A stretch of DNA of 64,000 nt from Sphingopyxis witflariensis. GTDB lineage: Bacteria > Pseudomonadota > Alphaproteobacteria > Sphingomonadales > Sphingomonadaceae. This document shows positions 1 to 64,000 of this stretch, piece by piece. Each line of letters opens with the position of its first letter. Positions within the stretch are counted from its first letter, which is position 1. The position numbers were made by a program, and so were the translations under genes. The notes below the pieces were generated by a model that was not told where the DNA came from, did not search any database, and worked only from the letters and a program-made list of their open reading frames with translations. The stretch spans positions 1-64,000 of the forward strand of contig NZ_NISJ01000005.1 of NCBI RefSeq assembly GCF_002205635.1, given 5' to 3'.

Positions 1-126
1 CTCCAAAACCAACATCCCGATCTCGCCGCCTGAAAATCCAGCCGGCTGCTTAAACCATCGAAATGAGGGGTCCCTTTTAGACGCCGATCACCCCGCTAAC
101 GGGGTCCTTTTTGCACGCCGATCCAC
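1..126. mobile_element. End of an IS21-type insertion element (remnant or edge)
   Basis: Two nearly identical 23-bp direct repeats (67-89 and 101-123; cores GGGGTCC, T-run, ACGCCGATC) are separated by a small hairpin (ACCCCG...CGGGGT, 90-105). Repeated sub-terminal sequences of this kind are typical of IS21-family ends, and this layout resembles ends I recall from sphingomonads. The element stops inside the E1-like coding frame that follows. No transposase gene is visible in the window, so only the end can be called. The family is inferred from the pattern and not from a database match. Confidence 0.45.
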
Positions 127-1965
127 AACGAGGGCAATATTTACGAATGCCTGATCGAGGGCTATAAGCATGATCTGCGCAATTGCTGGTGGATCGTCGA
201 CTATAACCGCCAGTCGCTCGACGCAACGACCGCCGATCGCATGTTCGACCGTTTCGACGATATTTTCGAGACCTGCGGCTGGCGGGTGCTGACGCTCAAA
301 TATGGGAAATTGCAGCAACAGGCCTTCGCGCGTCCGGGCGGCAAGACGTTGCAGCAATGGATCGACGGCTGTTCCAATGCAGACTTCGCCGTCCTGACCT
401 ATCAGGGCGGCGCCGCGTGGCGCGCACGGCTGATTGCCGACATTGGCGACAAACCGCATGAGAAGAAGCTGCTCGCCAGCTTCGACGACGATGCGCTGGC
501 GCAGTTGATGACCAACCTCGGTGGCCATTGCATCGAGACGATCATCGAAGCCTTTGATAGCGCCGACGACGACCGCCCGACACTTTTCATCGCCTATACG
601 GTGAAGGGTCATGGCCTGCCCCTCGCCGGGCACAAGGACAATCACTCGGGCATGATGAACACGAACCAGATTCATCAATTCCGCGACAGTCTGGACATCG
701 CCGAGGGCAGCGAGTGGGAAAAATGGAGCGGTGTCGGCGACAATGTCGCGGCGCGGCTGCAGGCCTTCGTCGATGACAGCCCGATCGCGCGCAAACTTCG
801 CGAGGGCGCGTTGGAGACCGTGCCGGTTCCGGCGATCCTGCCAGCCCCCGAGGGCACGGAACAGTCGACCCAGGCAGCATTCGGCCGCGTCCTGCTGGAC
901 CTCGCCAAATCGGGCGCGCCGCTCGCCGACCGGATCGTGACGACCGCGCCCGACGTGACGCAGACGACGAACCTCGGGGCGTTCGTGAACCAGCGCGGGC
1001 TGTTCCGGCGCAAGGAACTCGCCGATGTGTTCCAGAAGGCGAAGATCCCTTCGGCGCAAAAATGGGCCCAGCATGCGGCGGGCCAGCATATGGAACTCGG
1101 CATCGCCGAGAATAATTTCTTCTTGCTGCTCGCCTCGCTCGGCCTCGCCGCGCCGCACTTCGGGACGCGACTGATCCCGGTCGGGACAGTCTATGACCCC
1201 TTCATTTCGCGCGGCCTCGATGCGCTAAACTATGGCTGCTATCAGGACGCGCGCTTCCTGCTCGTCGGCACGCCTTCGGGGATCACCCTCGCCGGCGAAG
1301 GCGGCGCGCACCAGTCGGTAAACACCCCGCTGATCGGCATGGGCCAGCCGAACCTCGACTATTATGAGCCCGCTTTTGCCGATGAGGTCGCCCTGCTGAT
1401 GCGGCACGCCTTCGACCATATGCAGCAGCCCGATGGCAGCTCGGTCTATCTGCGCCTGTCGACCCGGTCGATCGCGCAGGTCGAACGGACCGACACGGCG
1501 TGGCAAGCCGATGCGCTGAAAGGCGGCTATTGGCTGAAGTACCCGGGCCCGGACGCCGAGGCCGCGATCGTCTTCACCGGTGTCATCGCGCCCGAAGCCC
1601 TCGCCGCCTGGCAGATATTGAGCGAGGATATGCCCGACATCGGCCTCCTCAACATCACCTCGCCTGACCTTCTCCATCGCGGCTGGTCGGCGCGGCGCGC
1701 GGCGCGCTGGACCGGCGGCGCACCCGAACCGAGCCATATCGAAAAGCTGCTCGCATCCCTCGCGCCCGGCGCCGGGCTTGTCACGGTGCTCGACGGCTCT
1801 CCGGCAGCGCTGTCGTGGATCGGCGGCGTCAGCGGCAACCGCGTGAGTCCGCTCGGGACCGACCGCTTCGGCCAGACCGGCGACGCGCCCGACCTTTACG
1901 ACCTGTACCGGATCGACGCGGAAGCGATCGTCGATGCTGCGGCCGAACTCTTCCTGGGAAACTGA
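127..1965 (+). pseudogene. 5'-truncated pyruvate dehydrogenase E1 (AceE/transketolase type)
   Basis: The open frame runs from a stop at 97-99, and recognisable protein begins at about 127 (NEGNIYECLIEGY), directly after the IS-type end. The protein matches homodimeric AceE E1 enzymes, which decarboxylate pyruvate with thiamine diphosphate and acetylate the E2 lipoyl arm. Full AceE proteins are about 800-890 residues, whereas only about 612 remain. The lost N-terminal part includes the GDG(E/A)xDE thiamine-diphosphate motif; the surviving sequence starts at its last residues. The middle and C-terminal domains ([28 protein letters not shown]) look intact and read without stops. An internal ATG at 241 could start a shorter product, but it would lack part of the cofactor site. 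The E2 gene follows by one base, so the pair was an operon. Most likely a dead or dying gene. Confidence 0.72.
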
Positions 1966-1966
1966 C

Positions 1967-3250
1967 ATGGCGATCGAACTGATGATGCCGGCGCTCTCGC
2001 CGACGATGGAAAAGGGCACGCTCGCCAAATGGCTCGTGGCCGAAGGCGATCTGGTCAAAGCGGGCGACCTGATTGCCGAGATCGAGACCGACAAGGCGAC
2101 GATGGAATATGAAGCGGTCGATGAGGGACGGATTGCGAAGCTGGTCGTTGCCGAGGGAACCGACGACGTTGCGGTGGGAACCGTGATCGCCCTGCTCGCC
2201 GGGGCGGATGAAGCCCAGGCGGTTCCGGCGCCGTCCGCTCCCCCACCGGCCCTGTCGCCCACGCCGACAGACGCCGCTCCGCCGGTCGCGCCCGCCGCAC
2301 CCATGCCGCCGCCGCAATTGACCGATTGCGCACCCGCGCCGTCATTGCGCCAACCCCCCGCCGACCGGATCAAAGTCAGCCCGCTCGCGGCGCGTATCGC
2401 CAATGCGAAAGGCATTGACCTCTCCGCCATTGCGGGGACGGGTCCAAACGGCCGGATCGTTCGGGGCGATCTCGGTCTTTCCTCACTATTGGCGGCGCCT
2501 GCCACCCCTTCCATGGCCGCGCCCACCGCTATCACGGGCATCGCACCTCCCCCCGCGGGTGTTCCGGTCGAGACGGTGAAGCTGAGCTCGATGCGCAAGA
2601 CGATCGCGCGGCGGCTCAGCGAGAGCAAGCAGACCGTCCCGCACTTTTACCTGACGGCACGCTGCAATCTCGACCCGCTGCTCGCGCTTCGCGGGACACT
2701 CAACACGACGCTTGCCCCCAGCGGATTAAAATTGTCGGTCAACGACCTTCTTATCAAGGCGCTGGCACTGGCGCTGCACGAGGTTCCCGATGCCAATGTC
2801 CAGTTCGGCGGCGACGTGCTTCATCGCTTCGCACGCGTCGACGTGTCGATGGCTGTCGCAATCGACGGCGGGCTCGTCACGCCGGTGCTGCGCGACGTGG
2901 GCTCGCTGTCGCTCTCGGCGATCGCAACGCAGAGCAAAGCCCTCGCTGCGAAGGCACGCGACGGCAGGCTGACACCCGGAGATTATGAAGGCGGCACCGT
3001 CTCGCTGTCCAACCTCGGCATGTTCGGGATCGACGAGATGTTCCCGGTGATCAATCCGCCGCAGGCGCTGATCCTCGGCGCCGCTGCGGGCATCGAGCAG
3101 CCGTGGAAGGTCGATGGCGAGATCAAGCTGGCGACGGTCATGGCCGCGACCGCCAGTTTCGATCACCGCGCGATCGACGGCTCGGTCGCGGCCGAATTCA
3201 TGCGGGCCTTTCGCGAACTCGTCGAGACACCGCTGCAGCTTCTCATTTGA
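1967..3250 (+). CDS. Dihydrolipoamide acyltransferase (E2) of a 2-oxoacid dehydrogenase complex
   Basis: A 427-residue protein with classic E2 order. The N-terminal lipoyl domain has the lipoyl lysine in [10 protein letters not shown] (about K43). An Ala/Pro-rich linker covers about 90-135, the peripheral subunit-binding domain about 140-178 ([16 protein letters not shown]...GRIVRGD), and the catalytic domain carries the active-site DHRAIDG near the C-terminus. It transfers acyl groups from lipoate to CoA. The ATG at 1967 is preferred because it follows GGGAA and the upstream E1 stop at 1963-1965, and it starts exactly at the lipoyl domain. Its partner E1 lacks its 5' end, so this E2 may have lost its dedicated E1 or may work with another one. 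Substrate (pyruvate or another 2-oxoacid) is not settled. Confidence 0.88.
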
Positions 3251-3290
3251 ACGCCGCGCGCGACTGTGCGCCCCGCGGCCGCGCCCATGC

Positions 3291-4053
3291 TCAGGGCGTA
3301 AGAACCGGCAGATCGAGGAAGGATTGCTTCACGGCATTGGCCTCGATCTTCAAGACCGGCGTTCCGGATGCGGGGAGGCGATAGAAGCTGTCCTTGTCGT
3401 GCCCCGCAATGGCCACGCGCAAACTATGGCCTTTCGGCACCATCACCGACGTAGGAAGCAGCGCGAGCGACACCATGTCGGTGACGCCCGGCACCATGTC
3501 GCGCGCATCAGCGCGCAGGAAGCTGTGCTCGGGGCCGAAGGATGTGCCGCCGGGCCGCGGTCCCGGGCTCTTCCTGCTCGACAGGCGCAGGGCCCCCTCG
3601 GTGATCATCGTGACCCGGCCATCGGGCGCCACGCTCTCCAGATAGACGATCACCGCCCCATCCTTGTGGGACGACGACATTTGCAGGGTGATCTTCGGAT
3701 ATCCGGTGATCTCCATGTCCTTTTTAAGCGGCGGCGATGTGTAGAGCAAAGGCCGATTATCCGCCTCTCTCCGGTCGCCATAAAAGACGTCGCGATATCC
3801 CAATTGCGTGGTCCAGCGGGTTTCGCTTCCCGTCCCCGCCTCATAATCAACGGTATAGGCGTCCGCCCCCTTGCGCCCGGTTGGCGCCTTGGGACTGAGG
3901 CGGTGATCGGGGCTGAAATAATAGCGCTGACTGCGGGTGCCGACGGGCGGCCAGACCGTCGTCGTCCGCCAGTTTTTTGAGCCCACCACATAATAGACGA
4001 GTTCCTTTTGCGTCCGCACCGGCTGCGCGCCCTTTTCGAGATAGGCTAACAGG
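3291..4053 (-). pseudogene. C-terminal fragment of a CocE/NonD-family hydrolase
   Basis: The minus-strand frame encodes the beta-sandwich C-terminal domain of X-Pro dipeptidyl-peptidase/CocE-type acyl esterases (VVGSKNWRTTTVWPP, SPPLKKDMEITGYPKITLQMSSS, AIAGHDKDSFYRLPA). The alpha/beta-hydrolase catalytic domain that should precede it, with Ser-Asp-His, is absent. Family members are usually 550-650 residues and only about 255 recognisable residues remain. Upstream of about 4053 the frame continues with residues that do not resemble the family, and the neighbouring + strand gene fragment begins within a few tens of bases. Probably a non-functional remnant left by a deletion or rearrangement. 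Confidence 0.65.
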
Positions 4054-4077
4054 ACGCTGACGGCGGGACAAAGGATC

Positions 4078-4871
4078 GACGTGCTGCCGCCGCACGGCAG
4101 CTTCACCTGGCCGTTCAAGGCAGGGCAAGCCCGCTCCTATCTGGGCATCGCGGGCGGGTCGGGCATCACACCGATCCTCGCGCTCATCAAGACCGCGCTG
4201 ATCGAGGAAACGGACAGCCGCTTCACGCTTCTCTATGGCAACCGGCTGAGTTCGGGGATCATGTTCCTCGAGGAACTGGCGGCGCTCAAGAACCGCTATA
4301 TGGACCGACTGGCGGTGCATCATTTCCTGCAGGATGAAGATGATGTCGAAGCCCCCCTGTTCAACGGCCAGTTAGATCAGAAGAAGCTGACGGAATTGTT
4401 TGACGGACTGGTCGACCCCGCCCGGATCGACGCCGCCTTCATCTGCGGCCCGGCGCCCATGATGGATGCCGCCGAAACCGCGCTGTGCAAAGCCGGCGTA
4501 GCGCCGGAGGCAATCATGCTCGAGCGCTTCACCGCCGGCCGCCCCACTGGCGCCGAGGCCGCAAAGATCGAGCGCGAACGCGAAGCCGCTTCGGGCAGGC
4601 GGCTGGTCATCGCGATGGACGGCCGGACCCGCCGCCTCGCCTTCGAAAGCCAGCACGGTAGCATCCTCGACAATGCCCGCGCCGCTGGCCTTGCGCCCCC
4701 TATGCCTGCAAAGCCGGTGTCTGCGCGACCTGCCGGGCGCGGCTGATCAAGGGAGAGGTCAGCATGGCCGCCAATTACGGCCTGTCCTCCGACGAAATCG
4801 CCAATGGCTATATATTGACTTGTCAGGCCGTTCCGCTGACGGAGGAGGTTGTCCTCGACTACGACGCATAA
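4078..4871 (+). pseudogene. 5'-truncated, frameshifted PaaE/KshB-type ferredoxin reductase
   Basis: The frame starts mid-protein at DVLPPHGSF, at the end of the FAD-binding domain. It continues through the NAD-binding domain (GIAGGSGITPILALIKT, FICGPAPMMDAAE) and reaches the start of a plant-type ferredoxin domain. A C-run at about 4695-4700 is out of frame. Adding one C restores PYACKAGVCATC and the rest of the [2Fe-2S] domain down to a stop at 4869-4871; without it the frame ends early at 4746. The N-terminal FAD domain (about 120 residues) is missing. Such reductases feed electrons to PaaABC epoxidase or to Rieske oxygenases such as KshA. As read, it cannot be functional. Confidence 0.72.
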
Positions 4872-4881
4872 GGGAAAAATA

Positions 4882-5505
4882 TTGGCTCGACCGCAAGCCC
4901 CGGACTATGCCGACCGCCGTCAGGCGATGCTCGACAGCGCCGCCGCACTCTATGCCCGCCACGGTTATCTGGGGGCATCCATTTCCGACCTCGCGGCCGC
5001 CAGCGGTGTGTCCAAGTCGCTGCTTTATCATTATTTCGGGTCGAAGGAGGACATCCTCTTCGAACTCATGATCGACCATGTCGAGGCATTGCAGCGCATG
5101 ACCAATGAGGTGCTGGCCGCCCCGTCCGACAATCCGGCCGACCGGCTGGCGCAGCTAACACGCGGCTTTCTGCGCGCCTATGTCGGCGCATCTGACCGGC
5201 ATAAGGTGCTGGTCAATGATCTGGACTATCTTCCCGCCGAACGGCGGCGCCAGGTCGTGCGCGTCGAACGCGAGCTGATGGACATTGTCGGCGACGTCCT
5301 GGCGGCCATCGGTCCGCATTATGGGGAAACCCGCGCCGAGCGCCGCGCATCGACGATGCTCTATTTCGGCATGATCAACTGGACCCACACCTGGTATGAC
5401 GTCGAGGGACCGCTGTCGGTGGAAGCGCTGGCGGACCGGGCCATCGCAATATTCCTCGGCCGCCCGGCACCGACCAATGCGGGCCAAGTGTCGACGAAAT
5501 TCTGA
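4882..5505 (+). CDS. TetR/AcrR-family transcriptional regulator
   Basis: A 207-residue protein with an N-terminal helix-turn-helix (about 10-60: RRQAMLDSAAALYARHG, GYLGASISDLAAASGVSKSLLYHYFGSKEDIL) and an all-helical C-terminal ligand domain. The TTG at 4882 is chosen because AAGGGA lies 6-7 bases upstream and the product then begins with (M)ARPQAPDYADRR. An earlier TTG at 4849 would overlap the reductase remnant. Its position just after a PaaE-type reductase resembles PaaR-like regulators of phenylacetate genes, though this is contextual. It is also a conceivable candidate for the regulator of the steroid regulon, but nothing in its sequence decides this. Confidence 0.85.
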   Translation: MARPQAPDYADRRQAMLDSAAALYARHGYLGASISDLAAASGVSKSLLYHYFGSKEDILFELMIDHVEALQRMTNEVLAAPSDNPADRLAQLTRGFLRAYVGASDRHKVLVNDLDYLPAERRRQVVRVERELMDIVGDVLAAIGPHYGETRAERRASTMLYFGMINWTHTWYDVEGPLSVEALADRAIAIFLGRPAPTNAGQVSTKF

Positions 5506-5631
5506 TCGCAGACCTATCATCCCGTTCCAAACGCCCTTTTGATCAGGCGTTGATCAGAGGGCCCATCCTTTTGTCGGTGCAGGCCGGTGTGATTGATTGG
5601 CGCGCCGACGAATGCCCGCTACAGGCGGACC
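5506..5631. other. Short gap without gene
   Basis: The 126 bases between the TetR gene and the FAD dehydrogenase gene show only a weak inverted repeat (ACGCC...GGCGT, about 5530-5549) without a T-run. No gene and no copy of the cluster operator were seen. Confidence 0.5.
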
Positions 5632-7245
5632 ATGCTTCGCCTGACCGAACTCACGCTGCCGCTGCACCACGCACAGGAGGCGCTGCCCGCCGCAATCTGC
5701 AAGCGGCTGCGCATTTCCCCGCGCGAACTCATCCGCCACGTCGTCGCGCGGCGCGCGCATGATGCGCGGGACAAGACCAACATCAAACTCATCTATTCGG
5801 TCGACGTCAATGTGAAGGACGAGAGCGCGGTACTCGCGCGCTTTCGCAAGGACCGCAACGTCCAGCAAACCCCGAACACCAGCTATAAATTCATCATGCA
5901 GGCCCCGGCGGGGGTAAAACGGCCGGTCGTCGTCGGCGCGGGACCATGCGGACTGTTCGTCGGGCTGGTCCTCGCGCAAATGGGGTTCCGCCCGATCATC
6001 CTCGACCGCGGCAAGGTGGTACGCGAGCGCACCAAGGACACATGGGACCTGTGGCGGCGCGGCGTGCTCCACCCCGAATCGAACGTTCAGTTTGGTGAGG
6101 GCGGCGCGGGCACCTTTTCCGACGGCAAGCTCTACAGCCGGATCAAGGACCCGCGGCACCTCGACCGCAAGGTGCTCACCGAGTTCGTCAAGGCGGGCGC
6201 GCCGCCCGAAATCCTGACCGAAGCGCACCCGCATATCGGCACCTTCCGGCTGGTGACGATGGTCGAAAGCTTGCGCGAGACGATCGAGGGCCTCGGCGGC
6301 GAATATCGCTGGCAGCATAAGGTCGACGGGCTCGACATCAAAACCGACGGATCGGGCGAGCGCTGCATCCAAGGCGTTCACCTGAGCGATGGCGAGTATA
6401 TCGAGGCCGACCGCGTCATCCTGGCCGTCGGCCACAGCGCGCGCGACACTTTCGCGATGCTCCACGCGGCGGGGGTCCATGTCGAGGCGAAGCCCTTTTC
6501 GATCGGCGTGCGGATCGAGCATCCGCAATCGTGGATCGACACCTCGCGCTTCGGGGCGGATGCAGGCAACCCGATCCTCGGCGCCGCCGAATATCATATC
6601 TCGCACCACTGCAAAAACGGCCGCACCGTTTATAGTTTCTGCATGTGCCCGGGCGGCACGGTGGTCGCCGCGACGTCGGAAGAGGGGCGCGTCGCGACCA
6701 ATGGCATGAGCCAATATTCACGCAACGAGCGCAACGCCAATTCGGGCTTCGTCGTCGCGATCGACCCGGCGCGCGACTATCCCGGCGATCCGCTCGCCGG
6801 CCTCGCGTTCCAGCGCCATTGGGAATCGCTCGCATATGTTGCGGGCGGTTCGAACTATCGCGCGCCCGCACAGCGCGTCGGTGACTTTCTGGCGGGGCGT
6901 CCATCGACCGCGCTGGGCAGCGTCGTCCCGTCCTATCGCCCCGGCGTGACCCCGACCGATCTGGCCCAATGCCTACCCGATTTCGCGGTAGAGGCGATGC
7001 GCGAGGCGATCCCGGTCTTCGGGCGCCAGATCAAGGGCTATGACCATCCCGACGTGGTAATGACCGGGGTAGAGACGCGCACCTCGTCGCCGGTGCGCTT
7101 TACCCGCGGGGACGATTTGCAGAGTCTGAACACCCGCGGGCTTTTCCCCGCGGGCGAAGGCGCCGGCTATGCCGGGGGCATCTTGTCCGCGGCGGTCGAT
7201 GGCATCAAGGTCGCCGAGGCGGTCGCGCAAAGCCTGAAGCCATGA
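5632..7245 (+). CDS. FAD-dependent dehydrogenase (COG2509-like)
   Basis: A 537-residue flavoprotein. An N-terminal region of about 85 residues precedes a Rossmann dinucleotide motif ([20 protein letters not shown], about 103-122), and FAD-domain segments follow, with [26 protein letters not shown] at the C-terminus. The ATG at 5632 ([11 protein letters not shown]) fits the family start better than the in-frame ATG at 5593. It overlaps the next gene by four bases (ATGA), so the two are translationally coupled. The reaction is unknown. These proteins are widespread housekeeping-type oxidoreductases, and there is no visible link to the steroid genes. Confidence 0.82.
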
Positions 7246-7790
7246 CGCTGATCCTGTTCAACAAGCCCTATGACGTGCTCAGCCAGTTCACCGATAGCGG
7301 CACTGCGGGATCGACCCGGCGGACCTTGTCCGACTTTATCGACGTGCCTGGGGTCTATCCGGCGGGGCGGCTCGATCTCGACAGCGAGGGGCTGATGCTG
7401 CTGACCGACGACGGCCGGCTGCAGGCGCGGATATCCGATCCCAAATATAAAATGCCCAAAACCTATCTCGCACAGGTCGAGGGCGATGTGGCCGACGCCG
7501 CGCTGGCGATGCTGCGGGGCGGCGTCCAGTTGAAGGACGGGCCGACGCGCCCCGCCGAAGCCGAACGCATCGCCGACCCTGAATTATGGCCGCGCGACCC
7601 GCCGATCCGCGTTCGCAAAAATATACCCGATTGCTGGATCAAACTGACGATCACCGAAGGCCGCAACCGCCAGGTACGCCGCATGACCGCCGCCGTCGGT
7701 CATCCGACCTTGCGGCTGATCCGTTGGGCTATCGGCCCCTGGACGCTCGAAGACGTACCACCGGGGCAATGGCAGCACGGCGCAGCGTAA
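7242..7790 (+). CDS. rluE: RluE-type 23S rRNA pseudouridine synthase
   Basis: A 182-residue protein of the RsuA/RluB/RluE branch lacking the S4 domain, as RluE does. It shows [11 protein letters not shown] at the start, the catalytic-aspartate motif [17 protein letters not shown] (about 46-62), KTYLAQVEG, and the C-terminal [10 protein letters not shown] and [13 protein letters not shown]. RluE makes pseudouridine at position 2457 of E. coli 23S rRNA. It is coupled to the upstream flavoprotein gene by a 4-base overlap and converges on the minus-strand dioxygenase gene 12 bases downstream. Confidence 0.9.
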
Positions 7791-7802
7791 AAAGCCCGCC
7801 TT

Positions 7803-8636
7803 TCACCGAGCCAGAGCGACACCCTCGACGGTAATCCGGTGCATGTGGCGCCGATGGCCGTGATAGTCATTGATCGCATAATGCCAGGTCGACCGATTGT
7901 CCCACATCGCGAGCGACGCATCCTGCCAGGCGAACCGGTAATGATATTGCGGCTGCAGGATATGCGCATAAAGTTCCGCGAGCAGGTCGGCGCCCTCTTT
8001 TTCGGCCAGACCGACAATCTCCAGCGTGAAAGCCGGGTTGACGTACAGGCCCTTGCGACCGGTTTCGGGATGCGCGAGGACGACGGGATGAACCGCCTCC
8101 TGCACCGCGCTCTCGCCGTTGCCGAAACGCGATCCGACCTCGGCGGCATAGGGCGAAGCGGTGCCAAAGACATGGGCATTTCCGTGGCGCGCGCGCAGCC
8201 CATCGAGGCGCTTCTTCATTGCATCGGGTAGTCCGTCATAAGCAGCCTGCATCCCGGCGAACATCGTATCGCCTCCGGTCGGCGGAGTTTCCAGCGCATA
8301 GAGGATCGAGCCCATCGCGGGCACCTGGTCATAGCTGTGGTCCGTGTGCCAGCCGCCGCCGATATTCGCGGTCTGATCGGCTTCCTTCAACACTTGTGCA
8401 ATTTGCGGATAGCCCTCGACCGGCGCGAAGAAGCGATTGATGTTGATCGGGCCCCAACGTCCGGCGAAGGCGATATGGTCTTCGGGCGTCAACGATTGGT
8501 CACGAAAGAACAGCGCGCCATGATCGAAGAAGGCCTGCCGGAGCACCTTAAAATCCGCGTCCCCGATGCTCCTGATATCAACATCGTCGACCAATGCGCC
8601 GACAGCGTCGTTTGCCGGTGTAATTTTCATATCCAA
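7803..8636 (-). CDS. TauD/TfdA-family Fe(II)/2-oxoglutarate dioxygenase
   Basis: A 277-residue protein. The iron facial triad is visible as H97-x-D99 in GGGWHTDHSYD and a distal histidine in WDNRSTWHYAINDY; the downstream arginine region (HRITVEG) is the 2-oxoglutarate contact. The family couples 2-oxoglutarate decarboxylation to hydroxylation of sulfonates, aryloxyacids, alkyl sulfates and similar substrates. Substrate cannot be read from sequence. It lies next to an Old Yellow Enzyme gene on the same strand at the left border of the steroid cluster. The start could be M1 or M3, since both methionines are close together. Confidence 0.85.
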   Translation of the reverse strand: MDMKITPANDAVGALVDDVDIRSIGDADFKVLRQAFFDHGALFFRDQSLTPEDHIAFAGRWGPININRFFAPVEGYPQIAQVLKEADQTANIGGGWHTDHSYDQVPAMGSILYALETPPTGGDTMFAGMQAAYDGLPDAMKKRLDGLRARHGNAHVFGTASPYAAEVGSRFGNGESAVQEAVHPVVLAHPETGRKGLYVNPAFTLEIVGLAEKEGADLLAELYAHILQPQYHYRFAWQDASLAMWDNRSTWHYAINDYHGHRRHMHRITVEGVALAR

Positions 8637-8682
8637 TCCCTCTCGCTCTTGTCATCGATGATGGGGCTATCAGGCAGCATCC

Positions 8683-9753
8683 TCAGCCGGGCGGGCGCAC
8701 CGGATAGTCGGTGTAACCCCGCTCCTCCCCTGTATAAATATGATCACGGTCGACCCGTGCGAGTTCGGCGCCGTCGCGGATGCGCGCGACAAAGTCGGGG
8801 TTGCTGATGAAATAGCGGCCAAAGGACACCGCCTGCGCCGCCCCGCCGCGCAGCAGTTCGGCGGCGGAGGCGGGTTTCAGGCCATTGTTGGCGATCAGAT
8901 TGCCCGACCAGTTCTCGCGCACCCAGCCGATCGTATCGGCGACGTCGACCAGATGGACATAGGCCAGACCGAGCTTGTCGGCTTCGCGAAGCAGTGGGAT
9001 GAAGGTCGCCTGCGGGTCGTCATCGGCCATGTCGTTATAAGGATTGTGCGGCGAAATGCGGAAGCCGACGCGGTCGGCACCAATCGCATCGGCCATCGCG
9101 CCGAGAATCTCGATCGCGAAGCGGATGCGGTTTTCGGCCGATCCGCCATATTGGTCGCGGCGCTGGTTGCTGTTCGGATTGAGAAACTGGTTCGGCAGAT
9201 AGCCGCTCGCGCAATGAAGCTCGACACCGTCGAGACCCGCTGCGCGCGCGTTGCGAGCGGCGGCGGCGAATTCCTCGACGACCTGTCGCACTTCGTCGGT
9301 GGTCAGCGCGTGGGGAGTTTCGGTGGCGACGGGAACGCCGTCGGGGCCGGGCACCGGATCGGCGCTGGCGACGGCCGAAGGTGCGATGGTGCGGCTGTCA
9401 TCTTGCTTATTGGCGCGCACGCAAACACGGCCGCAGTGCATCAACTGCATGACGATACGGCCGCCCTCAGCATGCACCGCATCGGCGACGCGGTGCCAGC
9501 CCGCGACCTGATCGACCGACCAGATGCCGGGGGTGCGCCAATAGCCCTTGCCGTCGGCGCTCGGTTGAACCCCCTCGGTGATAATCAGCCCCGCGGAGGC
9601 GCGCTGGCGGTAATATTCGACCATCAGATCGCCCGGCACATCGCCTGCCCCCGCGCGATCGCGGGTCATGGGGGCCATGACGATCGCGTTGGGCAGAGCA
9701 AGCGCACCCAAGGTTCGCGGTTCAAAAAGCGGCTCGATCATGCGACAATCCAT
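8683..9753 (-). CDS. Old Yellow Enzyme-family ene-reductase (NemA/XenB-like)
   Basis: A 356-residue TIM-barrel flavoprotein: EPLFEPRTLGALALPNAIVMAPMTRDRA at the N-terminus, the active-site pair in ELHCASGYLPNQFL (note C instead of the usual second substrate-binding residue), and YGGSAENRIRF. The C-terminal GYTDYP is typical of alkene reductases. It reduces activated C=C bonds with NAD(P)H and FMN. Start is either 9753 or the ATG at 9741 (MIEPLFEP), which looks more canonical. A copy of the cluster operator (9780-9809) lies between it and the divergent SDR gene, so it probably belongs to the steroid regulon, perhaps acting on an unsaturated keto-steroid. Confidence 0.88.
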   Translation of the reverse strand: MDCRMIEPLFEPRTLGALALPNAIVMAPMTRDRAGAGDVPGDLMVEYYRQRASAGLIITEGVQPSADGKGYWRTPGIWSVDQVAGWHRVADAVHAEGGRIVMQLMHCGRVCVRANKQDDSRTIAPSAVASADPVPGPDGVPVATETPHALTTDEVRQVVEEFAAAARNARAAGLDGVELHCASGYLPNQFLNPNSNQRRDQYGGSAENRIRFAIEILGAMADAIGADRVGFRISPHNPYNDMADDDPQATFIPLLREADKLGLAYVHLVDVADTIGWVRENWSGNLIANNGLKPASAAELLRGGAAQAVSFGRYFISNPDFVARIRDGAELARVDRDHIYTGEERGYTDYPVRPPG

Positions 9754-9779
9754 CTTTAACGCTATATGTTTTCGACAAT

Positions 9780-9809
9780 TGCGTTATACATTGGCAAAAA
9801 TATTACGCA
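9780..9809. promoter_or_regulatory. Cluster operator copy 1 (divergent promoter)
   Basis: TGCGTT-N18-TACGCA, an inverted repeat with the same 18-base spacing as six other copies in this window. It lies between the divergent ene-reductase and SDR genes, 19 bases upstream of the SDR ATG. Probably a repressor site overlapping one or both promoters. Confidence 0.65.
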
Positions 9810-9828
9810 AATGGAGAGTGAATTGCCT

Positions 9829-10581
9829 ATGACCTATGATTTTTCCGGAAAAGTCGCACTGATCACCGGCGCCAGCGGCGGCATCGGCCGTGCCACCGCG
9901 CTCGCCTTTGCAGGAGCGGGGGCGTCAGTCGTGGTCAGCGACGTCAATGTCGCTGGCGGCGAGGAAACGGTCGGGCTGATCGAGAGTGCGGGCGGCAAGG
10001 CGATTTTTCAGGCCTGCGACGTCGCCGACGCCGATGCGGTCAAGGCCCTCGTCAAGCGCGCGGTCGATACCTATGGTCGGCTCGATTTCGGCCACAACAA
10101 CGCCGGCGTGACCCATATGGCCGCCGACGAGTGGGACGAGGCGGTGTGGAACCGGTCGGTGTCGATCAACTTGGACGGCGTGATGCATTGCATGCGCGAA
10201 GAGGCGGCGGCGATGCTCGCCAATGGTGGCGGCGCGATGGTCAACACCGCGTCGATCAACGGCTTCACCGGCAACGCCGTTCAGCCGGGCTATGTCGCCA
10301 CGAAGCATGGCGTGATCGGCTTGACCCGTCACGGCGCGCTGAAATGGGCGCGCAGCAATATTCGCGTCAATGCGGTGTGCCCCGGGGTGATCGAGACCCC
10401 GATGACCGACAGCGTCGCCAGCAGCCCCGAGATGCGCAAAGTGATGGAAGCGATGACCCCGATGGGCCGCATGGGTCAGCCCGAGGAAGTTGCCCATGCG
10501 GTGCTATGGCTGTGCAGCGATCAGGCGAGCTTTGTGACGGGCCATCCGCTGGTGATCGACGGCGGCGCGACGGTGAGTTGA
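9829..10581 (+). CDS. Short-chain dehydrogenase/reductase (SDR)
   Basis: A 250-residue classical SDR: cofactor motif TGASGGIG, NNAG, the catalytic serine in NTASING, YVATK for the Tyr-Lys pair, and a C-terminal VIDGGATVS. The ATG at 9829 follows GGAGAG (9813-9818) and the protein then starts at the usual distance from the Rossmann motif. The acidic residue after strand 2 (VSDVN) suggests NAD(H). It could be a hydroxysteroid dehydrogenase, judged by its operator and by the genes around it, but position on the steroid is unknown. It is transcribed alone and away from the downstream minus-strand operon. Confidence 0.88.
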   Translation: MTYDFSGKVALITGASGGIGRATALAFAGAGASVVVSDVNVAGGEETVGLIESAGGKAIFQACDVADADAVKALVKRAVDTYGRLDFGHNNAGVTHMAADEWDEAVWNRSVSINLDGVMHCMREEAAAMLANGGGAMVNTASINGFTGNAVQPGYVATKHGVIGLTRHGALKWARSNIRVNAVCPGVIETPMTDSVASSPEMRKVMEAMTPMGRMGQPEEVAHAVLWLCSDQASFVTGHPLVIDGGATVS

Positions 10582-10626
10582 TTGGGGGCTGGGGCTGGGG
10601 CTTGGGTTCCGCAACTTAAGCCCAAA

Positions 10627-10726
10627 GCCCGTTCGTGCTGAGCTTGTCGAAGCACCGCTCTTCTTTCTTTTCGACGCCTGAAAGAAAGAGCGGCCCTTCG
10701 ACAAGCTCAGGGCGAACGGCTTTTTT
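10627..10726. repeat. REP-like inverted repeat, possible terminator
   Basis: Long imperfect inverted repeat whose outer arms contain CTGAGCTTGTCGAAG and CTTCGACAAGCTCAG, with inner arms built on CCGCTCTT/AAGAGCGG. It is followed by a run of six T at 10720-10726. This is the common intergenic palindrome of sphingomonads and similar bacteria. It sits exactly between the convergent SDR and fadD3-like genes, where it could stop transcription from both sides. Confidence 0.75.
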
Positions 10727-10742
10727 GTGGAGCGCGGTGACC

Positions 10743-12272
10743 CTACCCCCGCAGCGCGGTCTTCAGCACCTTGCCCGACGCATTGGTCGGCAGTTCATCC
10801 AGCAGCACGACACTGCGCGGCACCTTGTAATTCGCCATATTCTCGCGCGCCCAGCCCAGAATTTCGGCCTCGGTCACGCTGCGCTGCGGGCGCAACACGA
10901 TGAAGGCGCGCCCGACCTCTCCCATCCTTTCATCAGGCACCCCGATTACCGCAACACTGGCAATGTCAGGATGCTCAGCCATCAATTTCTCGACCTCGGC
11001 CGGATAGCAGTTGAAGCCGCCGGAAATATACATGTCCTTCTTGCGGTCGGTGATCTGGACATAGCCTCCGGCGTCCATCGTCCCGATGTCGCAGGTGTGC
11101 AGCCAGCCGTCGCCGTCGATCGCCTCCGCCGTCGCAGCGGGGTCATCGAGATAGCCGAGCATCACGGCATAGCCGCGCACGCAAATCTCGCCGGTGTCGC
11201 CGCGCGAAACCTCCTGCCCCCGTTCGTCGGCGACGATCACCTCGACCCCCGGGATCGCCTTGCCGCAGCTGCGCGCGACGAGCTCTGGCGGATCGCCCGC
11301 CTGGCAGGCGGTGATCGTCGTGCACTCGGTCATGCCATAGGCGGTCAGCACGCGGTCGAAGCCGAGTTCGTCCTTCATCCGCCGGATCAATGACGGCGGC
11401 ACCGATGCCGCCCCCGTCATCGCGCTCTTCAGCGAGGATGAATCAAATTTCCGGCCTTCGAGTTCGGCGAGCAGCGATTGATAAATGGTCGGTGCGCCCG
11501 GGATGAAGGCGATGCGGTCGCGCTCGATATGCTCGATCGCCTTGGCGACATCGAACACCGCCATCGGCACGATCATCGCCCCCGCGAGCAGCGCCGCAAC
11601 CCACCCCGCCTTGTAGCCAAAGCTGTGGAAGAAGGGGTTGATGATCAGATAGGGATCACCGGGTTCGAGCCCGACAAGCTCGATCCAGCCCGCGAACATC
11701 GGGATGATCCGCCCGTGCGTCGTCACCACACCCTTGGGCTGGCCAGTCGTGCCGCTGGTGAACATGATGTCGCTGACCGTATCGGGCGAGAGCGCCGCGA
11801 GCGCGGCATCGATGCGCGGGTCGTCGGCGCGGCCGGTCGCGACAAAGCCGTCCCATTCGCGGTCGAAACAGATGATCTCGGCGAGGTCGGGCAGGTCAAC
11901 CTTCGCGAGCATCGCGGGATAATCGGTGCCCAGAAAATCGCCGACGGTGAACAGCAGGCGGCTGTTCGTGCGGCGCAGGATGTCCGATGCCTCGGCCGCC
12001 TTCAGCCGCGTGTTGAGCGGGACGATCGCGGCGCCGGTCGCCTGCGCCGCGATCGCGGCGACGATCCACTCGCGGCCGTTCGGCGCCCAGATCGCGACGC
12101 GGTCGCCGGGTCCGACACCACGCGCTAGCAATGCCGAGCCCGCGACGCGGACCTCTTGCCATAGCCGCGCATAGCTCCAGCGCTCGCCGCGATCCAAAAT
12201 CGCCGGGGCATCGCCGAAACGCGACGCGCCCCATTGCGCGAGATGGGGGATGGTCGGCGGCAGCGCGGACAT
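10743..12272 (-). CDS. fadD3: FadD3-like acyl-CoA ligase (steroid C/D-ring HIP activation)
   Basis: A 509-residue ANL-superfamily ligase with the AMP-binding P-loop FTSGTTGQPKG (about 171-181), the YGMTE core motif, GWLHTCDIG and a C-terminal catalytic lysine in ASGKVLK (about K501). Overall it resembles mycobacterial FadD3, which attaches CoA to 3aα-H-4α(3'-propanoate)-7aβ-methylhexahydro-1,5-indanedione (HIP), the C/D-ring remnant after rings A/B are removed. It is the last gene of the minus-strand operon that carries the other HIP genes (ipdA/B/C/F, echA20, fadA6), one base after the isomerase gene. A different acid substrate is possible but the context is strong. Confidence 0.82.
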   Translation of the reverse strand: MSALPPTIPHLAQWGASRFGDAPAILDRGERWSYARLWQEVRVAGSALLARGVGPGDRVAIWAPNGREWIVAAIAAQATGAAIVPLNTRLKAAEASDILRRTNSRLLFTVGDFLGTDYPAMLAKVDLPDLAEIICFDREWDGFVATGRADDPRIDAALAALSPDTVSDIMFTSGTTGQPKGVVTTHGRIIPMFAGWIELVGLEPGDPYLIINPFFHSFGYKAGWVAALLAGAMIVPMAVFDVAKAIEHIERDRIAFIPGAPTIYQSLLAELEGRKFDSSSLKSAMTGAASVPPSLIRRMKDELGFDRVLTAYGMTECTTITACQAGDPPELVARSCGKAIPGVEVIVADERGQEVSRGDTGEICVRGYAVMLGYLDDPAATAEAIDGDGWLHTCDIGTMDAGGYVQITDRKKDMYISGGFNCYPAEVEKLMAEHPDIASVAVIGVPDERMGEVGRAFIVLRPQRSVTEAEILGWARENMANYKVPRSVVLLDELPTNASGKVLKTALRG

Positions 12273-12273
12273 G

Positions 12274-12651
12274 TCAGGCGGGTTTCATATTTTCGGGACC
12301 GAAGAAAGCCCGCATTTCGACGACCTTGCCTTCATCGTCGAATTTGAAGATATCGATCACTTCGATCCGCATCGCCTGCCCCTCGATGTCAAGCGTGACC
12401 ACGAAGGGAAAGGCGGCATAGTCGCCGGCACAACGGATCGGGCCTTCGAGCGTCAATTGCGCGCCCATCGAAATGCCGACCGCCATGAAGTCGCGGATAG
12501 CGGTCTTGCCCACCAGCGGCGGCGACCCGACCGGATCCTCGGCGGTCGCGTTATCAGCGAACACGGCCACGACACCCTCGAGGTCGCCCCGGCCATAAGC
12601 GGCGATATAGGCTTCGACGGCCTGAATCTGGTCGGCGGCGGTGACAGACAT
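12274..12651 (-). CDS. ksi: Steroid Δ5-3-ketoisomerase (KSI)
   Basis: A 125-residue NTF2-fold protein that aligns along its whole length with the Comamonas testosteroni isomerase. All three catalytic residues appear in place: Tyr15 (VEAYIAAYGRGDLEG), Asp39 (ATAEDPVGS) and Asp100 (EVIDIFKF); the family pattern is Tyr14/Asp38/Asp99. The enzyme shifts the Δ5 double bond of a 3-keto steroid to Δ4. The ATG at 12651 gives the canonical N-terminus; longer in-frame extension upstream overlaps the MaoC gene and is not used. It sits between maoC and fadD3 inside the ring C/D operon, although it acts at the very start of the pathway. Confidence 0.9.
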   Translation of the reverse strand: MSVTAADQIQAVEAYIAAYGRGDLEGVVAVFADNATAEDPVGSPPLVGKTAIRDFMAVGISMGAQLTLEGPIRCAGDYAAFPFVVTLDIEGQAMRIEVIDIFKFDDEGKVVEMRAFFGPENMKPA

Positions 12652-12652
12652 A

Positions 12653-13114
12653 TTAGCTCTCCGGAAAATAGCGGCTGATCGTATCGACGACGCAGGCGGG
12701 CTTGTCCTGCCCCTCGATCTCGATGGTGACCCGGACGATCGACTGGATCGCGCCCTTGACCTCCTCGACCGCGACAATCTCGCCACCTGCGCGGATGCGG
12801 GCACCGACCGGGACCGGTGCCAGAAAGCGCAGCCGGTCGGCGCCGACATTGACCGCATGGGCAAAACCGCGCACTTCGACAAGGTCGGGCAGGAAGAAAT
12901 TGACGAGGCTCATCGTCAGATAGCCATGCGCGATGGTGCCGCCGAACGGCCCCGCTTTGGCGCGCTCGACATCGACGTGGATCCATTGATGATCGCCGGT
13001 CACCTTGGCAAAGCCGTCGACGCGCTCCTGATCGATCGTCAGCCAGTCGGTCGGGCCGAGCGCCGTTCCTTCCTGACCGATCAGATCGCGTGGATTGTCA
13101 TAGATTTTGGTCAT
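12653..13114 (-). CDS. MaoC-like (R)-specific enoyl-CoA hydratase
   Basis: A 153-residue single hot-dog domain protein. The hydratase-2 motif is present: DHQWIHVDVERAKAGPFGGTIAHGYLTMSL, with the catalytic Asp and His in DxxxxH. It hydrates trans-2-enoyl-CoA thioesters. Its ATG (13112-13114) overlaps the ipdF stop by four bases and its own stop is one base before the isomerase ATG, so it is translated as part of the operon. In this setting it probably acts in beta-oxidation of a ring C/D or side-chain CoA intermediate; the exact step is not clear. Confidence 0.86.
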   Translation of the reverse strand: MTKIYDNPRDLIGQEGTALGPTDWLTIDQERVDGFAKVTGDHQWIHVDVERAKAGPFGGTIAHGYLTMSLVNFFLPDLVEVRGFAHAVNVGADRLRFLAPVPVGARIRAGGEIVAVEEVKGAIQSIVRVTIEIEGQDKPACVVDTISRYFPES

Positions 13115-13890
13115 GCCCGCTGGCTCGACACCGACAGCACTTCGCCGGTCATGTAGGAGGCGAGGTCGCTGGCGAGGAAGAGCATGACATTGGCGACCTC
13201 CCACACCTCGGCGGGGCGCCCGAACGCCTCGCGCGCCGCGAGTTCGTCGAGCAGTTCGTCGGTCGTCACCTTGGCCAGGAAGGCGTGCATCGCGATGCTG
13301 GGGGCGACGGCGTTGATCCGCACGCCAAATTCGGCGGCCTCGACCGCCGAACATCGGGTAAAGGCCATCACGCCCGCTTTCGCCGCGGCATAATGCGCCT
13401 GCCCCTTTTGCGCGCGCCAGCCGAGCACCGAGGCATTGTTGACGATCGCGCCGCTCTTGCGATCCTGCATGTGCGGCAGGAAAGCGCGGGTCATGCGGAA
13501 CACGCTGTTCAGCGTAACGTCGAGGACGCGGTGCCATTGATCGTCGCTCATATCGACGACCGAAACTTCGCCGCCGAGTCCGGCATTGTTGATCAGCACA
13601 TCGATATGTCCCAGCTCGGCAATCGCGGCATCGCGCAGCGCATCGACCTGCGCCTGATCGGTGACGTCGCAGATGCAGGTCGCGGGACGGTGCCCGGTTT
13701 CGGTAGCGATCCGGTCGGCAGCTTCGCCAAGGCGGCGCTCGTGGAAATCGCTGATCAGGACGCGCGCGCCCTCTTCGGCGGCACGCTTGGCGACGGCAAA
13801 GCCGATGCCGGTGCCCGCCGCGGCGGTGACGACGACGGTCTTTCCCTTCACCAGATCGCGCGGGGTCGGATATGTCGGAATCAGGCTCAT
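13111..13890 (-). CDS. ipdF: IpdF-like 5-hydroxy-HIP-CoA dehydrogenase (SDR)
   Basis: A 259-residue SDR strikingly similar to mycobacterial IpdF (Rv3559c): VVVTAAAGTGIG at the cofactor site, SDFHERRLGEAA, VNNASVLGWRAQKGQAHYAAAKAGVMAFTRCSAVEAAEFGVRINAV and GRPAEVWEVA. IpdF oxidises the 5-hydroxyl of 5-OH-HIP-CoA derivatives during ring C/D degradation. The ATG at 13890 (MSLIPTYPTPRDL) fits the family start. It overlaps the fadE30-like gene upstream and maoC downstream by four bases each, matching the neighbourhood of ipdF and fadE30 in actinobacteria. Confidence 0.9.
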   Translation of the reverse strand: MSLIPTYPTPRDLVKGKTVVVTAAAGTGIGFAVAKRAAEEGARVLISDFHERRLGEAADRIATETGHRPATCICDVTDQAQVDALRDAAIAELGHIDVLINNAGLGGEVSVVDMSDDQWHRVLDVTLNSVFRMTRAFLPHMQDRKSGAIVNNASVLGWRAQKGQAHYAAAKAGVMAFTRCSAVEAAEFGVRINAVAPSIAMHAFLAKVTTDELLDELAAREAFGRPAEVWEVANVMLFLASDLASYMTGEVLSVSSQRA

Positions 13891-15065
13891 GCTACACCTC
13901 GGGGTTCGCGCGGCATGCCGAGCGCGCGCTCGGCAATCATATTGCGCTGGATCTGGTTGGTGCCGCCGTAAATCGTGTCCGCGCGCGAATAGAGGAACAG
14001 GTTGGGCAGCGTGTCCCATTCATAGTCGGGACCGGTTCCAATCTCGCCCGCCTGTCCCAACACGTCCATCGCCAGTTCGCCAAGCGAGCGGCGCCAGCTC
14101 GCCCACTGGATCTTGTAGGTCAGCGCCGCGCCGTCGACCTTGCTATGGTCGCTGTTCGACAACATCCGAAGCGCGCCGTAACGCATCAGGTGGAGCCCGA
14201 TTTCGGCCTTGGCGAGCCGCTGGCGGATCAGTGGATCGCTCGCGCTGCCATTGGCCCTGGCGGCAGCGATGATTTCATCGAGTTCATTGCGGAACCCCAT
14301 TTGCTGGCCGAGCGTCGACACCCCGCGCTCGAACGCGAGCAGCCCCATCGCGATCTTCCACCCCTCACCCGGCGCGCCGATCAAACTGTCGGCGGCGCAG
14401 CGCGCGTCGGTGAAGAAGGTCTCGTTGAATTCGGCGTCGCCGTTGATCTGCTCGATTGGGCGAATGTCGATTCCTGGCTGGTCGATCTCCATCATCAGGA
14501 AGGTCAGGCCTTTGGGGCCCTGCGATCCCTCCTCGCTGCGCGCGATGACGAAAATCCAGTCGGAAATATGCGCGAGGCTGGTCCATATCTTCTGCCCGTT
14601 GACGACCCATTCATCGCCCTCGAGCCGCGCCTTGGTCCGCACGCTGGCGAGGTCGGACCCGGCATTGGGTTCGGAAAAACCCTGACAAAAGATCGTCTTG
14701 CCCGCCGCAATATCGGGCAGGAAGCGCGCCTTCTGCTCCTCGGTCCCGAACGTCAATATCGTGGGACCGGCGAGTTCAATGCCGATATGGTTGACGCGGC
14801 CCGGAACCCCGGCGCGGGCATATTCCTCGGCGAAAATCACCTGCTGCGCGAGCGTCGCACCGCGTCCGCCCCATTTTTCGGGCCAGCCGATGCACGACCA
14901 TTTGTGCGCGGCGAGCTGTTGCTCCCATTCCTTGCGCCGTTCGGCCTTGGCGGTCAGCGTCGTGATGCCCTTGATATCGCTAAATTCGCCCGCCATCTGG
15001 CCGTCCAGCCAGTCGGCACATTCGGCGCGGAAATCTTCCTCCGCTTTCGAGAAGCCGAGTTTCAT
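13887..15065 (-). CDS. fadE30: FadE30-like acyl-CoA dehydrogenase, long (alpha-type) subunit
   Basis: A 392-residue acyl-CoA dehydrogenase resembling mycobacterial FadE30: CIGWPEKWGGRG, CQGFSEPNAGSDLASV, WVVNGQKIWTSLAHISDW, PIEQINGDAEFNETFF, FERGVSTLGQQ and the C-terminal FAD contact IYGGTNQIQRNMIAERALG. FadE30 introduces a double bond into the propionyl-CoA side chain of 5-OH-HIP-CoA. The usual catalytic-glutamate position near YEG/TN reads YGG here. It lies directly beside a shorter acyl-CoA dehydrogenase gene with a 4-base overlap, suggesting a mixed alpha2beta2 enzyme as known for several steroid acyl-CoA dehydrogenases. Confidence 0.82.
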   Translation of the reverse strand: MKLGFSKAEEDFRAECADWLDGQMAGEFSDIKGITTLTAKAERRKEWEQQLAAHKWSCIGWPEKWGGRGATLAQQVIFAEEYARAGVPGRVNHIGIELAGPTILTFGTEEQKARFLPDIAAGKTIFCQGFSEPNAGSDLASVRTKARLEGDEWVVNGQKIWTSLAHISDWIFVIARSEEGSQGPKGLTFLMMEIDQPGIDIRPIEQINGDAEFNETFFTDARCAADSLIGAPGEGWKIAMGLLAFERGVSTLGQQMGFRNELDEIIAAARANGSASDPLIRQRLAKAEIGLHLMRYGALRMLSNSDHSKVDGAALTYKIQWASWRRSLGELAMDVLGQAGEIGTGPDYEWDTLPNLFLYSRADTIYGGTNQIQRNMIAERALGMPREPRGVA

Positions 15066-16117
15066 GCCGCTTCTCCCAAAATCATCGCGGCCACCTGTTC
15101 GCGGTGCCAGTTGCCGTTTTTCAGCAAGGTCTGGATCGACCGCGCGCGCTTGAAGAACAGATGCGCGTCATGTTCCCAGGTGAAGCCAATGCCGCCGTGA
15201 AGCTGGATCATGTCGCCCGCGCATTTGAAATAGGTGTCGGCGGCAAAGCTCTTCGCCGCGTGGAGCGCCAGCGCGCTATCACCCGATTGTTCATCGACCG
15301 TGCAGGCCGCCCAATAGACCGCCGAGCGCGCCTGTTCGATTTCGACCATCATGTCGGCAAGGCGGTGCTTATAGGCCTGAAAACTACCGATCGCGCGGCC
15401 GAACTGGACGCGCTCCTTGGCGTAAGCGACGGTGCGGTCAAGGCACGCCTGCGCGCCGCCGAGCGCCTCGGCGGCGAGGCAGATCCAGCCGCTGTCCTGC
15501 GCCGCCGAAGCGGCTGCGCTCGCATCCGGTAGCGGCGTTCCGGCCGCGCGGTCGAGTATGATAGTGGCCAAGGGCCGCGTCTGATCCATCGTCAGATGCG
15601 CTTCGACCGTGACGCCCTTCGCCCCGGTTTCGACGAGCCATGCACCACCGGGTGCGATCACCAGCAGGATGTCGGCAACATTGCCGTGCGCAACGAAATC
15701 GCAGCGCCCCGTCAACATGTCATCATCGGCTTTCAGGTCAGCGCACTCAGCGGCAACCGCGATCAGTTCACCACTCGCAATGCGCGGCAGCCATTCGCCT
15801 TTCTGCGCGTCGCTGCCGCCCGCCGCGATCGCACTGCCGGCCATCGCCTGACCAAGCAGCGGGATCGCCGACACTTGCGCGCCCGCCGCCTCGGCGACGG
15901 TAGCAAATTCAACCATACCGAGCGCCGCGCCGCCAAATTCCTCGGGCAGCGACAGCCCGCCAAAGCCCAGTTCCTGACAATAAGCGCGCCACAGGTCGCG
16001 GTCGACGCCATCGGCGGCCATCGCCCCCCGCGTGCGTGCGCTCGTCGAATTTTCGGCAAAGAACTGCCGCGCGGTGTCGGCGATCATCGCCTGTTCGTCG
16101 GTGAGTGCGAAATCCAT
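15062..16117 (-). CDS. Acyl-CoA dehydrogenase, short (beta-type) subunit
   Basis: A 351-residue acyl-CoA dehydrogenase homologue, about 40 residues shorter than usual. It shows LGFGGLSLPEEFGGAALGMVE, RVQFGRAIGSFQAYKHRLADM and LHGGIGFTWEHDAHLFFKRA, and it lacks the Y(E/G)G-T-N-E/QIQRN tail. In known heterotetrameric steroid acyl-CoA dehydrogenases the two subunits split FAD binding and catalysis in this way. The ATG at 16117 (MDFALTDEQ) is the natural start. Gene order and 4-base overlap with the FadE30-like gene make it the likely partner subunit. Exact substrate among ring C/D CoA esters is not determined. Confidence 0.82.
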   Translation of the reverse strand: MDFALTDEQAMIADTARQFFAENSTSARTRGAMAADGVDRDLWRAYCQELGFGGLSLPEEFGGAALGMVEFATVAEAAGAQVSAIPLLGQAMAGSAIAAGGSDAQKGEWLPRIASGELIAVAAECADLKADDDMLTGRCDFVAHGNVADILLVIAPGGAWLVETGAKGVTVEAHLTMDQTRPLATIILDRAAGTPLPDASAAASAAQDSGWICLAAEALGGAQACLDRTVAYAKERVQFGRAIGSFQAYKHRLADMMVEIEQARSAVYWAACTVDEQSGDSALALHAAKSFAADTYFKCAGDMIQLHGGIGFTWEHDAHLFFKRARSIQTLLKNGNWHREQVAAMILGEAA

Positions 16118-17024
16118 TATGCGGTTCCCCACACCTTGCGCGGCGCGGTGCGCGCGGCGAGCAGCCCATCGACTGCGCCGCCGACGTCCGACGGTCGCCA
16201 TGTCGCGCCGGCATCGACCAGCGGCCCTTCGCGCCAGCCATCCTCCAGCATGATCTTGCCGCCTTCGAGTTCGAAGACGCAGCCGGTGACATGCGCGCTT
16301 TCGCTGCTGCCCAGCCAGACGACGGTCGGCGCGATATTGGCGGGGTCCATGACGTCGAAGGCATCGCCTTCAGTCGCCATCTTGTCGGCGAACGCCTGTT
16401 CGGTCATCCGCGTCCGCGCCGAGGGCGCTAGCGCATTGGCAGTGATGCCGTAACGCCCGAGTTCAGCCGCCTGAACCAGCGTCAGCGACGCAATTCCGCC
16501 CTTCGCGGTCGAGTAAGCCGCCTGCGCGATCGAACCCTGAAGCCCCGCCCCCGACGTCGTGTTGATGATCCGCGCGTCAACCGCATGGCCCTGTTTCTGC
16601 TGCCCGCGCCAATAATCGACCGCATGGCGGCTGACACAGAAATGACCGCGCAGATGGACGTGCATCGTCGCATCCCATTCGTCGAGCGTCGCCGACACGA
16701 ACATCCGGTCGCGGACGATCCCGGCATTGTTCACGACGACATGCAGGTCGCCGAACGCCGCAATCGCGGCATCGACGATGCGCTTGGCGGCGTCCCAGTC
16801 GGTGACATCTTCATAATTGGCGATCGCCTTGCCGACGCCGCCCGCGTTGATTTCGGCAACGACGGCGTCCGCCGCCGACGTGTCGCGCCCCTCACCCGCC
16901 AGCGATGTCCCGATGTCGTTGATCACGACATTGGCGCCTTCGGCCGCAAAGCCGAGCGCATAAGCCTTGCCCAGCCCACGCGCCGCGCCGGTGATGATGA
17001 CGGTCCGTCCTTCGCAAAGTGTCA

Positions 17025-17025
<1 letters not shown>
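16117..17025 (-). CDS. SDR, 3-hydroxyacyl-CoA/hydroxysteroid dehydrogenase type
   Basis: A 302-residue SDR of the subgroup related to the dehydrogenase half of multifunctional peroxisomal beta-oxidation enzyme (17β-HSD4-like). It has TGAARGLGKAYALGFAAEGANVVINDIG, NNAGIVRDRMF, NTTSGAGLQGSIAQAAYSTAKGG with the Ser/Tyr/Lys set, and a C-terminal extension typical of that branch. Such proteins oxidise 3-hydroxyacyl-CoA esters, and one is commonly found in actinobacterial cholesterol clusters near fadE and fadA genes. Start at 17025 (MTLCEGRTV) overlaps the thiolase stop by one base. Likely beta-oxidation of the opened C/D rings. Confidence 0.83.
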
Positions 17026-18176
<1,151 letters not shown>

Positions 18177-18185
18177 CAGATTTCC

Positions 18186-19118
18186 TTATGCGAATGTTTG
18201 GTCGGGGCCGATTTCCAGCCCCCCGCCGATCACGGCGTCGTCGATGCGTTTGAGGTGGAAGGCGCGGCTACCCCATGCTCCGGAGAGCGCCCAACTGCGC
18301 TTCATCCAGAAATGCAGGTCGACCTCATAAGTATAGCCCATCGCGCCATGGACCTGGATCGCGGTCTCGGCCATTTGGATCGCGGCGTCGCTCGCCGCGA
18401 CCTTGGCGTGGCTGATGTGGACCGGGGCGCTGACGAGGCCATCGCTAAGTGCCTGCGCGGCGCGCCACACCACCGGCTTCGCAAATTCGATCGCCACCGC
18501 AGCGGTGGCGAGTTGGTGCTTCACCGCCTGAAACGCACCGATTGGCTGACCGAACTGGGTGCGGATTTTGGCATAGGCCGCCGACTGGTCGAGCATCGCC
18601 TCGGCGAGCCCGACCAACTGCGCTGCACTCATCAGCGCGCCGAGATCGAGCAGCAGCGGGTCCGACGACGATGTGCCGACGGGCCGCGTCAGGTTCCGCA
18701 GCGGATCGATGCTGTCGAGCGCCGCGCCATCGCCATCGCTGACCCACGGATTGATGCGATGCGCGACCGACGGTTTTGCCGTTCCAGAAACGATCGCGGC
18801 CATTTGCGCCGTATCACCCTGCGACAGCAACCACGGCACCGCAACAAAGGCGGTATCGACCAGCGGTTCGGCGAGACAGGCGCGCCCACACTCACGCGCG
18901 ATCAAAGCCGCATCGACGAACCCAAGACCGAGCCCGCCAAATTCCTCGGGAACCAGCAGGCCGGTTAGCCCCATATTGACGAGGCCCTGCCAGATAGCGG
19001 GATCGCGATTGTCGCCCGCGTCAAGCCTGCGCAATACGTCGGGACCATGCGTCCCCGCCAGATAGTCGCGCACCGTTTCGGCGAGCGCCAGCCGGTCTTC
19101 GTTGAGCAGAAATTCCAT
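18186..19118 (-). CDS. Acyl-CoA dehydrogenase, short (beta-type) subunit
   Basis: A 310-residue acyl-CoA dehydrogenase homologue, distinctly shorter than the ~380-residue norm. It shows MGLTGLLVPEEFGGLGLGFVDAALIARECG, RTQFGQPIGAFQAVKHQLA and QVHGAMGYTYEVDLHFWMKRS, with the C-terminal FAD-contact tail missing. The sequence between about 130 and 190 is compressed, fitting a degenerate middle domain. Start ATG 19118 overlaps the stop of the next acyl-CoA dehydrogenase gene by one base. The pair probably forms an alpha2beta2 enzyme. Confidence 0.82.
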   Translation of the reverse strand: MEFLLNEDRLALAETVRDYLAGTHGPDVLRRLDAGDNRDPAIWQGLVNMGLTGLLVPEEFGGLGLGFVDAALIARECGRACLAEPLVDTAFVAVPWLLSQGDTAQMAAIVSGTAKPSVAHRINPWVSDGDGAALDSIDPLRNLTRPVGTSSSDPLLLDLGALMSAAQLVGLAEAMLDQSAAYAKIRTQFGQPIGAFQAVKHQLATAAVAIEFAKPVVWRAAQALSDGLVSAPVHISHAKVAASDAAIQMAETAIQVHGAMGYTYEVDLHFWMKRSWALSGAWGSRAFHLKRIDDAVIGGGLEIGPDQTFA

Positions 19119-20293
19119 CAGCCCGCTCCCACTCTGGGCAAATCGAGCAATCGTTCGGCGGTGATGTTGCGCTGAATCTCGTTCGATCCGGCGTAAATTG
19201 GACCCGAGAGCGAGAAGATATAGCCCTCCAGCCACTGGTTCATCCGGCCATCGTCGAAGCGGCGAAGTTCAGCTGCGGCGCCCAGCAATTGCATCGCGGT
19301 GCGGTGCATCGCGCGGTCGAGTTCGGACCAGAAAATCTTGTTGAGGCTCGCCTCGGCGCCGATCGACCCGCCCGCCATGATCTTCGCGGCGACGGCGTAG
19401 GTGTTATACGCATAGGCCTGCGCCTGCATCCAAGCGGTCATTACCGCCTCGCGCGCCGCGGGCGATGCCTCGGCTTCATGCTCGCGATAGAGCTCGACCA
19501 GCCGCTTCGCGGTCGCCTGAAACCGGCCGGGCGAGCGCAGCATCAGCCCGCGTTCGAAACCCGCGGTCGCCATCGCGACCTTCCAGCCTTCGCCCTCGCC
19601 CGCGATGCGGTTTTCGACAGGCACGCGCACTTCGTCGAAGAACAGCTCGGCAAAGCCGGTGTCGCCGTGCAATTGCCGGATCGGGCGGCGGGTGATGCCG
19701 GGACTGTTCAGATCGAACAGGATGAAGCTCAGCCCCTTGTGGCGCTTGCTGCCGTCTTCGGTACGGAAAATGCCGAAACCCCAGTCGGCAAAGGCGGCGC
19801 GGCTCGACCAGGTTTTCTGGCCGCTGATCACATAGTGATCGCCCCCAGAATCATTGGCGCGCACCGCCTTGCTGCTGATCGCCGCCATGTCGGACCCGGC
19901 GCCGGGTTCGGACCACGCCTGCGCCCACATCGTCTCGCCCTTCGCCATCGGGGTCAGGAAGCGCGCCTTTTGTTCGGGCGTGCCAAACTCCATGATCGTC
20001 GGGCCGAGCAGGAAAATGCCATTCTGGTTGGCGCGATTGGGGCCGCCGGCGCGGAAATATTCTTCCTCGAAGATCAGCCATTGGATCAGGTCGAGCCCGC
20101 GCCCGCCATAGGCTTCGGGCCAGGTCACCATCCCCCAATTGCCGCTCGCGAGCGTGCGTTCCCACACGACATGCTCATCGAAACCAACGCGGCATTCGAG
20201 CGTGTCCAGCGGCTCCTTGGGTACATGCGCGTCCATCCACGCACGCACTTCGGCGCGAAAATCCTGTTGTTCGGAGGTATAGACGAGGTCCAT
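19118..20293 (-). CDS. Acyl-CoA dehydrogenase, long (alpha-type) subunit
   Basis: A 391-residue acyl-CoA dehydrogenase: MDLVYTSEQQDFRAEVRAWM, the FAD/substrate segment AQAWSEPGAGSDMA, HYVISGQKTWSSRAAFADWGF, IRQLHGDTGFAELFFDEVRV and a C-terminal SGPIYAGSNEIQRNITAERLL. The usual catalytic Glu of the YEG motif reads YAG. The start at 20293 (ATG) overlaps echA20 by one base. Together with the short acyl-CoA dehydrogenase downstream it likely makes one functional enzyme in ring C/D or side-chain beta-oxidation, similar in organisation to FadE pairs of Mycobacterium. Confidence 0.83.
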   Translation of the reverse strand: MDLVYTSEQQDFRAEVRAWMDAHVPKEPLDTLECRVGFDEHVVWERTLASGNWGMVTWPEAYGGRGLDLIQWLIFEEEYFRAGGPNRANQNGIFLLGPTIMEFGTPEQKARFLTPMAKGETMWAQAWSEPGAGSDMAAISSKAVRANDSGGDHYVISGQKTWSSRAAFADWGFGIFRTEDGSKRHKGLSFILFDLNSPGITRRPIRQLHGDTGFAELFFDEVRVPVENRIAGEGEGWKVAMATAGFERGLMLRSPGRFQATAKRLVELYREHEAEASPAAREAVMTAWMQAQAYAYNTYAVAAKIMAGGSIGAEASLNKIFWSELDRAMHRTAMQLLGAAAELRRFDDGRMNQWLEGYIFSLSGPIYAGSNEIQRNITAERLLDLPRVGAG

Positions 20294-21042
20294 CAGAAGC
20301 TCGCGGCCTTGCCCGTATCGACAAAGGCGTCGCGCGACTTCTGGCTGTCTTCGTGCATATACATTTCGAGCGTGAAACCCTGTTCCCAGCGGTATCCGCG
20401 GTCGACGTCGCGTTCCTCGAGCCCGTTCAGCGCCTCCTTGGCGATGACCAAAGCCTTGCGCGATTTCGACGCGATCACTGCGCAAAAGGCGCGCGCTTCG
20501 GATTCCAAGTCAGCGCGCGGCACGACCTTCTCGATCGCGCCCAGCCGCCACGCCTCTTCAGCGGGGATCGTGCCGCCGGTGAAGAAAGCCGCGCGTACCT
20601 TGTGCAGCGGCAGCATGCGCGAAAGGTGCGACGCCCCGCCCATCGCGCCGCGATCGACCTCGGGCAACGAGAAATAGGCGTCGTCGGCGGCGATGATGCT
20701 GTCACTGGCCCCGCAAATGCCGATGCCGCCGCCGATGACGAACTTATGCACCGCGGTGATCACCGGAACCTCGGCATCGCGGATCGCCTTGAAGGTCAGA
20801 TAATTGCCGCGATTGAGAATGGTGATGCGTTCGGGATGCGCCTGCATCTCCTTGATATCGACCCCGCCGCAAAAGCCCTTGCCCTCGGCGCGGATCAGCA
20901 CGCAATTGACCTCAGGATTGCTCGCCGCCGCGGTGACGATCGCAGGGATCGCCATCCAGGTCTCGCTGTCAAAGGCGTTAACGGGCGGGACGTCGAAGAC
21001 AATTTCGGCGATCCGGTCCTTGATGGTGCAATGTATCGGCAT
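20293..21042 (-). CDS. echA20: EchA20-like ring-D-opening crotonase
   Basis: A 249-residue crotonase-fold protein with the family oxyanion segments (EGKGFCGGVDIKEMQ, VIGGGIGICGASDSIIAADDAYFSLPEVDRGAMGGASHLSRMLP) and a C-terminus (YRWEQGFTLEMYMHEDSQKSRDAFV) that closely follows mycobacterial EchA20. EchA20 hydrolytically opens ring D of the HIP-derived CoA ester. ATG 21042 (MPIHCTIKDR) is the start; a longer frame exists but has no support. The next gene in translation order upstream is ipdC, four bases from its stop. Adjacent ipdC and ipdAB supply the steps before and after. Confidence 0.87.
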   Translation of the reverse strand: MPIHCTIKDRIAEIVFDVPPVNAFDSETWMAIPAIVTAAASNPEVNCVLIRAEGKGFCGGVDIKEMQAHPERITILNRGNYLTFKAIRDAEVPVITAVHKFVIGGGIGICGASDSIIAADDAYFSLPEVDRGAMGGASHLSRMLPLHKVRAAFFTGGTIPAEEAWRLGAIEKVVPRADLESEARAFCAVIASKSRKALVIAKEALNGLEERDVDRGYRWEQGFTLEMYMHEDSQKSRDAFVDTGKAASF

Positions 21043-21046
21043 GGGT

Positions 21047-22114
21047 TCAGTCCAGTCCTCGCAGCGCGGCCAGGCGGGCACGCGCATCCTTTTCGATCGA
21101 AGTCAGAAGCTCTGCGCAGCTCGGCAAATCGCCTAACCGCCCGCCGACAAGCCCGGTCGCGAGCAGGCCGTTTTCGGTGTCGCCGTCCACCACCGCTTTC
21201 TGGATCAGCATCGGCGCGGCGGCGGCCATCATCGCCTGCGGCAACGACAGGTTGCCATGGCTGGTCATGCCGCGCGCGGCGCGCAGCAGTTCGCCGAAGC
21301 TGGCGCCGGTCTGGCGCTTCATCGCAAACCCCGCCTCGATCGCGCGTTTCCACATCGCGAGTTTTCCCGACGCCTCGATGCGCTGCATCGCGGGGGTCAG
21401 GATCATCCGCTGCGGAATGCCGTCGATCCTGGTCGAGACGATGATGTCGCCGGTGCCCGCGCGGACATAGGCCGATTTCGAACGATCGGGAATCGGGCTG
21501 TCGCTGGTCATCAGGAAGCGCGTTCCCATCGCGATACCCGCCGCGCCATAGGCCAGCGCCGCCGCGAGGCCGCGCCCGTCGGCAAAGCCCCCCGCCGCGA
21601 CCACCGGCACCTCGACCGCGTCGAGCACCTGCGGCAGCAGCACGGTCGTCGCGACCGCGCCGGTATGACCGCCGCCCTCGCCGCCCTGCACCGTGATCAT
21701 CTCGCACCCCAGCTGGACCATCTTTTCGGCATGTTTGACCGCGCCGACAGTGGGGATGCAGAGGATGCCCGCGTCCTTGAAACGGCCGATCATTTTCGCA
21801 TCGGGCCCGCGCCCGAAACTGACCGCGCCAACGCGGTCGCTGTTTGCGACGATCAGATCGACGATCTCGGCCGCGCCGGGCTGGAAGCTGTGGAAATTGA
21901 CCCCGAAACGATGCGGGGTCAGGTCGCGCAGCCGCGCAATCGCTTCGCCGAGTTCGGCGGGCTTCATCACCGCGCCTGCGAGAAAGCCGAACGCGCCGGC
22001 ATTGCTCGACGCCGCGACCAGTTCGGGGGTCGCGATCCAGCCCATCGCGGTCTGGATCACCGGCAGGCGGCATCCGAGTGCCTGGGTTAGCGGGGTGGTC
22101 AGCACGTCGCTCAC
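21047..22114 (-). CDS. ipdC: IpdC-like flavin-dependent reductase (nitronate monooxygenase fold)
   Basis: A 355-residue TIM-barrel FMN protein matching mycobacterial IpdC in length and motifs: VIQTAMGWIATPELVAAS, VQGGEGGGHTGAVATTVLLPQVLDA, AAGGFADGRGLAAALAYGAAGIAMGTRFLMTSDS and LPSCAELLTSI. IpdC takes part, with IpdF and FadE30, in preparing the unsaturated ring C/D CoA intermediate for ring-D opening. A GTG at 22114 gives the 355-residue product starting VSDVLTTPLTQ; longer frames run into the next gene. Spacing to the upstream gene is four bases. Confidence 0.88.
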   Translation of the reverse strand: MSDVLTTPLTQALGCRLPVIQTAMGWIATPELVAASSNAGAFGFLAGAVMKPAELGEAIARLRDLTPHRFGVNFHSFQPGAAEIVDLIVANSDRVGAVSFGRGPDAKMIGRFKDAGILCIPTVGAVKHAEKMVQLGCEMITVQGGEGGGHTGAVATTVLLPQVLDAVEVPVVAAGGFADGRGLAAALAYGAAGIAMGTRFLMTSDSPIPDRSKSAYVRAGTGDIIVSTRIDGIPQRMILTPAMQRIEASGKLAMWKRAIEAGFAMKRQTGASFGELLRAARGMTSHGNLSLPQAMMAAAAPMLIQKAVVDGDTENGLLATGLVGGRLGDLPSCAELLTSIEKDARARLAALRGLD

Positions 22115-22118
22115 AATA

Positions 22119-23018
22119 TCAGCCCTCGCCCGCGGCTTTCTTGTTCGCCTTGGCCATCGCCGCGCCGTCGAGGCCGCCGAGCGAATTGCCGCTGACCAGA
22201 TCATTTTGCGCATGGGCAAAATGATGCATGTGGAAAACCGCGTCCATCGCGGTGCGCTTGCCGCGCAAATCCTCGACATGGTTGAGCGCCTGCTTGGTCA
22301 GCCAATTGCCGAGCCGCGGCCGCGTCGCGAGTTCCTGCGCCATCGCCGAAACCTTGTCCTTCAGCTCCGCGCGCGGGACAATTTCATTGACCATACCGAA
22401 TTGATAGGCGCGCGCGGCGGGCATGCGTTCACCCAGCAACAGAAAGCCCTTGGCGATGCGCGGCGGCAGCTCGAAACCATGGGCGAAATATTCAACCCCG
22501 GGAATGCCCATGCGGTTGACCGGATCCTGAAAGAAAGCGTCGTCGCTGGCGACGATCAAGTCGCATACCCACGCCAGCATCAGCCCGCCGGCGATGCACG
22601 CGCCCTGCACCATCGCGATCGTCGGCTTGGGAATGTCGCGCCAGCGGCGGCACATCCCGAGGTAAACTTCCTGCTCGCGAGTGTAGAGCAATTCGGCGCC
22701 GGGCCGGTTGGTATGATCGCCGAACATCAATTTGCGGTCGAAGGGCACCAGATGATCGCGCCCCGGCGTGCCTATGTCATGCCCGGCGCTGAAATGCTTA
22801 CCGTCGCCGCCGAGCACGATGACTTTGATCGCGTCATCGTCGGTCGCGCGCCGGAATGCCGCGTCGAGCGCGTAGGTCATCTGGCTGTTCTGGACGTTGT
22901 TGAACTGCGGCCGGTCCATGATGATCCACGCGACGGGACCGTCGACTTCATAGCGGACGGGGGTCTCGGTTTCATACACCGGCTCTTGCGGCTGGCGCGG
23001 GACGAGATCATCGCTCAT
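22119..23018 (-). CDS. Enoyl-CoA hydratase/isomerase family protein
   Basis: A 299-residue crotonase-fold protein with an extended N-terminus: GGDGKHFSAGHDIGTPG for the first oxyanion loop and QGACIAGGLMLAWVCDLIVASDDAFFQDP for the second. The C-terminus is His-rich (AVFHMHHFAHAQNDLV). Homologues of this long type accompany ipdAB in actinobacterial and proteobacterial steroid clusters. It probably hydrates an enoyl-CoA from the opened C/D rings. ATGA overlap with ipdB gives tight coupling. Confidence 0.82.
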   Translation of the reverse strand: MSDDLVPRQPQEPVYETETPVRYEVDGPVAWIIMDRPQFNNVQNSQMTYALDAAFRRATDDDAIKVIVLGGDGKHFSAGHDIGTPGRDHLVPFDRKLMFGDHTNRPGAELLYTREQEVYLGMCRRWRDIPKPTIAMVQGACIAGGLMLAWVCDLIVASDDAFFQDPVNRMGIPGVEYFAHGFELPPRIAKGFLLLGERMPAARAYQFGMVNEIVPRAELKDKVSAMAQELATRPRLGNWLTKQALNHVEDLRGKRTAMDAVFHMHHFAHAQNDLVSGNSLGGLDGAAMAKANKKAAGEG

Positions 23019-23809
23019 GCGGCATTCCTTTGGGCTGGCGGGTTGTCCTTGATGACGCTGGCACGGAAATTATGCGGATCGAGCCGCGCGATGATCGCGA
23101 GCGCCTCGGCGCCCGGCTTCGGGGTTTCGACCATATCGCCCTGTTCGAGCGGAAAGCCGGTCGCCGCCTGCACATCGTCGAAACTCACGCCGGGGTGGAG
23201 CGAGATGACGCGGATCGCATTGTACTGTCCGCCAAAGTCCATGACGCACAAATTGGTGACGATGCGGCGCAAGTCGATGCCGCTGTAATTGCCGCCCGCG
23301 ATGCGCTTGGCGGGATTGTAGCCCGCGCTCGACACCATATCGACCTCGCCCGCAACAAACGTCCGCGCCGAATGGAACGGGATGAACATCGAATTGGCGT
23401 GATAGATGCTGTTGCCGGGAAAACCGCGCACGCCCAGCATCTGCGTCTTCGGCTGCTCATGCGTGCCGCCAAGCCGCGACAAATTCGTCTGGCCGAAACG
23501 GTCGATCTGGGTCGGGGTCACCATCGCGTGACGCCGTCCGCTCCACACCGCGCTGTCGAAGAAGCGCGAGAAGGGGAGATGCCCCGCAAATTTGGGAACA
23601 TAATCGCCGCGCGGGCCGATCGGCACCGGTTCCTCGACCAGATAGGCCTCGCCATCGGTCATCATCAGCCCGGGCGAATGGGTGAGCTTGGCGAGCCCCG
23701 CACCGATGCGCGGAACGGGACCGATGCCGGTCGCGATGACCTCGCGCTGGGTGCGAAAAGCTTCGGAGCAGGCGAAAATACAGAGTTCTGCGAGGGTGAC
23801 TTCGGTCAT
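23015..23809 (-). CDS. ipdB: IpdB-like subunit of ring-C-opening COCHEA-CoA hydrolase
   Basis: A 264-residue class I CoA-transferase beta-fold subunit resembling IpdB (Rv3552, about 250 residues): EAFRTQREVIATGIGPVPRIGAGLAKLTHSPGLM, FFDSAVWSGRRHAMVTPTQIDRFGQTN, SLHPGVSFDDVQAATGF. IpdA and IpdB form an enzyme with a CoA-transferase fold that has been shown in Mycobacterium to hydrolyse the last carbocycle (ring C) rather than move CoA. Stop of ipdA and start of ipdB overlap by one base, giving equal subunit output. Confidence 0.9.
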   Translation of the reverse strand: MTEVTLAELCIFACSEAFRTQREVIATGIGPVPRIGAGLAKLTHSPGLMMTDGEAYLVEEPVPIGPRGDYVPKFAGHLPFSRFFDSAVWSGRRHAMVTPTQIDRFGQTNLSRLGGTHEQPKTQMLGVRGFPGNSIYHANSMFIPFHSARTFVAGEVDMVSSAGYNPAKRIAGGNYSGIDLRRIVTNLCVMDFGGQYNAIRVISLHPGVSFDDVQAATGFPLEQGDMVETPKPGAEALAIIARLDPHNFRASVIKDNPPAQRNAA

Positions 23810-24690
23810 CAGAATATCGGCAAGGGCAAAGCCGTCACCGCCTCCTTTCCGCCAACGGATTTCAGATAAGCGGCCTCGTCGGCGCCGACGAGGCGGTCGC
23901 GCACCGCGTCCCAGTCGCCGGGATCGGCGGCCAGCGCGGCGTAATTTTTGAACCAGCCCATGTCCCAGCCATAGGCGGGGGGCATCGAGCTCGGGTGCGC
24001 GCCGCCCGGAATTTCAGTCACCCCGGCGACGAAGCAGCGTTCGAAAACATTGGCCTGCGCATCATCGGCGTAGTGGTCCTCGATCCGCTCGACGAGCGTT
24101 TCGGTCGAGACGAAACAGGCGTCGGCCGCCTTGGCGAACCATTCGTCATAATAAGCGTCGGGGCCGAGCAGCTGGACGTTGCCGCGCCAGTCGCTGCGGT
24201 TGACGTGGAGCAGCGCCGCGTCGAGCTTCAACGCCGGCATCGCGATCAGCGTCTCGCCGTCGTCATAGGGAGATTGCACCATTTTGAGGCCGCCCAGTTC
24301 AGCGAGATCGGTGCCGAGGCCGACGCGTGTCGGCAGGAAGGGCAGCCCAAAGGCCGCGGCCTTGAGCCCCCATTGGAACATGCCCTCGTCGAGTTCGAGC
24401 ACCTCGATCCGCCCCGCTTCGCGAGCCTTGCGGAACCAGGGTTCGAGCGGGATCGCGTCGAGCGAGACGAAGGCGAAGACGAGCTTCTTCACCTTGCCCG
24501 CCGCGCAGAGCATCCCGACGTCGGCGCCGCCATAGGCGACGATGGTCAAATCCTTGAGGTCCGAGCGCAGGATCTCGCGGACGAGCGCCATCGGCTTGCG
24601 CCGCGGGCCCCATCCGCCGATACCGATCGTCATGCCGTCGCGAAGACGACCGACGATCTCGGCGGGGGTCATGCGTTTGTCGAGCGTCAT
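23809..24690 (-). CDS. ipdA: IpdA-like subunit of ring-C-opening COCHEA-CoA hydrolase
   Basis: A 293-residue class I CoA-transferase alpha-fold subunit, the same length as IpdA (Rv3551, about 292): MTPAEIVGRLRDGMTIGIGGWGPRRKPMALVREI, VAYGGADVGMLCAAGKVKKL, and ELDEGMFQWGLKAAAFGLPF, where E102 is the likely counterpart of the catalytic glutamate of mycobacterial IpdA. The ATG at 24690 overlaps the hsaC stop by four bases; a longer in-frame upstream extension lies within hsaC and is discounted. Confidence 0.9.
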   Translation of the reverse strand: MTLDKRMTPAEIVGRLRDGMTIGIGGWGPRRKPMALVREILRSDLKDLTIVAYGGADVGMLCAAGKVKKLVFAFVSLDAIPLEPWFRKAREAGRIEVLELDEGMFQWGLKAAAFGLPFLPTRVGLGTDLAELGGLKMVQSPYDDGETLIAMPALKLDAALLHVNRSDWRGNVQLLGPDAYYDEWFAKAADACFVSTETLVERIEDHYADDAQANVFERCFVAGVTEIPGGAHPSSMPPAYGWDMGWFKNYAALAADPGDWDAVRDRLVGADEAAYLKSVGGKEAVTALPLPIF

Positions 24691-25604
24691 TGCGCGGCCT
24701 CTTCCATCGCTTTTTGCCAGGCCCAGACATGGCCCCATTCGCTGACGACCTGATGCGCCGTCGGCGTCCAGCTCGCCGGATCGATGATCAGCGGATCGCA
24801 GCCAATCTCGAGGTCGAAACCCGCCGGGGTCTGCATGTAAAAACTCGTCATCTGGTCGTTGGTATGGGTACCCAGCGACGCCGATTCCGTAACTTTCCCG
24901 ACGCGCATCCGGTCGTAGCAACGACCGACATCGCGCAAATCCTGCATTTCGAGCATCAAATGGACGCAGCGTGACGGCGGCACCGGAACCTGCCCGATCG
25001 CGACCGAATGGTGGCGGCCGTTGTCGGCGTGCATGAAGGCGAACCCCATCCCCGGATCGTTCGGATCGGGCGAGAAGTGGAAGCGCGGAATGTCGGTGTC
25101 GTGAAAGCCGACGACGTCGGTGTAAAAGCGATGCGTCTCGTCGAAATCGGGCGCGGCGAACACCGCATGCCCCATCCCCATATCGCCGGTAACGAAGCCC
25201 TTTACGCCGACGGGCGAGACGAACGCCACATCGTCGCGGCTGTCACCGTGAAAGAATTCGAGCCCGTTTCCGGTCGGATCACTGGTGCGGAAAAAGGCCT
25301 GAACGCCGCGAACTACGGCCTCGTCGGCCGAGCCCATTTCGACCGGGCGGCCCGCCGCGGCAATCGCCGCCGCCATCGCCTGAAACGCGGCTTCGTCGGA
25401 CAGTTCGAACGCGGCAGCAGTCAATTCATCCTGCTCGCCCGCCTCGATCCGGAACCGGAACGGACGGTCGTCGATCCGGTAATGCGCCGCGCCGTCGGCG
25501 GGATCGGCGGCGCGCATGACACCGACGACCTCGGTCAAATATGTATCCCAAATATCGGCCTGTGTCGTTTTGATCACGACATAGCCGAGCGCCCTGATAG
25601 CCAC
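24687..25604 (-). CDS. hsaC: HsaC/TesB-type 3,4-DHSA 4,5-extradiol dioxygenase
   Basis: A 305-residue type I extradiol dioxygenase made of two vicinal-oxygen-chelate modules. The iron ligands are all found: H146 (MGMGHAVF), H215 (CVHLMLEM) and E266 (FDLEIGCD), with the usual active-site His in HHSVAIG. The enzyme cleaves the catecholic ring A of 3,4-DHSA, the 9,10-seco steroid product of HsaA. It begins with GTG at 25604, four bases after the upstream SDR stop. Unusually for actinobacterial clusters, it is in the minus-strand HIP operon and not with hsaA and hsaD, which lie across a divergent promoter. Confidence 0.9.
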   Translation of the reverse strand: MAIRALGYVVIKTTQADIWDTYLTEVVGVMRAADPADGAAHYRIDDRPFRFRIEAGEQDELTAAAFELSDEAAFQAMAAAIAAAGRPVEMGSADEAVVRGVQAFFRTSDPTGNGLEFFHGDSRDDVAFVSPVGVKGFVTGDMGMGHAVFAAPDFDETHRFYTDVVGFHDTDIPRFHFSPDPNDPGMGFAFMHADNGRHHSVAIGQVPVPPSRCVHLMLEMQDLRDVGRCYDRMRVGKVTESASLGTHTNDQMTSFYMQTPAGFDLEIGCDPLIIDPASWTPTAHQVVSEWGHVWAWQKAMEEAAQ

Positions 25605-25608
25605 CGCC

Positions 25609-26373
25609 TCAGCCTCCCTTTACCAGATCCAGAAAATACGGTCGTTCACCGCCGCCATCGACATTGAGATGCGCGCCGCTGACATATTGAGCGAAAGGCG
25701 AAACAAGATAGGCCACGGCGTCGGCGACATCGCGCCCCTCGCACATGCGGCCCAGCGGCAGCGACGCCGCGACTGCCGCCTGCGCCGCCGCATCGCCATA
25801 GGTCGCCTCGGCATTTTCGGTCGTTGCCAGCCCGACGATGATCGCGTTGACGCGAATCGCGTCGCGGCCCCATTCTTGCGCCAGCGACTGGGTCAGGTTG
25901 AGCAGCCCTGCCTTGGCGGCGCCATAGACGGCCGTTCCCGGCGACGGGCGGATGCCCGACACGCTGGCGATATTGACGATCGAACCGCCTTGGGTGCGCA
26001 TATGCTTATGCGCAGCCTGCGCCAGAGTGAGCGGCGCAACGAGGTTGAGTTTCAATATGGCATCGACGAAGCCCACCGACGCCACCTCGGCGGCGCAGGG
26101 CGGTGATCCACCGGCATTGTTGATCAAAATATCGAAGCGCCCGGCCTCGCTGGCAATCGCATCGACCAGCGCAGTAGCCTGATCAGCCTGACGCACATCG
26201 GCGGCATGAAACGCAATCGCGGCTGGCAGGTCGTCGGGTGCATTGCGCCCACAAATATGCACGTCACAGCCAAGCTCGGCGAGGCGCACGGCGATGGCGC
26301 GGCCGATGCCGCGCGTTCCGCCCGTTACAAGCGCCACTTTGCCATTCAGGTCCAGGGATGCTGTCGAATTCAA
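25609..26373 (-). CDS. SDR at the head of the ring C/D operon
   Basis: Classical SDR with TGGTRGIG, CGRNAPDD after strand 2 (favouring NADP), NNAGGSPPCAAE, NIASVSGIRPSPGTAVYGAAKAG with Ser/Tyr/Lys, and VDGGGE at the end. A TTG at 26373 preceded by AAAGG is the more economical start (254 residues); a TTG at 26430 would add 19 residues. It is the first gene after the operator-containing divergent promoter, so it leads the 15.6-kb operon. Its substrate, perhaps a hydroxysteroid or hydroxyacyl-CoA, is unknown. Confidence 0.85.
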   Translation of the reverse strand: MNSTASLDLNGKVALVTGGTRGIGRAIAVRLAELGCDVHICGRNAPDDLPAAIAFHAADVRQADQATALVDAIASEAGRFDILINNAGGSPPCAAEVASVGFVDAILKLNLVAPLTLAQAAHKHMRTQGGSIVNIASVSGIRPSPGTAVYGAAKAGLLNLTQSLAQEWGRDAIRVNAIIVGLATTENAEATYGDAAAQAAVAASLPLGRMCEGRDVADAVAYLVSPFAQYVSGAHLNVDGGGERPYFLDLVKGG

Positions 26374-26470
26374 CTGCGCGACGCCTTTCGATACCGATTC
26401 ACGAACAACAACGTCATTAAGCCGCACCAAAAGCAGACTTGCAAGCCAAATCGTATTTTTATCGACGTTT

Positions 26471-26500
26471 TGCGTATTTTGAAATGATATTTTCTACGCA
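26471..26500. promoter_or_regulatory. Cluster operator copy 2
   Basis: TGCGTA-N18-TACGCA, a perfect inverted repeat of the half-sites. It lies about 98 bases upstream of the chosen start of the SDR gene that opens the minus-strand HIP operon. Confidence 0.7.
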
Positions 26501-26661
26501 TATGGCGCCATATCGCGTATCCGCGTCACGATGTGGAACCCGCCCACGACGCCAGAGAGGCACCACAGCGCTCCTACGCCCATTCAATAAGCCATCCGTC
26601 GCGACGGAAATGCGCCAAAATTCGCAAAAATGGGAAGGGAAACGGAATTCAATTGACGGTT

Positions 26662-26691
26662 TGCGTATTTTGTGTGAGATATTTTTACGAA
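26662..26691. promoter_or_regulatory. Cluster operator copy 3
   Basis: TGCGTA-N18-TACGAA, same spacing as copy 2. It ends 45 bases before the hsaA ATG, in the position expected for a site that blocks or activates that promoter. Confidence 0.7.
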
Positions 26692-26736
26692 TTTGATTTA
26701 CCTCTGCCTTGGCAGATTGTTGGCTGGAGACGGAAG

Positions 26737-27942
26737 ATGGCGACATTGGCAGCATCGCAGGTAAGCGAGATACCATCGGCGGACGAATTGCTGGCGCGAG
26801 CCAGGGCAATGATTCCCGCGCTCAAGGCGCGAGCCAGGCAATGCACCGCCCACCGCAATGTCCCGGCCGAAACGATCGCCGAGATGCGCGACGCCGGATT
26901 CTTCCGCATTTTGCAGCCGAAGCGCTGGGGCGGTTTTGAAATGCACCCCAATGTCTTTTTCGGGGTACAAAAGGCGCTGGCCGAGGGTTGCATGTCGACC
27001 GGATGGATGTACGGCGTCCTCGGTTGCCACCCCTATGAACTCGCGCTGTTCGACGATCAGGTGCAGGTCGATGTGTGGGGCGACGACAATGCGATGCTCG
27101 TCTCCTCAACCTATCAGCCGGTCGGCAAGGTCGAACATACCGAAGGCGGTTTTTACCTGAGCGGCCATTGGGGCTTCTCGACCGGATCGCTGCACTGCGG
27201 ATGGGTGTTGCTCGGCGCGCTGGTGCCGTCAAAAGAAGGCGGGCCGCCCGACATGCGGACCTTCCTGTTGCCGCGCAGCGATTACACCATCGATCCCGAA
27301 AGCTGGCAGGTGTTCGGTCTGCAGGGAACGGGCAGCCATGATATCATCGTCGACCGCGCCTTCGTCCCCGAATATCGCACCCATCGCGCCGTCGAAGGCT
27401 TTCTCTGCGACAATCCAGGTCAGAAGATCAACACCGGCCCGCTCTACACCCTCCCTTGGGCGCAGGTCTTCGTCCGTTCGGTATCGACCGCGGCCTTCGG
27501 CGGCGCGCGCGCTGCCATCAATGCCGCGATGGCGATCATGGAAAGCCGGATTTCAACCAACACCGGCAAGGCGAGCAAGGCCGACCCGATCCTGCACGGC
27601 GCGATCGCGGCGGCGCATGCCCAGACGCTGGAAATGGAATTGACGCTGGCGGCGACCTTCGACGAGCTGATGGCGATTGCCGAGCGGGGCGAAGCGGTGC
27701 CGATGGAGAAGCGCGCGCTGTTCGCCTATCAATCCTCGACCGTCGTTCGCCGCCTCGCGCGGCTGGTCGACGATATGGTCCAGCTGCTGGGCGGGCGCGC
27801 GGTCTATATGTCGAGCGACGTCATCCAGCCGTGGCTCGACCTCAACGCGGCACGCGCGCACGTCGCCAACGATCCGAGCAACCGCACCGGCGATGTCGTC
27901 GGCACAATGCTGGGCCAGCCGCCCGCCTTCACCTTCCTGTAA
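26737..27942 (+). CDS. hsaA: HsaA-type 3-HSA 4-hydroxylase, oxygenase component
   Basis: A 401-residue flavin-dependent monooxygenase with an acyl-CoA-dehydrogenase fold, close in length and pattern to HsaA (about 394): AEMRDAGFFRILQPKRWGGFEMHPNVFF, AEGCMSTGWMYGVLGCHPYELALF, LSGHWGFSTGSLHCGWVLLGA, and a C-terminus VQLLGGRAVYMSSDVIQPWLDLNAARAHVAND. It hydroxylates the phenolic 9,10-seco product (3-HSA) to a catechol using reduced flavin from a separate reductase. The ATG at 26737 has GGAGA seven bases upstream; in-frame codons before it run into the operator. A candidate reductase with an extra C-terminal domain lies 31 kb away at 58191-59156. Confidence 0.9.
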   Translation: MATLAASQVSEIPSADELLARARAMIPALKARARQCTAHRNVPAETIAEMRDAGFFRILQPKRWGGFEMHPNVFFGVQKALAEGCMSTGWMYGVLGCHPYELALFDDQVQVDVWGDDNAMLVSSTYQPVGKVEHTEGGFYLSGHWGFSTGSLHCGWVLLGALVPSKEGGPPDMRTFLLPRSDYTIDPESWQVFGLQGTGSHDIIVDRAFVPEYRTHRAVEGFLCDNPGQKINTGPLYTLPWAQVFVRSVSTAAFGGARAAINAAMAIMESRISTNTGKASKADPILHGAIAAAHAQTLEMELTLAATFDELMAIAERGEAVPMEKRALFAYQSSTVVRRLARLVDDMVQLLGGRAVYMSSDVIQPWLDLNAARAHVANDPSNRTGDVVGTMLGQPPAFTFL

Positions 27943-27954
27943 GGAGCCGACCGA

Positions 27955-28776
27955 ATGACGAACTTTGTCGAAAACACCTACCAAGTCGACGGCTACGACA
28001 TTCACATCAAGGAAAAGGGCAGCGGCGCGGCGGTCGTGTTCATCCACGGCAGCGGCCCCGGCGCATCGGGCGCGTCGAATTTTCGTAACAACATCGATGC
28101 CTTTGTCGACGCGGGCTATCGCGTCATCCTGCCCGACCTGATCGGCTATGGGCAGTCGTCGAAGCCCGAAGGCATCGACTATAGTCTGCAACTGTTCACC
28201 GACACGCTTTATGGCGCGCTGCGCCAGCACGGCGTCGATTCCGCGGCGCTGGTCGGCAATTCACTCGGCGGCGGCGTCGCATTGCAAATGACGCTCGATC
28301 ACCCCGAATTCGCCACCGCGCTGATCCTGATGGCGCCCGGCTGCATCGAGGAACAGGCCAGCTATTTCAACATGCCCGGGATCGCCAAAATGGTGTCGGG
28401 TTTCGGCGGCCCCGATTTCAACCTCGACGAGCAGCGCCGTCTGATCGGCAATCTCGTCCACCCCGATTTCGCACCGAAGATTCCCGACGCGCTGGTGCAG
28501 GAACGCTTCGCGGTCGCGGTCACCCAGCCCAAGGATGTGCTGGCACGGATGAAGACCCCCAACCTCGGCCCGCTTGTCGGTCAGGTCAAACAGCCGATCT
28601 TCGTGCTGTGGGGATTGAACGACCAATTCTGCCCCGAAAGCGGCGCGCGCTATTTCCTCGATCAATGCGACAATGCCCGCTGCATGACCTTTGCGCGGAC
28701 CGGTCATTGGGTGCAGGTCGAACGCGCAAGCGAGTTCAACCTTTATTCGATCGCGTTTCTCCATGACCAAGGCTGA
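27955..28776 (+). CDS. hsaD: HsaD/TesD-type meta-cleavage product hydrolase
   Basis: A 273-residue alpha/beta hydrolase of the meta-cleavage-product family. The catalytic triad is visible: S103 in VGNSLGGG, D223 in LWGLNDQFCP, H251 in RTGHWVQVE; the oxyanion HGSGPGASGASNF is at about 31-43. It cuts the C-C bond of 4,5-9,10-DSHA to give HIP and 2-hydroxyhexa-2,4-dienoate. It follows hsaA by 12 bases and overlaps hsaE by 14 bases. Confidence 0.92.
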   Translation: MTNFVENTYQVDGYDIHIKEKGSGAAVVFIHGSGPGASGASNFRNNIDAFVDAGYRVILPDLIGYGQSSKPEGIDYSLQLFTDTLYGALRQHGVDSAALVGNSLGGGVALQMTLDHPEFATALILMAPGCIEEQASYFNMPGIAKMVSGFGGPDFNLDEQRRLIGNLVHPDFAPKIPDALVQERFAVAVTQPKDVLARMKTPNLGPLVGQVKQPIFVLWGLNDQFCPESGARYFLDQCDNARCMTFARTGHWVQVERASEFNLYSIAFLHDQG

Positions 28777-29539
28777 GCAATATGGCGCCGACCTTTACGC
28801 GGCGCTACGCAACCGGAGCACGATCGCCCCGCTGGCCGCGCGCGACCCGGCGCTGACGATCGACGACGCCTATGCGATCAGCCTCGATTTCCTCGCACGC
28901 CGCCTGAAGGATGGCGAGCGCGTCGTCGGCAAGAAGATCGGCGTCACATCGAAAGCGGTGCAGGACATGCTGGGCGTCTATCAGCCCGACTTCGGCTTTC
29001 TGACCGACGCGATGCACATCGACGGCGACATCGACATCGCCGCGACGGGCCTGATCCAGCCGCGGGCAGAGGCCGAGATCGCCTTCATCCTGAAGGACAG
29101 CCTCACCGGCCCCGGCGTCACCGCCGCCGACGTTATCGCGGCGACCGCCAGCATCGCGCCCTGTTTCGAGATCGTCGACAGCCGGATCGACGACTGGAAG
29201 ATATCCATCGTCGATACCGTCGCCGACAATGCCAGCTGCGGCGTATTCGTCCTCGGCGAAGCGCGGGCCGATCCGAACGCACATGACCTCCCTGCCCTGC
29301 GCGTCACCGTCACCAAAAATGGCGCGCCACTGTCTGAAGGACTGGGCTCGGCCGTTCAGGGCAACCCCGCCGAGGCGGTCGCATGGCTGGCCAACACATT
29401 GGGCGCGCACGGCGTGACGCTCGACGCCGGCGACATCATCCTGTCGGGATCGCTGGTGCCACTCGAAAATGCCGTGCGCGGCGACGTGTTCGACATGACG
29501 CTGCACGGCATCGGCAGTTGCACCGCGCGATTTATCTGA
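28763..29539 (+). CDS. hsaE: HsaE/TesE-type 2-hydroxydienoate hydratase
   Basis: A 258-residue protein of the fumarylacetoacetate hydrolase-like hydratase family: GKKIGVTSKAVQDMLGVYQPDFGFLTD, RAEAEIAFILKDSLTGPGVTAADVIAATASIAPCFEIVDSRI, and the metal-binding Glu residues within it. It hydrates 2-hydroxyhexa-2,4-dienoate to 4-hydroxy-2-oxohexanoate. The ATG at 28763 lies inside the end of hsaD (14-base overlap) and gives the correct N-terminus; starts further upstream are part of hsaD. Confidence 0.92.
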   Translation: MTKAEQYGADLYAALRNRSTIAPLAARDPALTIDDAYAISLDFLARRLKDGERVVGKKIGVTSKAVQDMLGVYQPDFGFLTDAMHIDGDIDIAATGLIQPRAEAEIAFILKDSLTGPGVTAADVIAATASIAPCFEIVDSRIDDWKISIVDTVADNASCGVFVLGEARADPNAHDLPALRVTVTKNGAPLSEGLGSAVQGNPAEAVAWLANTLGAHGVTLDAGDIILSGSLVPLENAVRGDVFDMTLHGIGSCTARFI

Positions 29540-29548
29540 GGACTCCTT

Positions 29549-30490
29549 ATGACCAAAGTGAAAGCCGTCATCATCGGCTCAGGCAATATCGGCACCGACC
29601 TGATGATGAAGATGATCAAATATCCGCAAAATATGGAGCTGGTGGCGGTGGTCGGGATTGATCCCGACAGCGAGGGCCTCGCGATGGCGCGTTCGCACGG
29701 CGTTGCCACGACGCATGAGGGGATTGAGGGGCTGAAGAAGCTGCCCTGTTACAAAGACATTGGCATCGCCTTCGACGCGACCTCGGCCTATGCGCACAAG
29801 CTGCACGACGCCGCGCTGCGCGCCGACGGGATCCAGGTCGTCGACCTGACGCCGGCGGCGATCGGCCCCTTCACCGTGCCGCCGGTCAATATGGAAGCGC
29901 ATCTCGATCAGCCCAACGTCAATATGGTGACCTGCGGCGGACAGGCGACGATCCCGATGGTTGCCGCGGTGAGTCAGGTCGCGACCGTCCATTATGCCGA
30001 AATCATCGCCTCGGTCTCGTCGCGATCGGCAGGCCCCGGCACCCGCGCCAATATCGACGAGTTCACCCGCACCACCGCGCGCGCGATCGAGGCGGTCGGC
30101 GGCGCGACAGTCGGCAAGGCGATCATCATCCTCAACCCCGCCGAACCGCCGATGATCATGCGCGACACCGTCTTCACCCTGTCCGAAGGTGGCAGCGAAG
30201 ACGCCATTCGCGCCTCGGTCGAGGCGATGGTCAAAAAGGTTCAGGCCTATGTCCCCGGATACCGGTTGAAGCAGGAGGTTCAGTTCGAACGCTTCGGTGA
30301 CAATAATCCGCTGACCATCCCGGGTCAGGGCGTCTTCACCGGGGTCAAGACCTCGATCTTCCTCGAGGTCGAGGGCGCGGGCGACTATCTGCCCCCTTAC
30401 TCGGGCAATCTCGACATCATGACCGCGGCGGCCAAGGCGACGGGCGAATTGCTCGCGGCGCGGCGCATGGCGGCGGGGACGGAGAACTGA
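29549..30490 (+). CDS. hsaG: HsaG/TesF-type acylating aldehyde dehydrogenase
   Basis: A 313-residue CoA-acylating acetaldehyde/propionaldehyde dehydrogenase: [16 protein letters not shown] at the NAD site, catalytic C129 in [15 protein letters not shown], and [19 protein letters not shown]. It converts the aldehyde released by HsaF to an acyl-CoA, normally by channelling within an HsaF-HsaG complex. The steroid route yields propanal and so propionyl-CoA. It is one base away from hsaF. Confidence 0.93.
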
Positions 30491-30491
30491 C

Positions 30492-31535
30492 ATGGCCGGT
30501 TTTGATGTGAGCAGCCAGAAACTCTATATTCAGGACGTCACGCTGCGCGACGGGATGCACGCGATCCGCCACATGTATGGCGTCGACCATGTCCGCGCGA
30601 TCGCCAAAGCCCTCGACGACGCCGGGGTCGACGCGATCGAGGTCGCACATGGCGACGGCCTGTCGGGCACCAGCTTCAACTATGGGTTTGGCGCGCATAC
30701 CGACTGGGAATGGATCGAGGCGGTCGCCGATGTCCTCGAACGCTCGATATTGACGACGCTGATCCTGCCCGGCCTCGGCACCGTAGAGGATCTCAAGCGC
30801 GCCTATGATCTGGGCGTCCGCTCGGTCCGCGTCGCGACGCACTGCACCGAGGCCGATGTCTCGAAACAGCATATCGGCATCGCACGCGATCTCGGCATGG
30901 ACGTCGCGGGCTTTTTGATGATGAGCCATATGATCGAGGCGGACCAACTCGCCGGGCAGGCGCTGCTCATGGAAAGCTATGGCGCGCATTGCGTCTATGT
31001 CACCGACAGCGGCGGCGCGCTCGACATGGACGGCGTCCGCGACCGGCTTCAGGCCTATGACCGCGTTCTCAAGCCCGAGACCCAGCGCGGCATGCACGCG
31101 CACCATAATCTGTCACTCGGCGTCGCGAACAGCATCGTCGCCGCACAGGAAGGCGCGGTGCGTATCGACGCGAGCCTCGCCGGCATGGGCGCCGGCGCGG
31201 GCAATGCGCCGCTGGAGGTGTTCATCGCCGCCGCCGACCGCAAGGGCTGGAACCATGGCTGCGACGTCATGGCGCTGATGGACGCCGCCGAGGATCTCGT
31301 CCGCCCGCTGCAGGACCGCCCGGTTCGCGTCGACCGCGAAACCCTCGCATTGGGCTATGCCGGGGTCTACTCCAGCTTCCTGCGCCACGCCGAGAAAGCC
31401 GCCGCCGACTACCGCCTCGACACCCGCGAAATCCTCGTCGAACTCGGCCGCCGCAAAATGGTCGGCGGACAGGAGGACATGATCGTCGATGTCGCGCTCG
31501 ATATGGTCAAGGCCCAGACGAAGGCGGCAGGATGA
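30492..31535 (+). CDS. hsaF: HsaF/TesG-type 4-hydroxy-2-oxoacid aldolase
   Basis: A 347-residue DmpG-type class II aldolase: [22 protein letters not shown] with the metal/pyruvate-binding [51 protein letters not shown] with metal-binding HxH, and a C-terminal communication domain. It splits 4-hydroxy-2-oxohexanoate into pyruvate and propanal and partners HsaG. Overlap of four bases (ATGA) couples it to the downstream flavoprotein gene. Confidence 0.93.
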
Positions 31536-32995
31536 GCGGCGCTTCGCTGCACCGCCCGCTCGCCGCGGCGGACGTGCCACGATGGGATGACGAGGCCGAT
31601 GTCGTCATCCTCGGCTTTGGCGCCGCCGGCGCCTGCGCGGCGATCGAGGCCTGCGAAGCGGGCGCCGATGTGCTGCTGTACGAACGCAATTCGGGCAGCG
31701 GCGGCGCATCGGGCCTATCAGGCGGTGAAATCTATATTGGCGGCAATGGTGGGACCGAGGTTCAGCGGGCGGCCGGGTTCGACGATACGACCGAAGCCTT
31801 CACCACCTATCTGAAAATGGCGGGCGGCCCGTGCGCCGACGATGCCAAATGCGAGCTTTACGGCCGCGAGGCGTTGAACCATTGGGAGTGGCTCAAGCAG
31901 CAGGGTGTTCCCTATCGCGGCAATTACCTGCCCGGGAAACATATCGAGCCGGTCGGCGACGACACGCTGATCTGGTCGGGAAGCGAGGCGGCGGCTCCCT
32001 TTTGCGACGCCGCCACACCCGCCCCGCGCGGCCATGTCATCCAGTATATGGGCTGGGGCGGCGGGCGCAAGCTGATCGACATATTGGAACAGCGCGTCCG
32101 CGATCTCGGCGCCCGGATCGTCACCGACGCACGCGCCACCGCACTGATCCGCGACGGCGACCGCGTCGTCGGCGCAGTGATGCGGATCGACAATCAGGAC
32201 CGCTATGTCCGCGCCCGCAAGGGCGTCATCCTCGCCACCGGCGGCTTTGTGATGAACGAGGCGATGCGCCGCAAATATTGCCCGCTGACTTATCTGATCA
32301 ACGATCCGATCGGCGACAAGGACGACGGGTCGGGGATCAACCTTGGCCTCAGCGTCGGCGGCGATGCCATTCACATGGACCAGTTTTTCACCACCTGCCC
32401 GTGGACGATCCCCGAACCCCAGGCGCAGGGCGTGTTCGTCAACCAGCAGGGCCAGCGCTTCATCAATGAGGATTGCTATCATGGCCGCGTGTCGCGTGCG
32501 ATGCTCGACCAGCCCGGCGACCGCGTCTATCTGTTGCTCGACAGCAAGCATTTCGACCAGCCGTTCGACTATGCCCGGATGACGATCGCGGGGACGGGTG
32601 ACGACTGGGAAGAGGTCGAACGCGAACTCGGCATGCCGCAAGCCACGCTGTCGGCGACAATGAATTTCTACAATGATCATGCCCGCCGCGGCGGTGATCC
32701 GCTGTTCGACAAGCGCGCGCCGATCCTGACGCCGCTCGATCAGGGGCCGTTCATCGCGCTCGAGCTGAATTTCCAGACCAGCTATTTCAGCTTTTTCACC
32801 CTCGGCGGGCTTCGCACCTCGACCGATGGCGAAGTGCTGGATCGCGGCGACCAGCCGATCGCGGGTCTGTTCGCCGCCGGTCGTTGCACGAGCGGACTTC
32901 CGGCATGGGGTCACGGCTATAGCTCGGGCCTCAGCCTCGCCGATTGCAGCTTCTTCGGACGGCAGGCGGGTCGCGCGGCGGCGCTGAGCGCATAG
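31532..32995 (+). CDS. 3-Ketosteroid dehydrogenase-like flavoprotein, possibly Δ4-type
   Basis: A 487-residue FAD protein of the fumarate-reductase/KstD family: [30 protein letters not shown] at the N-terminus, [25 protein letters not shown], and a C-terminal FAD segment [12 protein letters not shown]. Near the end, [15 protein letters not shown] contains Y418-x-S420, the spacing I recall for the active-site Tyr/Ser of Rhodococcus Δ4-(5α)-ketosteroid dehydrogenase (Tyr466/Ser468). It is shorter than KstD and lacks the KstD PGDIGTNGG segment. It ends a six-gene operon for rings A/B and converges on an SDR gene one base away. Desaturation at C4-C5 (5α or 5β) is the best guess. Confidence 0.65.
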
Positions 32996-32996
32996 C

Positions 32997-33737
32997 TCAG
33001 CCCGCCAGTTGCCCGCCATCGACGGTGAATAGCGCGCCGGTGATCTTGCGCGCCTGATCGCTCGCCAGATAGGCGACCATCTCGGCAATATCTTCGGGTT
33101 CGCAAATCCCGTCGGGCAGCTTGGGCGCGTTGCGCATCATCAGCGGCCAGTCGACTTCGCCTTCAGGCGGCGGGCGGTTGGTCATCGGGGTTTTGACATG
33201 GCCGGGGCACACCGCATTGACGCGGACACCCCGCGCCGCAAATTCGACCGCCAGGCTTTTGGTTAGCCCAACGAGGCCGTGCTTCGACGCCGCATAGCCG
33301 ATCGAATAGGGCGTGCCCTGCACCCCGGCGGTCGACGCCATGTTGACGATATTGCCGCCGCTGGTGATCAAAAGCGGCAGCGCCGCGCGACATAGCGCGA
33401 ACACGCTGGTCAAATTGACCGCGATCAGGCGCTCGAACCGGTCCTCGTCGAAATCGAGCGTCGGGCCCCAGTCGAGCAGTCCCGCAATGTTGCACAAAAT
33501 GTCGAGACCGCCCTGCCCGGCCGCGGCAACCAGCGCGCGGCACGACGTGAGGTCGGTCGCATCATAGGTCAGCGCCGTCACCTCGCCGGTCGCCATCGCA
33601 GCGGTTTCGTTCAGTCCCGCGGCGTTGACGTCAGCGACAAACACATGCGCACCCTCGGACGCCAGTTGCAGTGCCGTCGCGCGCCCGATCCCCGATGCCG
33701 CCCCGGTCACCAACACCCGCTTGTTCGCAAACCGCAT
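32997..33737 (-). CDS. SDR (hydroxysteroid dehydrogenase candidate)
   Basis: A 246-residue SDR: VTGAASGIGRATALQLASEGAHVFVADVN (Asp after strand 2 favours NAD), CNIAGLLDWGPTLDFDED in place of the usual NNAG, NMASTAGVQGTPYSIGYAASKHG with Ser/Tyr/Lys, and VDGGQLAG. The IAG variant of NNAG is unusual but tolerated. It is the last gene of a minus-strand group that starts with the TonB receptor and includes a SnoaL-like gene 3 bases upstream, so it likely processes the imported substrate. Confidence 0.86.
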   Translation of the reverse strand: MRFANKRVLVTGAASGIGRATALQLASEGAHVFVADVNAAGLNETAAMATGEVTALTYDATDLTSCRALVAAAGQGGLDILCNIAGLLDWGPTLDFDEDRFERLIAVNLTSVFALCRAALPLLITSGGNIVNMASTAGVQGTPYSIGYAASKHGLVGLTKSLAVEFAARGVRVNAVCPGHVKTPMTNRPPPEGEVDWPLMMRNAPKLPDGICEPEDIAEMVAYLASDQARKITGALFTVDGGQLAG

Positions 33738-33740
33738 AGT

Positions 33741-34187
33741 CTATGCCTCCCGTAACAGATGCTGGCTCAAATCGCCGGTCAGCGTCATCTCCATCTCGCG
33801 GCGCGTGAAATGCCACGCATCGCCGTCCTTCGCAAAGCGGTCGCAATAGCTCGCCTCGGCGATCGGCTGGAGCGGAAAGCCCGGCGCCGCTTGAAAGATG
33901 ATCGCGCTGCACCGCGCCGACGCCCGCGCATCGCCATCGGGTTCGATGGTCAGATTGCCACTGTGATGGCGAGTCAGCGGGCGCTCATCGGGTCCGTGCA
34001 GCTTCACGAAGCTGCGCATCAACGCCGCGACCGCGGCCCCATCCTGATGGATATGGCGCCCGGTCGCGGTGTAGATCATGTCGGCGCGGTCGAATAACGA
34101 CCCAGCGGCATCGAAATCGGCTCCGTCGACGTGGACGAAATAGATATTGATCAGCCGCTGGATCGCGAAATAATCGTCCGCCGTCAA
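33741..34187 (-). CDS. SnoaL/NTF2-fold protein (small)
   Basis: A 148-residue SnoaL-like domain: AIQRLINIYFVHVDGADFDAAGSLFD, TGRHIHQDGAAVAALMRSFV, TRHHSGNLTIEPDG, FTRREMEMTLTGDLSQHL. The tyrosine in NIYF and the histidines in RHH occupy the places where catalytic residues lie in BaiE-like dehydratases. The fold is used by isomerases, dehydratases and cyclases. A TTG start at 34187 overlaps the TonB receptor stop (TTGA). The function cannot be fixed, but a steroid hydroxyl dehydratase is plausible from context. Confidence 0.72.
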   Translation of the reverse strand: MTADDYFAIQRLINIYFVHVDGADFDAAGSLFDRADMIYTATGRHIHQDGAAVAALMRSFVKLHGPDERPLTRHHSGNLTIEPDGDARASARCSAIIFQAAPGFPLQPIAEASYCDRFAKDGDAWHFTRREMEMTLTGDLSQHLLREA

Positions 34188-36538
34188 AATTCCATTCCGA
34201 CGGTCAGGCCAAAGGTGCGCGGATCGGGGAAATAGCCGATCAATATTCCGCCAAAGTCCGGCCCGAAATCGATGAAGTTGCTCGGCGCATCCTCATTGGT
34301 CAGATTGCGAACCCACGCGCTGATCTTGGCTTCGACGCCGCCGATCGGGATGCGCGTCAGCGACGCCGTCATATTGACCATCGTCCGCCCCGGCGATTGC
34401 GTGTCCGCGGCGACCTGATCCGACGCGTTGGTCGTGCTCAGCGCATAGGGGAAGGTGTGATATTTCGACACCATGCTGAGGTCGCCGAGAATGTTGAACC
34501 GGCCCCAGCTACCTTCCAGTACGCGCCAGTCGAACCCGGCCGAAACCGAATATTTGGGGGTGTGCGGGAAAGCGCGATTGTCCGACACGTCGATACCGCC
34601 GTCGATGAAGCTGTCATATTTGGCATCGAGATAGGCGAAGGAGCCGTTGAAGGTCAGCCACGGCGCCGGACGAATGATCGTTTCGATCTCGATCCCTTTG
34701 ATCGTCGCCGCCCCCGCGTTCAACACGGTCGATGCCGCCGCACCCCCAGCATCGAATACCGACAGCTGGATGTCCTTATGCTTGTCGTAGAAGCCCGCGA
34801 TGTTCAGCGTCATCGCGCCATCGGCGAGAACGGTTTTCAAGCCGACTTCATAGCTGTCGACCTTTTCGGGGCGATAGGGATTGCACAGCTCGGGCGTCCC
34901 GGTCGGGCAATCAGGGGTCGGCGCGACGAATGTATTGGTTTCGCCGTTGAACCCGCCCGATTTGAAGCCGCGGGCAAAGCGCGCATAGACGTTCACGTCG
35001 CGATTAACCTCATAGGACAGCGTCGCCGCCGGGCTGAAGTTGCTGAACTTGGCGTCGGGCAAATCACCGAACTGCACATCGGCGACGGTGAAGGCCGGAG
35101 TCGGCGGGCTATTCAATATCTGGAGGAAGCGACTGATGTCCTTCTTCTCCTTGGTGTAGCGCCCGCCGAGCGTCAGTTTCAGCGCCTCGGTGATCTTGAA
35201 ATCAGCCTGCGCATAAGCTGCCCATGCCGTGGTGTTGGAGGCGTAGCGCGAATCAAACCGGTTCGCTCCTGGGCCGAACACGCCGAAGAATTTCTGCGGA
35301 TTCACCGTGCCCGCGCTCTCGTCATAATAGAAGGCGCCGAGCACATAGTGCAGGCGGTCGTCGATGGCCGAGCCCGTCAACTGCAATTCCTGGCTGAAAC
35401 TGTTCATGTCGGTGATGCGTGACGTCTGCGCGATATCGACCGGCGACCCGTCGAGTTCGAGCGTGTCAACGAAACGAAGGTCGCGATAAGCGGTGATCGA
35501 CTTGAGTTCGGCGGCACCAAGGTCGAGCGTCGCCGTCAGCGCATGGCCATAAATGCGCGAATATTCGGCAAAGGGCGACGCGTTGATGCTCAGCGTGTCT
35601 TGCCGCTCGGGATTGGCGAACAGGCCAAGCGGGATGCCGATATAGTTGGCGCTGTTCGGATCGAAAATGTCGCGCGGATCGCCATTCTGGTTGACGCGCA
35701 GCAACTGCCCCGGCGACGGACGCTGATCATATTTGCTATAATCATAGGCATAATCGAAGGTCAGATTGTCGGTCGGCTCGAACCGCACCTGCACCATCGC
35801 GCTCCGGCCATTGAGCGACTGCGCATCCTTCACCGATGCCGGCTGGGCGAAGGGCGCCGCGGCAGGAAACGGATTGTCCTGAATGTCATAGAAACCGTCG
35901 CGCTTGGAGATTTGCCCCGACAGCTTGATTGAGAAGGGCCCGATCGCGGGCAGGTTCAGCGTCGCCTTGGCGCGCTTGTAATCATAATTGCCATAGCTGA
36001 CTTCCAGCTTGCCACCGAGCTCGCCGGTCGGCTTGGCAGTGACGAGGTTGACCGCACCCGCAAGACTGTTGCGACCATAAAGCGTGCCCTGCGGGCCGCG
36101 CAAAATCTCGACCCGTTCCAAGTCGGCGACGTCGAAAATCGCGCCCTGATTCTTCGCGATATAGACGCCGTCAAGATACAGTCCCACCGCGGGCTCCCAC
36201 GTCACCGCCGGATTAATCGTTACCGATCCGCGAATGGCGATCTGTGCGATCGTCCCGCTGCCCGGCGCGCGTTCGAATTTCACATTGGGGGCAACGGCGC
36301 CGATGCTATCGATCGAGGTGATGTCTCGCGCCTCAAGATAGGCGCTGCTCAGCGCCGAAATCGCAATTGGCACTTCCTGCAGATTCTCGGCGCGTTTTTG
36401 CGCGGTGACGACGATGATATTGGGATCAGCGGCACCCGCACTATCCTGCGTATCGGCCTGCTGCGCCTGCGCAGGGCCAGTGGCCAGACCGATAGCCAGC
36501 GCGCCCATGGCCGCGGCTCGTGCAAAATTTCCAGACAT
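34184..36538 (-). CDS. TonB-dependent outer-membrane receptor
   Basis: A 784-residue receptor with a signal peptide of about 26 residues (basic start, hydrophobic core AAAMGALAIGLATG, cleavage after AQA). The plug domain has NIIVVTAQKRAENLQEVPIAI and the conserved VEILRGPQGTLYGRNSLAGAVNLVT, and a 22-strand barrel ends in the expected C-terminal Phe (TVGMEF). It takes up a bulky hydrophobic substrate with energy from TonB. Steroid uptake is inferred from location next to a degenerate operator and from its co-transcription with SnoaL-like and SDR genes. AGG-type ribosome site GGGATAGG precedes the ATG. Confidence 0.9.
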   Translation of the reverse strand: MSGNFARAAAMGALAIGLATGPAQAQQADTQDSAGAADPNIIVVTAQKRAENLQEVPIAISALSSAYLEARDITSIDSIGAVAPNVKFERAPGSGTIAQIAIRGSVTINPAVTWEPAVGLYLDGVYIAKNQGAIFDVADLERVEILRGPQGTLYGRNSLAGAVNLVTAKPTGELGGKLEVSYGNYDYKRAKATLNLPAIGPFSIKLSGQISKRDGFYDIQDNPFPAAAPFAQPASVKDAQSLNGRSAMVQVRFEPTDNLTFDYAYDYSKYDQRPSPGQLLRVNQNGDPRDIFDPNSANYIGIPLGLFANPERQDTLSINASPFAEYSRIYGHALTATLDLGAAELKSITAYRDLRFVDTLELDGSPVDIAQTSRITDMNSFSQELQLTGSAIDDRLHYVLGAFYYDESAGTVNPQKFFGVFGPGANRFDSRYASNTTAWAAYAQADFKITEALKLTLGGRYTKEKKDISRFLQILNSPPTPAFTVADVQFGDLPDAKFSNFSPAATLSYEVNRDVNVYARFARGFKSGGFNGETNTFVAPTPDCPTGTPELCNPYRPEKVDSYEVGLKTVLADGAMTLNIAGFYDKHKDIQLSVFDAGGAAASTVLNAGAATIKGIEIETIIRPAPWLTFNGSFAYLDAKYDSFIDGGIDVSDNRAFPHTPKYSVSAGFDWRVLEGSWGRFNILGDLSMVSKYHTFPYALSTTNASDQVAADTQSPGRTMVNMTASLTRIPIGGVEAKISAWVRNLTNEDAPSNFIDFGPDFGGILIGYFPDPRTFGLTVGMEF

Positions 36539-36554
36539 CCTATCCCTTTCAATC

Positions 36555-36584
36555 GCCGTTCCGATTCTGCAATCTTTCTACGCA
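36555..36584. promoter_or_regulatory. Degenerate cluster operator (copy 8, weak)
   Basis: Read on the minus strand this is TGCGTA-N18-AACGGC. One half-site is perfect and the other retains only the ACG core, with the same spacing as the strong sites. It lies 17 bases upstream of the TonB receptor ATG. Confidence 0.35.
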
Positions 36585-36596
36585 AATGATGATATT

Positions 36597-36617
36597 AATG
36601 CAAATCTGATTTGCATT
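36597..36617. promoter_or_regulatory. 21-bp perfect palindrome between divergent genes
   Basis: Two 10-base arms (AATGCAAATC and GATTTGCATT) flank a single central T, a complete dyad. It is located between the TonB receptor and the divergent BaiE-like gene, just beyond the weak operator. It differs from the 18-spaced operator and may bind a second regulator. Nearby ACGCAAAT and ATTTGCGC extend the symmetry outwards. Confidence 0.5.
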
Positions 36618-36669
36618 TGCGCAAATATTTTGGCATTTGCCCGCCGCTGATCAAAATGGGAGAAGTGCA

Positions 36670-37326
36670 TTGCCCGGACCGACGCTGGAACAGAGAATTG
36701 AGCGGCTGGAGGCACTTGACGCCATTCGCCAACTGCCGGCGAAATATGCGCTGGCGCTCGACATGCGCGATATGGATGCGATGGTGTCGCTGTTTCCCGC
36801 CGATGTGCGCGTCGGCAAGGGAGCGAGCGGGCGCGAGGCGCTGCGCGCCTATATGGACGGGACGCTGCGCGCGCCCTTCACCGGCACGTCGCATCATATC
36901 GGCGGCCATATCATCGAATTCGACGACGCCGATCACGCCCATGGCATCGTCTATTCAAAGAATGAGCATGAAACCCCCGTCGCGGGCGGCGCCGACGAAT
37001 GGGTGATCATGCAGATGATGTATGTCGACGATTATGTCCGCGCCGAAGGCCCCGACGGCCCGCGCTGGTATTTCGGTCGCCGCCTGCCGCTCTATTGGTA
37101 CGCGACAGATCTCAACAAGCCGCCGGTCGGCCCCGACAAGATGCGCTGGCCGGGGGCCGAGGCGGTCGCAGGCAATTTCCACAAGCTCTTCCCAAGCTAT
37201 GAGGAATTTTGGGCGCGCGATGGCGCGCCGACGACGCCAGTCGCCGAGCCTGCGCCGCTCGAGAAATTTCTGGAACAGATGCGCCGCGGGCAAGCCGCGC
37301 CAAAGGTCAAGGTCCGCGCCGACTGA
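36670..37326 (+). CDS. BaiE-like SnoaL/NTF2-fold protein (steroid dehydratase candidate)
   Basis: A 218-residue protein whose N-terminal 130 residues resemble bile-acid 7α-dehydratase BaiE: LEQRIERLEALDAIRQLPAKYALALDMRDMDAM. Y26 fits the catalytic Tyr30 of BaiE and H76 in SHHIGGH fits His83. The position of Asp106 appears to be Asn (YSKNEHE), which may alter activity. It extends about 50 residues beyond BaiE. The TTG at 36670 is preferred because GGGAGAAG lies just upstream; no ATG is available. It diverges from the TonB receptor gene across palindromic DNA. 7-Hydroxysteroid dehydratases of this fold (Hsh2) are known in bile-salt degraders. Confidence 0.7.
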   Translation: MPGPTLEQRIERLEALDAIRQLPAKYALALDMRDMDAMVSLFPADVRVGKGASGREALRAYMDGTLRAPFTGTSHHIGGHIIEFDDADHAHGIVYSKNEHETPVAGGADEWVIMQMMYVDDYVRAEGPDGPRWYFGRRLPLYWYATDLNKPPVGPDKMRWPGAEAVAGNFHKLFPSYEEFWARDGAPTTPVAEPAPLEKFLEQMRRGQAAPKVKVRAD

Positions 37327-37389
37327 CGCGACGAGGGCGCGCGCCCTTCCATGCCCAAGGATGTGATGACGCCAGGCTGATTGCCGTCA

Positions 37390-37469
37390 TCATTGCGAGG
37401 AGCAGAGCGACGCGGCAATCCAGAGCGGTGCAAGGCCGCCTCTGGATTGCTTCGCTTCGCTCGCAATGA
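37390..37469. repeat. Inverted-repeat element (REP-like), copy A
   Basis: About 80 bases with imperfect arms based on TCATTGCGAG...GCAATCCAGAG and CTCTGGATTGC...CTCGCAATGA around a loop GCGGTGCAAGGCCGCC. The same element occurs at 55142-55218 in the opposite orientation, judged by its loop. It separates the BaiE-like gene from the end of the convergent SDR-KstD operon. Confidence 0.8.
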
Positions 37470-37494
37470 CGATCCAAAACAAAGCCGTCACGCC

Positions 37495-38310
37495 CTAAAA
37501 GGAATAGCTCCCACCATTGGCGACGAGCACCGATCCGGTAACGAAGCTCGCATCGTCGCTGGCAAGATAGAGTGCAGCGGCAGCAATCTCCGCAGGATCG
37601 GCCATGCGGCCCAGCGGCACCGACGACTCCATCCCCTTGATCCACTCGGCAGGGATGCCGTTCATGATCGGGGTGTTGGTCGGCCCCGGCGCCAGCGCGT
37701 TGACGCGGATGCCGCGCGGCGCGAGTTCGCGCGCAAGCTGGCGCGTCAGGCCGATGATCGCGGCCTTGCTGGTCACATAATGCGGCGAGCCTTCGCCCGA
37801 TTGCGCCGACGTCGAGGAGATGTTGATGATCGCGCCGGAGGTGCCGTCGGCTGCCTTGATGCGGGCAAATTCTCGCGCGACATAGAAAGGACCGTTGAGG
37901 TTGACCGCCATCACCGCCGCCCAGCCGCGATCTTCCATATGGATCAGCTGGTCGACAATCACGTCGGACGCGCCCTTTTCGGCGAGCTCGCCATTGCGCC
38001 GCGCCATCGCCGCGTAAAATGGCTCCGACCCGTCGCCCGGCGCCGACCCGATCCCGGCATTGTTGACCGCAATGTCGAGCCGTCCGAACGCCGCGCGCGC
38101 CTGTGCCAGCGCGGCAGCGACCGAGGCACTGTCGCCGACATCGCATGCGATCCCCAGCGTTGCCCCGGCCTGATCGGCATCCTCCTGCCGCAGATCGAGC
38201 GCCGCAACCTGCGCGCCCTCGGCGACGAAGCGCGCGACCATCGCCTGACCGATCCCGCGCGCAGCGCCGGTGACGACCGCCGCCCTGCCCTGCAAACGCC
38301 CGCCCGTCAC
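37495..38310 (-). CDS. SDR coupled to KstD
   Basis: A 271-residue SDR: AAVVTGAARGIGQAMVARFVAEG, ALDLRQED (Asp after strand 2, NAD-type), NNAGIGSAPGDG, and NISSTSAQSGEGSPHYVTSKAA with Ser/Tyr/Lys. An insertion of about 20 residues after NNAG (EPFYAAMARRNGELAEKGA) is distinctive. It starts with GTG at 38310, overlapping the KstD stop by four bases (GTGA). A hydroxysteroid dehydrogenase acting beside KstD, for example at C3, C12 or C17, is likely, with position unassigned. Confidence 0.84.
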   Translation of the reverse strand: MTGGRLQGRAAVVTGAARGIGQAMVARFVAEGAQVAALDLRQEDADQAGATLGIACDVGDSASVAAALAQARAAFGRLDIAVNNAGIGSAPGDGSEPFYAAMARRNGELAEKGASDVIVDQLIHMEDRGWAAVMAVNLNGPFYVAREFARIKAADGTSGAIINISSTSAQSGEGSPHYVTSKAAIIGLTRQLARELAPRGIRVNALAPGPTNTPIMNGIPAEWIKGMESSVPLGRMADPAEIAAAALYLASDDASFVTGSVLVANGGSYSF

Positions 38311-40010
38311 TGGTTCACCCCCAACGCATCGCGCGCGGCGATATAGCCGAAGGTCAGCGCTGGACCGATCGTCACCCCCGCGCCGGGATAGCTTTCGCCC
38401 ATCGCCGAGGCGGCATTGTTGCCGATCGCATAGAGCCCAGTGATCGGCGCGCCATCGGCCTGAACAACGCGCGCCTTGTCGTCGGTCCTGAGCCCGCCGT
38501 TGGTACCAATGTCGCCCGGGTAGATGGGCATCGCGTAGAACGGTCCCTTGCTCAGCGGCCGCAAACACGGATTGGGGGTGACGCGCGGATCGCCATACAT
38601 TTTATCATAGGTCGCCAGCCCGCGATCGAAATCGGGGTCGCTGCCTTCGGCCGCGAACTGATTGAAACGGGAAATGGTCGCGGTCAGCGCCGCGGGGTCG
38701 ACCCCCATGTCCGCTGCCAGCGCCTCGACCGTGTTGCCCTTCTTCAAAATGCCGCGCACTTCGCCGCGCTGGAACCAGTCAGGCATCAACGGCAACAGCG
38801 GGCCCACCGGATAATTGTGCCGATATTCATGGTCGAAAACGAACCAACTCGGCGACGCATCGCCATGCTCCTGTTCGCGCCGCGCCATTTGCTGACCAAC
38901 GATGTGATAGGAGGCGGCCTCGTTGAGATAGCGCTTGCCCTGCTGGCTGACGATGATGCTGCCGGGCAGCGCGCGCTCGATCGTCGACAGCCGCCCGCGA
39001 TCCTCGCCCGGCACGTAAAAGACCGGCGCCGCCCATGCCGATTGCATGTTCATCGTGTCGGCGCCCGCCGCAACACCCGCGCGGATGCTGTCGCCGGTGT
39101 TGCCCGAGGTGCCGCCCGAATAGAGCGTATTCCGGTACAGCGGCGCATGCTCGCTGCGCATCGCGGCATTTTTGTCGAAGCCGCCCGCCGCCAGGATGAC
39201 CGCCTTGCGCGTGCCGATCCGAAGGTCACGCCCCTGATGCCGCACGACCGCGCCCGTGACCTTGCCGTTTTCGATCACCAGTTGCTGCATCGGACTATCG
39301 AGCCACAGCGGCACCTTGCGTTCGTTAAGCGCCAATTTGATTCCGCCGACCAGCGCATTGCCGAGCGTCAGGCGGCGATCCTTGCGCGACTTGAAGCGGA
39401 ACGGCCAATCGAACCAATAGCGCGCAAGGCTCTTTGCCATATGCCACTGCCAGCCCTTTTGACGGAACAACAGCATATAGGTTTCGTCGAAATGCCAGTT
39501 CAAATAGCCGAACAGGCTGGCCGCGGGCGACGCGAAGCGCAGCGTTTCGACATCCTTCCCCAGCCCCCGGCCGTCGATCGGCAACGGCATATGGGTGCGA
39601 TATCCGGTCGGGCTGCCACCAGGATTTTCGGCGTGATAATCGGGGTAGGGAAAGGCACAGTAGGTTATCGGCGTGTGCGAGCCCATCCAGCGCAGCATCT
39701 CCGAAGCGTTCGAGACATAGGCGCGAATATTGGCGTCGGGGACATTGTCGGCTGAAAGCTTGCGAACATAACGAAACGCATCATCGACCTTGTCGTGAAA
39801 CCCCGCCGCCGCGGCCTGGTCGCTGGCCGGAATCCATATCCCCGCGCCCGAGGTGGCCGAAGTGCCGCCCCATAATTTCTCCTTTTCGACGATCAATACA
39901 TCGGTGTGATTTTCGGCGCCAACCAGCGCCGACAGCAGCCCGCCCGCCCCCGACCCGACGACCAGCAGATCGACTTCTTTGTCCCAGCTCATGCTTTGCG
40001 CTTTCGTCAC
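38307..40010 (-). CDS. kstD: 3-Ketosteroid Δ1-dehydrogenase (KstD)
   Basis: A 567-residue flavoprotein of full KstD length: LLVVGSGAGGLLSALVGAE for FAD, GTSATSGAGIWIP, AVILAAGGFDKN, and near the C-terminus SKGPFYAMPIYPGDIGTNGG followed by GLYAIGNNAASAMGESYPGAGVTIGPALTFGY, the KstD signature. It desaturates C1-C2 of 3-keto-4-ene steroids, which together with 9α-hydroxylation breaks ring B. Start is GTG at 40010 (overlapping the SDR stop) or ATG at 39992. It is flanked by SDR genes on both sides with 4-base overlaps. Confidence 0.87.
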   Translation of the reverse strand: MTKAQSMSWDKEVDLLVVGSGAGGLLSALVGAENHTDVLIVEKEKLWGGTSATSGAGIWIPASDQAAAAGFHDKVDDAFRYVRKLSADNVPDANIRAYVSNASEMLRWMGSHTPITYCAFPYPDYHAENPGGSPTGYRTHMPLPIDGRGLGKDVETLRFASPAASLFGYLNWHFDETYMLLFRQKGWQWHMAKSLARYWFDWPFRFKSRKDRRLTLGNALVGGIKLALNERKVPLWLDSPMQQLVIENGKVTGAVVRHQGRDLRIGTRKAVILAAGGFDKNAAMRSEHAPLYRNTLYSGGTSGNTGDSIRAGVAAGADTMNMQSAWAAPVFYVPGEDRGRLSTIERALPGSIIVSQQGKRYLNEAASYHIVGQQMARREQEHGDASPSWFVFDHEYRHNYPVGPLLPLMPDWFQRGEVRGILKKGNTVEALAADMGVDPAALTATISRFNQFAAEGSDPDFDRGLATYDKMYGDPRVTPNPCLRPLSKGPFYAMPIYPGDIGTNGGLRTDDKARVVQADGAPITGLYAIGNNAASAMGESYPGAGVTIGPALTFGYIAARDALGVNQ

Positions 40011-40792
40011 GACTGATAGGAATAGGGCATGTAGAGCTGCGCCGACTTGCCGCCATCGACGGGCAGCGCCGCGCCGGTGATATAGCTCGCGGCATCAGAC
40101 AGCATGAAGCAGATCACTTCGGCGAGTTCTTCCGGGTTACCTCCACGCCCCATCGGGATCGCATCGGCGGTCATCGCCGCAACCTCGGGTGCCTTGCGCG
40201 CGAAATCCTCGGTCCCCGCGGTCTGCACCTGCCCCGGAACGATCGCATTGACGCGCACCCCGTGACGCGCGCCCTCCATAGCCGCGCAGGCGGTGAAATG
40301 GGTGAGCGCCGCTTTTGAGGCCGAATAGCTGGTCATGTTGGTCGCGGCGCGGATGCCGCAGGAGGAGGAGACGTTGACGATCGCGCCCTTGCCCTGCTTC
40401 GTCATGATCGCCATCGCCGCCTTGGTGCTGACGAATACCGCATCAGCGTTGACCGCAAAATCCTTGCGCCAATGTTCGAGCTTCAGCTTCGACAGCGGCG
40501 CATAATGGGTCGACATCGCATTGTTGACGAGCATGTCGAGCCGCCCGTGGCGCGCCGCGACATCGTCGATCAGCGCGGCGAGCGCATCGAAATCGGTCAC
40601 GTCCAGCACATGGGTTTCGACCTTGCCGCCCGCGGCTTCGATCTCGGCTTTCGTTTCGGCGAGCTTGTCCTCGCGCCGCGCGCAGACGGCGACGGTCGCG
40701 CCGCGCGCCGCCAGCATGGCGGCGGTCGCGCGGCCGATGCCGTCGCTGCCGCCGGTGATGATCGCCACCCGGCCGTCGAAAATTCCGCTCAT
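40007..40792 (-). CDS. SDR upstream of KstD
   Basis: A 261-residue SDR: AIITGGSDGIGRATAAMLAARGATVAVCARRED (Arg after strand 2, suggesting NADP), NNAMSTHYAPLSK in place of NNAG, NVSSSCGIRAATNMTSYSASKAA with Ser/Tyr/Lys, and VDGGKSAQLY. ATG 40792 is chosen because GGGAG lies ten bases before it; a GTG at 40801 overlapping the upstream gene is possible. It is in the operon from the Fe-S ene-reductase to KstD and the second SDR. Probably a keto/hydroxysteroid oxidoreductase. Confidence 0.84.
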   Translation of the reverse strand: MSGIFDGRVAIITGGSDGIGRATAAMLAARGATVAVCARREDKLAETKAEIEAAGGKVETHVLDVTDFDALAALIDDVAARHGRLDMLVNNAMSTHYAPLSKLKLEHWRKDFAVNADAVFVSTKAAMAIMTKQGKGAIVNVSSSCGIRAATNMTSYSASKAALTHFTACAAMEGARHGVRVNAIVPGQVQTAGTEDFARKAPEVAAMTADAIPMGRGGNPEELAEVICFMLSDAASYITGAALPVDGGKSAQLYMPYSYQS

Positions 40793-40797
40793 GCTCG

Positions 40798-42033
40798 TCA
40801 CGCTCCCGCTGCTATTTTATTGAGGGCGGCATCCTGCGCCCCGGTGAGGATACAGTGCGTCCCCGTCGGCAGATACATCATCGAGACACAGCGGTTGCAC
40901 GCGGTGCAACCCGATGCATGCGCCGTCCCCGCCGCCCATTGGTTCACAATTTTCGGATCATGGATCAAGATCCGGCCCATCGCGACGCAATCAAAGCCGT
41001 CGGCCATCGCTATTTCGACCCCTTCGATCGAATGGACCCCGCCCAGATAGGCGAGCGGCATCGTCACCGCTTCGCGGATCTTCAGCGCATGATCGCGCAG
41101 GTAATTTTCGTGAAACACGACATTCTGCGGCTCGGTCAGCGATTGCAGCCACATCCCCATGCGGATGATCGGGTTCGGATTGCTCGCGCGATTTTCCTTC
41201 GGAAAGGAGGAGCCGAACATCGCGGTGATCGATTCGACGTTCAACCCGTTCGACAGCACCGCCATATGCGCGCCGGTGCGTTCGAGGATGCGCGCGACCT
41301 GCACGCCATCGGCGATCTGGTTGCCCCGCGCGGTGCCGTCGGTCATGCTATATTTGACGACGACCGCCAGATCCTTGCCAACCGCATCGAGCACCCGCGA
41401 CAAGACTTCAGCCGGGAAACGCATCCGCTTTTCGATCGTCCCGCCAAATTCGTCGCGGCGCTTATTATAGACGGGCGAGATGAACTGGCTGAGCAGATAG
41501 CCGTGGCCCATATGCAGTTCGACCGCATCGAACCCCGCCTCGCGCGCCAGCTTCGCCGCCTCAACGAACTCGTCGGCCATCGCGGCGATTTCATCGCGGT
41601 TCATACGCTTCTTGAACCAGCGCTTCGACAGCATGCCGACCTTGTTAAAGCCACCGCTCGACGATGGCGGTCGCTTCGCCTGCAATTGATCGGGGCCGAG
41701 GAAGGTGAACGACCCGGCGTGGGTGATCTGCGCGCAGGCGGCGGCACCATGGCGGTGGACGCCGTCGGTCAGCGCCCGAAAGTCGACGATTGATTCGCGT
41801 TCGAGCGTCGCCTGATCGACGAAGGTGCGTCCGTCGCGGCTGGTCGCGCAATAGGCGACGGTCGACATTGCGGCGCCGCCCTCGGCCACGCGCTCGTGGA
41901 ACAGCGCCAATCCCTTGGAAACCACGCCATTCTTGGCCATGCCTTCATTTGTCGCGGCCTTGATGAAGCGGTTTCGCAGCGTCAGCGGCCCCAGGGTGAG
42001 CGGGAAAAAGGGGGAAGCAGCCTCTCCAGACAT
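40798..42033 (-). CDS. Old Yellow Enzyme-type reductase with C-terminal iron-sulfur cysteines
   Basis: A 411-residue TIM-barrel FMN protein of the 2,4-dienoyl-CoA reductase/BaiCD branch: NRFIKAATNEGMAKNGVVSKGL, AVELHMGHGYLLSQFISPVYNKRRDEFGG, CVAMGRILIHDP, and then CTACNRCVSMMYLPTGTHC (Cx2Cx2Cx11C), close to the Cx2Cx3Cx11C [4Fe-4S] site of dienoyl-CoA reductase. It stops there and lacks the second flavin/NAD module. BaiCD and BaiH reduce keto-steroid double bonds, so a steroid 4-ene or 4,6-diene reductase is plausible. ATG 42033 has AAGGAA six bases upstream, and operator copy 4 lies beyond. Confidence 0.82.
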   Translation of the reverse strand: MSGEAASPFFPLTLGPLTLRNRFIKAATNEGMAKNGVVSKGLALFHERVAEGGAAMSTVAYCATSRDGRTFVDQATLERESIVDFRALTDGVHRHGAAACAQITHAGSFTFLGPDQLQAKRPPSSSGGFNKVGMLSKRWFKKRMNRDEIAAMADEFVEAAKLAREAGFDAVELHMGHGYLLSQFISPVYNKRRDEFGGTIEKRMRFPAEVLSRVLDAVGKDLAVVVKYSMTDGTARGNQIADGVQVARILERTGAHMAVLSNGLNVESITAMFGSSFPKENRASNPNPIIRMGMWLQSLTEPQNVVFHENYLRDHALKIREAVTMPLAYLGGVHSIEGVEIAMADGFDCVAMGRILIHDPKIVNQWAAGTAHASGCTACNRCVSMMYLPTGTHCILTGAQDAALNKIAAGA

Positions 42034-42096
42034 GCGGGTTCCTTACTTGGTTTCAATAACGCAATTGACGCTCTGCGTGTCTTTATGTCAAGCTCA

Positions 42097-42126
42097 TGCG
42101 TAATTTGAAAACAAAAAAATTACGAA
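42097..42126. promoter_or_regulatory. Cluster operator copy 4 (divergent promoter)
   Basis: TGCGTA-N18-TACGAA between the divergent Fe-S ene-reductase and SDR genes. Its right end is 18 bases upstream of the SDR ATG (42145), with the ribosome site GGAGAG in between, so a bound protein would cover that start region. Confidence 0.68.
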
Positions 42127-42144
42127 TCATGGAGAGTTTTGCGG

Positions 42145-42900
42145 ATGACCGATCGAATCATCATTGTGACCGGAGCCGGCCAGGGGGTCGGTCAGGGCAT
42201 CGCCCTCGCCTTCGCCGCGCAGGGCGACACCGTCGTACTGGCCGGCCGGACATTGTCCAAGCTCGCCGAAACCAAGCGGATGATCGACCAGCGCGGCCAA
42301 GGCACAGCGCGCGCGATCGAATGCAACGTCAAGTCGGCGGCATCGCTGGGCGAACTGGTGTCGCAAACCGTCGCCGAATTTGGCGGCATCGATATACTGG
42401 TCAACAATGCGCAGGAAGTCCCCAACGGCGAATTGCTCGCGGTCGCCGACGACGCCTTCATCGCCGGCTTTGAATCGGGTCCGCTCGCGACGCTGCGGCT
42501 GATGAAGCTGGTACAGCCGCATATGGCGGCGCGCGGCGGTGGTGTGATTTTCAACCTCGTCTCGTCGGTCATCCACCGCTGGGACATGACCGGATATGGC
42601 GCCTATGCCGCGACGAAAAGCGCGATCCAGTCGCTGACGCGCGGCGCGGCGGCCGAATGGGGTAAAGACAAGATCCGCGTCCTCAACGTCGCGCCGCACG
42701 CCGAATCGCCGGGCCTGAAAGGCTGGGCGGAGAAAAATCCCGACGAGGCGCGCGCCTTCTTCAAGACGATCCCGCTCGGCCGCGTCGGTCAATGCGAGGA
42801 GGATATCGGCCGCGCGGTCGTCGCCCTGTGCGGCCCCGAGATGGCGTATCTCACCGGCGCGACGATCCCGCTCGACGGCGGCCAGGCCAATTTCGACTAG
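42145..42900 (+). CDS. SDR
   Basis: A 251-residue SDR: RIIIVTGAGQGVGQGIALAFAAQGDTVVLAGRT (Arg after strand 2), NNAQEVPNGELL replacing NNAG, NLVSSVIHRWDMTGYGAYAATKSA, and LDGGQANFD. The ATG at 42145 is eight bases after GGAGAG and fits the motif distance; a TTG at 42139 is the alternative. It is the first gene of a plus-strand run under operator copy 4, followed by another SDR gene 106 bases on. Substrate unknown; hydroxysteroid is likely from context. Confidence 0.85.
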   Translation: MTDRIIIVTGAGQGVGQGIALAFAAQGDTVVLAGRTLSKLAETKRMIDQRGQGTARAIECNVKSAASLGELVSQTVAEFGGIDILVNNAQEVPNGELLAVADDAFIAGFESGPLATLRLMKLVQPHMAARGGGVIFNLVSSVIHRWDMTGYGAYAATKSAIQSLTRGAAAEWGKDKIRVLNVAPHAESPGLKGWAEKNPDEARAFFKTIPLGRVGQCEEDIGRAVVALCGPEMAYLTGATIPLDGGQANFD

Positions 42901-43006
42901 GCGCGCTTGACGCGCGTCGAGCATCGGGCGGACGATACGCCCAACCATACCATCACGGCCCGCCGCAACCGGCAGGCGTCACACGACAAAATAATGGGAG
43001 ACTGAC

Positions 43007-43879
43007 ATGACCGAACCGAAAATCGCCCTCGTCACCGGGGCCAGCCGCGGTGCCGGCGCGGGCATCGCACGCGGGCTGGGCGAGAAAGGCATGACCGTTT
43101 ATGTCACCGGACGGACGCTGACGCCGGGCGATGCCAAGGGCTGGGACGGCACCGTTCTTCCCGGCACCGTCGCCGAAACCGCCGAGGCGGTAACGAAGGC
43201 CGGCGGCAAGGGCATCGCGGTCGTTTGCGACCACGCCGACGACGCGCAGGTCGAACGCCTGTTCGCGCAGATCGCCGCCGAACAGGGACGGCTCGATATC
43301 CTCGTCAACAACGCCGCCTATATGCACCACCAGCTGATCGAGAAAAAACCTTTCTGGGAAAAGGAAATCGCCGCAGCGAACATCCTCGATGTCGGGCTGC
43401 GCTCGGCCTATGTCGCGAGTTGGCATGCGGCGCGGATGATGGTGCCGCAGGGCTCGGGGCTGATCGCCTTCGGCTCCTCCTTTGGCGCGAGCTGCTATAT
43501 GCACGGCCCTGCCTATGGCGCGCAAAAGGCCGGGGTCGACAAATTCGCGCACGATATGGAGCATGATCTGCGCGACACCGGCGTGCGGACGATTTCGGTG
43601 TGGATGGGGCCCCTGATCACCGAACGATCGACGATCGCACGCGAGGTGAACCCCGAACAATATGAAGGCTTTATCGAGACCGCCGAAAATCCCGAATTCA
43701 CCGGCCATATCCTCCACGCACTTGCTCGCGACCCGCTCGGCGCGACGCTGTCGGGCCATACCGTCGTCGGCGCCGAAGTCGCCCGCGACCTCGGCATCAC
43801 CGATCGCGGCAAGGAGCGCCCGTCTTACCGCGAGATGCTGGGTAGCCCGAATGAGCCGAATCCGGCGGCGGTTTATTAA
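43007..43879 (+). CDS. SDR (DHRS1-like, longer type)
   Basis: A 290-residue SDR of the DHRS1-like type: ALVTGASRGAGAGIARGLGEKGMTVYVTGRT, a long loop after strand 3 (ILVNNAAYMHHQLIEKKPFWEKE), and FGSSFGASCYMHGPAYGAQKAGVDKF with Ser/Tyr/Lys. It has a GGGAGA ribosome site before the ATG and ends 45 bases before operator copy 5. Its relation to the upstream SDR (same strand, 106 bases apart) suggests one transcript. Confidence 0.84.
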   Translation: MTEPKIALVTGASRGAGAGIARGLGEKGMTVYVTGRTLTPGDAKGWDGTVLPGTVAETAEAVTKAGGKGIAVVCDHADDAQVERLFAQIAAEQGRLDILVNNAAYMHHQLIEKKPFWEKEIAAANILDVGLRSAYVASWHAARMMVPQGSGLIAFGSSFGASCYMHGPAYGAQKAGVDKFAHDMEHDLRDTGVRTISVWMGPLITERSTIAREVNPEQYEGFIETAENPEFTGHILHALARDPLGATLSGHTVVGAEVARDLGITDRGKERPSYREMLGSPNEPNPAAVY

Positions 43880-43924
43880 GAATATTACGCAGCGCTGCGA
43901 TAGAAATTCTCGCACTTGCAATTA

Positions 43925-43954
43925 TTCGTAATTTGATACAAAAATAATTACGCA
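43925..43954. promoter_or_regulatory. Cluster operator copy 5
   Basis: TTCGTA-N18-TACGCA, the same spacing. Extended arms read TTCGTAAT and ATTACGCAA. It lies 53 bases before the first CoA-ligase gene and is the only copy clearly placed at a new promoter inside a run of same-direction genes, so it marks the start of the CoA-ligase operon. Confidence 0.68.
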
Positions 43955-44007
43955 AAATACGATCGACATGGAGTCGACGCACATCAACGGACAGAAATGA
44001 GGGTGGT

Positions 44008-45582
44008 TTGAAAACGCAATTTCACATTGCCGACCTGTTCGAGACGGTGGCCGATGCCGTACCCGACCGGCTGGCGATCCAGGGTCCCGACGAGAGCCTG
44101 ACCTATCGCGAGCTCGACGATCGCAGTGATGCACTCGCGCGCGGATTGCTCGCGCAGGGCATCGTTCGCGGCGATCATGTCGGCCTCTATATGCGCAACC
44201 GCGCCGAATATCTCGAGGCCTATCTCGCGGCGATCAAGATCGGCGCGGTGCCGTTCAACGTCAATTACCGCTATCAGCGCGCCGAACTCCTCTATCTGTT
44301 CCAGAACGCCGACGCGGCGTGCATCGTCCACGACGGCGAATATACCGCACCGGTCGACGAACTGCGCGCGCAGCTTCCGAAACTGAAGCTGGCAGTTTGC
44401 GCCGATGGCGATGACGGGCTCTCGATCAACTACGACAGCCTCCTCATCCCCGGCGAAAAGCAACGCTACGAACGCTCCGAAGATGATTATATGCTGCTCT
44501 ATACGGGCGGCACCACGGGCATGCCCAAGGGCGTGATGTGGCCGCACAAGGCTTTCTTCTACGGCTGCGCGGGCGGTGCGGGCTATTTCCATCCCGCCGG
44601 ACCGATCGCAGCGCCCGAGGACATAAGGAGCCGCGCCGCCGAGGGACCGCCGCTCAAGATGTTCACCATCGCGCCGCTGATGCATGGCGCCGCAATCTGG
44701 TCGGCGTGGACCGCGCTGCTCGCGGGGCTGACCGTCGTTCTCGATCGCAGCATAGCCTTCGATCCCGCCGCGATCTGGGACCGGGTCGATCGCGATCAGG
44801 CCAATCTGATCCAGGTCGTCGGTGACGCGATGGCGATCCCGCTGCGCGATGCGCTGCGCGACCATCCGGGCCGCTGGTCGCTCACCAGCGTCTATAATTT
44901 CGGGTCGGGCGGCGCGCTCTTTTCGCCGCATGTTCAGGACGACCTTCTCAACCTGCTCCCCAACGCCGCGATCACCAACGGCATGGGCGCGTCCGAAACC
45001 GGGACCAGCCTGTCGGTCAAAGCGACCGATGGCGGGATGCTCCGAGTACCGTGCGACTACACCCAGCGCATTTTCGTCAGCGACCGCTTTGCCGAACCCG
45101 GCGAAATCGGGCTGATCGGCCGCAGCGGCCATGTCCCTGTCGGCTATTATAACGATCCCGAAAAGACCGCCGAAACCTTCCGCACCATCGACGGGCGCAA
45201 CTGGGCGATCACCGGCGACAGCGGCTATGTCGATGGCGACGGCATGATCAATTTTCTCGGGCGCGGGTCGAACTGCATCAATTCGGGCGGCGAGAAGATT
45301 TTCCCCGAAGAGGTCGAGCGCGAATTGCGCGCGCATCCCGCGATCCTCGACGCCCTCGTCGTCGGCATCGACGACGAGCGATGGGGGCAAAAGGTCGCCG
45401 CGGTGGTATCGCTGCGCGACCGCCACGACCGCCCCGAACCGGCGGCGATCGCCGATTTCATCAAGAGGCGGCTCGCCGCATACAAGACCCCCCGGACGAT
45501 CGTCTGGGCCGACACGATCCAGCGGTCGGCGGCCGGAAAGCCCGACTATGCCTGGGCCAAGCAACAGGTAGAGGCAGCGTGA
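44008..45582 (+). CDS. FadD19-like steroid side-chain acyl-CoA ligase
   Basis: A 524-residue ANL ligase with LLYTGGTTGMPKGVMW (about 163-178), the P-loop form typical of FadD19/CasG-type steroid C24-carboxylate ligases. Other motifs: NGMGASETGTSLS, WAITGDSGYVDGDGMINFLGRG and a C-terminal SAAGKPDYAWAK with the adenylating lysine. It would activate the carboxylate side chain of cholate-like or sterol-derived acids. TTG at 44008 preceded by AGGGTGG is the start. A GTGA overlap couples it to a second ligase. Confidence 0.8.
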   Translation: MKTQFHIADLFETVADAVPDRLAIQGPDESLTYRELDDRSDALARGLLAQGIVRGDHVGLYMRNRAEYLEAYLAAIKIGAVPFNVNYRYQRAELLYLFQNADAACIVHDGEYTAPVDELRAQLPKLKLAVCADGDDGLSINYDSLLIPGEKQRYERSEDDYMLLYTGGTTGMPKGVMWPHKAFFYGCAGGAGYFHPAGPIAAPEDIRSRAAEGPPLKMFTIAPLMHGAAIWSAWTALLAGLTVVLDRSIAFDPAAIWDRVDRDQANLIQVVGDAMAIPLRDALRDHPGRWSLTSVYNFGSGGALFSPHVQDDLLNLLPNAAITNGMGASETGTSLSVKATDGGMLRVPCDYTQRIFVSDRFAEPGEIGLIGRSGHVPVGYYNDPEKTAETFRTIDGRNWAITGDSGYVDGDGMINFLGRGSNCINSGGEKIFPEEVERELRAHPAILDALVVGIDDERWGQKVAAVVSLRDRHDRPEPAAIADFIKRRLAAYKTPRTIVWADTIQRSAAGKPDYAWAKQQVEAA

Positions 45583-47213
45583 AGCACAGCGACCCCATTT
45601 TCGATGCCGTCACCGCGCCCGGCACCCCCTTTGAACTGGGCGAACGGGGCGGCATGCGCCGCTTCGTCAACGCCCCCGACGACCTCAACCAACTGATCGA
45701 AAGCGCCCGCGCGTTCGGCGACCGGGTCTGCGTTGCCGAGGGCGACACCCATTGGACCTATGCCCAGATGTTCGCGCGGCGCGACGCGCTGGCGGGCATC
45801 CTCGACATCGAACGCGGCGACCGCGTCGCCATCTGCATGCGCAACCGCAGCGAATGGATGATCGGCTTTCTCGCGACGATCCGCTGCGGCGGCGTCGCCG
45901 CACTGCTCAACAGCCGGGGCTCGCCGAGCGAGCTTTGCGCCGCGATCGACGATGTATCGCCCGCCGTCGTGCTTGCCGACAGCGGCCGCGCCGCCTTGCT
46001 GCGCGAGGGCGGCTATACCGGCCGACTCATCGTCGTAGCGGATTTCCCCGCAACAGGCACCGCGCCTGCCAACATCACCCCCGCAAAGAAAAGCGATCCC
46101 GCGGCGATCCTTTTCACCTCGGGCACCACCGGCCGCGTCAAGGGCGCGGTGCTGACCCACGAAAATCTGATGACCGGGATCATGGGTACGCAATTGGCGG
46201 GGACGATGGTCCTCCACAACACCGCGCGCGACCTGAAGATTCCGGTGTCGGTGATCCTCGAAAATATGCCGCAGCAGGTCACCATGCTGGTCGTTCCGCT
46301 GTTTCATATTTCGGGGCTGGGCGCGAGCTTCCTGTCGCCCTTGCTCGCCGGATCGAAAATCGTCGTCATGCGGCGCTGGGCGGCCGACGAGGCCATGGAG
46401 TTGATCGAGCGCGAAAAGGTCACGATGTTTTCGGGCGTCCCGACGATGATGTGGGACATCGTTCACGCCGGAAAAGGCAAAAAGGCCGACCTGTCGAGCC
46501 TGCGCAACATCGGAATGGGCGGTCAGGCAATGCCGGTCAGCCTGCTCAACGAATTGCGCGCCGCCTGCCCCGATGTCGTGATGGGCACTGGGTACGGCAT
46601 GACCGAAACCTCGGGCAGCGTCGCGATGAGCATGGGCGAGGACTTCATCCGCAACCGCGCCTCGGCCGGGCGGGTGCTGTCGCTCGTCGATGTGCGGATC
46701 GAGGGCCCCGACGGGAACGTGCTTCCCGCCGGCGAAGTCGGCGAAATTGTCGTGCGCGGCCCGATGGTCATGCAGGGCTATTGGCAACGCCCAGAGGAAA
46801 CCGCGGCGGTCCTGTCCCCCGACGGCTGGCTCAAGACCGGCGACGTCGGGCTGATCGACCCCGAAGGCTATATCTTCATCGTCGATCGCGCGAAGGACAT
46901 GGTCATTTCGGGCGGCGAGAATATCTATTGCGCCGAGGTCGAGCGCATCGTCAACGCGATGCCCGAAGTCGTCGAATGTGCCGCCTTTGGCATCGCCGAT
47001 GACCGGCTCGGCGAATTGCTCGTCGCGCGCGTGGTCGGCGACAATGTCGACGCCGCCGCGATCATCGCCGAGGTGGCCGACAAGCTCGCGCGTTACAAAG
47101 CACCCGCGCAGGTCCGGGTCGACGCCGCCCCCCTGCCCCGCAACGATGTCGGCAAGATCGACAAGAAACGCCTCCGCACCGAATGGACTAGGACAGAAGG
47201 AAACCCCGCATAA
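45579..47213 (+). CDS. Second acyl-CoA ligase (ANL family)
   Basis: A 544-residue ANL ligase: AAILFTSGTTGRVKGAVLTHENL, VPLFHISGLGASFLSPLLAG, GTGYGMTETSGSVA, GWLKTGDVGLIDPEGYIFIVDRAKDMVISGGENIY and a C-terminal RNDVGKIDKKRLR lysine. GTG at 45579 is used because it overlaps the previous stop (GTGA) and starts KHSDPIFDAV. Two unlike ligases in tandem suggest a substrate acid that is activated twice, for example before and after partial shortening of the side chain. It overlaps the next ATG by one base. Confidence 0.82.
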   Translation: MKHSDPIFDAVTAPGTPFELGERGGMRRFVNAPDDLNQLIESARAFGDRVCVAEGDTHWTYAQMFARRDALAGILDIERGDRVAICMRNRSEWMIGFLATIRCGGVAALLNSRGSPSELCAAIDDVSPAVVLADSGRAALLREGGYTGRLIVVADFPATGTAPANITPAKKSDPAAILFTSGTTGRVKGAVLTHENLMTGIMGTQLAGTMVLHNTARDLKIPVSVILENMPQQVTMLVVPLFHISGLGASFLSPLLAGSKIVVMRRWAADEAMELIEREKVTMFSGVPTMMWDIVHAGKGKKADLSSLRNIGMGGQAMPVSLLNELRAACPDVVMGTGYGMTETSGSVAMSMGEDFIRNRASAGRVLSLVDVRIEGPDGNVLPAGEVGEIVVRGPMVMQGYWQRPEETAAVLSPDGWLKTGDVGLIDPEGYIFIVDRAKDMVISGGENIYCAEVERIVNAMPEVVECAAFGIADDRLGELLVARVVGDNVDAAAIIAEVADKLARYKAPAQVRVDAAPLPRNDVGKIDKKRLRTEWTRTEGNPA

Positions 47214-48085
47214 TGGCTATGCCCAAAGACATCGGCATTATCGACTGCATGCTCGGGATTCCCGAAAGCGAACATCGCGCCGACTGGTTCGACAGCTTCA
47301 AGCCGATGATCAAGGATGCCGAAACGCTGAAGCAATTCTCGATGCCCGCGCAATATATGTTCAAGGACATTCCGCAGTCGGGCGCGGTCGACGATTTCGT
47401 CCAATGGACGGTCGACGAGATGGACCGGTTCAACATCGACAAGGCGATGGTCGGCTGGAACGATAATGCGACCTCGCGCCGCGCGAAGGAGAAGTTCGGC
47501 GACCGTTTCTTCTTCGATCTGCCGTGCGATCCCAACAAGGGGGTCGAGGAGGTCCGCCGCATCAAGCGCATCCATGCCGAGGTCGGGCTGTCGGCGATCA
47601 GCGTGTTTCCAGCGGGCACGCTGCCGCAGGTCGCGATCAACCATAAATATATGTTCCCGCTCTATACCTGCGCCGCCGAACTCGGCCTGCCGATCTGCCT
47701 CAACGCCGGGATTCCGGGGCCGCGCATTCCGATGGAAACGCAAAAGGTCGAGCATCTCGACGAGGTATGCTGGTTCTTCCCCGACCTCAAGGTCGTGATG
47801 CGCCACGGCGCCGAGCCGTGGGAGGCGCTGGCGGTCAAGCTGATGCTAAAATGGCCGAACCTCTATTATTCGACCAGCGCCTTTGCCCCCAAACATTATC
47901 CCAAGGCGATCATCGATTACGCGAACACGCGCGGCGCCGACAAGATCATCTATGCCGGATATTTCCCGATGGGGCTGAGCCTCGACCGGATTTTCAGCGA
48001 CATGCCGAACGTGCCCTTCAAGGACGAGGTGTGGCCGAAATTCCTGCGCGAAAACGCGATCAAAGTCTTTGGATTGGGAGCCTGA
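47213..48085 (+). CDS. Amidohydrolase-2-fold protein with degenerate metal site
   Basis: A 290-residue protein with ACMSD-like amidohydrolase topology (IGIIDCMLGIPES, CAAELGLPICLNAGIPGP, FFPDLKVVMRHGAEPWEALAVKLM, KIIYAGYFPMGLSLDRIF). The metal-binding HxH that normally follows the first strand reads DCML, and the late Asp of the TDYP-type motif reads AGYFP. A metal-dependent hydrolase is therefore unlikely as drawn. It is tightly coupled to the CoA-ligase gene before it and is 3 bases from the Rieske gene after it. Possible roles include a retro-aldol-type or hydratase step on a CoA ester, or a non-catalytic partner; none can be chosen from sequence. Confidence 0.72.
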   Translation: MAMPKDIGIIDCMLGIPESEHRADWFDSFKPMIKDAETLKQFSMPAQYMFKDIPQSGAVDDFVQWTVDEMDRFNIDKAMVGWNDNATSRRAKEKFGDRFFFDLPCDPNKGVEEVRRIKRIHAEVGLSAISVFPAGTLPQVAINHKYMFPLYTCAAELGLPICLNAGIPGPRIPMETQKVEHLDEVCWFFPDLKVVMRHGAEPWEALAVKLMLKWPNLYYSTSAFAPKHYPKAIIDYANTRGADKIIYAGYFPMGLSLDRIFSDMPNVPFKDEVWPKFLRENAIKVFGLGA

Positions 48086-48088
48086 GCG

Positions 48089-49186
48089 ATGAATGACAGC
48101 GTCACTGATGCCCGCACCGCGCCCGTCGCGGTTTGGCGGTTGCTCGAGAATATGTCGAAGGACGAGTTGAAGGCGTGGCGTATCGCCCCGATCGACAATG
48201 CCGTCCCAGCGGCGGAGCGCAACCTCGACACCCCTTACCCCTTTGGCTGGTATCCCGCGCTGCTCTCGGACGAGTTGCAGGTCGGTGAGGTAAAGCCGCT
48301 GCGCTATTTTTCAACCGAGCTGGCGATCTGGCGCGGCGAAGACGGGACGGTGCGGATGCTCGACGCCTATTGCAAGCATCTCGGCGCGCACATGGGGCAT
48401 GGCGGCAAGGTCAACCGCAATCTGCTCGAATGTCCGTTCCACGCCTGGCGCTATGACGGCGAAGAAGGCGTGGTTAAGGACATTCCTTACGCGCGCGCCA
48501 TCCCGCCGCAGGTGAAGCGCAAATGCACCCGCACCTGGCATATCCGCGAAGCCAACCGGATCATCTGGATGTGGTATCACCCCGACGATGTCGCGCCCTT
48601 GTTCGAGGTCGTCCACAGCCCCGAGGCGACCGATCCCGACTGGAGCGAATTCCAGATCGCCGAGTGGAATATCTATGGCAGCATCCAGAATATGGCCGAG
48701 AACGGCGTCGATTTCGCCCATTTCAAATTCATCCACGGCACCGCGAACCTACCGATGGGCGAGTTGCATTGGGGCGACGGCTATGATCGCAGCAGCGTGC
48801 TGCGCGCCAAAATGGGCACCCCGCGCGGCGAGGTCGATGGCGAGATCACCAGCGCGTCGCAGGGTCCGGGCCAAAATTGGGTGCGGTTCACCGGCATCTG
48901 CGAGACGCTGCTGATCGCCTGCGTCACCCCCGTCGAGAAGGACCATCTGAAGGTCCGCTATCTCTACACTCAGCCGAAATCGCAAAAGGACGGCCCCAAC
49001 GCGGGGCTCGCCCGCGCGATTATCGCCGACGTCAACAAGCAGATGGATCAGGACAAGGTGGTGTGGGACCGGATGCGCTATGAGCCCAATCCGATCATCT
49101 GTGACGGCGACGGCCCGATCCCCAAATTCCGCCAATTCTACTCGCGCTATTACACAGCGCCGACCGCTGTCAGAGCGAGCGCCTGA
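48089..49186 (+). CDS. Rieske non-heme iron oxygenase (KshA/DAF-36-like)
   Basis: A 365-residue oxygenase. Rieske ligands: C95 and H97 (AYCKHLGAH), C115 and H118 (CPFHAWRYDG). Mononuclear iron: H211 and H216 in NMAENGVDFAHFKFIHGT. This arrangement is that of steroid-type Rieske enzymes (KshA, DAF-36/Neverland). It carries about 45 extra N-terminal residues before FGWYPALLS. It lies in the operon with two CoA ligases and an amidase, so a side-chain or alternative ring position is as likely as C9. The reductase that should supply electrons is not nearby. Confidence 0.82.
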   Translation: MNDSVTDARTAPVAVWRLLENMSKDELKAWRIAPIDNAVPAAERNLDTPYPFGWYPALLSDELQVGEVKPLRYFSTELAIWRGEDGTVRMLDAYCKHLGAHMGHGGKVNRNLLECPFHAWRYDGEEGVVKDIPYARAIPPQVKRKCTRTWHIREANRIIWMWYHPDDVAPLFEVVHSPEATDPDWSEFQIAEWNIYGSIQNMAENGVDFAHFKFIHGTANLPMGELHWGDGYDRSSVLRAKMGTPRGEVDGEITSASQGPGQNWVRFTGICETLLIACVTPVEKDHLKVRYLYTQPKSQKDGPNAGLARAIIADVNKQMDQDKVVWDRMRYEPNPIICDGDGPIPKFRQFYSRYYTAPTAVRASA

Positions 49187-50713
49187 ATGGGGCCCCCATC
49201 GGATCTGACCCGCCGCGACCTGCTGACAAGCGGTGCCGCGGCGGCGGCAATGGTCGCGCTCCCGCAGGCGGCACAAGCGAAGGGAGGGGTGATGCGAAGC
49301 GACCCATTGGACGATCACGACGCGCTCGGCCTCGCCAAGCTCGTGCGCGATAAAGCCGTATCGCCCGCCGAACTGCTCGACATAGCCGTCGCGCGCGCCG
49401 AGGCCAGCAATCCGCGCTTCAACTTCATGGCGCAGAAACTTTATGATTCCGGCAAGAAGGCGATCGCCGACGGGCTGCCCAGAGGGCCGTTCCAGGGAGT
49501 GCCGTTGCTGGTCAAGGATCTGAACACCCATATCGCGGGCGAGCGCAGCGGACAGGGGAGCCGCTTCTATGCGGACTATCGCCCCGACTATACGTCCGAA
49601 CTCGTGCGGCGCCATCAGGCCGCTGGTTTCGTGATCTTCGGCAAGACGACGACCCCTGAGTTCGGGTTGACCGGCACTACGGAATCGCTGGCCACTGGCC
49701 TGACGCGCAACCCATGGAACCCCGACCATATCGCCGGCGGATCGAGCGGAGGCTCGGCGGCGGCAATCGCGGCGGGGGTCGTCCCGCTCGCCCATGCCTC
49801 CGACGGCGGCGGGTCGATCCGTATCCCGGCGTCGTGCTGCGGCCTGTTTGGGCTGAAGCCCAGCCGTGGCCGTGTGCCGATGGGGCCGAAGCGGACCGAA
49901 GGCTGGGGCGGGCTATCGACCCATCATGCGATCAGCCGGACGGTACGCGATTCCGCCGCGATGCTCGATGCGACCCACGGCGTCGAAATCGGGTCGCGCT
50001 ATGGCGCGCCGACCCCCGACGGCAGCTTTTTGTCACAAGTCACCAAAGCGCCGGGCAAGCTGCGCGTCGCGCTGATGCTCGACACGCCCGGCGGAACACC
50101 CGTCGATCCCGAATGCGCGGCTGCGGCGCGCGCGGCGGCGAAGCTGCTCGAAAGCCTCGGCCATTATGTCGAAGAAGCCTCGCCCAAGGTGAATGCGCAA
50201 GCGATCGGCATGGCCAATTTCGCAACGATTTCCAGCGCGCTCGCCGCCGATATCGAGGATCGCGCCAAGCTGACTGGCATCGCGCCATCGCCCGACGTGC
50301 TCGAAAAAGTGACCCTGATCTTCCTGCAATATAGCAAGAATTTCAAAGCCATCGACGCGGTCCGCGCGAGCAATATCTATCAGGAAACCGCGATCGCGCT
50401 GGGGCAGTTCATGACCAGCTACGACATCATCCTGTCGCCGACGATGGCGATGCCACCGGTCAAGCTCGGGCGGCTCGACATGATGCCCGCCGACTTCGAA
50501 AAATGGGGACAGGATGCCTCGGCGTTCACGCCATGGACCGGGCTGTTCAATGTCAGCGGCCAGCCGAGCATGTCGATGCCGCTGGCGATGTCGGCGGGCG
50601 GCCTGCCGATCGGGGTGATGATGACCGGCCGTTATGGCGACGAAACCACGCTGCTGCGCCTCGCCGGACAGGTCGAGCGAGCCGCGCCCTGGTTCGACAA
50701 GCGGCCCGCCTGA
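49187..50713 (+). CDS. Tat-exported amidase (amidase-signature family)
   Basis: A 508-residue amidase-signature protein with the Lys-cisSer-Ser triad: K110 (VPLLVKDLN), S186 ([10 protein letters not shown]) and S210 ([16 protein letters not shown]). The 24-residue step between the two serines is the family value. The N-terminus [20 protein letters not shown] is a twin-arginine signal with cleavage near AQA, so it likely acts in the periplasm. It starts directly at the Rieske stop (49186/49187). Hydrolysis of amino-acid-conjugated steroid acids is an attractive possibility, but amidase substrates cannot be predicted from sequence. Confidence 0.84.
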
Positions 50714-50763
50714 CTATCGGGGGCGCCAAGCCCCGCCCAAATTTTAAGAAGCAAGGAAGACCA

Positions 50764-51525
50764 ATGCGCGGACTGAACGGAAAAATCGGAGTGGTCGCGG
50801 GCGGCGGACGCGGGATCGGCGCGGCGACCGCGATGCGGCTCGCCGACGAGGGCGCACTCGTCGTCGTCGGCGACATCAATGAGGAATGGGCGAAGGACAG
50901 CGCCGCCGCGATCACCAAAAAGGGCGGCAAGGCGATCGGCGTCTATCTCGACGGGACCAGCGCGGATTCGCAGAAAGCCATCGTCGCTGCCGCGCTTGCC
51001 GAATTTGGCGGGCTCGACTTCTTCCATTCGAACCTCGCGGGCGGGACCGAGGGCGACGTTGATGCTCTTAACTGCCCCGAAGATGTCTTCGACCGCTCGG
51101 TCGCGATCAACCTGAAAAGCCATTTGCTGGCGACGCAGGCCGCGCTCCCCGCGATGCTCGAACATGGCGGCGGCGGCGCGATGATCTATACCAGTAGCGG
51201 CGCCGCATCGGCGGGCGCGGCGTGGCAGGTCGCCTATCCGATGACCAAGAACGGCATCCACGCGCTCGCCCGCCATGTCGCCGCTAAATGGGGCAAGGAC
51301 GGCATCCGCGCCAATGTGATCTGCCCCGGGCTGATCATGACCGAGGCCGTCGCGCAGCATCTGTCCGAGGCGCAGGTCAACGACATGCGCCAGCGCACCC
51401 CGTCCCCACGGCTAGGCAAGCCCGACGATATTGCAGGCGCGGTGGCCTTCCTCGCGTCGGACGACGGCATCTTCATCAACGGCCAGGTCTGGCACGTCAA
51501 CGGCGGCACTCAGATGCGCGACTAG
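50764..51525 (+). CDS. SDR
   Basis: A 253-residue SDR: KIGVVAGGGRGIGAATAMRLADEGALVVVGDIN with Asp after strand 2, FFHSNLAGGTEGD in place of NNAG, YTSSGAASAGAAWQVAYPMTKNG with Ser/Tyr/Lys, and NGGTQMRD. The ATG at 50764 has AAGGAAG about six bases upstream. Both the Rossmann motif (AGGGRGIG, not TGxxxGIG) and NLAG are atypical, marking a distinct subfamily. It lies between the amidase and transporter genes of the same operon. Confidence 0.83.
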   Translation: MRGLNGKIGVVAGGGRGIGAATAMRLADEGALVVVGDINEEWAKDSAAAITKKGGKAIGVYLDGTSADSQKAIVAAALAEFGGLDFFHSNLAGGTEGDVDALNCPEDVFDRSVAINLKSHLLATQAALPAMLEHGGGGAMIYTSSGAASAGAAWQVAYPMTKNGIHALARHVAAKWGKDGIRANVICPGLIMTEAVAQHLSEAQVNDMRQRTPSPRLGKPDDIAGAVAFLASDDGIFINGQVWHVNGGTQMRD

Positions 51526-51567
51526 CGCACGCGGACAAGCTGCAAACCGGAATATGAGGAGAATCAG

Positions 51568-52854
51568 GTGAACATATCGGTCGCAGCGTCGCCGACAGCG
51601 GCACGGCAGTCCAGCCCATGGGTGGTGCTGATCGTCTTTCTGTTCATCTATATCTTCAACTACGCCGACCGCTATCTGATCTCGGGGCTGGTCGATCCGA
51701 TCAAGGCCGAATTTGGCGTCGGCGACCAGTTTATGGGGCTGTTGATGGGCCCGGCCTTCGCCGTGCTCTATACCACCATCGGCATCCCGATCGCGCGCCT
51801 CGCGGACCGCTCGTCGCGCATCGCGATCATTTGCATCGGCTGCCTGATATGGAGCCTGTTCACCGGCCTGTCGGGCTTTGCCACCGGGCCATGGACGCTC
51901 GCGCTGGCGCGCGTCGGCGTCGGCGTTGGCGAAGCCGCCTTCGTCGCCCCCGCCTATTCGATCCTGTCCGATTATTTCCGCCCCGAAAAGCGCGGCATGG
52001 CCTTTGCCGTTCTCGGCCTTGCGGTCTATTTCGGCCAGATCACCGGCTATGCGGTCGGCCCGCGCATCGCCGACGCCCATGACTGGCGTATGGCCTTTTT
52101 CGTCATGGCGGTCCCCGGCATCCTGCTGTCGGGCATCGCCTGGCTGCTGGTCCGCGAACCGACCCGCAAGCAGATATTGACCGTCGCAAACCAGATCCCG
52201 CTCCTTCCGCTGACGAAAAAGCTGATCCGGTCATCGGCCTTTGTCCTGATGATGATCGCGATGGGGCTCGGCACATTGTCGGGGGTCAGCTTCGGTTTCT
52301 GGGGGCCCGCCCTGTTCACCCGCCTCTATGACGTACCGCTGGCCGAGGCGAGCAGCACCTTCGGCCTCTATTTCGGCAGCGCCGGCCTGATCGGCATGCT
52401 CTTGTTCGGCGCCTTCGCTGATAAGGCAGCGAAGGGGGGGCTCGAACGCCCGCTAAAAATGGCGGCGGGCGCACTGCTTGCCGCATCGGTCTGCATCATG
52501 CTCGTCACCTGGAGCGACAGTCTCGCCATGGCGAAACTCTTTGCCATCCCCTCCGGTCTGCTCGGCGGCGGCTGGTCGATCGGCATCATGGCATCGCTGC
52601 AATATCTGCTGCCCGACCGTTTCCGGGCCACCGGGACAGCGCTGTTCATCATGGTCACGACCTTTTTGGGATTTGTCGTCGGGCCGTGGGCGACGGGCGC
52701 GCTGAGCCAATATTTCGGCGATGGCGACCTGTCGCTGCGTTGGGCGCTGACCATCATCATCCCCACCGGGATGGTCGCTGCGGTGCTGGCGTGGCTCGGC
52801 GCGCGCTATCTGGAATCCGATCGCGCGATCCTGGCCGACCCCGATGCCGCATAG
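51568..52854 (+). CDS. MFS transporter (spinster-like)
   Basis: A 428-residue protein with about 12 hydrophobic helices. FIYIFNYADRYLISGLVDPIKAEFGVGDQFMGLL, the loop motif GIPIARLADRSSRI (about 70-83) and FSILSDYFRPEKRG-type residues at the second repeat are typical of MFS carriers in the spinster group. GTG start at 51568 with GAGGA upstream. In a steroid operon it would move a substrate, intermediate or conjugate across the inner membrane; direction is not known. Confidence 0.86.
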   Translation: MNISVAASPTAARQSSPWVVLIVFLFIYIFNYADRYLISGLVDPIKAEFGVGDQFMGLLMGPAFAVLYTTIGIPIARLADRSSRIAIICIGCLIWSLFTGLSGFATGPWTLALARVGVGVGEAAFVAPAYSILSDYFRPEKRGMAFAVLGLAVYFGQITGYAVGPRIADAHDWRMAFFVMAVPGILLSGIAWLLVREPTRKQILTVANQIPLLPLTKKLIRSSAFVLMMIAMGLGTLSGVSFGFWGPALFTRLYDVPLAEASSTFGLYFGSAGLIGMLLFGAFADKAAKGGLERPLKMAAGALLAASVCIMLVTWSDSLAMAKLFAIPSGLLGGGWSIGIMASLQYLLPDRFRATGTALFIMVTTFLGFVVGPWATGALSQYFGDGDLSLRWALTIIIPTGMVAAVLAWLGARYLESDRAILADPDAA

Positions 52855-52902
52855 ACCCAGCCCATTCGTTCCACTTCGCCCGATGAAAAGATGGACTAGC
52901 CT

Positions 52903-53403
52903 GTGAAAAGAAATAAAAGTCCGGCGATGAAGAATGATTTTGAAATTGACGATACCGATCGCGCGATCATTGACGAACTGCGCCGCAACGGACGTGCGAC
53001 CAACCAGCAGATCGCCGAGGGACTCAATCTGACCGCGGCGACCGTCTCCAGCCGGATCCGGCGGATGGAAAATGCAAACAAGCTGCGCGTCGTCGCGGTC
53101 TCTGATTTCCGCGCCCACGGCTATAATGTGCTGATGGAGGTCGCGATCGAGGTCGACAACCGCCCCGCCACCGACGTCGCCCAGGAACTCGCCGCGCTTC
53201 CCGAAGTGTTTGCCGCGCACCTGACCACCGGACGGTACGACATCGATCTTTTGGTCGTACTCCAAACCATCGACCAGCTTCCCGATTTGCTGATGAACAA
53301 GTTCGGCAAGATCAAGGGCATCAGGTCGATGATCCCCGCCATCGCTGTCGATATCGTCAAATATAAATTCGACGTCGCGCCCATTGAAGCAAGAGAAGAC
53401 TGA
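52903..53403 (+). CDS. AsnC/Lrp-family regulator 1
   Basis: A 166-residue regulator. The N-terminal winged helix-turn-helix is at about 15-60 (DRAIIDELRRNGRATNQQIAEGLNLTAATVSSRIRRMENANKL) and the RAM/AsnC ligand domain at about 75-155. GTG at 52903 or ATG at 52927 may start it. Its stop overlaps the next regulator by one base. No copy of the cluster operator is found just upstream, so it is likely co-transcribed with the MFS operon. The only other regulator in the window, apart from its partner and KdpE, is the TetR protein at the left edge. Confidence 0.87.
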   Translation: MKRNKSPAMKNDFEIDDTDRAIIDELRRNGRATNQQIAEGLNLTAATVSSRIRRMENANKLRVVAVSDFRAHGYNVLMEVAIEVDNRPATDVAQELAALPEVFAAHLTTGRYDIDLLVVLQTIDQLPDLLMNKFGKIKGIRSMIPAIAVDIVKYKFDVAPIEARED

Positions 53404-53870
53404 TGGCGGATAGCCCGATCGACGAGATGGACCGCCAGCTGATCGAAATGCTGTCGCAGGACGCGCGCATGTCGAACCGCAAAATCGCCCTCGAACTGAA
53501 TGTGACCGAGGGAACCGTGCGCGGCCGCATCAAGCGGCTGCAACAGGAAAAGCTGATGTCGTTTACCGCGATCACCAGCGTCGATCTCGGCGAAGCGAGC
53601 AAGCTGGCGTTCATCGGAATCCAGGCCGACATGGGCAATCTGAAATCGATCGCCGACACGATCTCTGAAATCAGCCTGGTCACCAGCGTGCTGATCACGA
53701 TGGGCCGGTTCAACATATTGGCCATTTGTCTGTTCGACGATCTGGAACAGCTGCATTCGGTGGCGTCGGATCAGATCCTCGCGCTGCGCGGGGTTCACCA
53801 TGTCGAAACGTCGGTGGTCGTGAAGACGCTGAAATATAACAGCCGCATTGTCCGCATCACCGACGACTAA
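53403..53870 (+). CDS. AsnC/Lrp-family regulator 2
   Basis: A 155-residue regulator: DEMDRQLIEMLSQDARMSNRKIALELNVTEGTVRGRIKRLQQEKL for the winged helix, then a RAM domain with SLVTSVLITMGRFNILAICLFDDLEQL. It resembles regulator 1 in architecture but not closely in sequence. Start overlaps the previous stop by one base (TGATG), so the two are made in equal amounts and may form mixed oligomers. It is followed by operator copy 6 and kshA, hence a candidate controller of that promoter. Confidence 0.87.
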   Translation: MADSPIDEMDRQLIEMLSQDARMSNRKIALELNVTEGTVRGRIKRLQQEKLMSFTAITSVDLGEASKLAFIGIQADMGNLKSIADTISEISLVTSVLITMGRFNILAICLFDDLEQLHSVASDQILALRGVHHVETSVVVKTLKYNSRIVRITDD

Positions 53871-53891
53871 AGTTCCGCAACCAACCCATGT

Positions 53892-53921
53892 CGCGTAACC
53901 TATGCCATATTATGCTACGCA
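53892..53921. promoter_or_regulatory. Cluster operator copy 6
   Basis: CGCGTA-N18-TACGCA upstream of kshA, ending 108 bases before its ATG. The first base of the left half differs from the consensus. Confidence 0.62.
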
Positions 53922-53947
53922 GTTGCTCGCATTATGAGCTAATTTTC

Positions 53948-53965
53948 CACAATACGCGTATTGTG
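53948..53965. promoter_or_regulatory. 18-bp perfect palindrome upstream of kshA
   Basis: CACAATACGCGTATTGTG is fully self-complementary. Its centre TACGCGTA contains the right and left operator half-sites fused back to back. It lies 64 bases before the kshA ATG and 26 bases after operator copy 6, making a two-site regulatory region. Confidence 0.55.
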
Positions 53966-54029
53966 ATTTGATTTTTCTGCGATTCGTGATAGTCATGCCT
54001 TCGAAAAGATTCGCAGGTGAGGATGGCAC

Positions 54030-55106
54030 ATGGCAACCACGAACGACTATCGCCTCGGCGAATTCACCTATCCGCGCGGCTGGTTCATGATCGGTCGCTC
54101 CGAAGATGCGACCACGAAGCCCGAGGCGGTCCGCTATTTCGGTGAGGATATGGTCCTCTATCGCGGTCAGAGCGGCCGCGTCTTTTTGATGGAGGCCTAT
54201 TGCCCGCACATGGGCACGCACCTTGCAAAGAACACCACATCCTATGTCGTGATCGACGGCACCCAGGTCGAGGGCGATAATATCCGCTGCCCCTATCACG
54301 CGTGGCGCTTCGGACCCGACGGCCGCTGCAACGACATTCCCTACTCCCCTGCCCCGCCGCCTAAAAAGGCCTGCCTGAAAAGCTGGCAGGTGACTGAGCG
54401 CGCGGGCTGCCTGTGGGTTTGGAACGACGTCGAGGGCGGCGAAGCGGACTATCCGCTACCCGAGTTCCCGCAATGGGACGACCCGACGTGGATCAACTGG
54501 ACGATCGAAGATCTGGGCGAACTTGGCAGCCACCCGCAGGAGATCATCGACAATATGGCCGACAAGGGGCATCTCGTCCCCGTCCATGGCAGTCAGGACA
54601 TGGAATTGTTCGAAAATGAGTTCGACGGCCATATCTGCAGGCAGATATTGAAGGCCGGCCACCGCACGCTGACCAGCGGCGACGAAGGCATGACCAACGA
54701 CACCTGGTACACCGGCCCGGGGATTCTCCAGTCGGCAATGGTCGGCGACTATCCCTCGCACATGCTGATCGCGCACACGCCGGTCGACGATGGCGTCGTC
54801 AAAGTCTGGTATGGCCTGTTCGTCAAATCGCCGAACGCGGTTCCGACCGACGAAGATGTCGCGATCGCCAAAGCCTATGGCGACGCCGGGGTTCAGGCCT
54901 TTGCCCAGGATTTCGAGATTTGGGGCAACAAGCGCCCGTGCATCCACCCGATGATGGTCCGCGGCGACGGACCCTTCGACAAGGTGCGCATCTGGTACAA
55001 GCAATTTTACAACCCGCGGGCCGCTGCGGCGCAATATCAAACGCGCGTCAACGGCCTGTACATCTCGCGCGGCACCACGCGTGACCCCTGGGACGACGCC
55101 GCCTGA
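54030..55106 (+). CDS. kshA: KshA-type 3-ketosteroid 9α-hydroxylase oxygenase
   Basis: A 358-residue Rieske oxygenase that follows KshA throughout: YPRGWFMIGRS, Rieske ligands C58/H60 (YCPHMGTHL) and C87/H90 (CPYHAWRFGPDGRCNDIPY), GSHPQEIIDNMADKGHLVPVHG with iron ligands H181 and H186, FDGHICRQIL, and QAFAQDFEIWGNKRP...IWYKQFYN. KshA hydroxylates C9 of 1,4-diene-3-ketosteroids, making ring B open spontaneously. It needs the reductase KshB, which is absent here apart from a broken relative at 4078-4871. The gene has its own promoter with two palindromes. Confidence 0.88.
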   Translation: MATTNDYRLGEFTYPRGWFMIGRSEDATTKPEAVRYFGEDMVLYRGQSGRVFLMEAYCPHMGTHLAKNTTSYVVIDGTQVEGDNIRCPYHAWRFGPDGRCNDIPYSPAPPPKKACLKSWQVTERAGCLWVWNDVEGGEADYPLPEFPQWDDPTWINWTIEDLGELGSHPQEIIDNMADKGHLVPVHGSQDMELFENEFDGHICRQILKAGHRTLTSGDEGMTNDTWYTGPGILQSAMVGDYPSHMLIAHTPVDDGVVKVWYGLFVKSPNAVPTDEDVAIAKAYGDAGVQAFAQDFEIWGNKRPCIHPMMVRGDGPFDKVRIWYKQFYNPRAAAAQYQTRVNGLYISRGTTRDPWDDAA

Positions 55107-55141
55107 CCTTCCGGTGGTGATGGGCCTCGGCTAATCCAAGC

Positions 55142-55218
55142 CGTCATTGCGAGCGGAGCGAAGCAATCCAGGGCGGCCTTGCACCGTTCTGGATTGCTTC
55201 GCTCCGCTCGCAATGACG
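55142..55218. repeat. Inverted-repeat element (REP-like), copy B
   Basis: Two perfectly complementary 29-base arms (beginning CGTCATTGCGAGCGG and ending GAAGCAATCCA) around a 19-base loop GGGCGGCCTTGCACCGTTC. The loop is the reverse complement of the loop of copy A, so the two copies face each other across about 17.7 kb. As a transcript it would form a very strong hairpin after kshA and may stop transcription. Confidence 0.88.
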
Positions 55219-55412
55219 ATTCATGAACGGCGCGCGCACCGCCCCACTTAGCACTCGATCGCACGACACGACCTCTGACTCGCCGGGGCGACGAACCCGC
55301 GATCGCACGCCCGAACCTGCCACGCGAATCACGGCCGACGCACATCAATTGCGGATTGATATATGCAAAAATATCTCATCTTGATGGTCCAATCATCACA
55401 ATTCTCGTGATT

Positions 55413-55442
55413 TGCGTAATTGAGATTGACTTTTTATACGAA
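55413..55442. promoter_or_regulatory. Cluster operator copy 7
   Basis: TGCGTA-N18-TACGAA upstream of the second TonB receptor, ending 61 bases before its ATG (55504). The rest of the 397-base gap after kshA holds the repeat at 55142-55218 and no gene. Confidence 0.68.
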
Positions 55443-55503
55443 TACTCCTTCAATCCCAGCAAGAATGGTTCCGGCAAGGAGCCACCACTTCAGGGAGGGA
55501 AGA

Positions 55504-58050
55504 ATGTCAGACCATTACCGGAGCATTTCCAGATTTCTCGCGATCGGGGCCAGCGTCCTCGCGATATCGGCGCCTGCCTTGGCGCAGGAAAGCAATAGCG
55601 AAGCATCCAATCTGGATACCATCGTCGTCACAGCGCAGAAGCGCGAACAGAATTTGCAGGATGTTCCGATCGCGATCAGCGCCATCGGCGCGGCGAAGCT
55701 GGAACAGCTGCAAATCAACGACACCCGCGACCTCTCGGGCCTTGCGCCCAATCTGACCATCTCCCCCGCCACCACCAACCATAGCGCGGCGGTCATCTCG
55801 ATCCGCGGCATCCCCTCTGGCGCCCAAGAGACCTTCGGGCTCGACATGGCCAATGCCGTTTATGTCGATGGCGTCTATGTCGCGCGCTCCAGCGCCGCCG
55901 GCATGAGCGTGATGGACCTCGAACGCGTCGAAATCCTCCGCGGCCCGCAGGGCACCTTGTTCGGCCGCAACACGACGGGCGGCGCGATCAGCTTCGTCTC
56001 GCGCAAGCCGTCGGACGAATTCCGCCTCAGCGCCGAGGCCGGCTATGGCAATTTCAACGCCTGGAACGGCAAGATCGCGATCGATAGCGGCGAATTGTTC
56101 GGCGGCCTGAAAACCAGCTTCGGCTATGCCCATAGCGAGCGCGACGGCACCGTCGACAATATCCTGGAACCCAGGAAATCACGCGACCCCGGATCGCGCA
56201 AGTCGGATGCGTTTCGCGTTGCTGCGCTGGCTGAACTCGGCGGCACGGGCAGCATCCAGTATATTTTCGACTGGAGCAGGATCAGCGGCAACCCCACCGC
56301 ATTCCAGCTGACCCACGTCGCCAATGGCACTTTCAACCCGCCGCAAATTGTCGATGGTCAGCCGGTGGTCGTGACGCAGCAGGCACCGGTTGCTCAATAT
56401 CTTGCCGGCGCTACTTTCCTCGAACCCGGCTGTCAGGCGCTCGGCGCCCCGACCCGCTCCTATCGAGACAAGATTTGCCTGAACTCGGACGAGCAGACGA
56501 CCGACAAATCCTGGGGCCATAATCTCCAGATCAAAAATGACTTCGAGGCCTTTGCCGTTAAGCTGACCGGCGGCTATCGCACCTATACCAGCGTCAATAC
56601 GGGGAACGACCTCGATGGCCTCGGCACCATAAGCGGGCCAGCCTTCTCGAACGCGACGCTGTTCAACGGTATGCCCGAAGCACTACTCGCGTTCATTCCA
56701 ACCATTCCGGCGGCAGCACGGCCGTTCATTGCAGCTTCGCCAGTCCCGACGACAACGCAGGACCTGTTCGATACGAGCCATCGCAAGCGCCAAAAACAGT
56801 TCAGTACCGAACTTGAGGTGTCTGGCGATAGCGACCTGCTCGACTGGGTCGTCGGCGGCTTTTACTTCTGGGAAAAAGGGACCGAAAACAACCCTCAGAC
56901 CAGCGCCTTCATTCTCGACACGAACAGCATCTTCACGGCAAACTTCGGACCGCTCGGACCGCAGTTCGTCGCGGCCAACCCCGCCCGCTATCGCGCGGTC
57001 GTAACGCCCGCGGTGCTGAACTATTCCGCCACCAATGAATCCAAGGCCATTTACGGACAGACGACCATCTATCCGACTGGCCGCGATAGCGGGCTCAGCC
57101 TGACGCTCGGCGGCCGTTACACCTGGGACAATAAGCGGATGGCCCGCACGCAAAATGGCGCGCTTCCGCTGGCGCGGATCGAATCGGGCGAAGGCAGCTT
57201 CAGGAAATTCACCTGGAACGCGATGGCGCGCTATGAATTCACCCCCGAAGTCAGCGTCTATGCGCGCGCAGCGACCGGATATCGTTCGGGTGGCTTCAAC
57301 GCACAGGATCCGGTGATCACCGGAACGACTACCCTGCCCAGCTTCAAGCCGGAAACCGTGACTTCCTATGAACTCGGCGTGAAATCGGAATTGTTCGACC
57401 GCCGCGTCCGCCTCAATATCGCGGGCTATTATAATGAATATGACGATCTGGCGGTCATCGTTCCGGTCACCGACGCGCCCGCCGGCACCTTCGCTTCGCG
57501 GATCGGCAACGCCGGCAAGGTCACCTACACCGGTATCGAGGCCGATCTTCAGGCGTCGCTCACCGACAATTTCTCGATCGACGGCACGATCGGCTATGTC
57601 GATATCAAGACCAAGTCCTTCCTGGCTGGCCAATCGCCCACGTCGGGCGCTCCGGCGGTCGACATCGCATCGGTGGTGCGCCCGACCTATACCGCGCCGC
57701 TGACCGCCAATATCGCGCTCAACGCCCGATTCCCGATCGGATCGGGCGGCACGATGATCGTCGGACGCGTGGGCTATACCCATGAAGACGGGCGCTATAA
57801 TTTCAGCAACGCGCTGTCATCGCCGTTCAACGAAGCGCTGAAGAGCGATCCGCGCGATCTCGTCGATGCTCAGTTGGCGATCGAGAAGCTGCCGCTGGGC
57901 GGCGGCGATGCGCGGGTCATGCTGTGGGTCAAGAACCTCACCAATGCGAAGGATATGATCCGCGGTATCGACTTTGGTCCGCTGGGTTATGCCGGCGGCT
58001 ATTTCGCCGATCCGCGCACCTATGGCGTCACCGTCGGAATGAAGTTCTGA
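55504..58050 (+). CDS. TonB-dependent outer-membrane receptor
   Basis: An 848-residue receptor with a signal peptide (RFLAIGASVLAISAPALAQ, cleavage near residue 26-27). The plug begins TIVVTAQKREQNLQDVPIAI and holds VEILRGPQGTLFGRNTTGGAISFVSRKP, and the barrel ends TVGMKF with terminal Phe. The ATG at 55504 follows GGGAGGGAAG and gives the signal peptide; longer starts add a meaningless extension. Operator copy 7 lies upstream and an excellent terminator follows, so it is a single-gene unit of the regulon. Steroid import is the likely task. Confidence 0.92.
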   Translation: MSDHYRSISRFLAIGASVLAISAPALAQESNSEASNLDTIVVTAQKREQNLQDVPIAISAIGAAKLEQLQINDTRDLSGLAPNLTISPATTNHSAAVISIRGIPSGAQETFGLDMANAVYVDGVYVARSSAAGMSVMDLERVEILRGPQGTLFGRNTTGGAISFVSRKPSDEFRLSAEAGYGNFNAWNGKIAIDSGELFGGLKTSFGYAHSERDGTVDNILEPRKSRDPGSRKSDAFRVAALAELGGTGSIQYIFDWSRISGNPTAFQLTHVANGTFNPPQIVDGQPVVVTQQAPVAQYLAGATFLEPGCQALGAPTRSYRDKICLNSDEQTTDKSWGHNLQIKNDFEAFAVKLTGGYRTYTSVNTGNDLDGLGTISGPAFSNATLFNGMPEALLAFIPTIPAAARPFIAASPVPTTTQDLFDTSHRKRQKQFSTELEVSGDSDLLDWVVGGFYFWEKGTENNPQTSAFILDTNSIFTANFGPLGPQFVAANPARYRAVVTPAVLNYSATNESKAIYGQTTIYPTGRDSGLSLTLGGRYTWDNKRMARTQNGALPLARIESGEGSFRKFTWNAMARYEFTPEVSVYARAATGYRSGGFNAQDPVITGTTTLPSFKPETVTSYELGVKSELFDRRVRLNIAGYYNEYDDLAVIVPVTDAPAGTFASRIGNAGKVTYTGIEADLQASLTDNFSIDGTIGYVDIKTKSFLAGQSPTSGAPAVDIASVVRPTYTAPLTANIALNARFPIGSGGTMIVGRVGYTHEDGRYNFSNALSSPFNEALKSDPRDLVDAQLAIEKLPLGGGDARVMLWVKNLTNAKDMIRGIDFGPLGYAGGYFADPRTYGVTVGMKF

Positions 58051-58085
58051 TCGATCTTTGAGGAGGCCATCGCGGTCTCCTCACT

Positions 58086-58134
58086 CCATAAAAATGCCCG
58101 TCCTGACCTTGGTCAGGATGGGCATTTTTTATGG
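58086..58134. terminator. Rho-independent terminator, bidirectional
   Basis: Near-perfect hairpin with arms ATGCCC-TCCTGACC and GGTCAGGA-GGGCAT, a two-base loop, an A-run before and T6 after. It serves the TonB receptor and, through its A-run, could also stop the convergent flavin-reductase transcript. Confidence 0.92.
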
Positions 58135-58190
58135 AATCAGATGTCGGCAGCGCGCGACGATAACCGCGAAAGCTGCCGTCACGCGGAAAT

Positions 58191-59156
58191 CTATTGTGGC
58201 CGAGGCCAAAGCGGCGGAATCGCCTCTCCGCTCAATTCGATGATTTTCTTGAGGATCCGCTTGCCTTCGGCAATCTCACTCGCCGAAAAATGTTCGAGCA
58301 AATCATCCTCATACGCCTTGGCGACCGAAAGGATTTCCAGGAAATCCTCCCTCGCCCGCTCGCTCGGCCCATAAGCGCCATCCTGCTCGATGAGCAAATG
58401 CCGCTCGACCATCGCATCGAGCTTTGCCTGATCGGGATCATGGCCGGTATGCTGCAACGCGGCCTGCAAATAATCGAGCGTGACCGGCCCATTGATCGCC
58501 GCTGCAGATATGGTGAAATATTCCACCTGATCGAGCCCGAGTTCCGCAAGCTTTTCCCATGTCGGACGCGATGTCTGAAAATGCGAGCGCGACAAAAGAT
58601 AAAGGAAGAAATCCTCGGTGAAGCGACCCTGCTCTAACTCCACCCCCGATATGATTTCGGCGGCGACCTTCGGGCGGGACTCCGCATATTTTCCGGCATG
58701 AAATAGCAACGGCGCATGATCGCGATGATCGAACGTCACCACTTCGCCGACGAAAATAATATGGTCGCCGCCTTCATATTGATGAACGGTCTTGCACTCG
58801 AACTTGGCGGAATATTCGCGCAGCACGGGCGACCCCAAGGTCCCGGCCTCCCACACCACATCCTGAAACTTGTTCTCGCCGGCACGGGCAAAGCGGTTGG
58901 ACAGAAGTTCCTGATTGGAACTCAAAACATGGATCGCAAAATGTCCGCTATCGCGAAACGCCGTCAGCGACTGCGACGTTTTGGCCAGCGACCACAGAAC
59001 CAGTGGAGGATCGAGCGAAACAGAATTAAAACTGCTTGCGGTGACACCGACAGGGCAATCCGTGTCCAATGCCGTCGTAACAACGGTGACCCCGGTCGCA
59101 AAACTGCCCAATGCATTCCGGAATTCGAGCGTGCTAAAACTATCCTGATTCATCAT
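58191..59156 (-). CDS. Flavin reductase with C-terminal MarR-like domain (HsaB candidate)
   Basis: A 321-residue protein in two parts. Residues about 8-165 are a flavin reductase domain: FRNALGSFATGVTVVTTALD, GVTASSFNSVSLDPPLVLWSLAKTSQS, YEGGDHIIFVGEVVTFDHRD. Residues about 180-320 form a helical winged-helix-like region (EDFFLYLLSRSHFQT, GPVTLDYLQAALQ, MVERHLLIEQDGAYGPSERAREDF). This is the layout of the reductase (C1) of Acinetobacter 4-hydroxyphenylacetate hydroxylase, where the C-terminal domain is an inhibitor released by substrate. It could supply FMNH2 or FADH2 to HsaA. The start (MMNQDSFSTLEF) is uncertain, and a few in-frame upstream ATGs exist. Confidence 0.8.
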   Translation of the reverse strand: MMNQDSFSTLEFRNALGSFATGVTVVTTALDTDCPVGVTASSFNSVSLDPPLVLWSLAKTSQSLTAFRDSGHFAIHVLSSNQELLSNRFARAGENKFQDVVWEAGTLGSPVLREYSAKFECKTVHQYEGGDHIIFVGEVVTFDHRDHAPLLFHAGKYAESRPKVAAEIISGVELEQGRFTEDFFLYLLSRSHFQTSRPTWEKLAELGLDQVEYFTISAAAINGPVTLDYLQAALQHTGHDPDQAKLDAMVERHLLIEQDGAYGPSERAREDFLEILSVAKAYEDDLLEHFSASEIAEGKRILKKIIELSGEAIPPLWPRPQ

Positions 59157-59293
59157 GGAAAACGCTAGCATATCCGCGAAATCAACGGAACATGTTTCAG
59201 CATAGTCGATGAGCATTTGCAGCGAAAAGCCGTCCGTCAATTCAACGATCGCGCGCGCCGAACAGCACTCTCGAAAACGAACTCCTTCCCCTC

Positions 59294-59626
59294 TCAACGG
59301 TTCATGATAGAAGAATTTTGAACCATATCGGGAATTTTTATCACTGATTCCGCCTCCATTCCAGGTGGCGGAATGATCCGCCAGCGTTCGGATATCTCGA
59401 CCCGATCGAAAATATGGCGCCCCTGGGTAATGAGCACCGCACCGAAGCTCGCGAAAAGAAAGGCGGCGGCGGCGAGCACGACGGCCCACATATCGGGATC
59501 GGCATGGGTTTGCGTCAGATGGAGCGCGGCGAGCTGCCGGGCCGCAAGCCAGGCTAGGCCCCAAAGCGCCGCGCCCGCGAAGCGCAGTCCAATGTCGGTT
59601 CGCTTGTCTTGATGCCAGTGCCGCAT
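59294..59626 (-). CDS. Small membrane protein, function unknown
   Basis: A 110-residue frame with two hydrophobic segments (about 14-34, FAGAALWGLAWLAARQLAAL, and about 46-66, MWAVVLAAAAFLFASFGAVL) followed by a polar tail. Not recognised. The residue composition looks protein-like, with hydrophobic stretches of membrane length and charged ends, but there is no family support. It lies between the flavin reductase and kdpE genes, on the same strand as both, and is not obviously part of either operon. Confidence 0.5.
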   Translation of the reverse strand: MRHWHQDKRTDIGLRFAGAALWGLAWLAARQLAALHLTQTHADPDMWAVVLAAAAFLFASFGAVLITQGRHIFDRVEISERWRIIPPPGMEAESVIKIPDMVQNSSIMNR

Positions 59627-59745
59627 GCTACATTCCTTGATGTAGCCAAGCAGTTATGCCCCGACGCGTAGCAATTCGAGAGCGATTCCGGACCTCGGCA
59701 TAGTCTTTGCGTAAAGCCCGAAGGCCCGGTCCGATGCGCTCTGTT

Positions 59746-60432
59746 TCAGTGGTCCCCAAGCAGCCGATAACCGACGCCCAGCTCGTTGGCAATGACGCTG
59801 CCGACGGCGCCGGGGGCCTCGATCTTCTGCCGCAGATTGCGGATCACGATGCGCAGATATTCGACCGGCGCTTCTTCGGGGCCAGTCCACGCCGCCGCGA
59901 GGATACGCTGATGCGTGACGACGCGCCCGACATTGGCGGCAAGCAGCGCCAGCACGTCATGCTCCTTGCGCGTCAGATGCGCCTCGACCCCGCCGCGCCG
60001 CGCGATACGCTGGTCGAGGTCGACCTCCAGATCGCCCTTGCGGAAGATTTTGGGCGCGGTTTCGGACACCCCGCGATGGCGCAGCGCGACGCGCAGCCGC
60101 GCGAGCAATTCCTCGCCGTCGAACGGCTTGGTGACATAATCGGCGGCGCCAAGGTCGAGCGCCGCGACCTTCTGATCGGTGGCATCGCGCGCCGACACGA
60201 CGAGAATGACGGTGTCGCCCTCCTTCTTGAGCAGGGGCACGAGTTCCAGCCCGTCGCGATCGGGCAGGCCGAGATCGAGCAGCACCGCATTGGGCCTTTC
60301 CGCCGTCGCCATCGCGAGCGCACTGCGTCCGTCGATGGCCTCGATCACCTGATGCCCGGCGCGTTCGAGCGTGTTCCTAAGCAGGCGCCGGATCGATTGC
60401 TCATCGTCGACGACAAGAATTTTGGCGGACAT
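59746..60432 (-). CDS. kdpE: KdpE response regulator
   Basis: A 228-residue OmpR-family regulator. The receiver domain has DDE at 9-11, phospho-acceptor D53 in VLLDLGLPDRDG, and the conserved Lys in YVTKPFDGEELLARLR. The C-terminal winged helix (HLTRKEHDVLALLAANVGRVVTHQRIL, VEYLRIVIRNLRQKIE, ELGVGYRL) is KdpE-like. ATG 60432 overlaps the kdpD stop by one base. KdpE turns on kdpFABC under potassium limitation. Confidence 0.93.
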   Translation of the reverse strand: MSAKILVVDDEQSIRRLLRNTLERAGHQVIEAIDGRSALAMATAERPNAVLLDLGLPDRDGLELVPLLKKEGDTVILVVSARDATDQKVAALDLGAADYVTKPFDGEELLARLRVALRHRGVSETAPKIFRKGDLEVDLDQRIARRGGVEAHLTRKEHDVLALLAANVGRVVTHQRILAAAWTGPEEAPVEYLRIVIRNLRQKIEAPGAVGSVIANELGVGYRLLGDH

Positions 60433-63104
60433 CAATACTCGCTTTCCGGGCTATTGTTGCGCACGATGAGGGCGGAAGGGAAGCACAGGCTGAAGCGCGC
60501 GCCGCTGCCGTCGCTGCGGTTCGCGGCCTCGACCGTCATCCCCATCGCCTCCGAAAAGGCTTTAACGATCGCGAGACCAAGCCCGGTGCCGCCGACCGCG
60601 CGGTCGGAGCCTTCGAAGCGGCGGAAGGTTTCGAACACCTCAGCCTCACGGCCCGGAGGAAGCCCCGGCCCCTGATCGATCACCGACAGCTTGAGCATGC
60701 CGAAACTGTGCGCCGCCTCGATCAGGATCGGCGTGCCGGGATCGGCATAGCGGCCGGCATTGTCGAGCAGGTTGAGCAGGCAATGGTGGAGCAGTTGCTG
60801 GTCGACCTTGACCAGCGGCATCGCCGACGGAACGGCAAGCTCGATCGCATGCCCCTCGAGCGAGCGCCGCGCGTCATGCGCCGCCCCCGCGACGGCGTCG
60901 GTGAGATCGACCGCCTCAACCTTCAGATTGAGCGCTCCCGCCTCGACCCGCGCCATGTCGAGCAGATTGGCGACGAAGCGGTTGAGCCGCGCCGCCTCGC
61001 TCTCGATCGTCGCGATGAGTTCGGGGGTCGTGCCGTGGTGGAGTTCGGCCGCCGCCGCCATCACCGCAGTCAGCGGCGTGCGCAAATCGTGGCTGACCGA
61101 CGAGAGCAAGGCCGCGCGCAGCCGGTCGCGGGTGCGCACCGCCTCGACGTCGCGCATATCCTCCTCGAGGCGGAGCCGTTCAAGCGCCAGCGCGGCCTGA
61201 TCGACAAGGCTGGTGAGCAGCGGCAGCTGATCGGGGCGCAGCGGATCGCCGCCATCATCCTTCGAGAGGCCCAGCACCCCCTGCACCTTGTCGCCCGCGC
61301 GCAGCGGCTGGAAATACCAGTCCGACGCCGCCAGCGTCCCCGACCCTTTGCCGGTCGGCGCCGCATTGTCATACGCCCATTGCGCCGCCGCCATCTCCAT
61401 CGTTTCGAGCCGGAAATCCATGCCGCTGGCGGCCTGAACCACCAGCCCCGACCCGTTCGGTACCAGCACGACGGTCCGCGTATCGAACAGCCGCGCAATA
61501 TCTTCGCAGATCGTGCGCGCCAGCTCGACCGGATCGCTCAGCGGCGTCAGGCGGCGCAGGAAGCCCGCAAGCGCCGCGTTGGTCCGCGCGCTCGCCGCCG
61601 CCATATCGGCCTGCGCCCGCACCCGCGAAGTCAGCTGGCTGGTCAGCGCCGCGACGCCGAGCAGGACGAGGATCGAGATGATATTTTCGGGATTGTTGAC
61701 GGTCAGCGTGCCCGTCGGCGGCAGAAAGAAGAAATTATAGGCGAGGCTGGAGACGAGCCCCGCGAACAGCCCGGTACGAAGCCCGAACAACGTCGCCGCC
61801 GCCATCACCGGCAGCAGATAGAGCAGCGCGACATTGCCGAGATCGAGGATATGGAACAGCGCGCTCGCCGCGGCAGTGACCCCCGCGACCATCAGCGCGG
61901 TCCACATATAACCGCGCCGCGATCCCCACGGCCCGCGCGGCATGCGAAAACGCGCGGGCGCATCGGCGGAAACCTCGAGCGGAAGGACATGGACCGCCAC
62001 CCCCGGCGTCTCGCGCACGAGGCGATCGACGACCGATCCGTGGCGCAATTCGAACAGGCGCGAGCGATGCGTCTTGCCGACGATGAGCTGGGTCCCGCGG
62101 GCGTCGACCAGAAACGCCTTGAGCCCGTCGACGATCGATGTCGCGGGCACCGTCGCGACGACGCCGCCGAGCCGGGTCACGAGGTTCATCACCGCGGCAA
62201 GGCTCCGATGCTCCGCCTCGCCGAACGACTGCGCACGCTGTGTCTCGATATAGACGGCGGTCCACGGCGCATGGAGCGCGTCGGCGCTGCGCTTGGCGGC
62301 GCGGACCAGCCCGTCGGCGCCGGGCAGTTCATTGATCGCCACCACGATCCGCTCGCCACCCGCCCAGGTGCCGCCGACCCCGAGCGCGCGGACATGGTCG
62401 AGCATCTGCGCATCAACCGCCTGCGCCGCGCGCCGCAGCGCCAGTTCACGGAGCGCCGAGAGATTGGATTTGGAGAAGAAATGCGACAGCGCGCGCGTCG
62501 CTTCCTGCGGCAGATAGACTTTGCCCGCCTTCAGCCGTTCAATCAGCTCGTCGGGCGGAATGTCGACGACCTCGATCTCGGCCTGCTCGAGAATGGAATC
62601 GGGCACGGTTTCGCGAACACGGACGCGGGTAAAGGACGCGACGACGTCGTTCAGGCTTTCGATATGCTGGATGTTGAGCGTCGAATAAACGTCGATCCCG
62701 GCGTCGAGCAGCTCCTCGACATCCTGGAAGCGCTTGGGATGTCGGCTCCCCGGCGCGTTGGTGTGGGCGAGTTCGTCGACGAGCACGAGGCGCGGCGCGC
62801 GTTCGAGCACCGCGTCGATATCCATCTCGTGGAGCGTGCGGCCTTCATAGGGAACGGCGCGGCGCGCGACGATCTCATGCCCGCGAACCAGCGCCTCGGT
62901 CTCGGCGCGGCCGTGGGTTTCGACGACGCCGATCACCACATCGACCCCGTCGCGCGCGCGCGCCGCGCCGTCGGTCAGCATCTCATAAGTCTTGCCAACG
63001 CCGGGCGCTGCACCCAGAAAAATCTTCAAGCGTCCTCGGCCCTCCTGCGACGCCTGCCGCAGGAGGGCTTGTGGATCAGGGCGATCTGTCTCGCCCGCCC
63101 TCAC
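60432..63104 (-). CDS. kdpD: KdpD potassium-sensing histidine kinase
   Basis: An 890-residue sensor of full length. The N-terminal KdpD domain has Walker A GAAPGVGKTYEML and DELAHTNAPGSRH. It is followed by a USP-like region (IVVAINELPGADGLVRAAKR), four hydrophobic helices (about 400-490) and a GAF-like region. The kinase has the phospho-histidine in SSVSHDLRTPL, then HATPase boxes (LLNLLDNAGRYA, DQGPGLPPG, GGTGLGLAIVKAF). Start is GTG, overlapping the kdpC stop (GTGA). Controls KdpE. Confidence 0.94.
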   Translation of the reverse strand: MRAGETDRPDPQALLRQASQEGRGRLKIFLGAAPGVGKTYEMLTDGAARARDGVDVVIGVVETHGRAETEALVRGHEIVARRAVPYEGRTLHEMDIDAVLERAPRLVLVDELAHTNAPGSRHPKRFQDVEELLDAGIDVYSTLNIQHIESLNDVVASFTRVRVRETVPDSILEQAEIEVVDIPPDELIERLKAGKVYLPQEATRALSHFFSKSNLSALRELALRRAAQAVDAQMLDHVRALGVGGTWAGGERIVVAINELPGADGLVRAAKRSADALHAPWTAVYIETQRAQSFGEAEHRSLAAVMNLVTRLGGVVATVPATSIVDGLKAFLVDARGTQLIVGKTHRSRLFELRHGSVVDRLVRETPGVAVHVLPLEVSADAPARFRMPRGPWGSRRGYMWTALMVAGVTAAASALFHILDLGNVALLYLLPVMAAATLFGLRTGLFAGLVSSLAYNFFFLPPTGTLTVNNPENIISILVLLGVAALTSQLTSRVRAQADMAAASARTNAALAGFLRRLTPLSDPVELARTICEDIARLFDTRTVVLVPNGSGLVVQAASGMDFRLETMEMAAAQWAYDNAAPTGKGSGTLAASDWYFQPLRAGDKVQGVLGLSKDDGGDPLRPDQLPLLTSLVDQAALALERLRLEEDMRDVEAVRTRDRLRAALLSSVSHDLRTPLTAVMAAAAELHHGTTPELIATIESEAARLNRFVANLLDMARVEAGALNLKVEAVDLTDAVAGAAHDARRSLEGHAIELAVPSAMPLVKVDQQLLHHCLLNLLDNAGRYADPGTPILIEAAHSFGMLKLSVIDQGPGLPPGREAEVFETFRRFEGSDRAVGGTGLGLAIVKAFSEAMGMTVEAANRSDGSGARFSLCFPSALIVRNNSPESEY

Positions 63105-63694
63105 TGAGCCGGGCCGGCCCCAAGGCGATCGAGAGCCTGGTTGAGCGCGAGGACGTTGACGCGGTCCTCACCGAGGAAACCGAGCATCGGGCCCTTGGTC
63201 TCGGCCGCGACAAGCGCACGGACGCGGGTCTCGGGCAATCCGCGGATCTTGGCGATGCGCGGCGCCTGCGCCAGTGCCGCTGCGGGCGACAGGTCGGGGT
63301 CCAGCCCCGAGCCGCTGGCGGTGATGAGATCGACCGGAACCGCCCCGGTCACGCCTTCGGCCTGCCGCTTTTCGACGTCGGCCTTGACGCGATCGGTCAG
63401 CGCCTGCGCGGTCGGGCCGAGGTTCGAGCCCGACGAGGCAAGCCCGTCATAACCATCACCCGCGGCCGAAGGCCGGGTCTGGAAATAGCGTTCGGAAGTG
63501 AAGGCCTGCCCCACGACGGTTGAACCGATGACCTTGCCCCCGGAATCGCGGATCAGGCTGCCATTGGCCTGGGCAGGGAAGAGGGTCTGTCCGATACCGG
63601 TCATCGCCAGAGGATAGCCGATGCCGAGCAGGATGGCGAACAGGATCGTCATGACGATCGCAGGTCGCAATGCGGATGTGAAATCATTGCCCAT
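63101..63694 (-). CDS. kdpC: KdpC subunit of the K+-transporting ATPase
   Basis: A 197-residue protein: one N-terminal membrane helix (IVMTILFAILLGIGYPLAMTG) and the KdpC region LFPAQANGSLIRDSGGKVIGSTVVGQAF, FQTRPSAAGDGYDGLASSGSNLGPTAQAL, and the C-terminal EDRVNVLALNQALD. It supports K+ binding by the KdpFABC complex. It is 12 bases downstream of kdpB. Confidence 0.95.
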   Translation of the reverse strand: MGNDFTSALRPAIVMTILFAILLGIGYPLAMTGIGQTLFPAQANGSLIRDSGGKVIGSTVVGQAFTSERYFQTRPSAAGDGYDGLASSGSNLGPTAQALTDRVKADVEKRQAEGVTGAVPVDLITASGSGLDPDLSPAAALAQAPRIAKIRGLPETRVRALVAAETKGPMLGFLGEDRVNVLALNQALDRLGAGPAQ

Positions 63695-63706
63695 GGTTAT
63701 GCTCCC

Positions 63707-64000
63707 TCAGGCGAGACCGAGGCCGCCAACGGCCAGGTCGATAAGTTTGATGCCGATGAACGGCGCGATCAGACCGCCCAGCCCATAGACGGCCAGGTTG
63801 CGGGCAAGCAAAGGCCCCGCCCCCATCGGCTTGTAGGCGACGCCGCGCAGCGCGAGCGGGACGAGCAGCGGGATGATGAGGGCGTTGAAGATGATCGCCG
63901 ACAGGATCGCGCTTTCGGGGCTCCCCAGCCCCATGACGTTGAGCACACCAAGCCCCGGGTAAAGGACGACAAACATCGCGGGGATGATCGCGAAATATTT
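63707..64000 (-). CDS. kdpB: KdpB, C-terminal part (gene continues past the window)
   Basis: The last 97 residues of the P-type ATPase subunit, entering the window at [10 protein letters not shown] and containing [68 protein letters not shown]. These are the final membrane helices. The 5' part, with the phosphorylation site, lies outside the window. Confidence 0.95.

What the first reader, a model, noticed from the sequence alone, without database searches (positions are those of the whole stretch)
9780..55442. A recurrent palindromic operator, TGCGTA-N18-TACG(C/A)A, sits at seven promoters of the steroid supercluster
Seen directly: left half, exactly 18 bases, right half at 9780, 26471, 26662, 42097, 43925, 53892 and 55413. 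A weaker copy with one degenerate half is at 36555. Each strong site is in a promoter gap and lies 18 to about 108 bases before a start codon, and the spacing is identical in all. I found no copy within the left-edge genes or the kdp region. Extended half-sites read as TTGCGTAAT / ATTACGCAA, each itself close to a dyad, so two dimers two turns apart could bind. This defines a probable regulon covering ring A/B and C/D operons, KshA, uptake receptor, CoA ligases and SDRs. I do not recognise it as a published motif; the mycobacterial KstR operator that I recall is different.
Basis: partly seen in the sequence, partly recalled or inferred. Interest (0 to 1): 0.88.

Follow-up and report, generated by a model that had tools for sequence, protein, structure and literature searches.

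The report
Shared switch for bacterial steroid-eating genes
A 30-letter mirror-image DNA site sits in front of many steroid-breakdown operons of this bacterium and its relatives, and it travels with a pair of neighbouring regulator genes that probably bind it, which could explain how these bacteria switch steroid degradation on and off.

Summary
The sites are real. Five match TGCGTA-N18-TACG(C/A)A exactly and two (9780, 53892) have one mismatch; a matrix trained only on other genomes finds these seven, the weak 36555 and nothing else in the window. Across 54 loci, spacing 18 gives 42 exact sites, all intergenic; spacings 14-17 and 19-22 give 5.

The likely binder is not the TetR at 4927 but the tandem Lrp/AsnC pair at 52927-53870 (A and B). 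Of 298 family genomes, 33 of 37 with a B homologue carry an exact site, against 12 of 261 without. A second A-B pair on another contig also has operators beside it. In Sphingobium sp. Chol11 and S. vermicomposti the operator beside the main pair reads TnCGGA-N18-TCCGnA, and the recognition helices of both A and B differ there; other A-B pairs of these genomes keep the usual helix, and usual operators lie at the hsa operons.

The operator overlaps predicted -35 or -10 elements at three promoter classes, so repression is favoured. Binding, repression and inducer are inferred. B and KshA co-occur almost completely (36 genomes have both), so co-occurrence alone cannot separate 'tracks AB' from 'tracks steroid genes'.

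The parts
9780..9809 (.). operator, one mismatch (TGCGTT-N18-TACGCA), in the divergent gap between an FMN oxidoreductase (8683-9741 -) and an SDR (9829-10581 +)
   Evidence: (score 40.6)
26471..26500 (.). operator, exact and matching on both strands, in the divergent gap between the minus-strand operon with the hsaC-like gene and the hsaA-like operon (+)
   Evidence: 40.1
26662..26691 (.). operator, exact, overlapping the predicted -10 of the hsaA-like promoter (TTGACG just upstream)
   Evidence: 34.4
36555..36584 (.). weak operator-like site between a TonB receptor (34184-36508 -) and a SnoaL-like gene (36670 +)
   Evidence: (12.4; null 95% 10.8)
42097..42126 (.). operator, exact, divergent gap: FMN oxidoreductase (-) and SDR (+); head of the co-directional run 42145-53870
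   Evidence: (32.0)
43925..43954 (.). operator, exact, in the 128-bp gap before a CoA ligase gene (44008), inside the co-directional run that ends with genes A and B
   Evidence: (43.7)
53892..53921 (.). operator, one mismatch (CGCGTA), 22 bp after the stop of B and 108 bp before kshA; an operator follows B within 120 bp in 16 of 51 pairs
   Evidence: (21.8)
55413..55442 (.). operator, exact, enclosing TTGAC of the predicted TonB-receptor promoter
   Evidence: 35.7
52927..53403 (+). gene A: Lrp/AsnC-family regulator, first of the tandem pair; proposed operator-binding subunit
53403..53870 (+). gene B: Lrp/AsnC-family regulator, second of the tandem pair; its presence across 298 genomes tracks the operator
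54030..55106 (+). kshA (3-ketosteroid 9alpha-hydroxylase), target of 53892
   Evidence: KshA_C, E 1.2e-58
26737..27942 (+). hsaA-like monooxygenase, first gene of the target operon of 26662 (start by inspection; my caller chose 26809)
   Evidence: NF045629, E 3e-101 for 26809-27939, below its cut-off
24687..25604 (-). hsaC-like extradiol dioxygenase, second gene of the minus-strand operon behind 26471
   Evidence: below cut-offs
55504..58050 (+). TonB-dependent receptor, target of 55413
44008..52854 (+). genes between 43925 and the A-B pair: two AMP-binding CoA ligases, amidohydrolase, KshA-like Rieske protein, amidase, SDR, MFS transporter
4927..5505 (+).

Best explanation
The element is the operator of a steroid-catabolism regulon conserved across this alphaproteobacterial family (Sphingomonadaceae, inferred). 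It is read by the two tandem Lrp/AsnC-family proteins A (52927-53403) and B (53403-53870), or by their close paralogues, probably acting together. Shown here: real sites, fixed 18-bp spacing, intergenic position, overlap with predicted core promoters, co-occurrence with the A-B pair, and an operator/recognition-helix change in one clade. Inferred: (1) A and B bind it directly; (2) binding over -35 or -10 excludes RNA polymerase and represses uptake, ring A/B and ring C/D operons; (3) a steroid or steroid-CoA intermediate bound by the C-terminal domains relieves repression; (4) in this genome the pair lies at the end of an operator-headed run, so it may control its own level.
For: Spacing: in 54 loci, N18 gives 42 exact sites (42 intergenic) and 49 one-mismatch sites (47 intergenic); N14-N17 and N19-N22 together give 5 exact sites (5 intergenic) and 15 one-mismatch sites (7 intergenic); coding fraction 0.878. 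Co-occurrence in 298 family genomes: exact motif in 33 of 37 B-positive and 12 of 261 B-negative genomes; all 29 genomes with two or more matches on one strand are B-positive. Class-wide draw: a site in 20 of 229 other genomes, one of them with two. 51 tandem pairs were found, A always first (one, L173, is a cut repeat of L084). A second pair on contig C2 (L014) has operators at 18357 (one mismatch) and 15450 (two). In Chol11 and S. vermicomposti the operator beside the main pair is TnCGGA-N18-TCCGnA, with helices A LTAATVS to LIASTVS and B VTEGTVR to VNEGTVR; where their HTH was aligned, other pairs of those genomes keep the threonines, and an exact usual operator lies at the hsaA/hsaC-like divergent promoter. 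Geometry: TTGAC at -24 from the operator centre in hsaA-like promoters (7), -27 in SDR promoters (8), -2 in TonB promoters (11). TetR disfavoured.
Against: B and KshA are almost coextensive: 36 of 38 KshA-positive genomes have B, and 36 of 37 B-positive genomes have KshA. Only two KshA-positive genomes lack B (G049, G172; zero sites even at one mismatch), so co-occurrence cannot by itself separate regulator from regulated genes. Four B-positive genomes (G057, G084, G224, G253) have no exact site and no excess over control at one mismatch; 13 of 51 pairs have no site (matrix score 15 or more) in their own fetched locus. At one mismatch, counts in this genome and in five named genomes do not clearly exceed the reversed-pattern control. 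The helix/operator change is one clade, hence one event; S. quisquiliarum with the same helices has no site found near that pair; one Chol11 site has one half of each type; and L110, whose B has V instead of T, keeps usual operators. The element is longer than the usual 13-17-bp Lrp dimer site and its 24-bp half-site spacing is off the two- or three-turn spacing reported in PMC2995911 (passages). In 6 site-gene pairs TTGAC lies just downstream of the operator (+20), a geometry that also suits activation. Only 11 of 51 pairs lie behind an operator-headed run. TTGAC counts come largely from orthologous promoters and amount to three or four independent classes.
Confidence: 0.7

Rival explanations
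1. The operator belongs to another regulator encoded elsewhere, and the A-B pair is merely a passenger of the steroid cluster.
For: B and KshA co-occur in 36 of 38 KshA-positive genomes; four B-positive genomes lack exact sites; the operator is longer than known Lrp dimer sites.
Against: The window TetR does not track the motif. In 70 loci the A and B clusters occur in 53 and 52; among the other protein clusters in 7 or more loci, which I judged only by eye from their first residues, I saw one possible HTH protein (8 loci) (most loci were chosen around B, so this is biased). Operator and A/B recognition helices change together in Chol11/S. vermicomposti. Two KshA-positive genomes without B have zero sites.
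Confidence: 0.2
2. A and B use the operator to activate transcription or act in both directions, as many Lrp-type regulators do, rather than as a simple repressor.
For: In 6 site-gene pairs the operator ends just upstream of TTGAC; many sites lie in divergent gaps; Lrp proteins often act both ways (family knowledge).
Against: At hsaA-like, SDR and TonB promoters the operator covers the predicted -10 or -35.
Confidence: 0.3
3. The element is a directional promoter (for example of an ECF sigma factor), the half-sites being -35 and -10 boxes.
For: The 18-bp gap is near a promoter spacer and the sites stand shortly before start codons.
Against: Sequence is palindromic and does not keep one orientation to the downstream gene (43925 is reversed); TTGAC boxes lie at several set offsets from it; gaps to starts range from -4 to 325 bp within the 350-bp limit.
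Confidence: 0.03
4. Chance or composition artefact of AT-rich promoter DNA.
For: At up to one mismatch, whole-genome counts equal the reversed-pattern control.
Against: Exact-site enrichment, intergenic position, fixed spacing and conservation in other genomes.
Confidence: 0.01

Closest known systems
Lrp/AsnC (feast/famine) regulators
   Same: A and B pass Pfam cut-offs for the AsnC-type HTH and the AsnC ligand domain; the operator centre is AT-rich, as described for the family (PMC2995911, passages).
   Different: Two tandem, diverged members in conserved A-B order; a 30-bp palindrome with half-site centres 24 bp apart instead of 13-17-bp sites; steroid degradation as the target.
KstR / KstR2 (mycobacterial cholesterol regulons)
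   Same: Functionally alike: one operator at many operons of aerobic steroid degradation (recalled).
   Different: TetR family. PMC8399759 (passages) says KstR homologues are absent from bile-acid-degrading Proteobacteria. The KstR operator was only recalled, not compared.
EdcR of Caenibius tardaugens
   Same: Repressor of steroid (estrogen) degradation in a former Novosphingobium, proposed operator overlapping -10 (PMC8700777, passages).
   Different: TetR family; operator TnnCnnTACnAnTnGTAnnGnnA with a short centre, unlike TkCGTA-N18-TACGmA.
Two contiguous Lrp/AsnC genes in the Sphingobium sp. Chol11 bile-salt cluster (NCHOL11_RS15865/15860)
   Same: Very probably one of the A-B pairs seen here in Chol11, most likely that of locus L085 (judged by strain and arrangement, not by locus tag; Chol11 has three pairs).
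   Different: PMC12882949 (passages) notes the genes and suggests regulation of amino-acid metabolism; those passages describe no operator, targets or steroid regulon for them.

Membership tests
Lrp/AsnC regulators (proteins A and B) | N-terminal AsnC-type HTH and C-terminal AsnC/RAM ligand domain above curated cut-offs | tested here: met
   PF13404 51.9 and 50.0 bits (cut-off 27); PF01037 45.9 and 41.4 bits (cut-off 25)
Lrp/AsnC regulators (proteins A and B) | Oligomers of dimers; ligand-modulated DNA binding | not testable with these tools
   needs purified protein
Lrp/AsnC operator | 13-17-bp imperfect inverted repeat with AT-rich centre, neighbouring sites 2 or 3 turns apart (PMC2995911) | tested here: not met
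   30-bp palindrome, half-site centres 24 bp apart; AT-rich centre is met
Operator of the A-B pair | Direct binding of A and/or B | not testable with these tools
   only co-occurrence and helix/operator co-change
KstR-type (TetR) steroid regulon | Cognate TetR-family regulator that tracks the operator | tested here: not met
   only the window TetR was tested: homologues in 7 of 33 motif+B+ genomes and in 20 other genomes
EdcR operator | TnnCnnTACnAnTnGTAnnGnnA | tested here: not met
   consensus strings compared by eye; no scan was run
[quoted passage not shown]
   KshA_C E 1.2e-58; HsaA model E 3e-101 and HsaC model E 1e-71, both below NCBIfam equivalog cut-offs

The most novel reading that the evidence does not exclude
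A and B form an obligate two-gene (heteromeric) Lrp/AsnC repressor that senses a steroid metabolite through diverged ligand domains and reads a long 30-bp palindrome, two A-B dimers per operator. It would be the lineage-wide steroid regulator of the Sphingomonadaceae, with paralogous pairs in one genome (as in Chol11) insulated by a matched change of both recognition helices and both operator halves.
Probability: 0.4. Interest if true: 0.78.

Novelty: new variant of a known kind. Interest (0 to 1): 0.66.

Why it matters
[quoted passage not shown] This gives a precise, testable operator and a named regulator pair for a family of environmental steroid and bile-salt degraders. It would extend Lrp/AsnC regulators to steroid catabolism, supplies a signature for finding unannotated steroid genes, and offers two operator/helix types in one genome for specificity work.

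Tried and rejected
TetR at 4927 as regulator: rejected. Separating 'tracks AB' from 'tracks steroid genes' through KshA: inconclusive, because the two are nearly coextensive. Treating the C2-type pair as an unrelated regulon: dropped, since in other genomes its homologues lie in loci with an operator-headed hsaA-like operon or TonB gene. General autoregulation: not supported (11 of 51 pairs). TGCGGA-N18-TCCGMA as a genome-wide marker: useless, in 192 of 298 genomes and frequent at one mismatch. An ECF-type promoter reading: rejected on palindromy and offsets. No structure was predicted, because only single chains can be folded and the question is about a heteromer on DNA. Gene calls are from my own codon-based caller, not curated; it missed or shortened some genes (for example five A/B hits left unpaired and N-terminally short A proteins).
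Full report
OBSERVATION. The pattern TGCGTA-N18-TACG(C/A)A occurs exactly at 26471, 26662, 42097, 43925 and 55413 (no match in 100 shuffles). The sites 9780 and 53892 differ by one base. A matrix trained on 81 sites from other genomes scores the seven at 21.8 to 43.7 and 36555 at 12.4, with nothing else in the window at 6 or more. The null for intergenic shuffles has a 95% maximum of 10.8 and an absolute maximum of 16.6 in 300. All seven strong sites lie outside called genes, although the caller marks 93.5% of the window as coding. At up to one mismatch the whole genome holds 13 distinct places, and the strand counts (11/11) equal the reversed-pattern control (10/9), so a one-mismatch pattern alone is not specific; exact matches are (5/3 against 0/0 on the family scan). 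Outside the window the only exact site is on contig C2 (64714), in stretch L014.

WHAT SURROUNDS IT. The targets are a steroid supercluster: KshA (Pfam KshA_C, E 1.2e-58), HsaA-like (E 3e-101), HsaC-like, HsaD-like and KstD-like enzymes, a CoA-transferase-like protein, aldolase and acetaldehyde dehydrogenase, CoA ligases, an amidase, SDRs, an MFS transporter and TonB receptors. The HsaA, HsaC, HsaD and KstD hits are below the curated NCBIfam cut-offs, so exact enzyme names are tentative. Between the run 42145-52854 and kshA lie two tandem Lrp/AsnC genes, A (52927-53403) and B (53403-53870). The genome has 17 AsnC-domain places, including three such tandem pairs (C34, C2, C1). The C2 pair (L014 16815-17803) has operators at 18357, 15450 and, further off, 6715. 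The C1 pair has none in its 20-kb stretch; the best score there is 6.7.

IT IS AN OPERATOR. In 54 loci (1.06 Mb, most fetched around B homologues, some because of the motif), the half-sites pair at spacing 18 in 42 exact cases, all intergenic, and in 49 one-mismatch cases, 47 intergenic. Spacings 14-17 and 19-22 together give 5 exact cases (all intergenic) and 15 with one mismatch (7 intergenic); 87.8% of these bases are coding. The symmetrised consensus of 90 sites is wTkCGTAa, with CG essentially invariant and G 85% or T 14% at the second position.

WHICH REGULATOR. Across 298 family genomes, the exact motif is in 33 of 37 genomes with a B homologue (E at most 1e-12) and in 12 of 261 without; Fisher p is 1.9e-29, to be discounted for shared ancestry. 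All 29 genomes with two or more matches on one strand are B-positive. Of the 12 B-negative genomes, ten have a single place; for G090 and G201 (one match per strand, places not listed) it may be one palindromic site or two. In 230 genomes drawn from the class, 20 of the 229 besides this one have a site and one of them has two. KshA, however, is found in 38 of the 298 and 36 of those are B-positive, so this test alone cannot tell the regulator from the regulated genes; the two KshA-positive genomes without B have no site even at one mismatch. Four B-positive genomes have no exact site (G057, G084, G224, G253; in G224 the only hit is the C1-type pair, and it has no KshA hit). The window TetR has homologues in 27 of 298 genomes, 7 of them among the 33: rejected.

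The strongest single hint is a co-change. Beside the main pair of Novosphingobium/Sphingobium sp. Chol11 (L085) and S. vermicomposti (L084), an operator follows B at the same place with the same spacing but with CGGA/TCCG in place of CGTA/TACG. Three sites in 40 kb around the Chol11 pair are of this kind, one of them with one half of each type; four are in 40 kb around the S. vermicomposti pair, two of them with an imperfect outer half. In these pairs (and in S. quisquiliarum, where no site was found near the pair) the start of the recognition helix is LIASTVS instead of LTAATVS in A and VNEGTVR instead of VTEGTVR in B; no other aligned pair has either form. Where their HTH was aligned, other A-B pairs of the same genomes have the threonines in both helices, and an exact usual operator lies at the divergent promoter between the hsaA-like and hsaC-like operons, as in the window (L188 5489, L191 5671; genes identified by matching their N-termini by eye). 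This is one clade, so one event. Some other pairs also differ at the A position (N in the C2 type, A in L087, L111 and L118) or at the B position (V in L110) and keep usual operators, so neither threonine alone is essential.

HOW IT PROBABLY WORKS. Of 130 site-gene orientations, TTGAC on the coding strand falls at -24 from the operator centre (7, all before hsaA-like genes), -27 (8, before SDR genes), -2 (11, before TonB-receptor genes) and +20 (6, mixed genes) (most gene kinds judged from size and first residues). In the first three classes the operator covers the predicted -10 or -35, which favours repression by occlusion. These are largely orthologous promoters, so the independent evidence is three or four classes. 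The +20 class would also suit activation. Inducer relief by a steroid or steroid-CoA is inferred from the pathway and from the ligand domains; B often carries G(R/Q)FN where many A proteins carry GRYD, whose meaning is untested. In this genome the pair closes a co-directional run headed by operators, so it may be autoregulated, but only 11 of 51 pairs show this (the 51 include one cut repeat, L173 of L084).

COMPARISON WITH WHAT IS KNOWN. A and B are members of the Lrp/AsnC family by domain tests. The operator does not match the usual 13-17-bp Lrp site or its two- or three-turn spacing (PMC2995911, passages), so an Lrp-like protein is proposed on an untypical site. The work it does resembles KstR, but KstR and EdcR are TetR proteins, and the EdcR operator differs. 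Literature seen: passages of PMC12882949, PMC8700777, PMC8399759 and PMC2995911; search listings only. In what I saw, only PMC12882949 mentions the Chol11 pair, without operator or regulon. Most subscription journals are not held, so a description could exist elsewhere.

FAMILY NAME. The window's family is taken as Sphingomonadaceae because the family-drawn genome G273 and G301 (locus L086, Sphingobium quisquiliarum P25) give B hits and exact motif sites starting at identical contig coordinates.

Noticed in passing
L014 (own genome C2:58000-77999), genes 4941-19288: A second, separate cluster with its own A-B pair and operators: TonB plug-domain protein, cytochrome P450 with a Fer2 protein, SnoaL-like protein, SDRs and an alpha/beta hydrolase; possibly another steroid or sterol module.
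   Followed up: partly
L014 15418 and 15450: Two adjacent operator-like sites, starts 32 bp apart, in a divergent gap (scores 20.7 and 33.2).
   Followed up: no
L046 11611-12539 (own genome C1): A third tandem Lrp/AsnC pair without an operator in its 20-kb stretch; the same B protein occurs in L121 (G224), a genome without a KshA hit.
   Followed up: partly
L193 1268-1297 (Rhodospirillaceae MAG, G302): A very strong operator (score 42.2) between genes that look by eye like ribE and ribD, suggesting flavin supply may join the regulon there.
   Followed up: no
G071 C1:753442 and 753668; G139 C53:281632 and 281858: A nearly identical pair of operator-like sites 226 bp apart, the second with one mismatch, in two genomes of one genus.
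   Followed up: no
L089 2-529 and similar genes in 8 loci: A possible HTH regulator (by eye, cut by the locus edge) recurring near the steroid cluster in 8 loci.
   Followed up: no
window 47213-50713: Amidohydrolase, KshA-like Rieske protein and amidase in the run before the A-B pair; the amidase begins with a twin-arginine-like signal by eye, which might suit conjugated bile salts.
   Followed up: no
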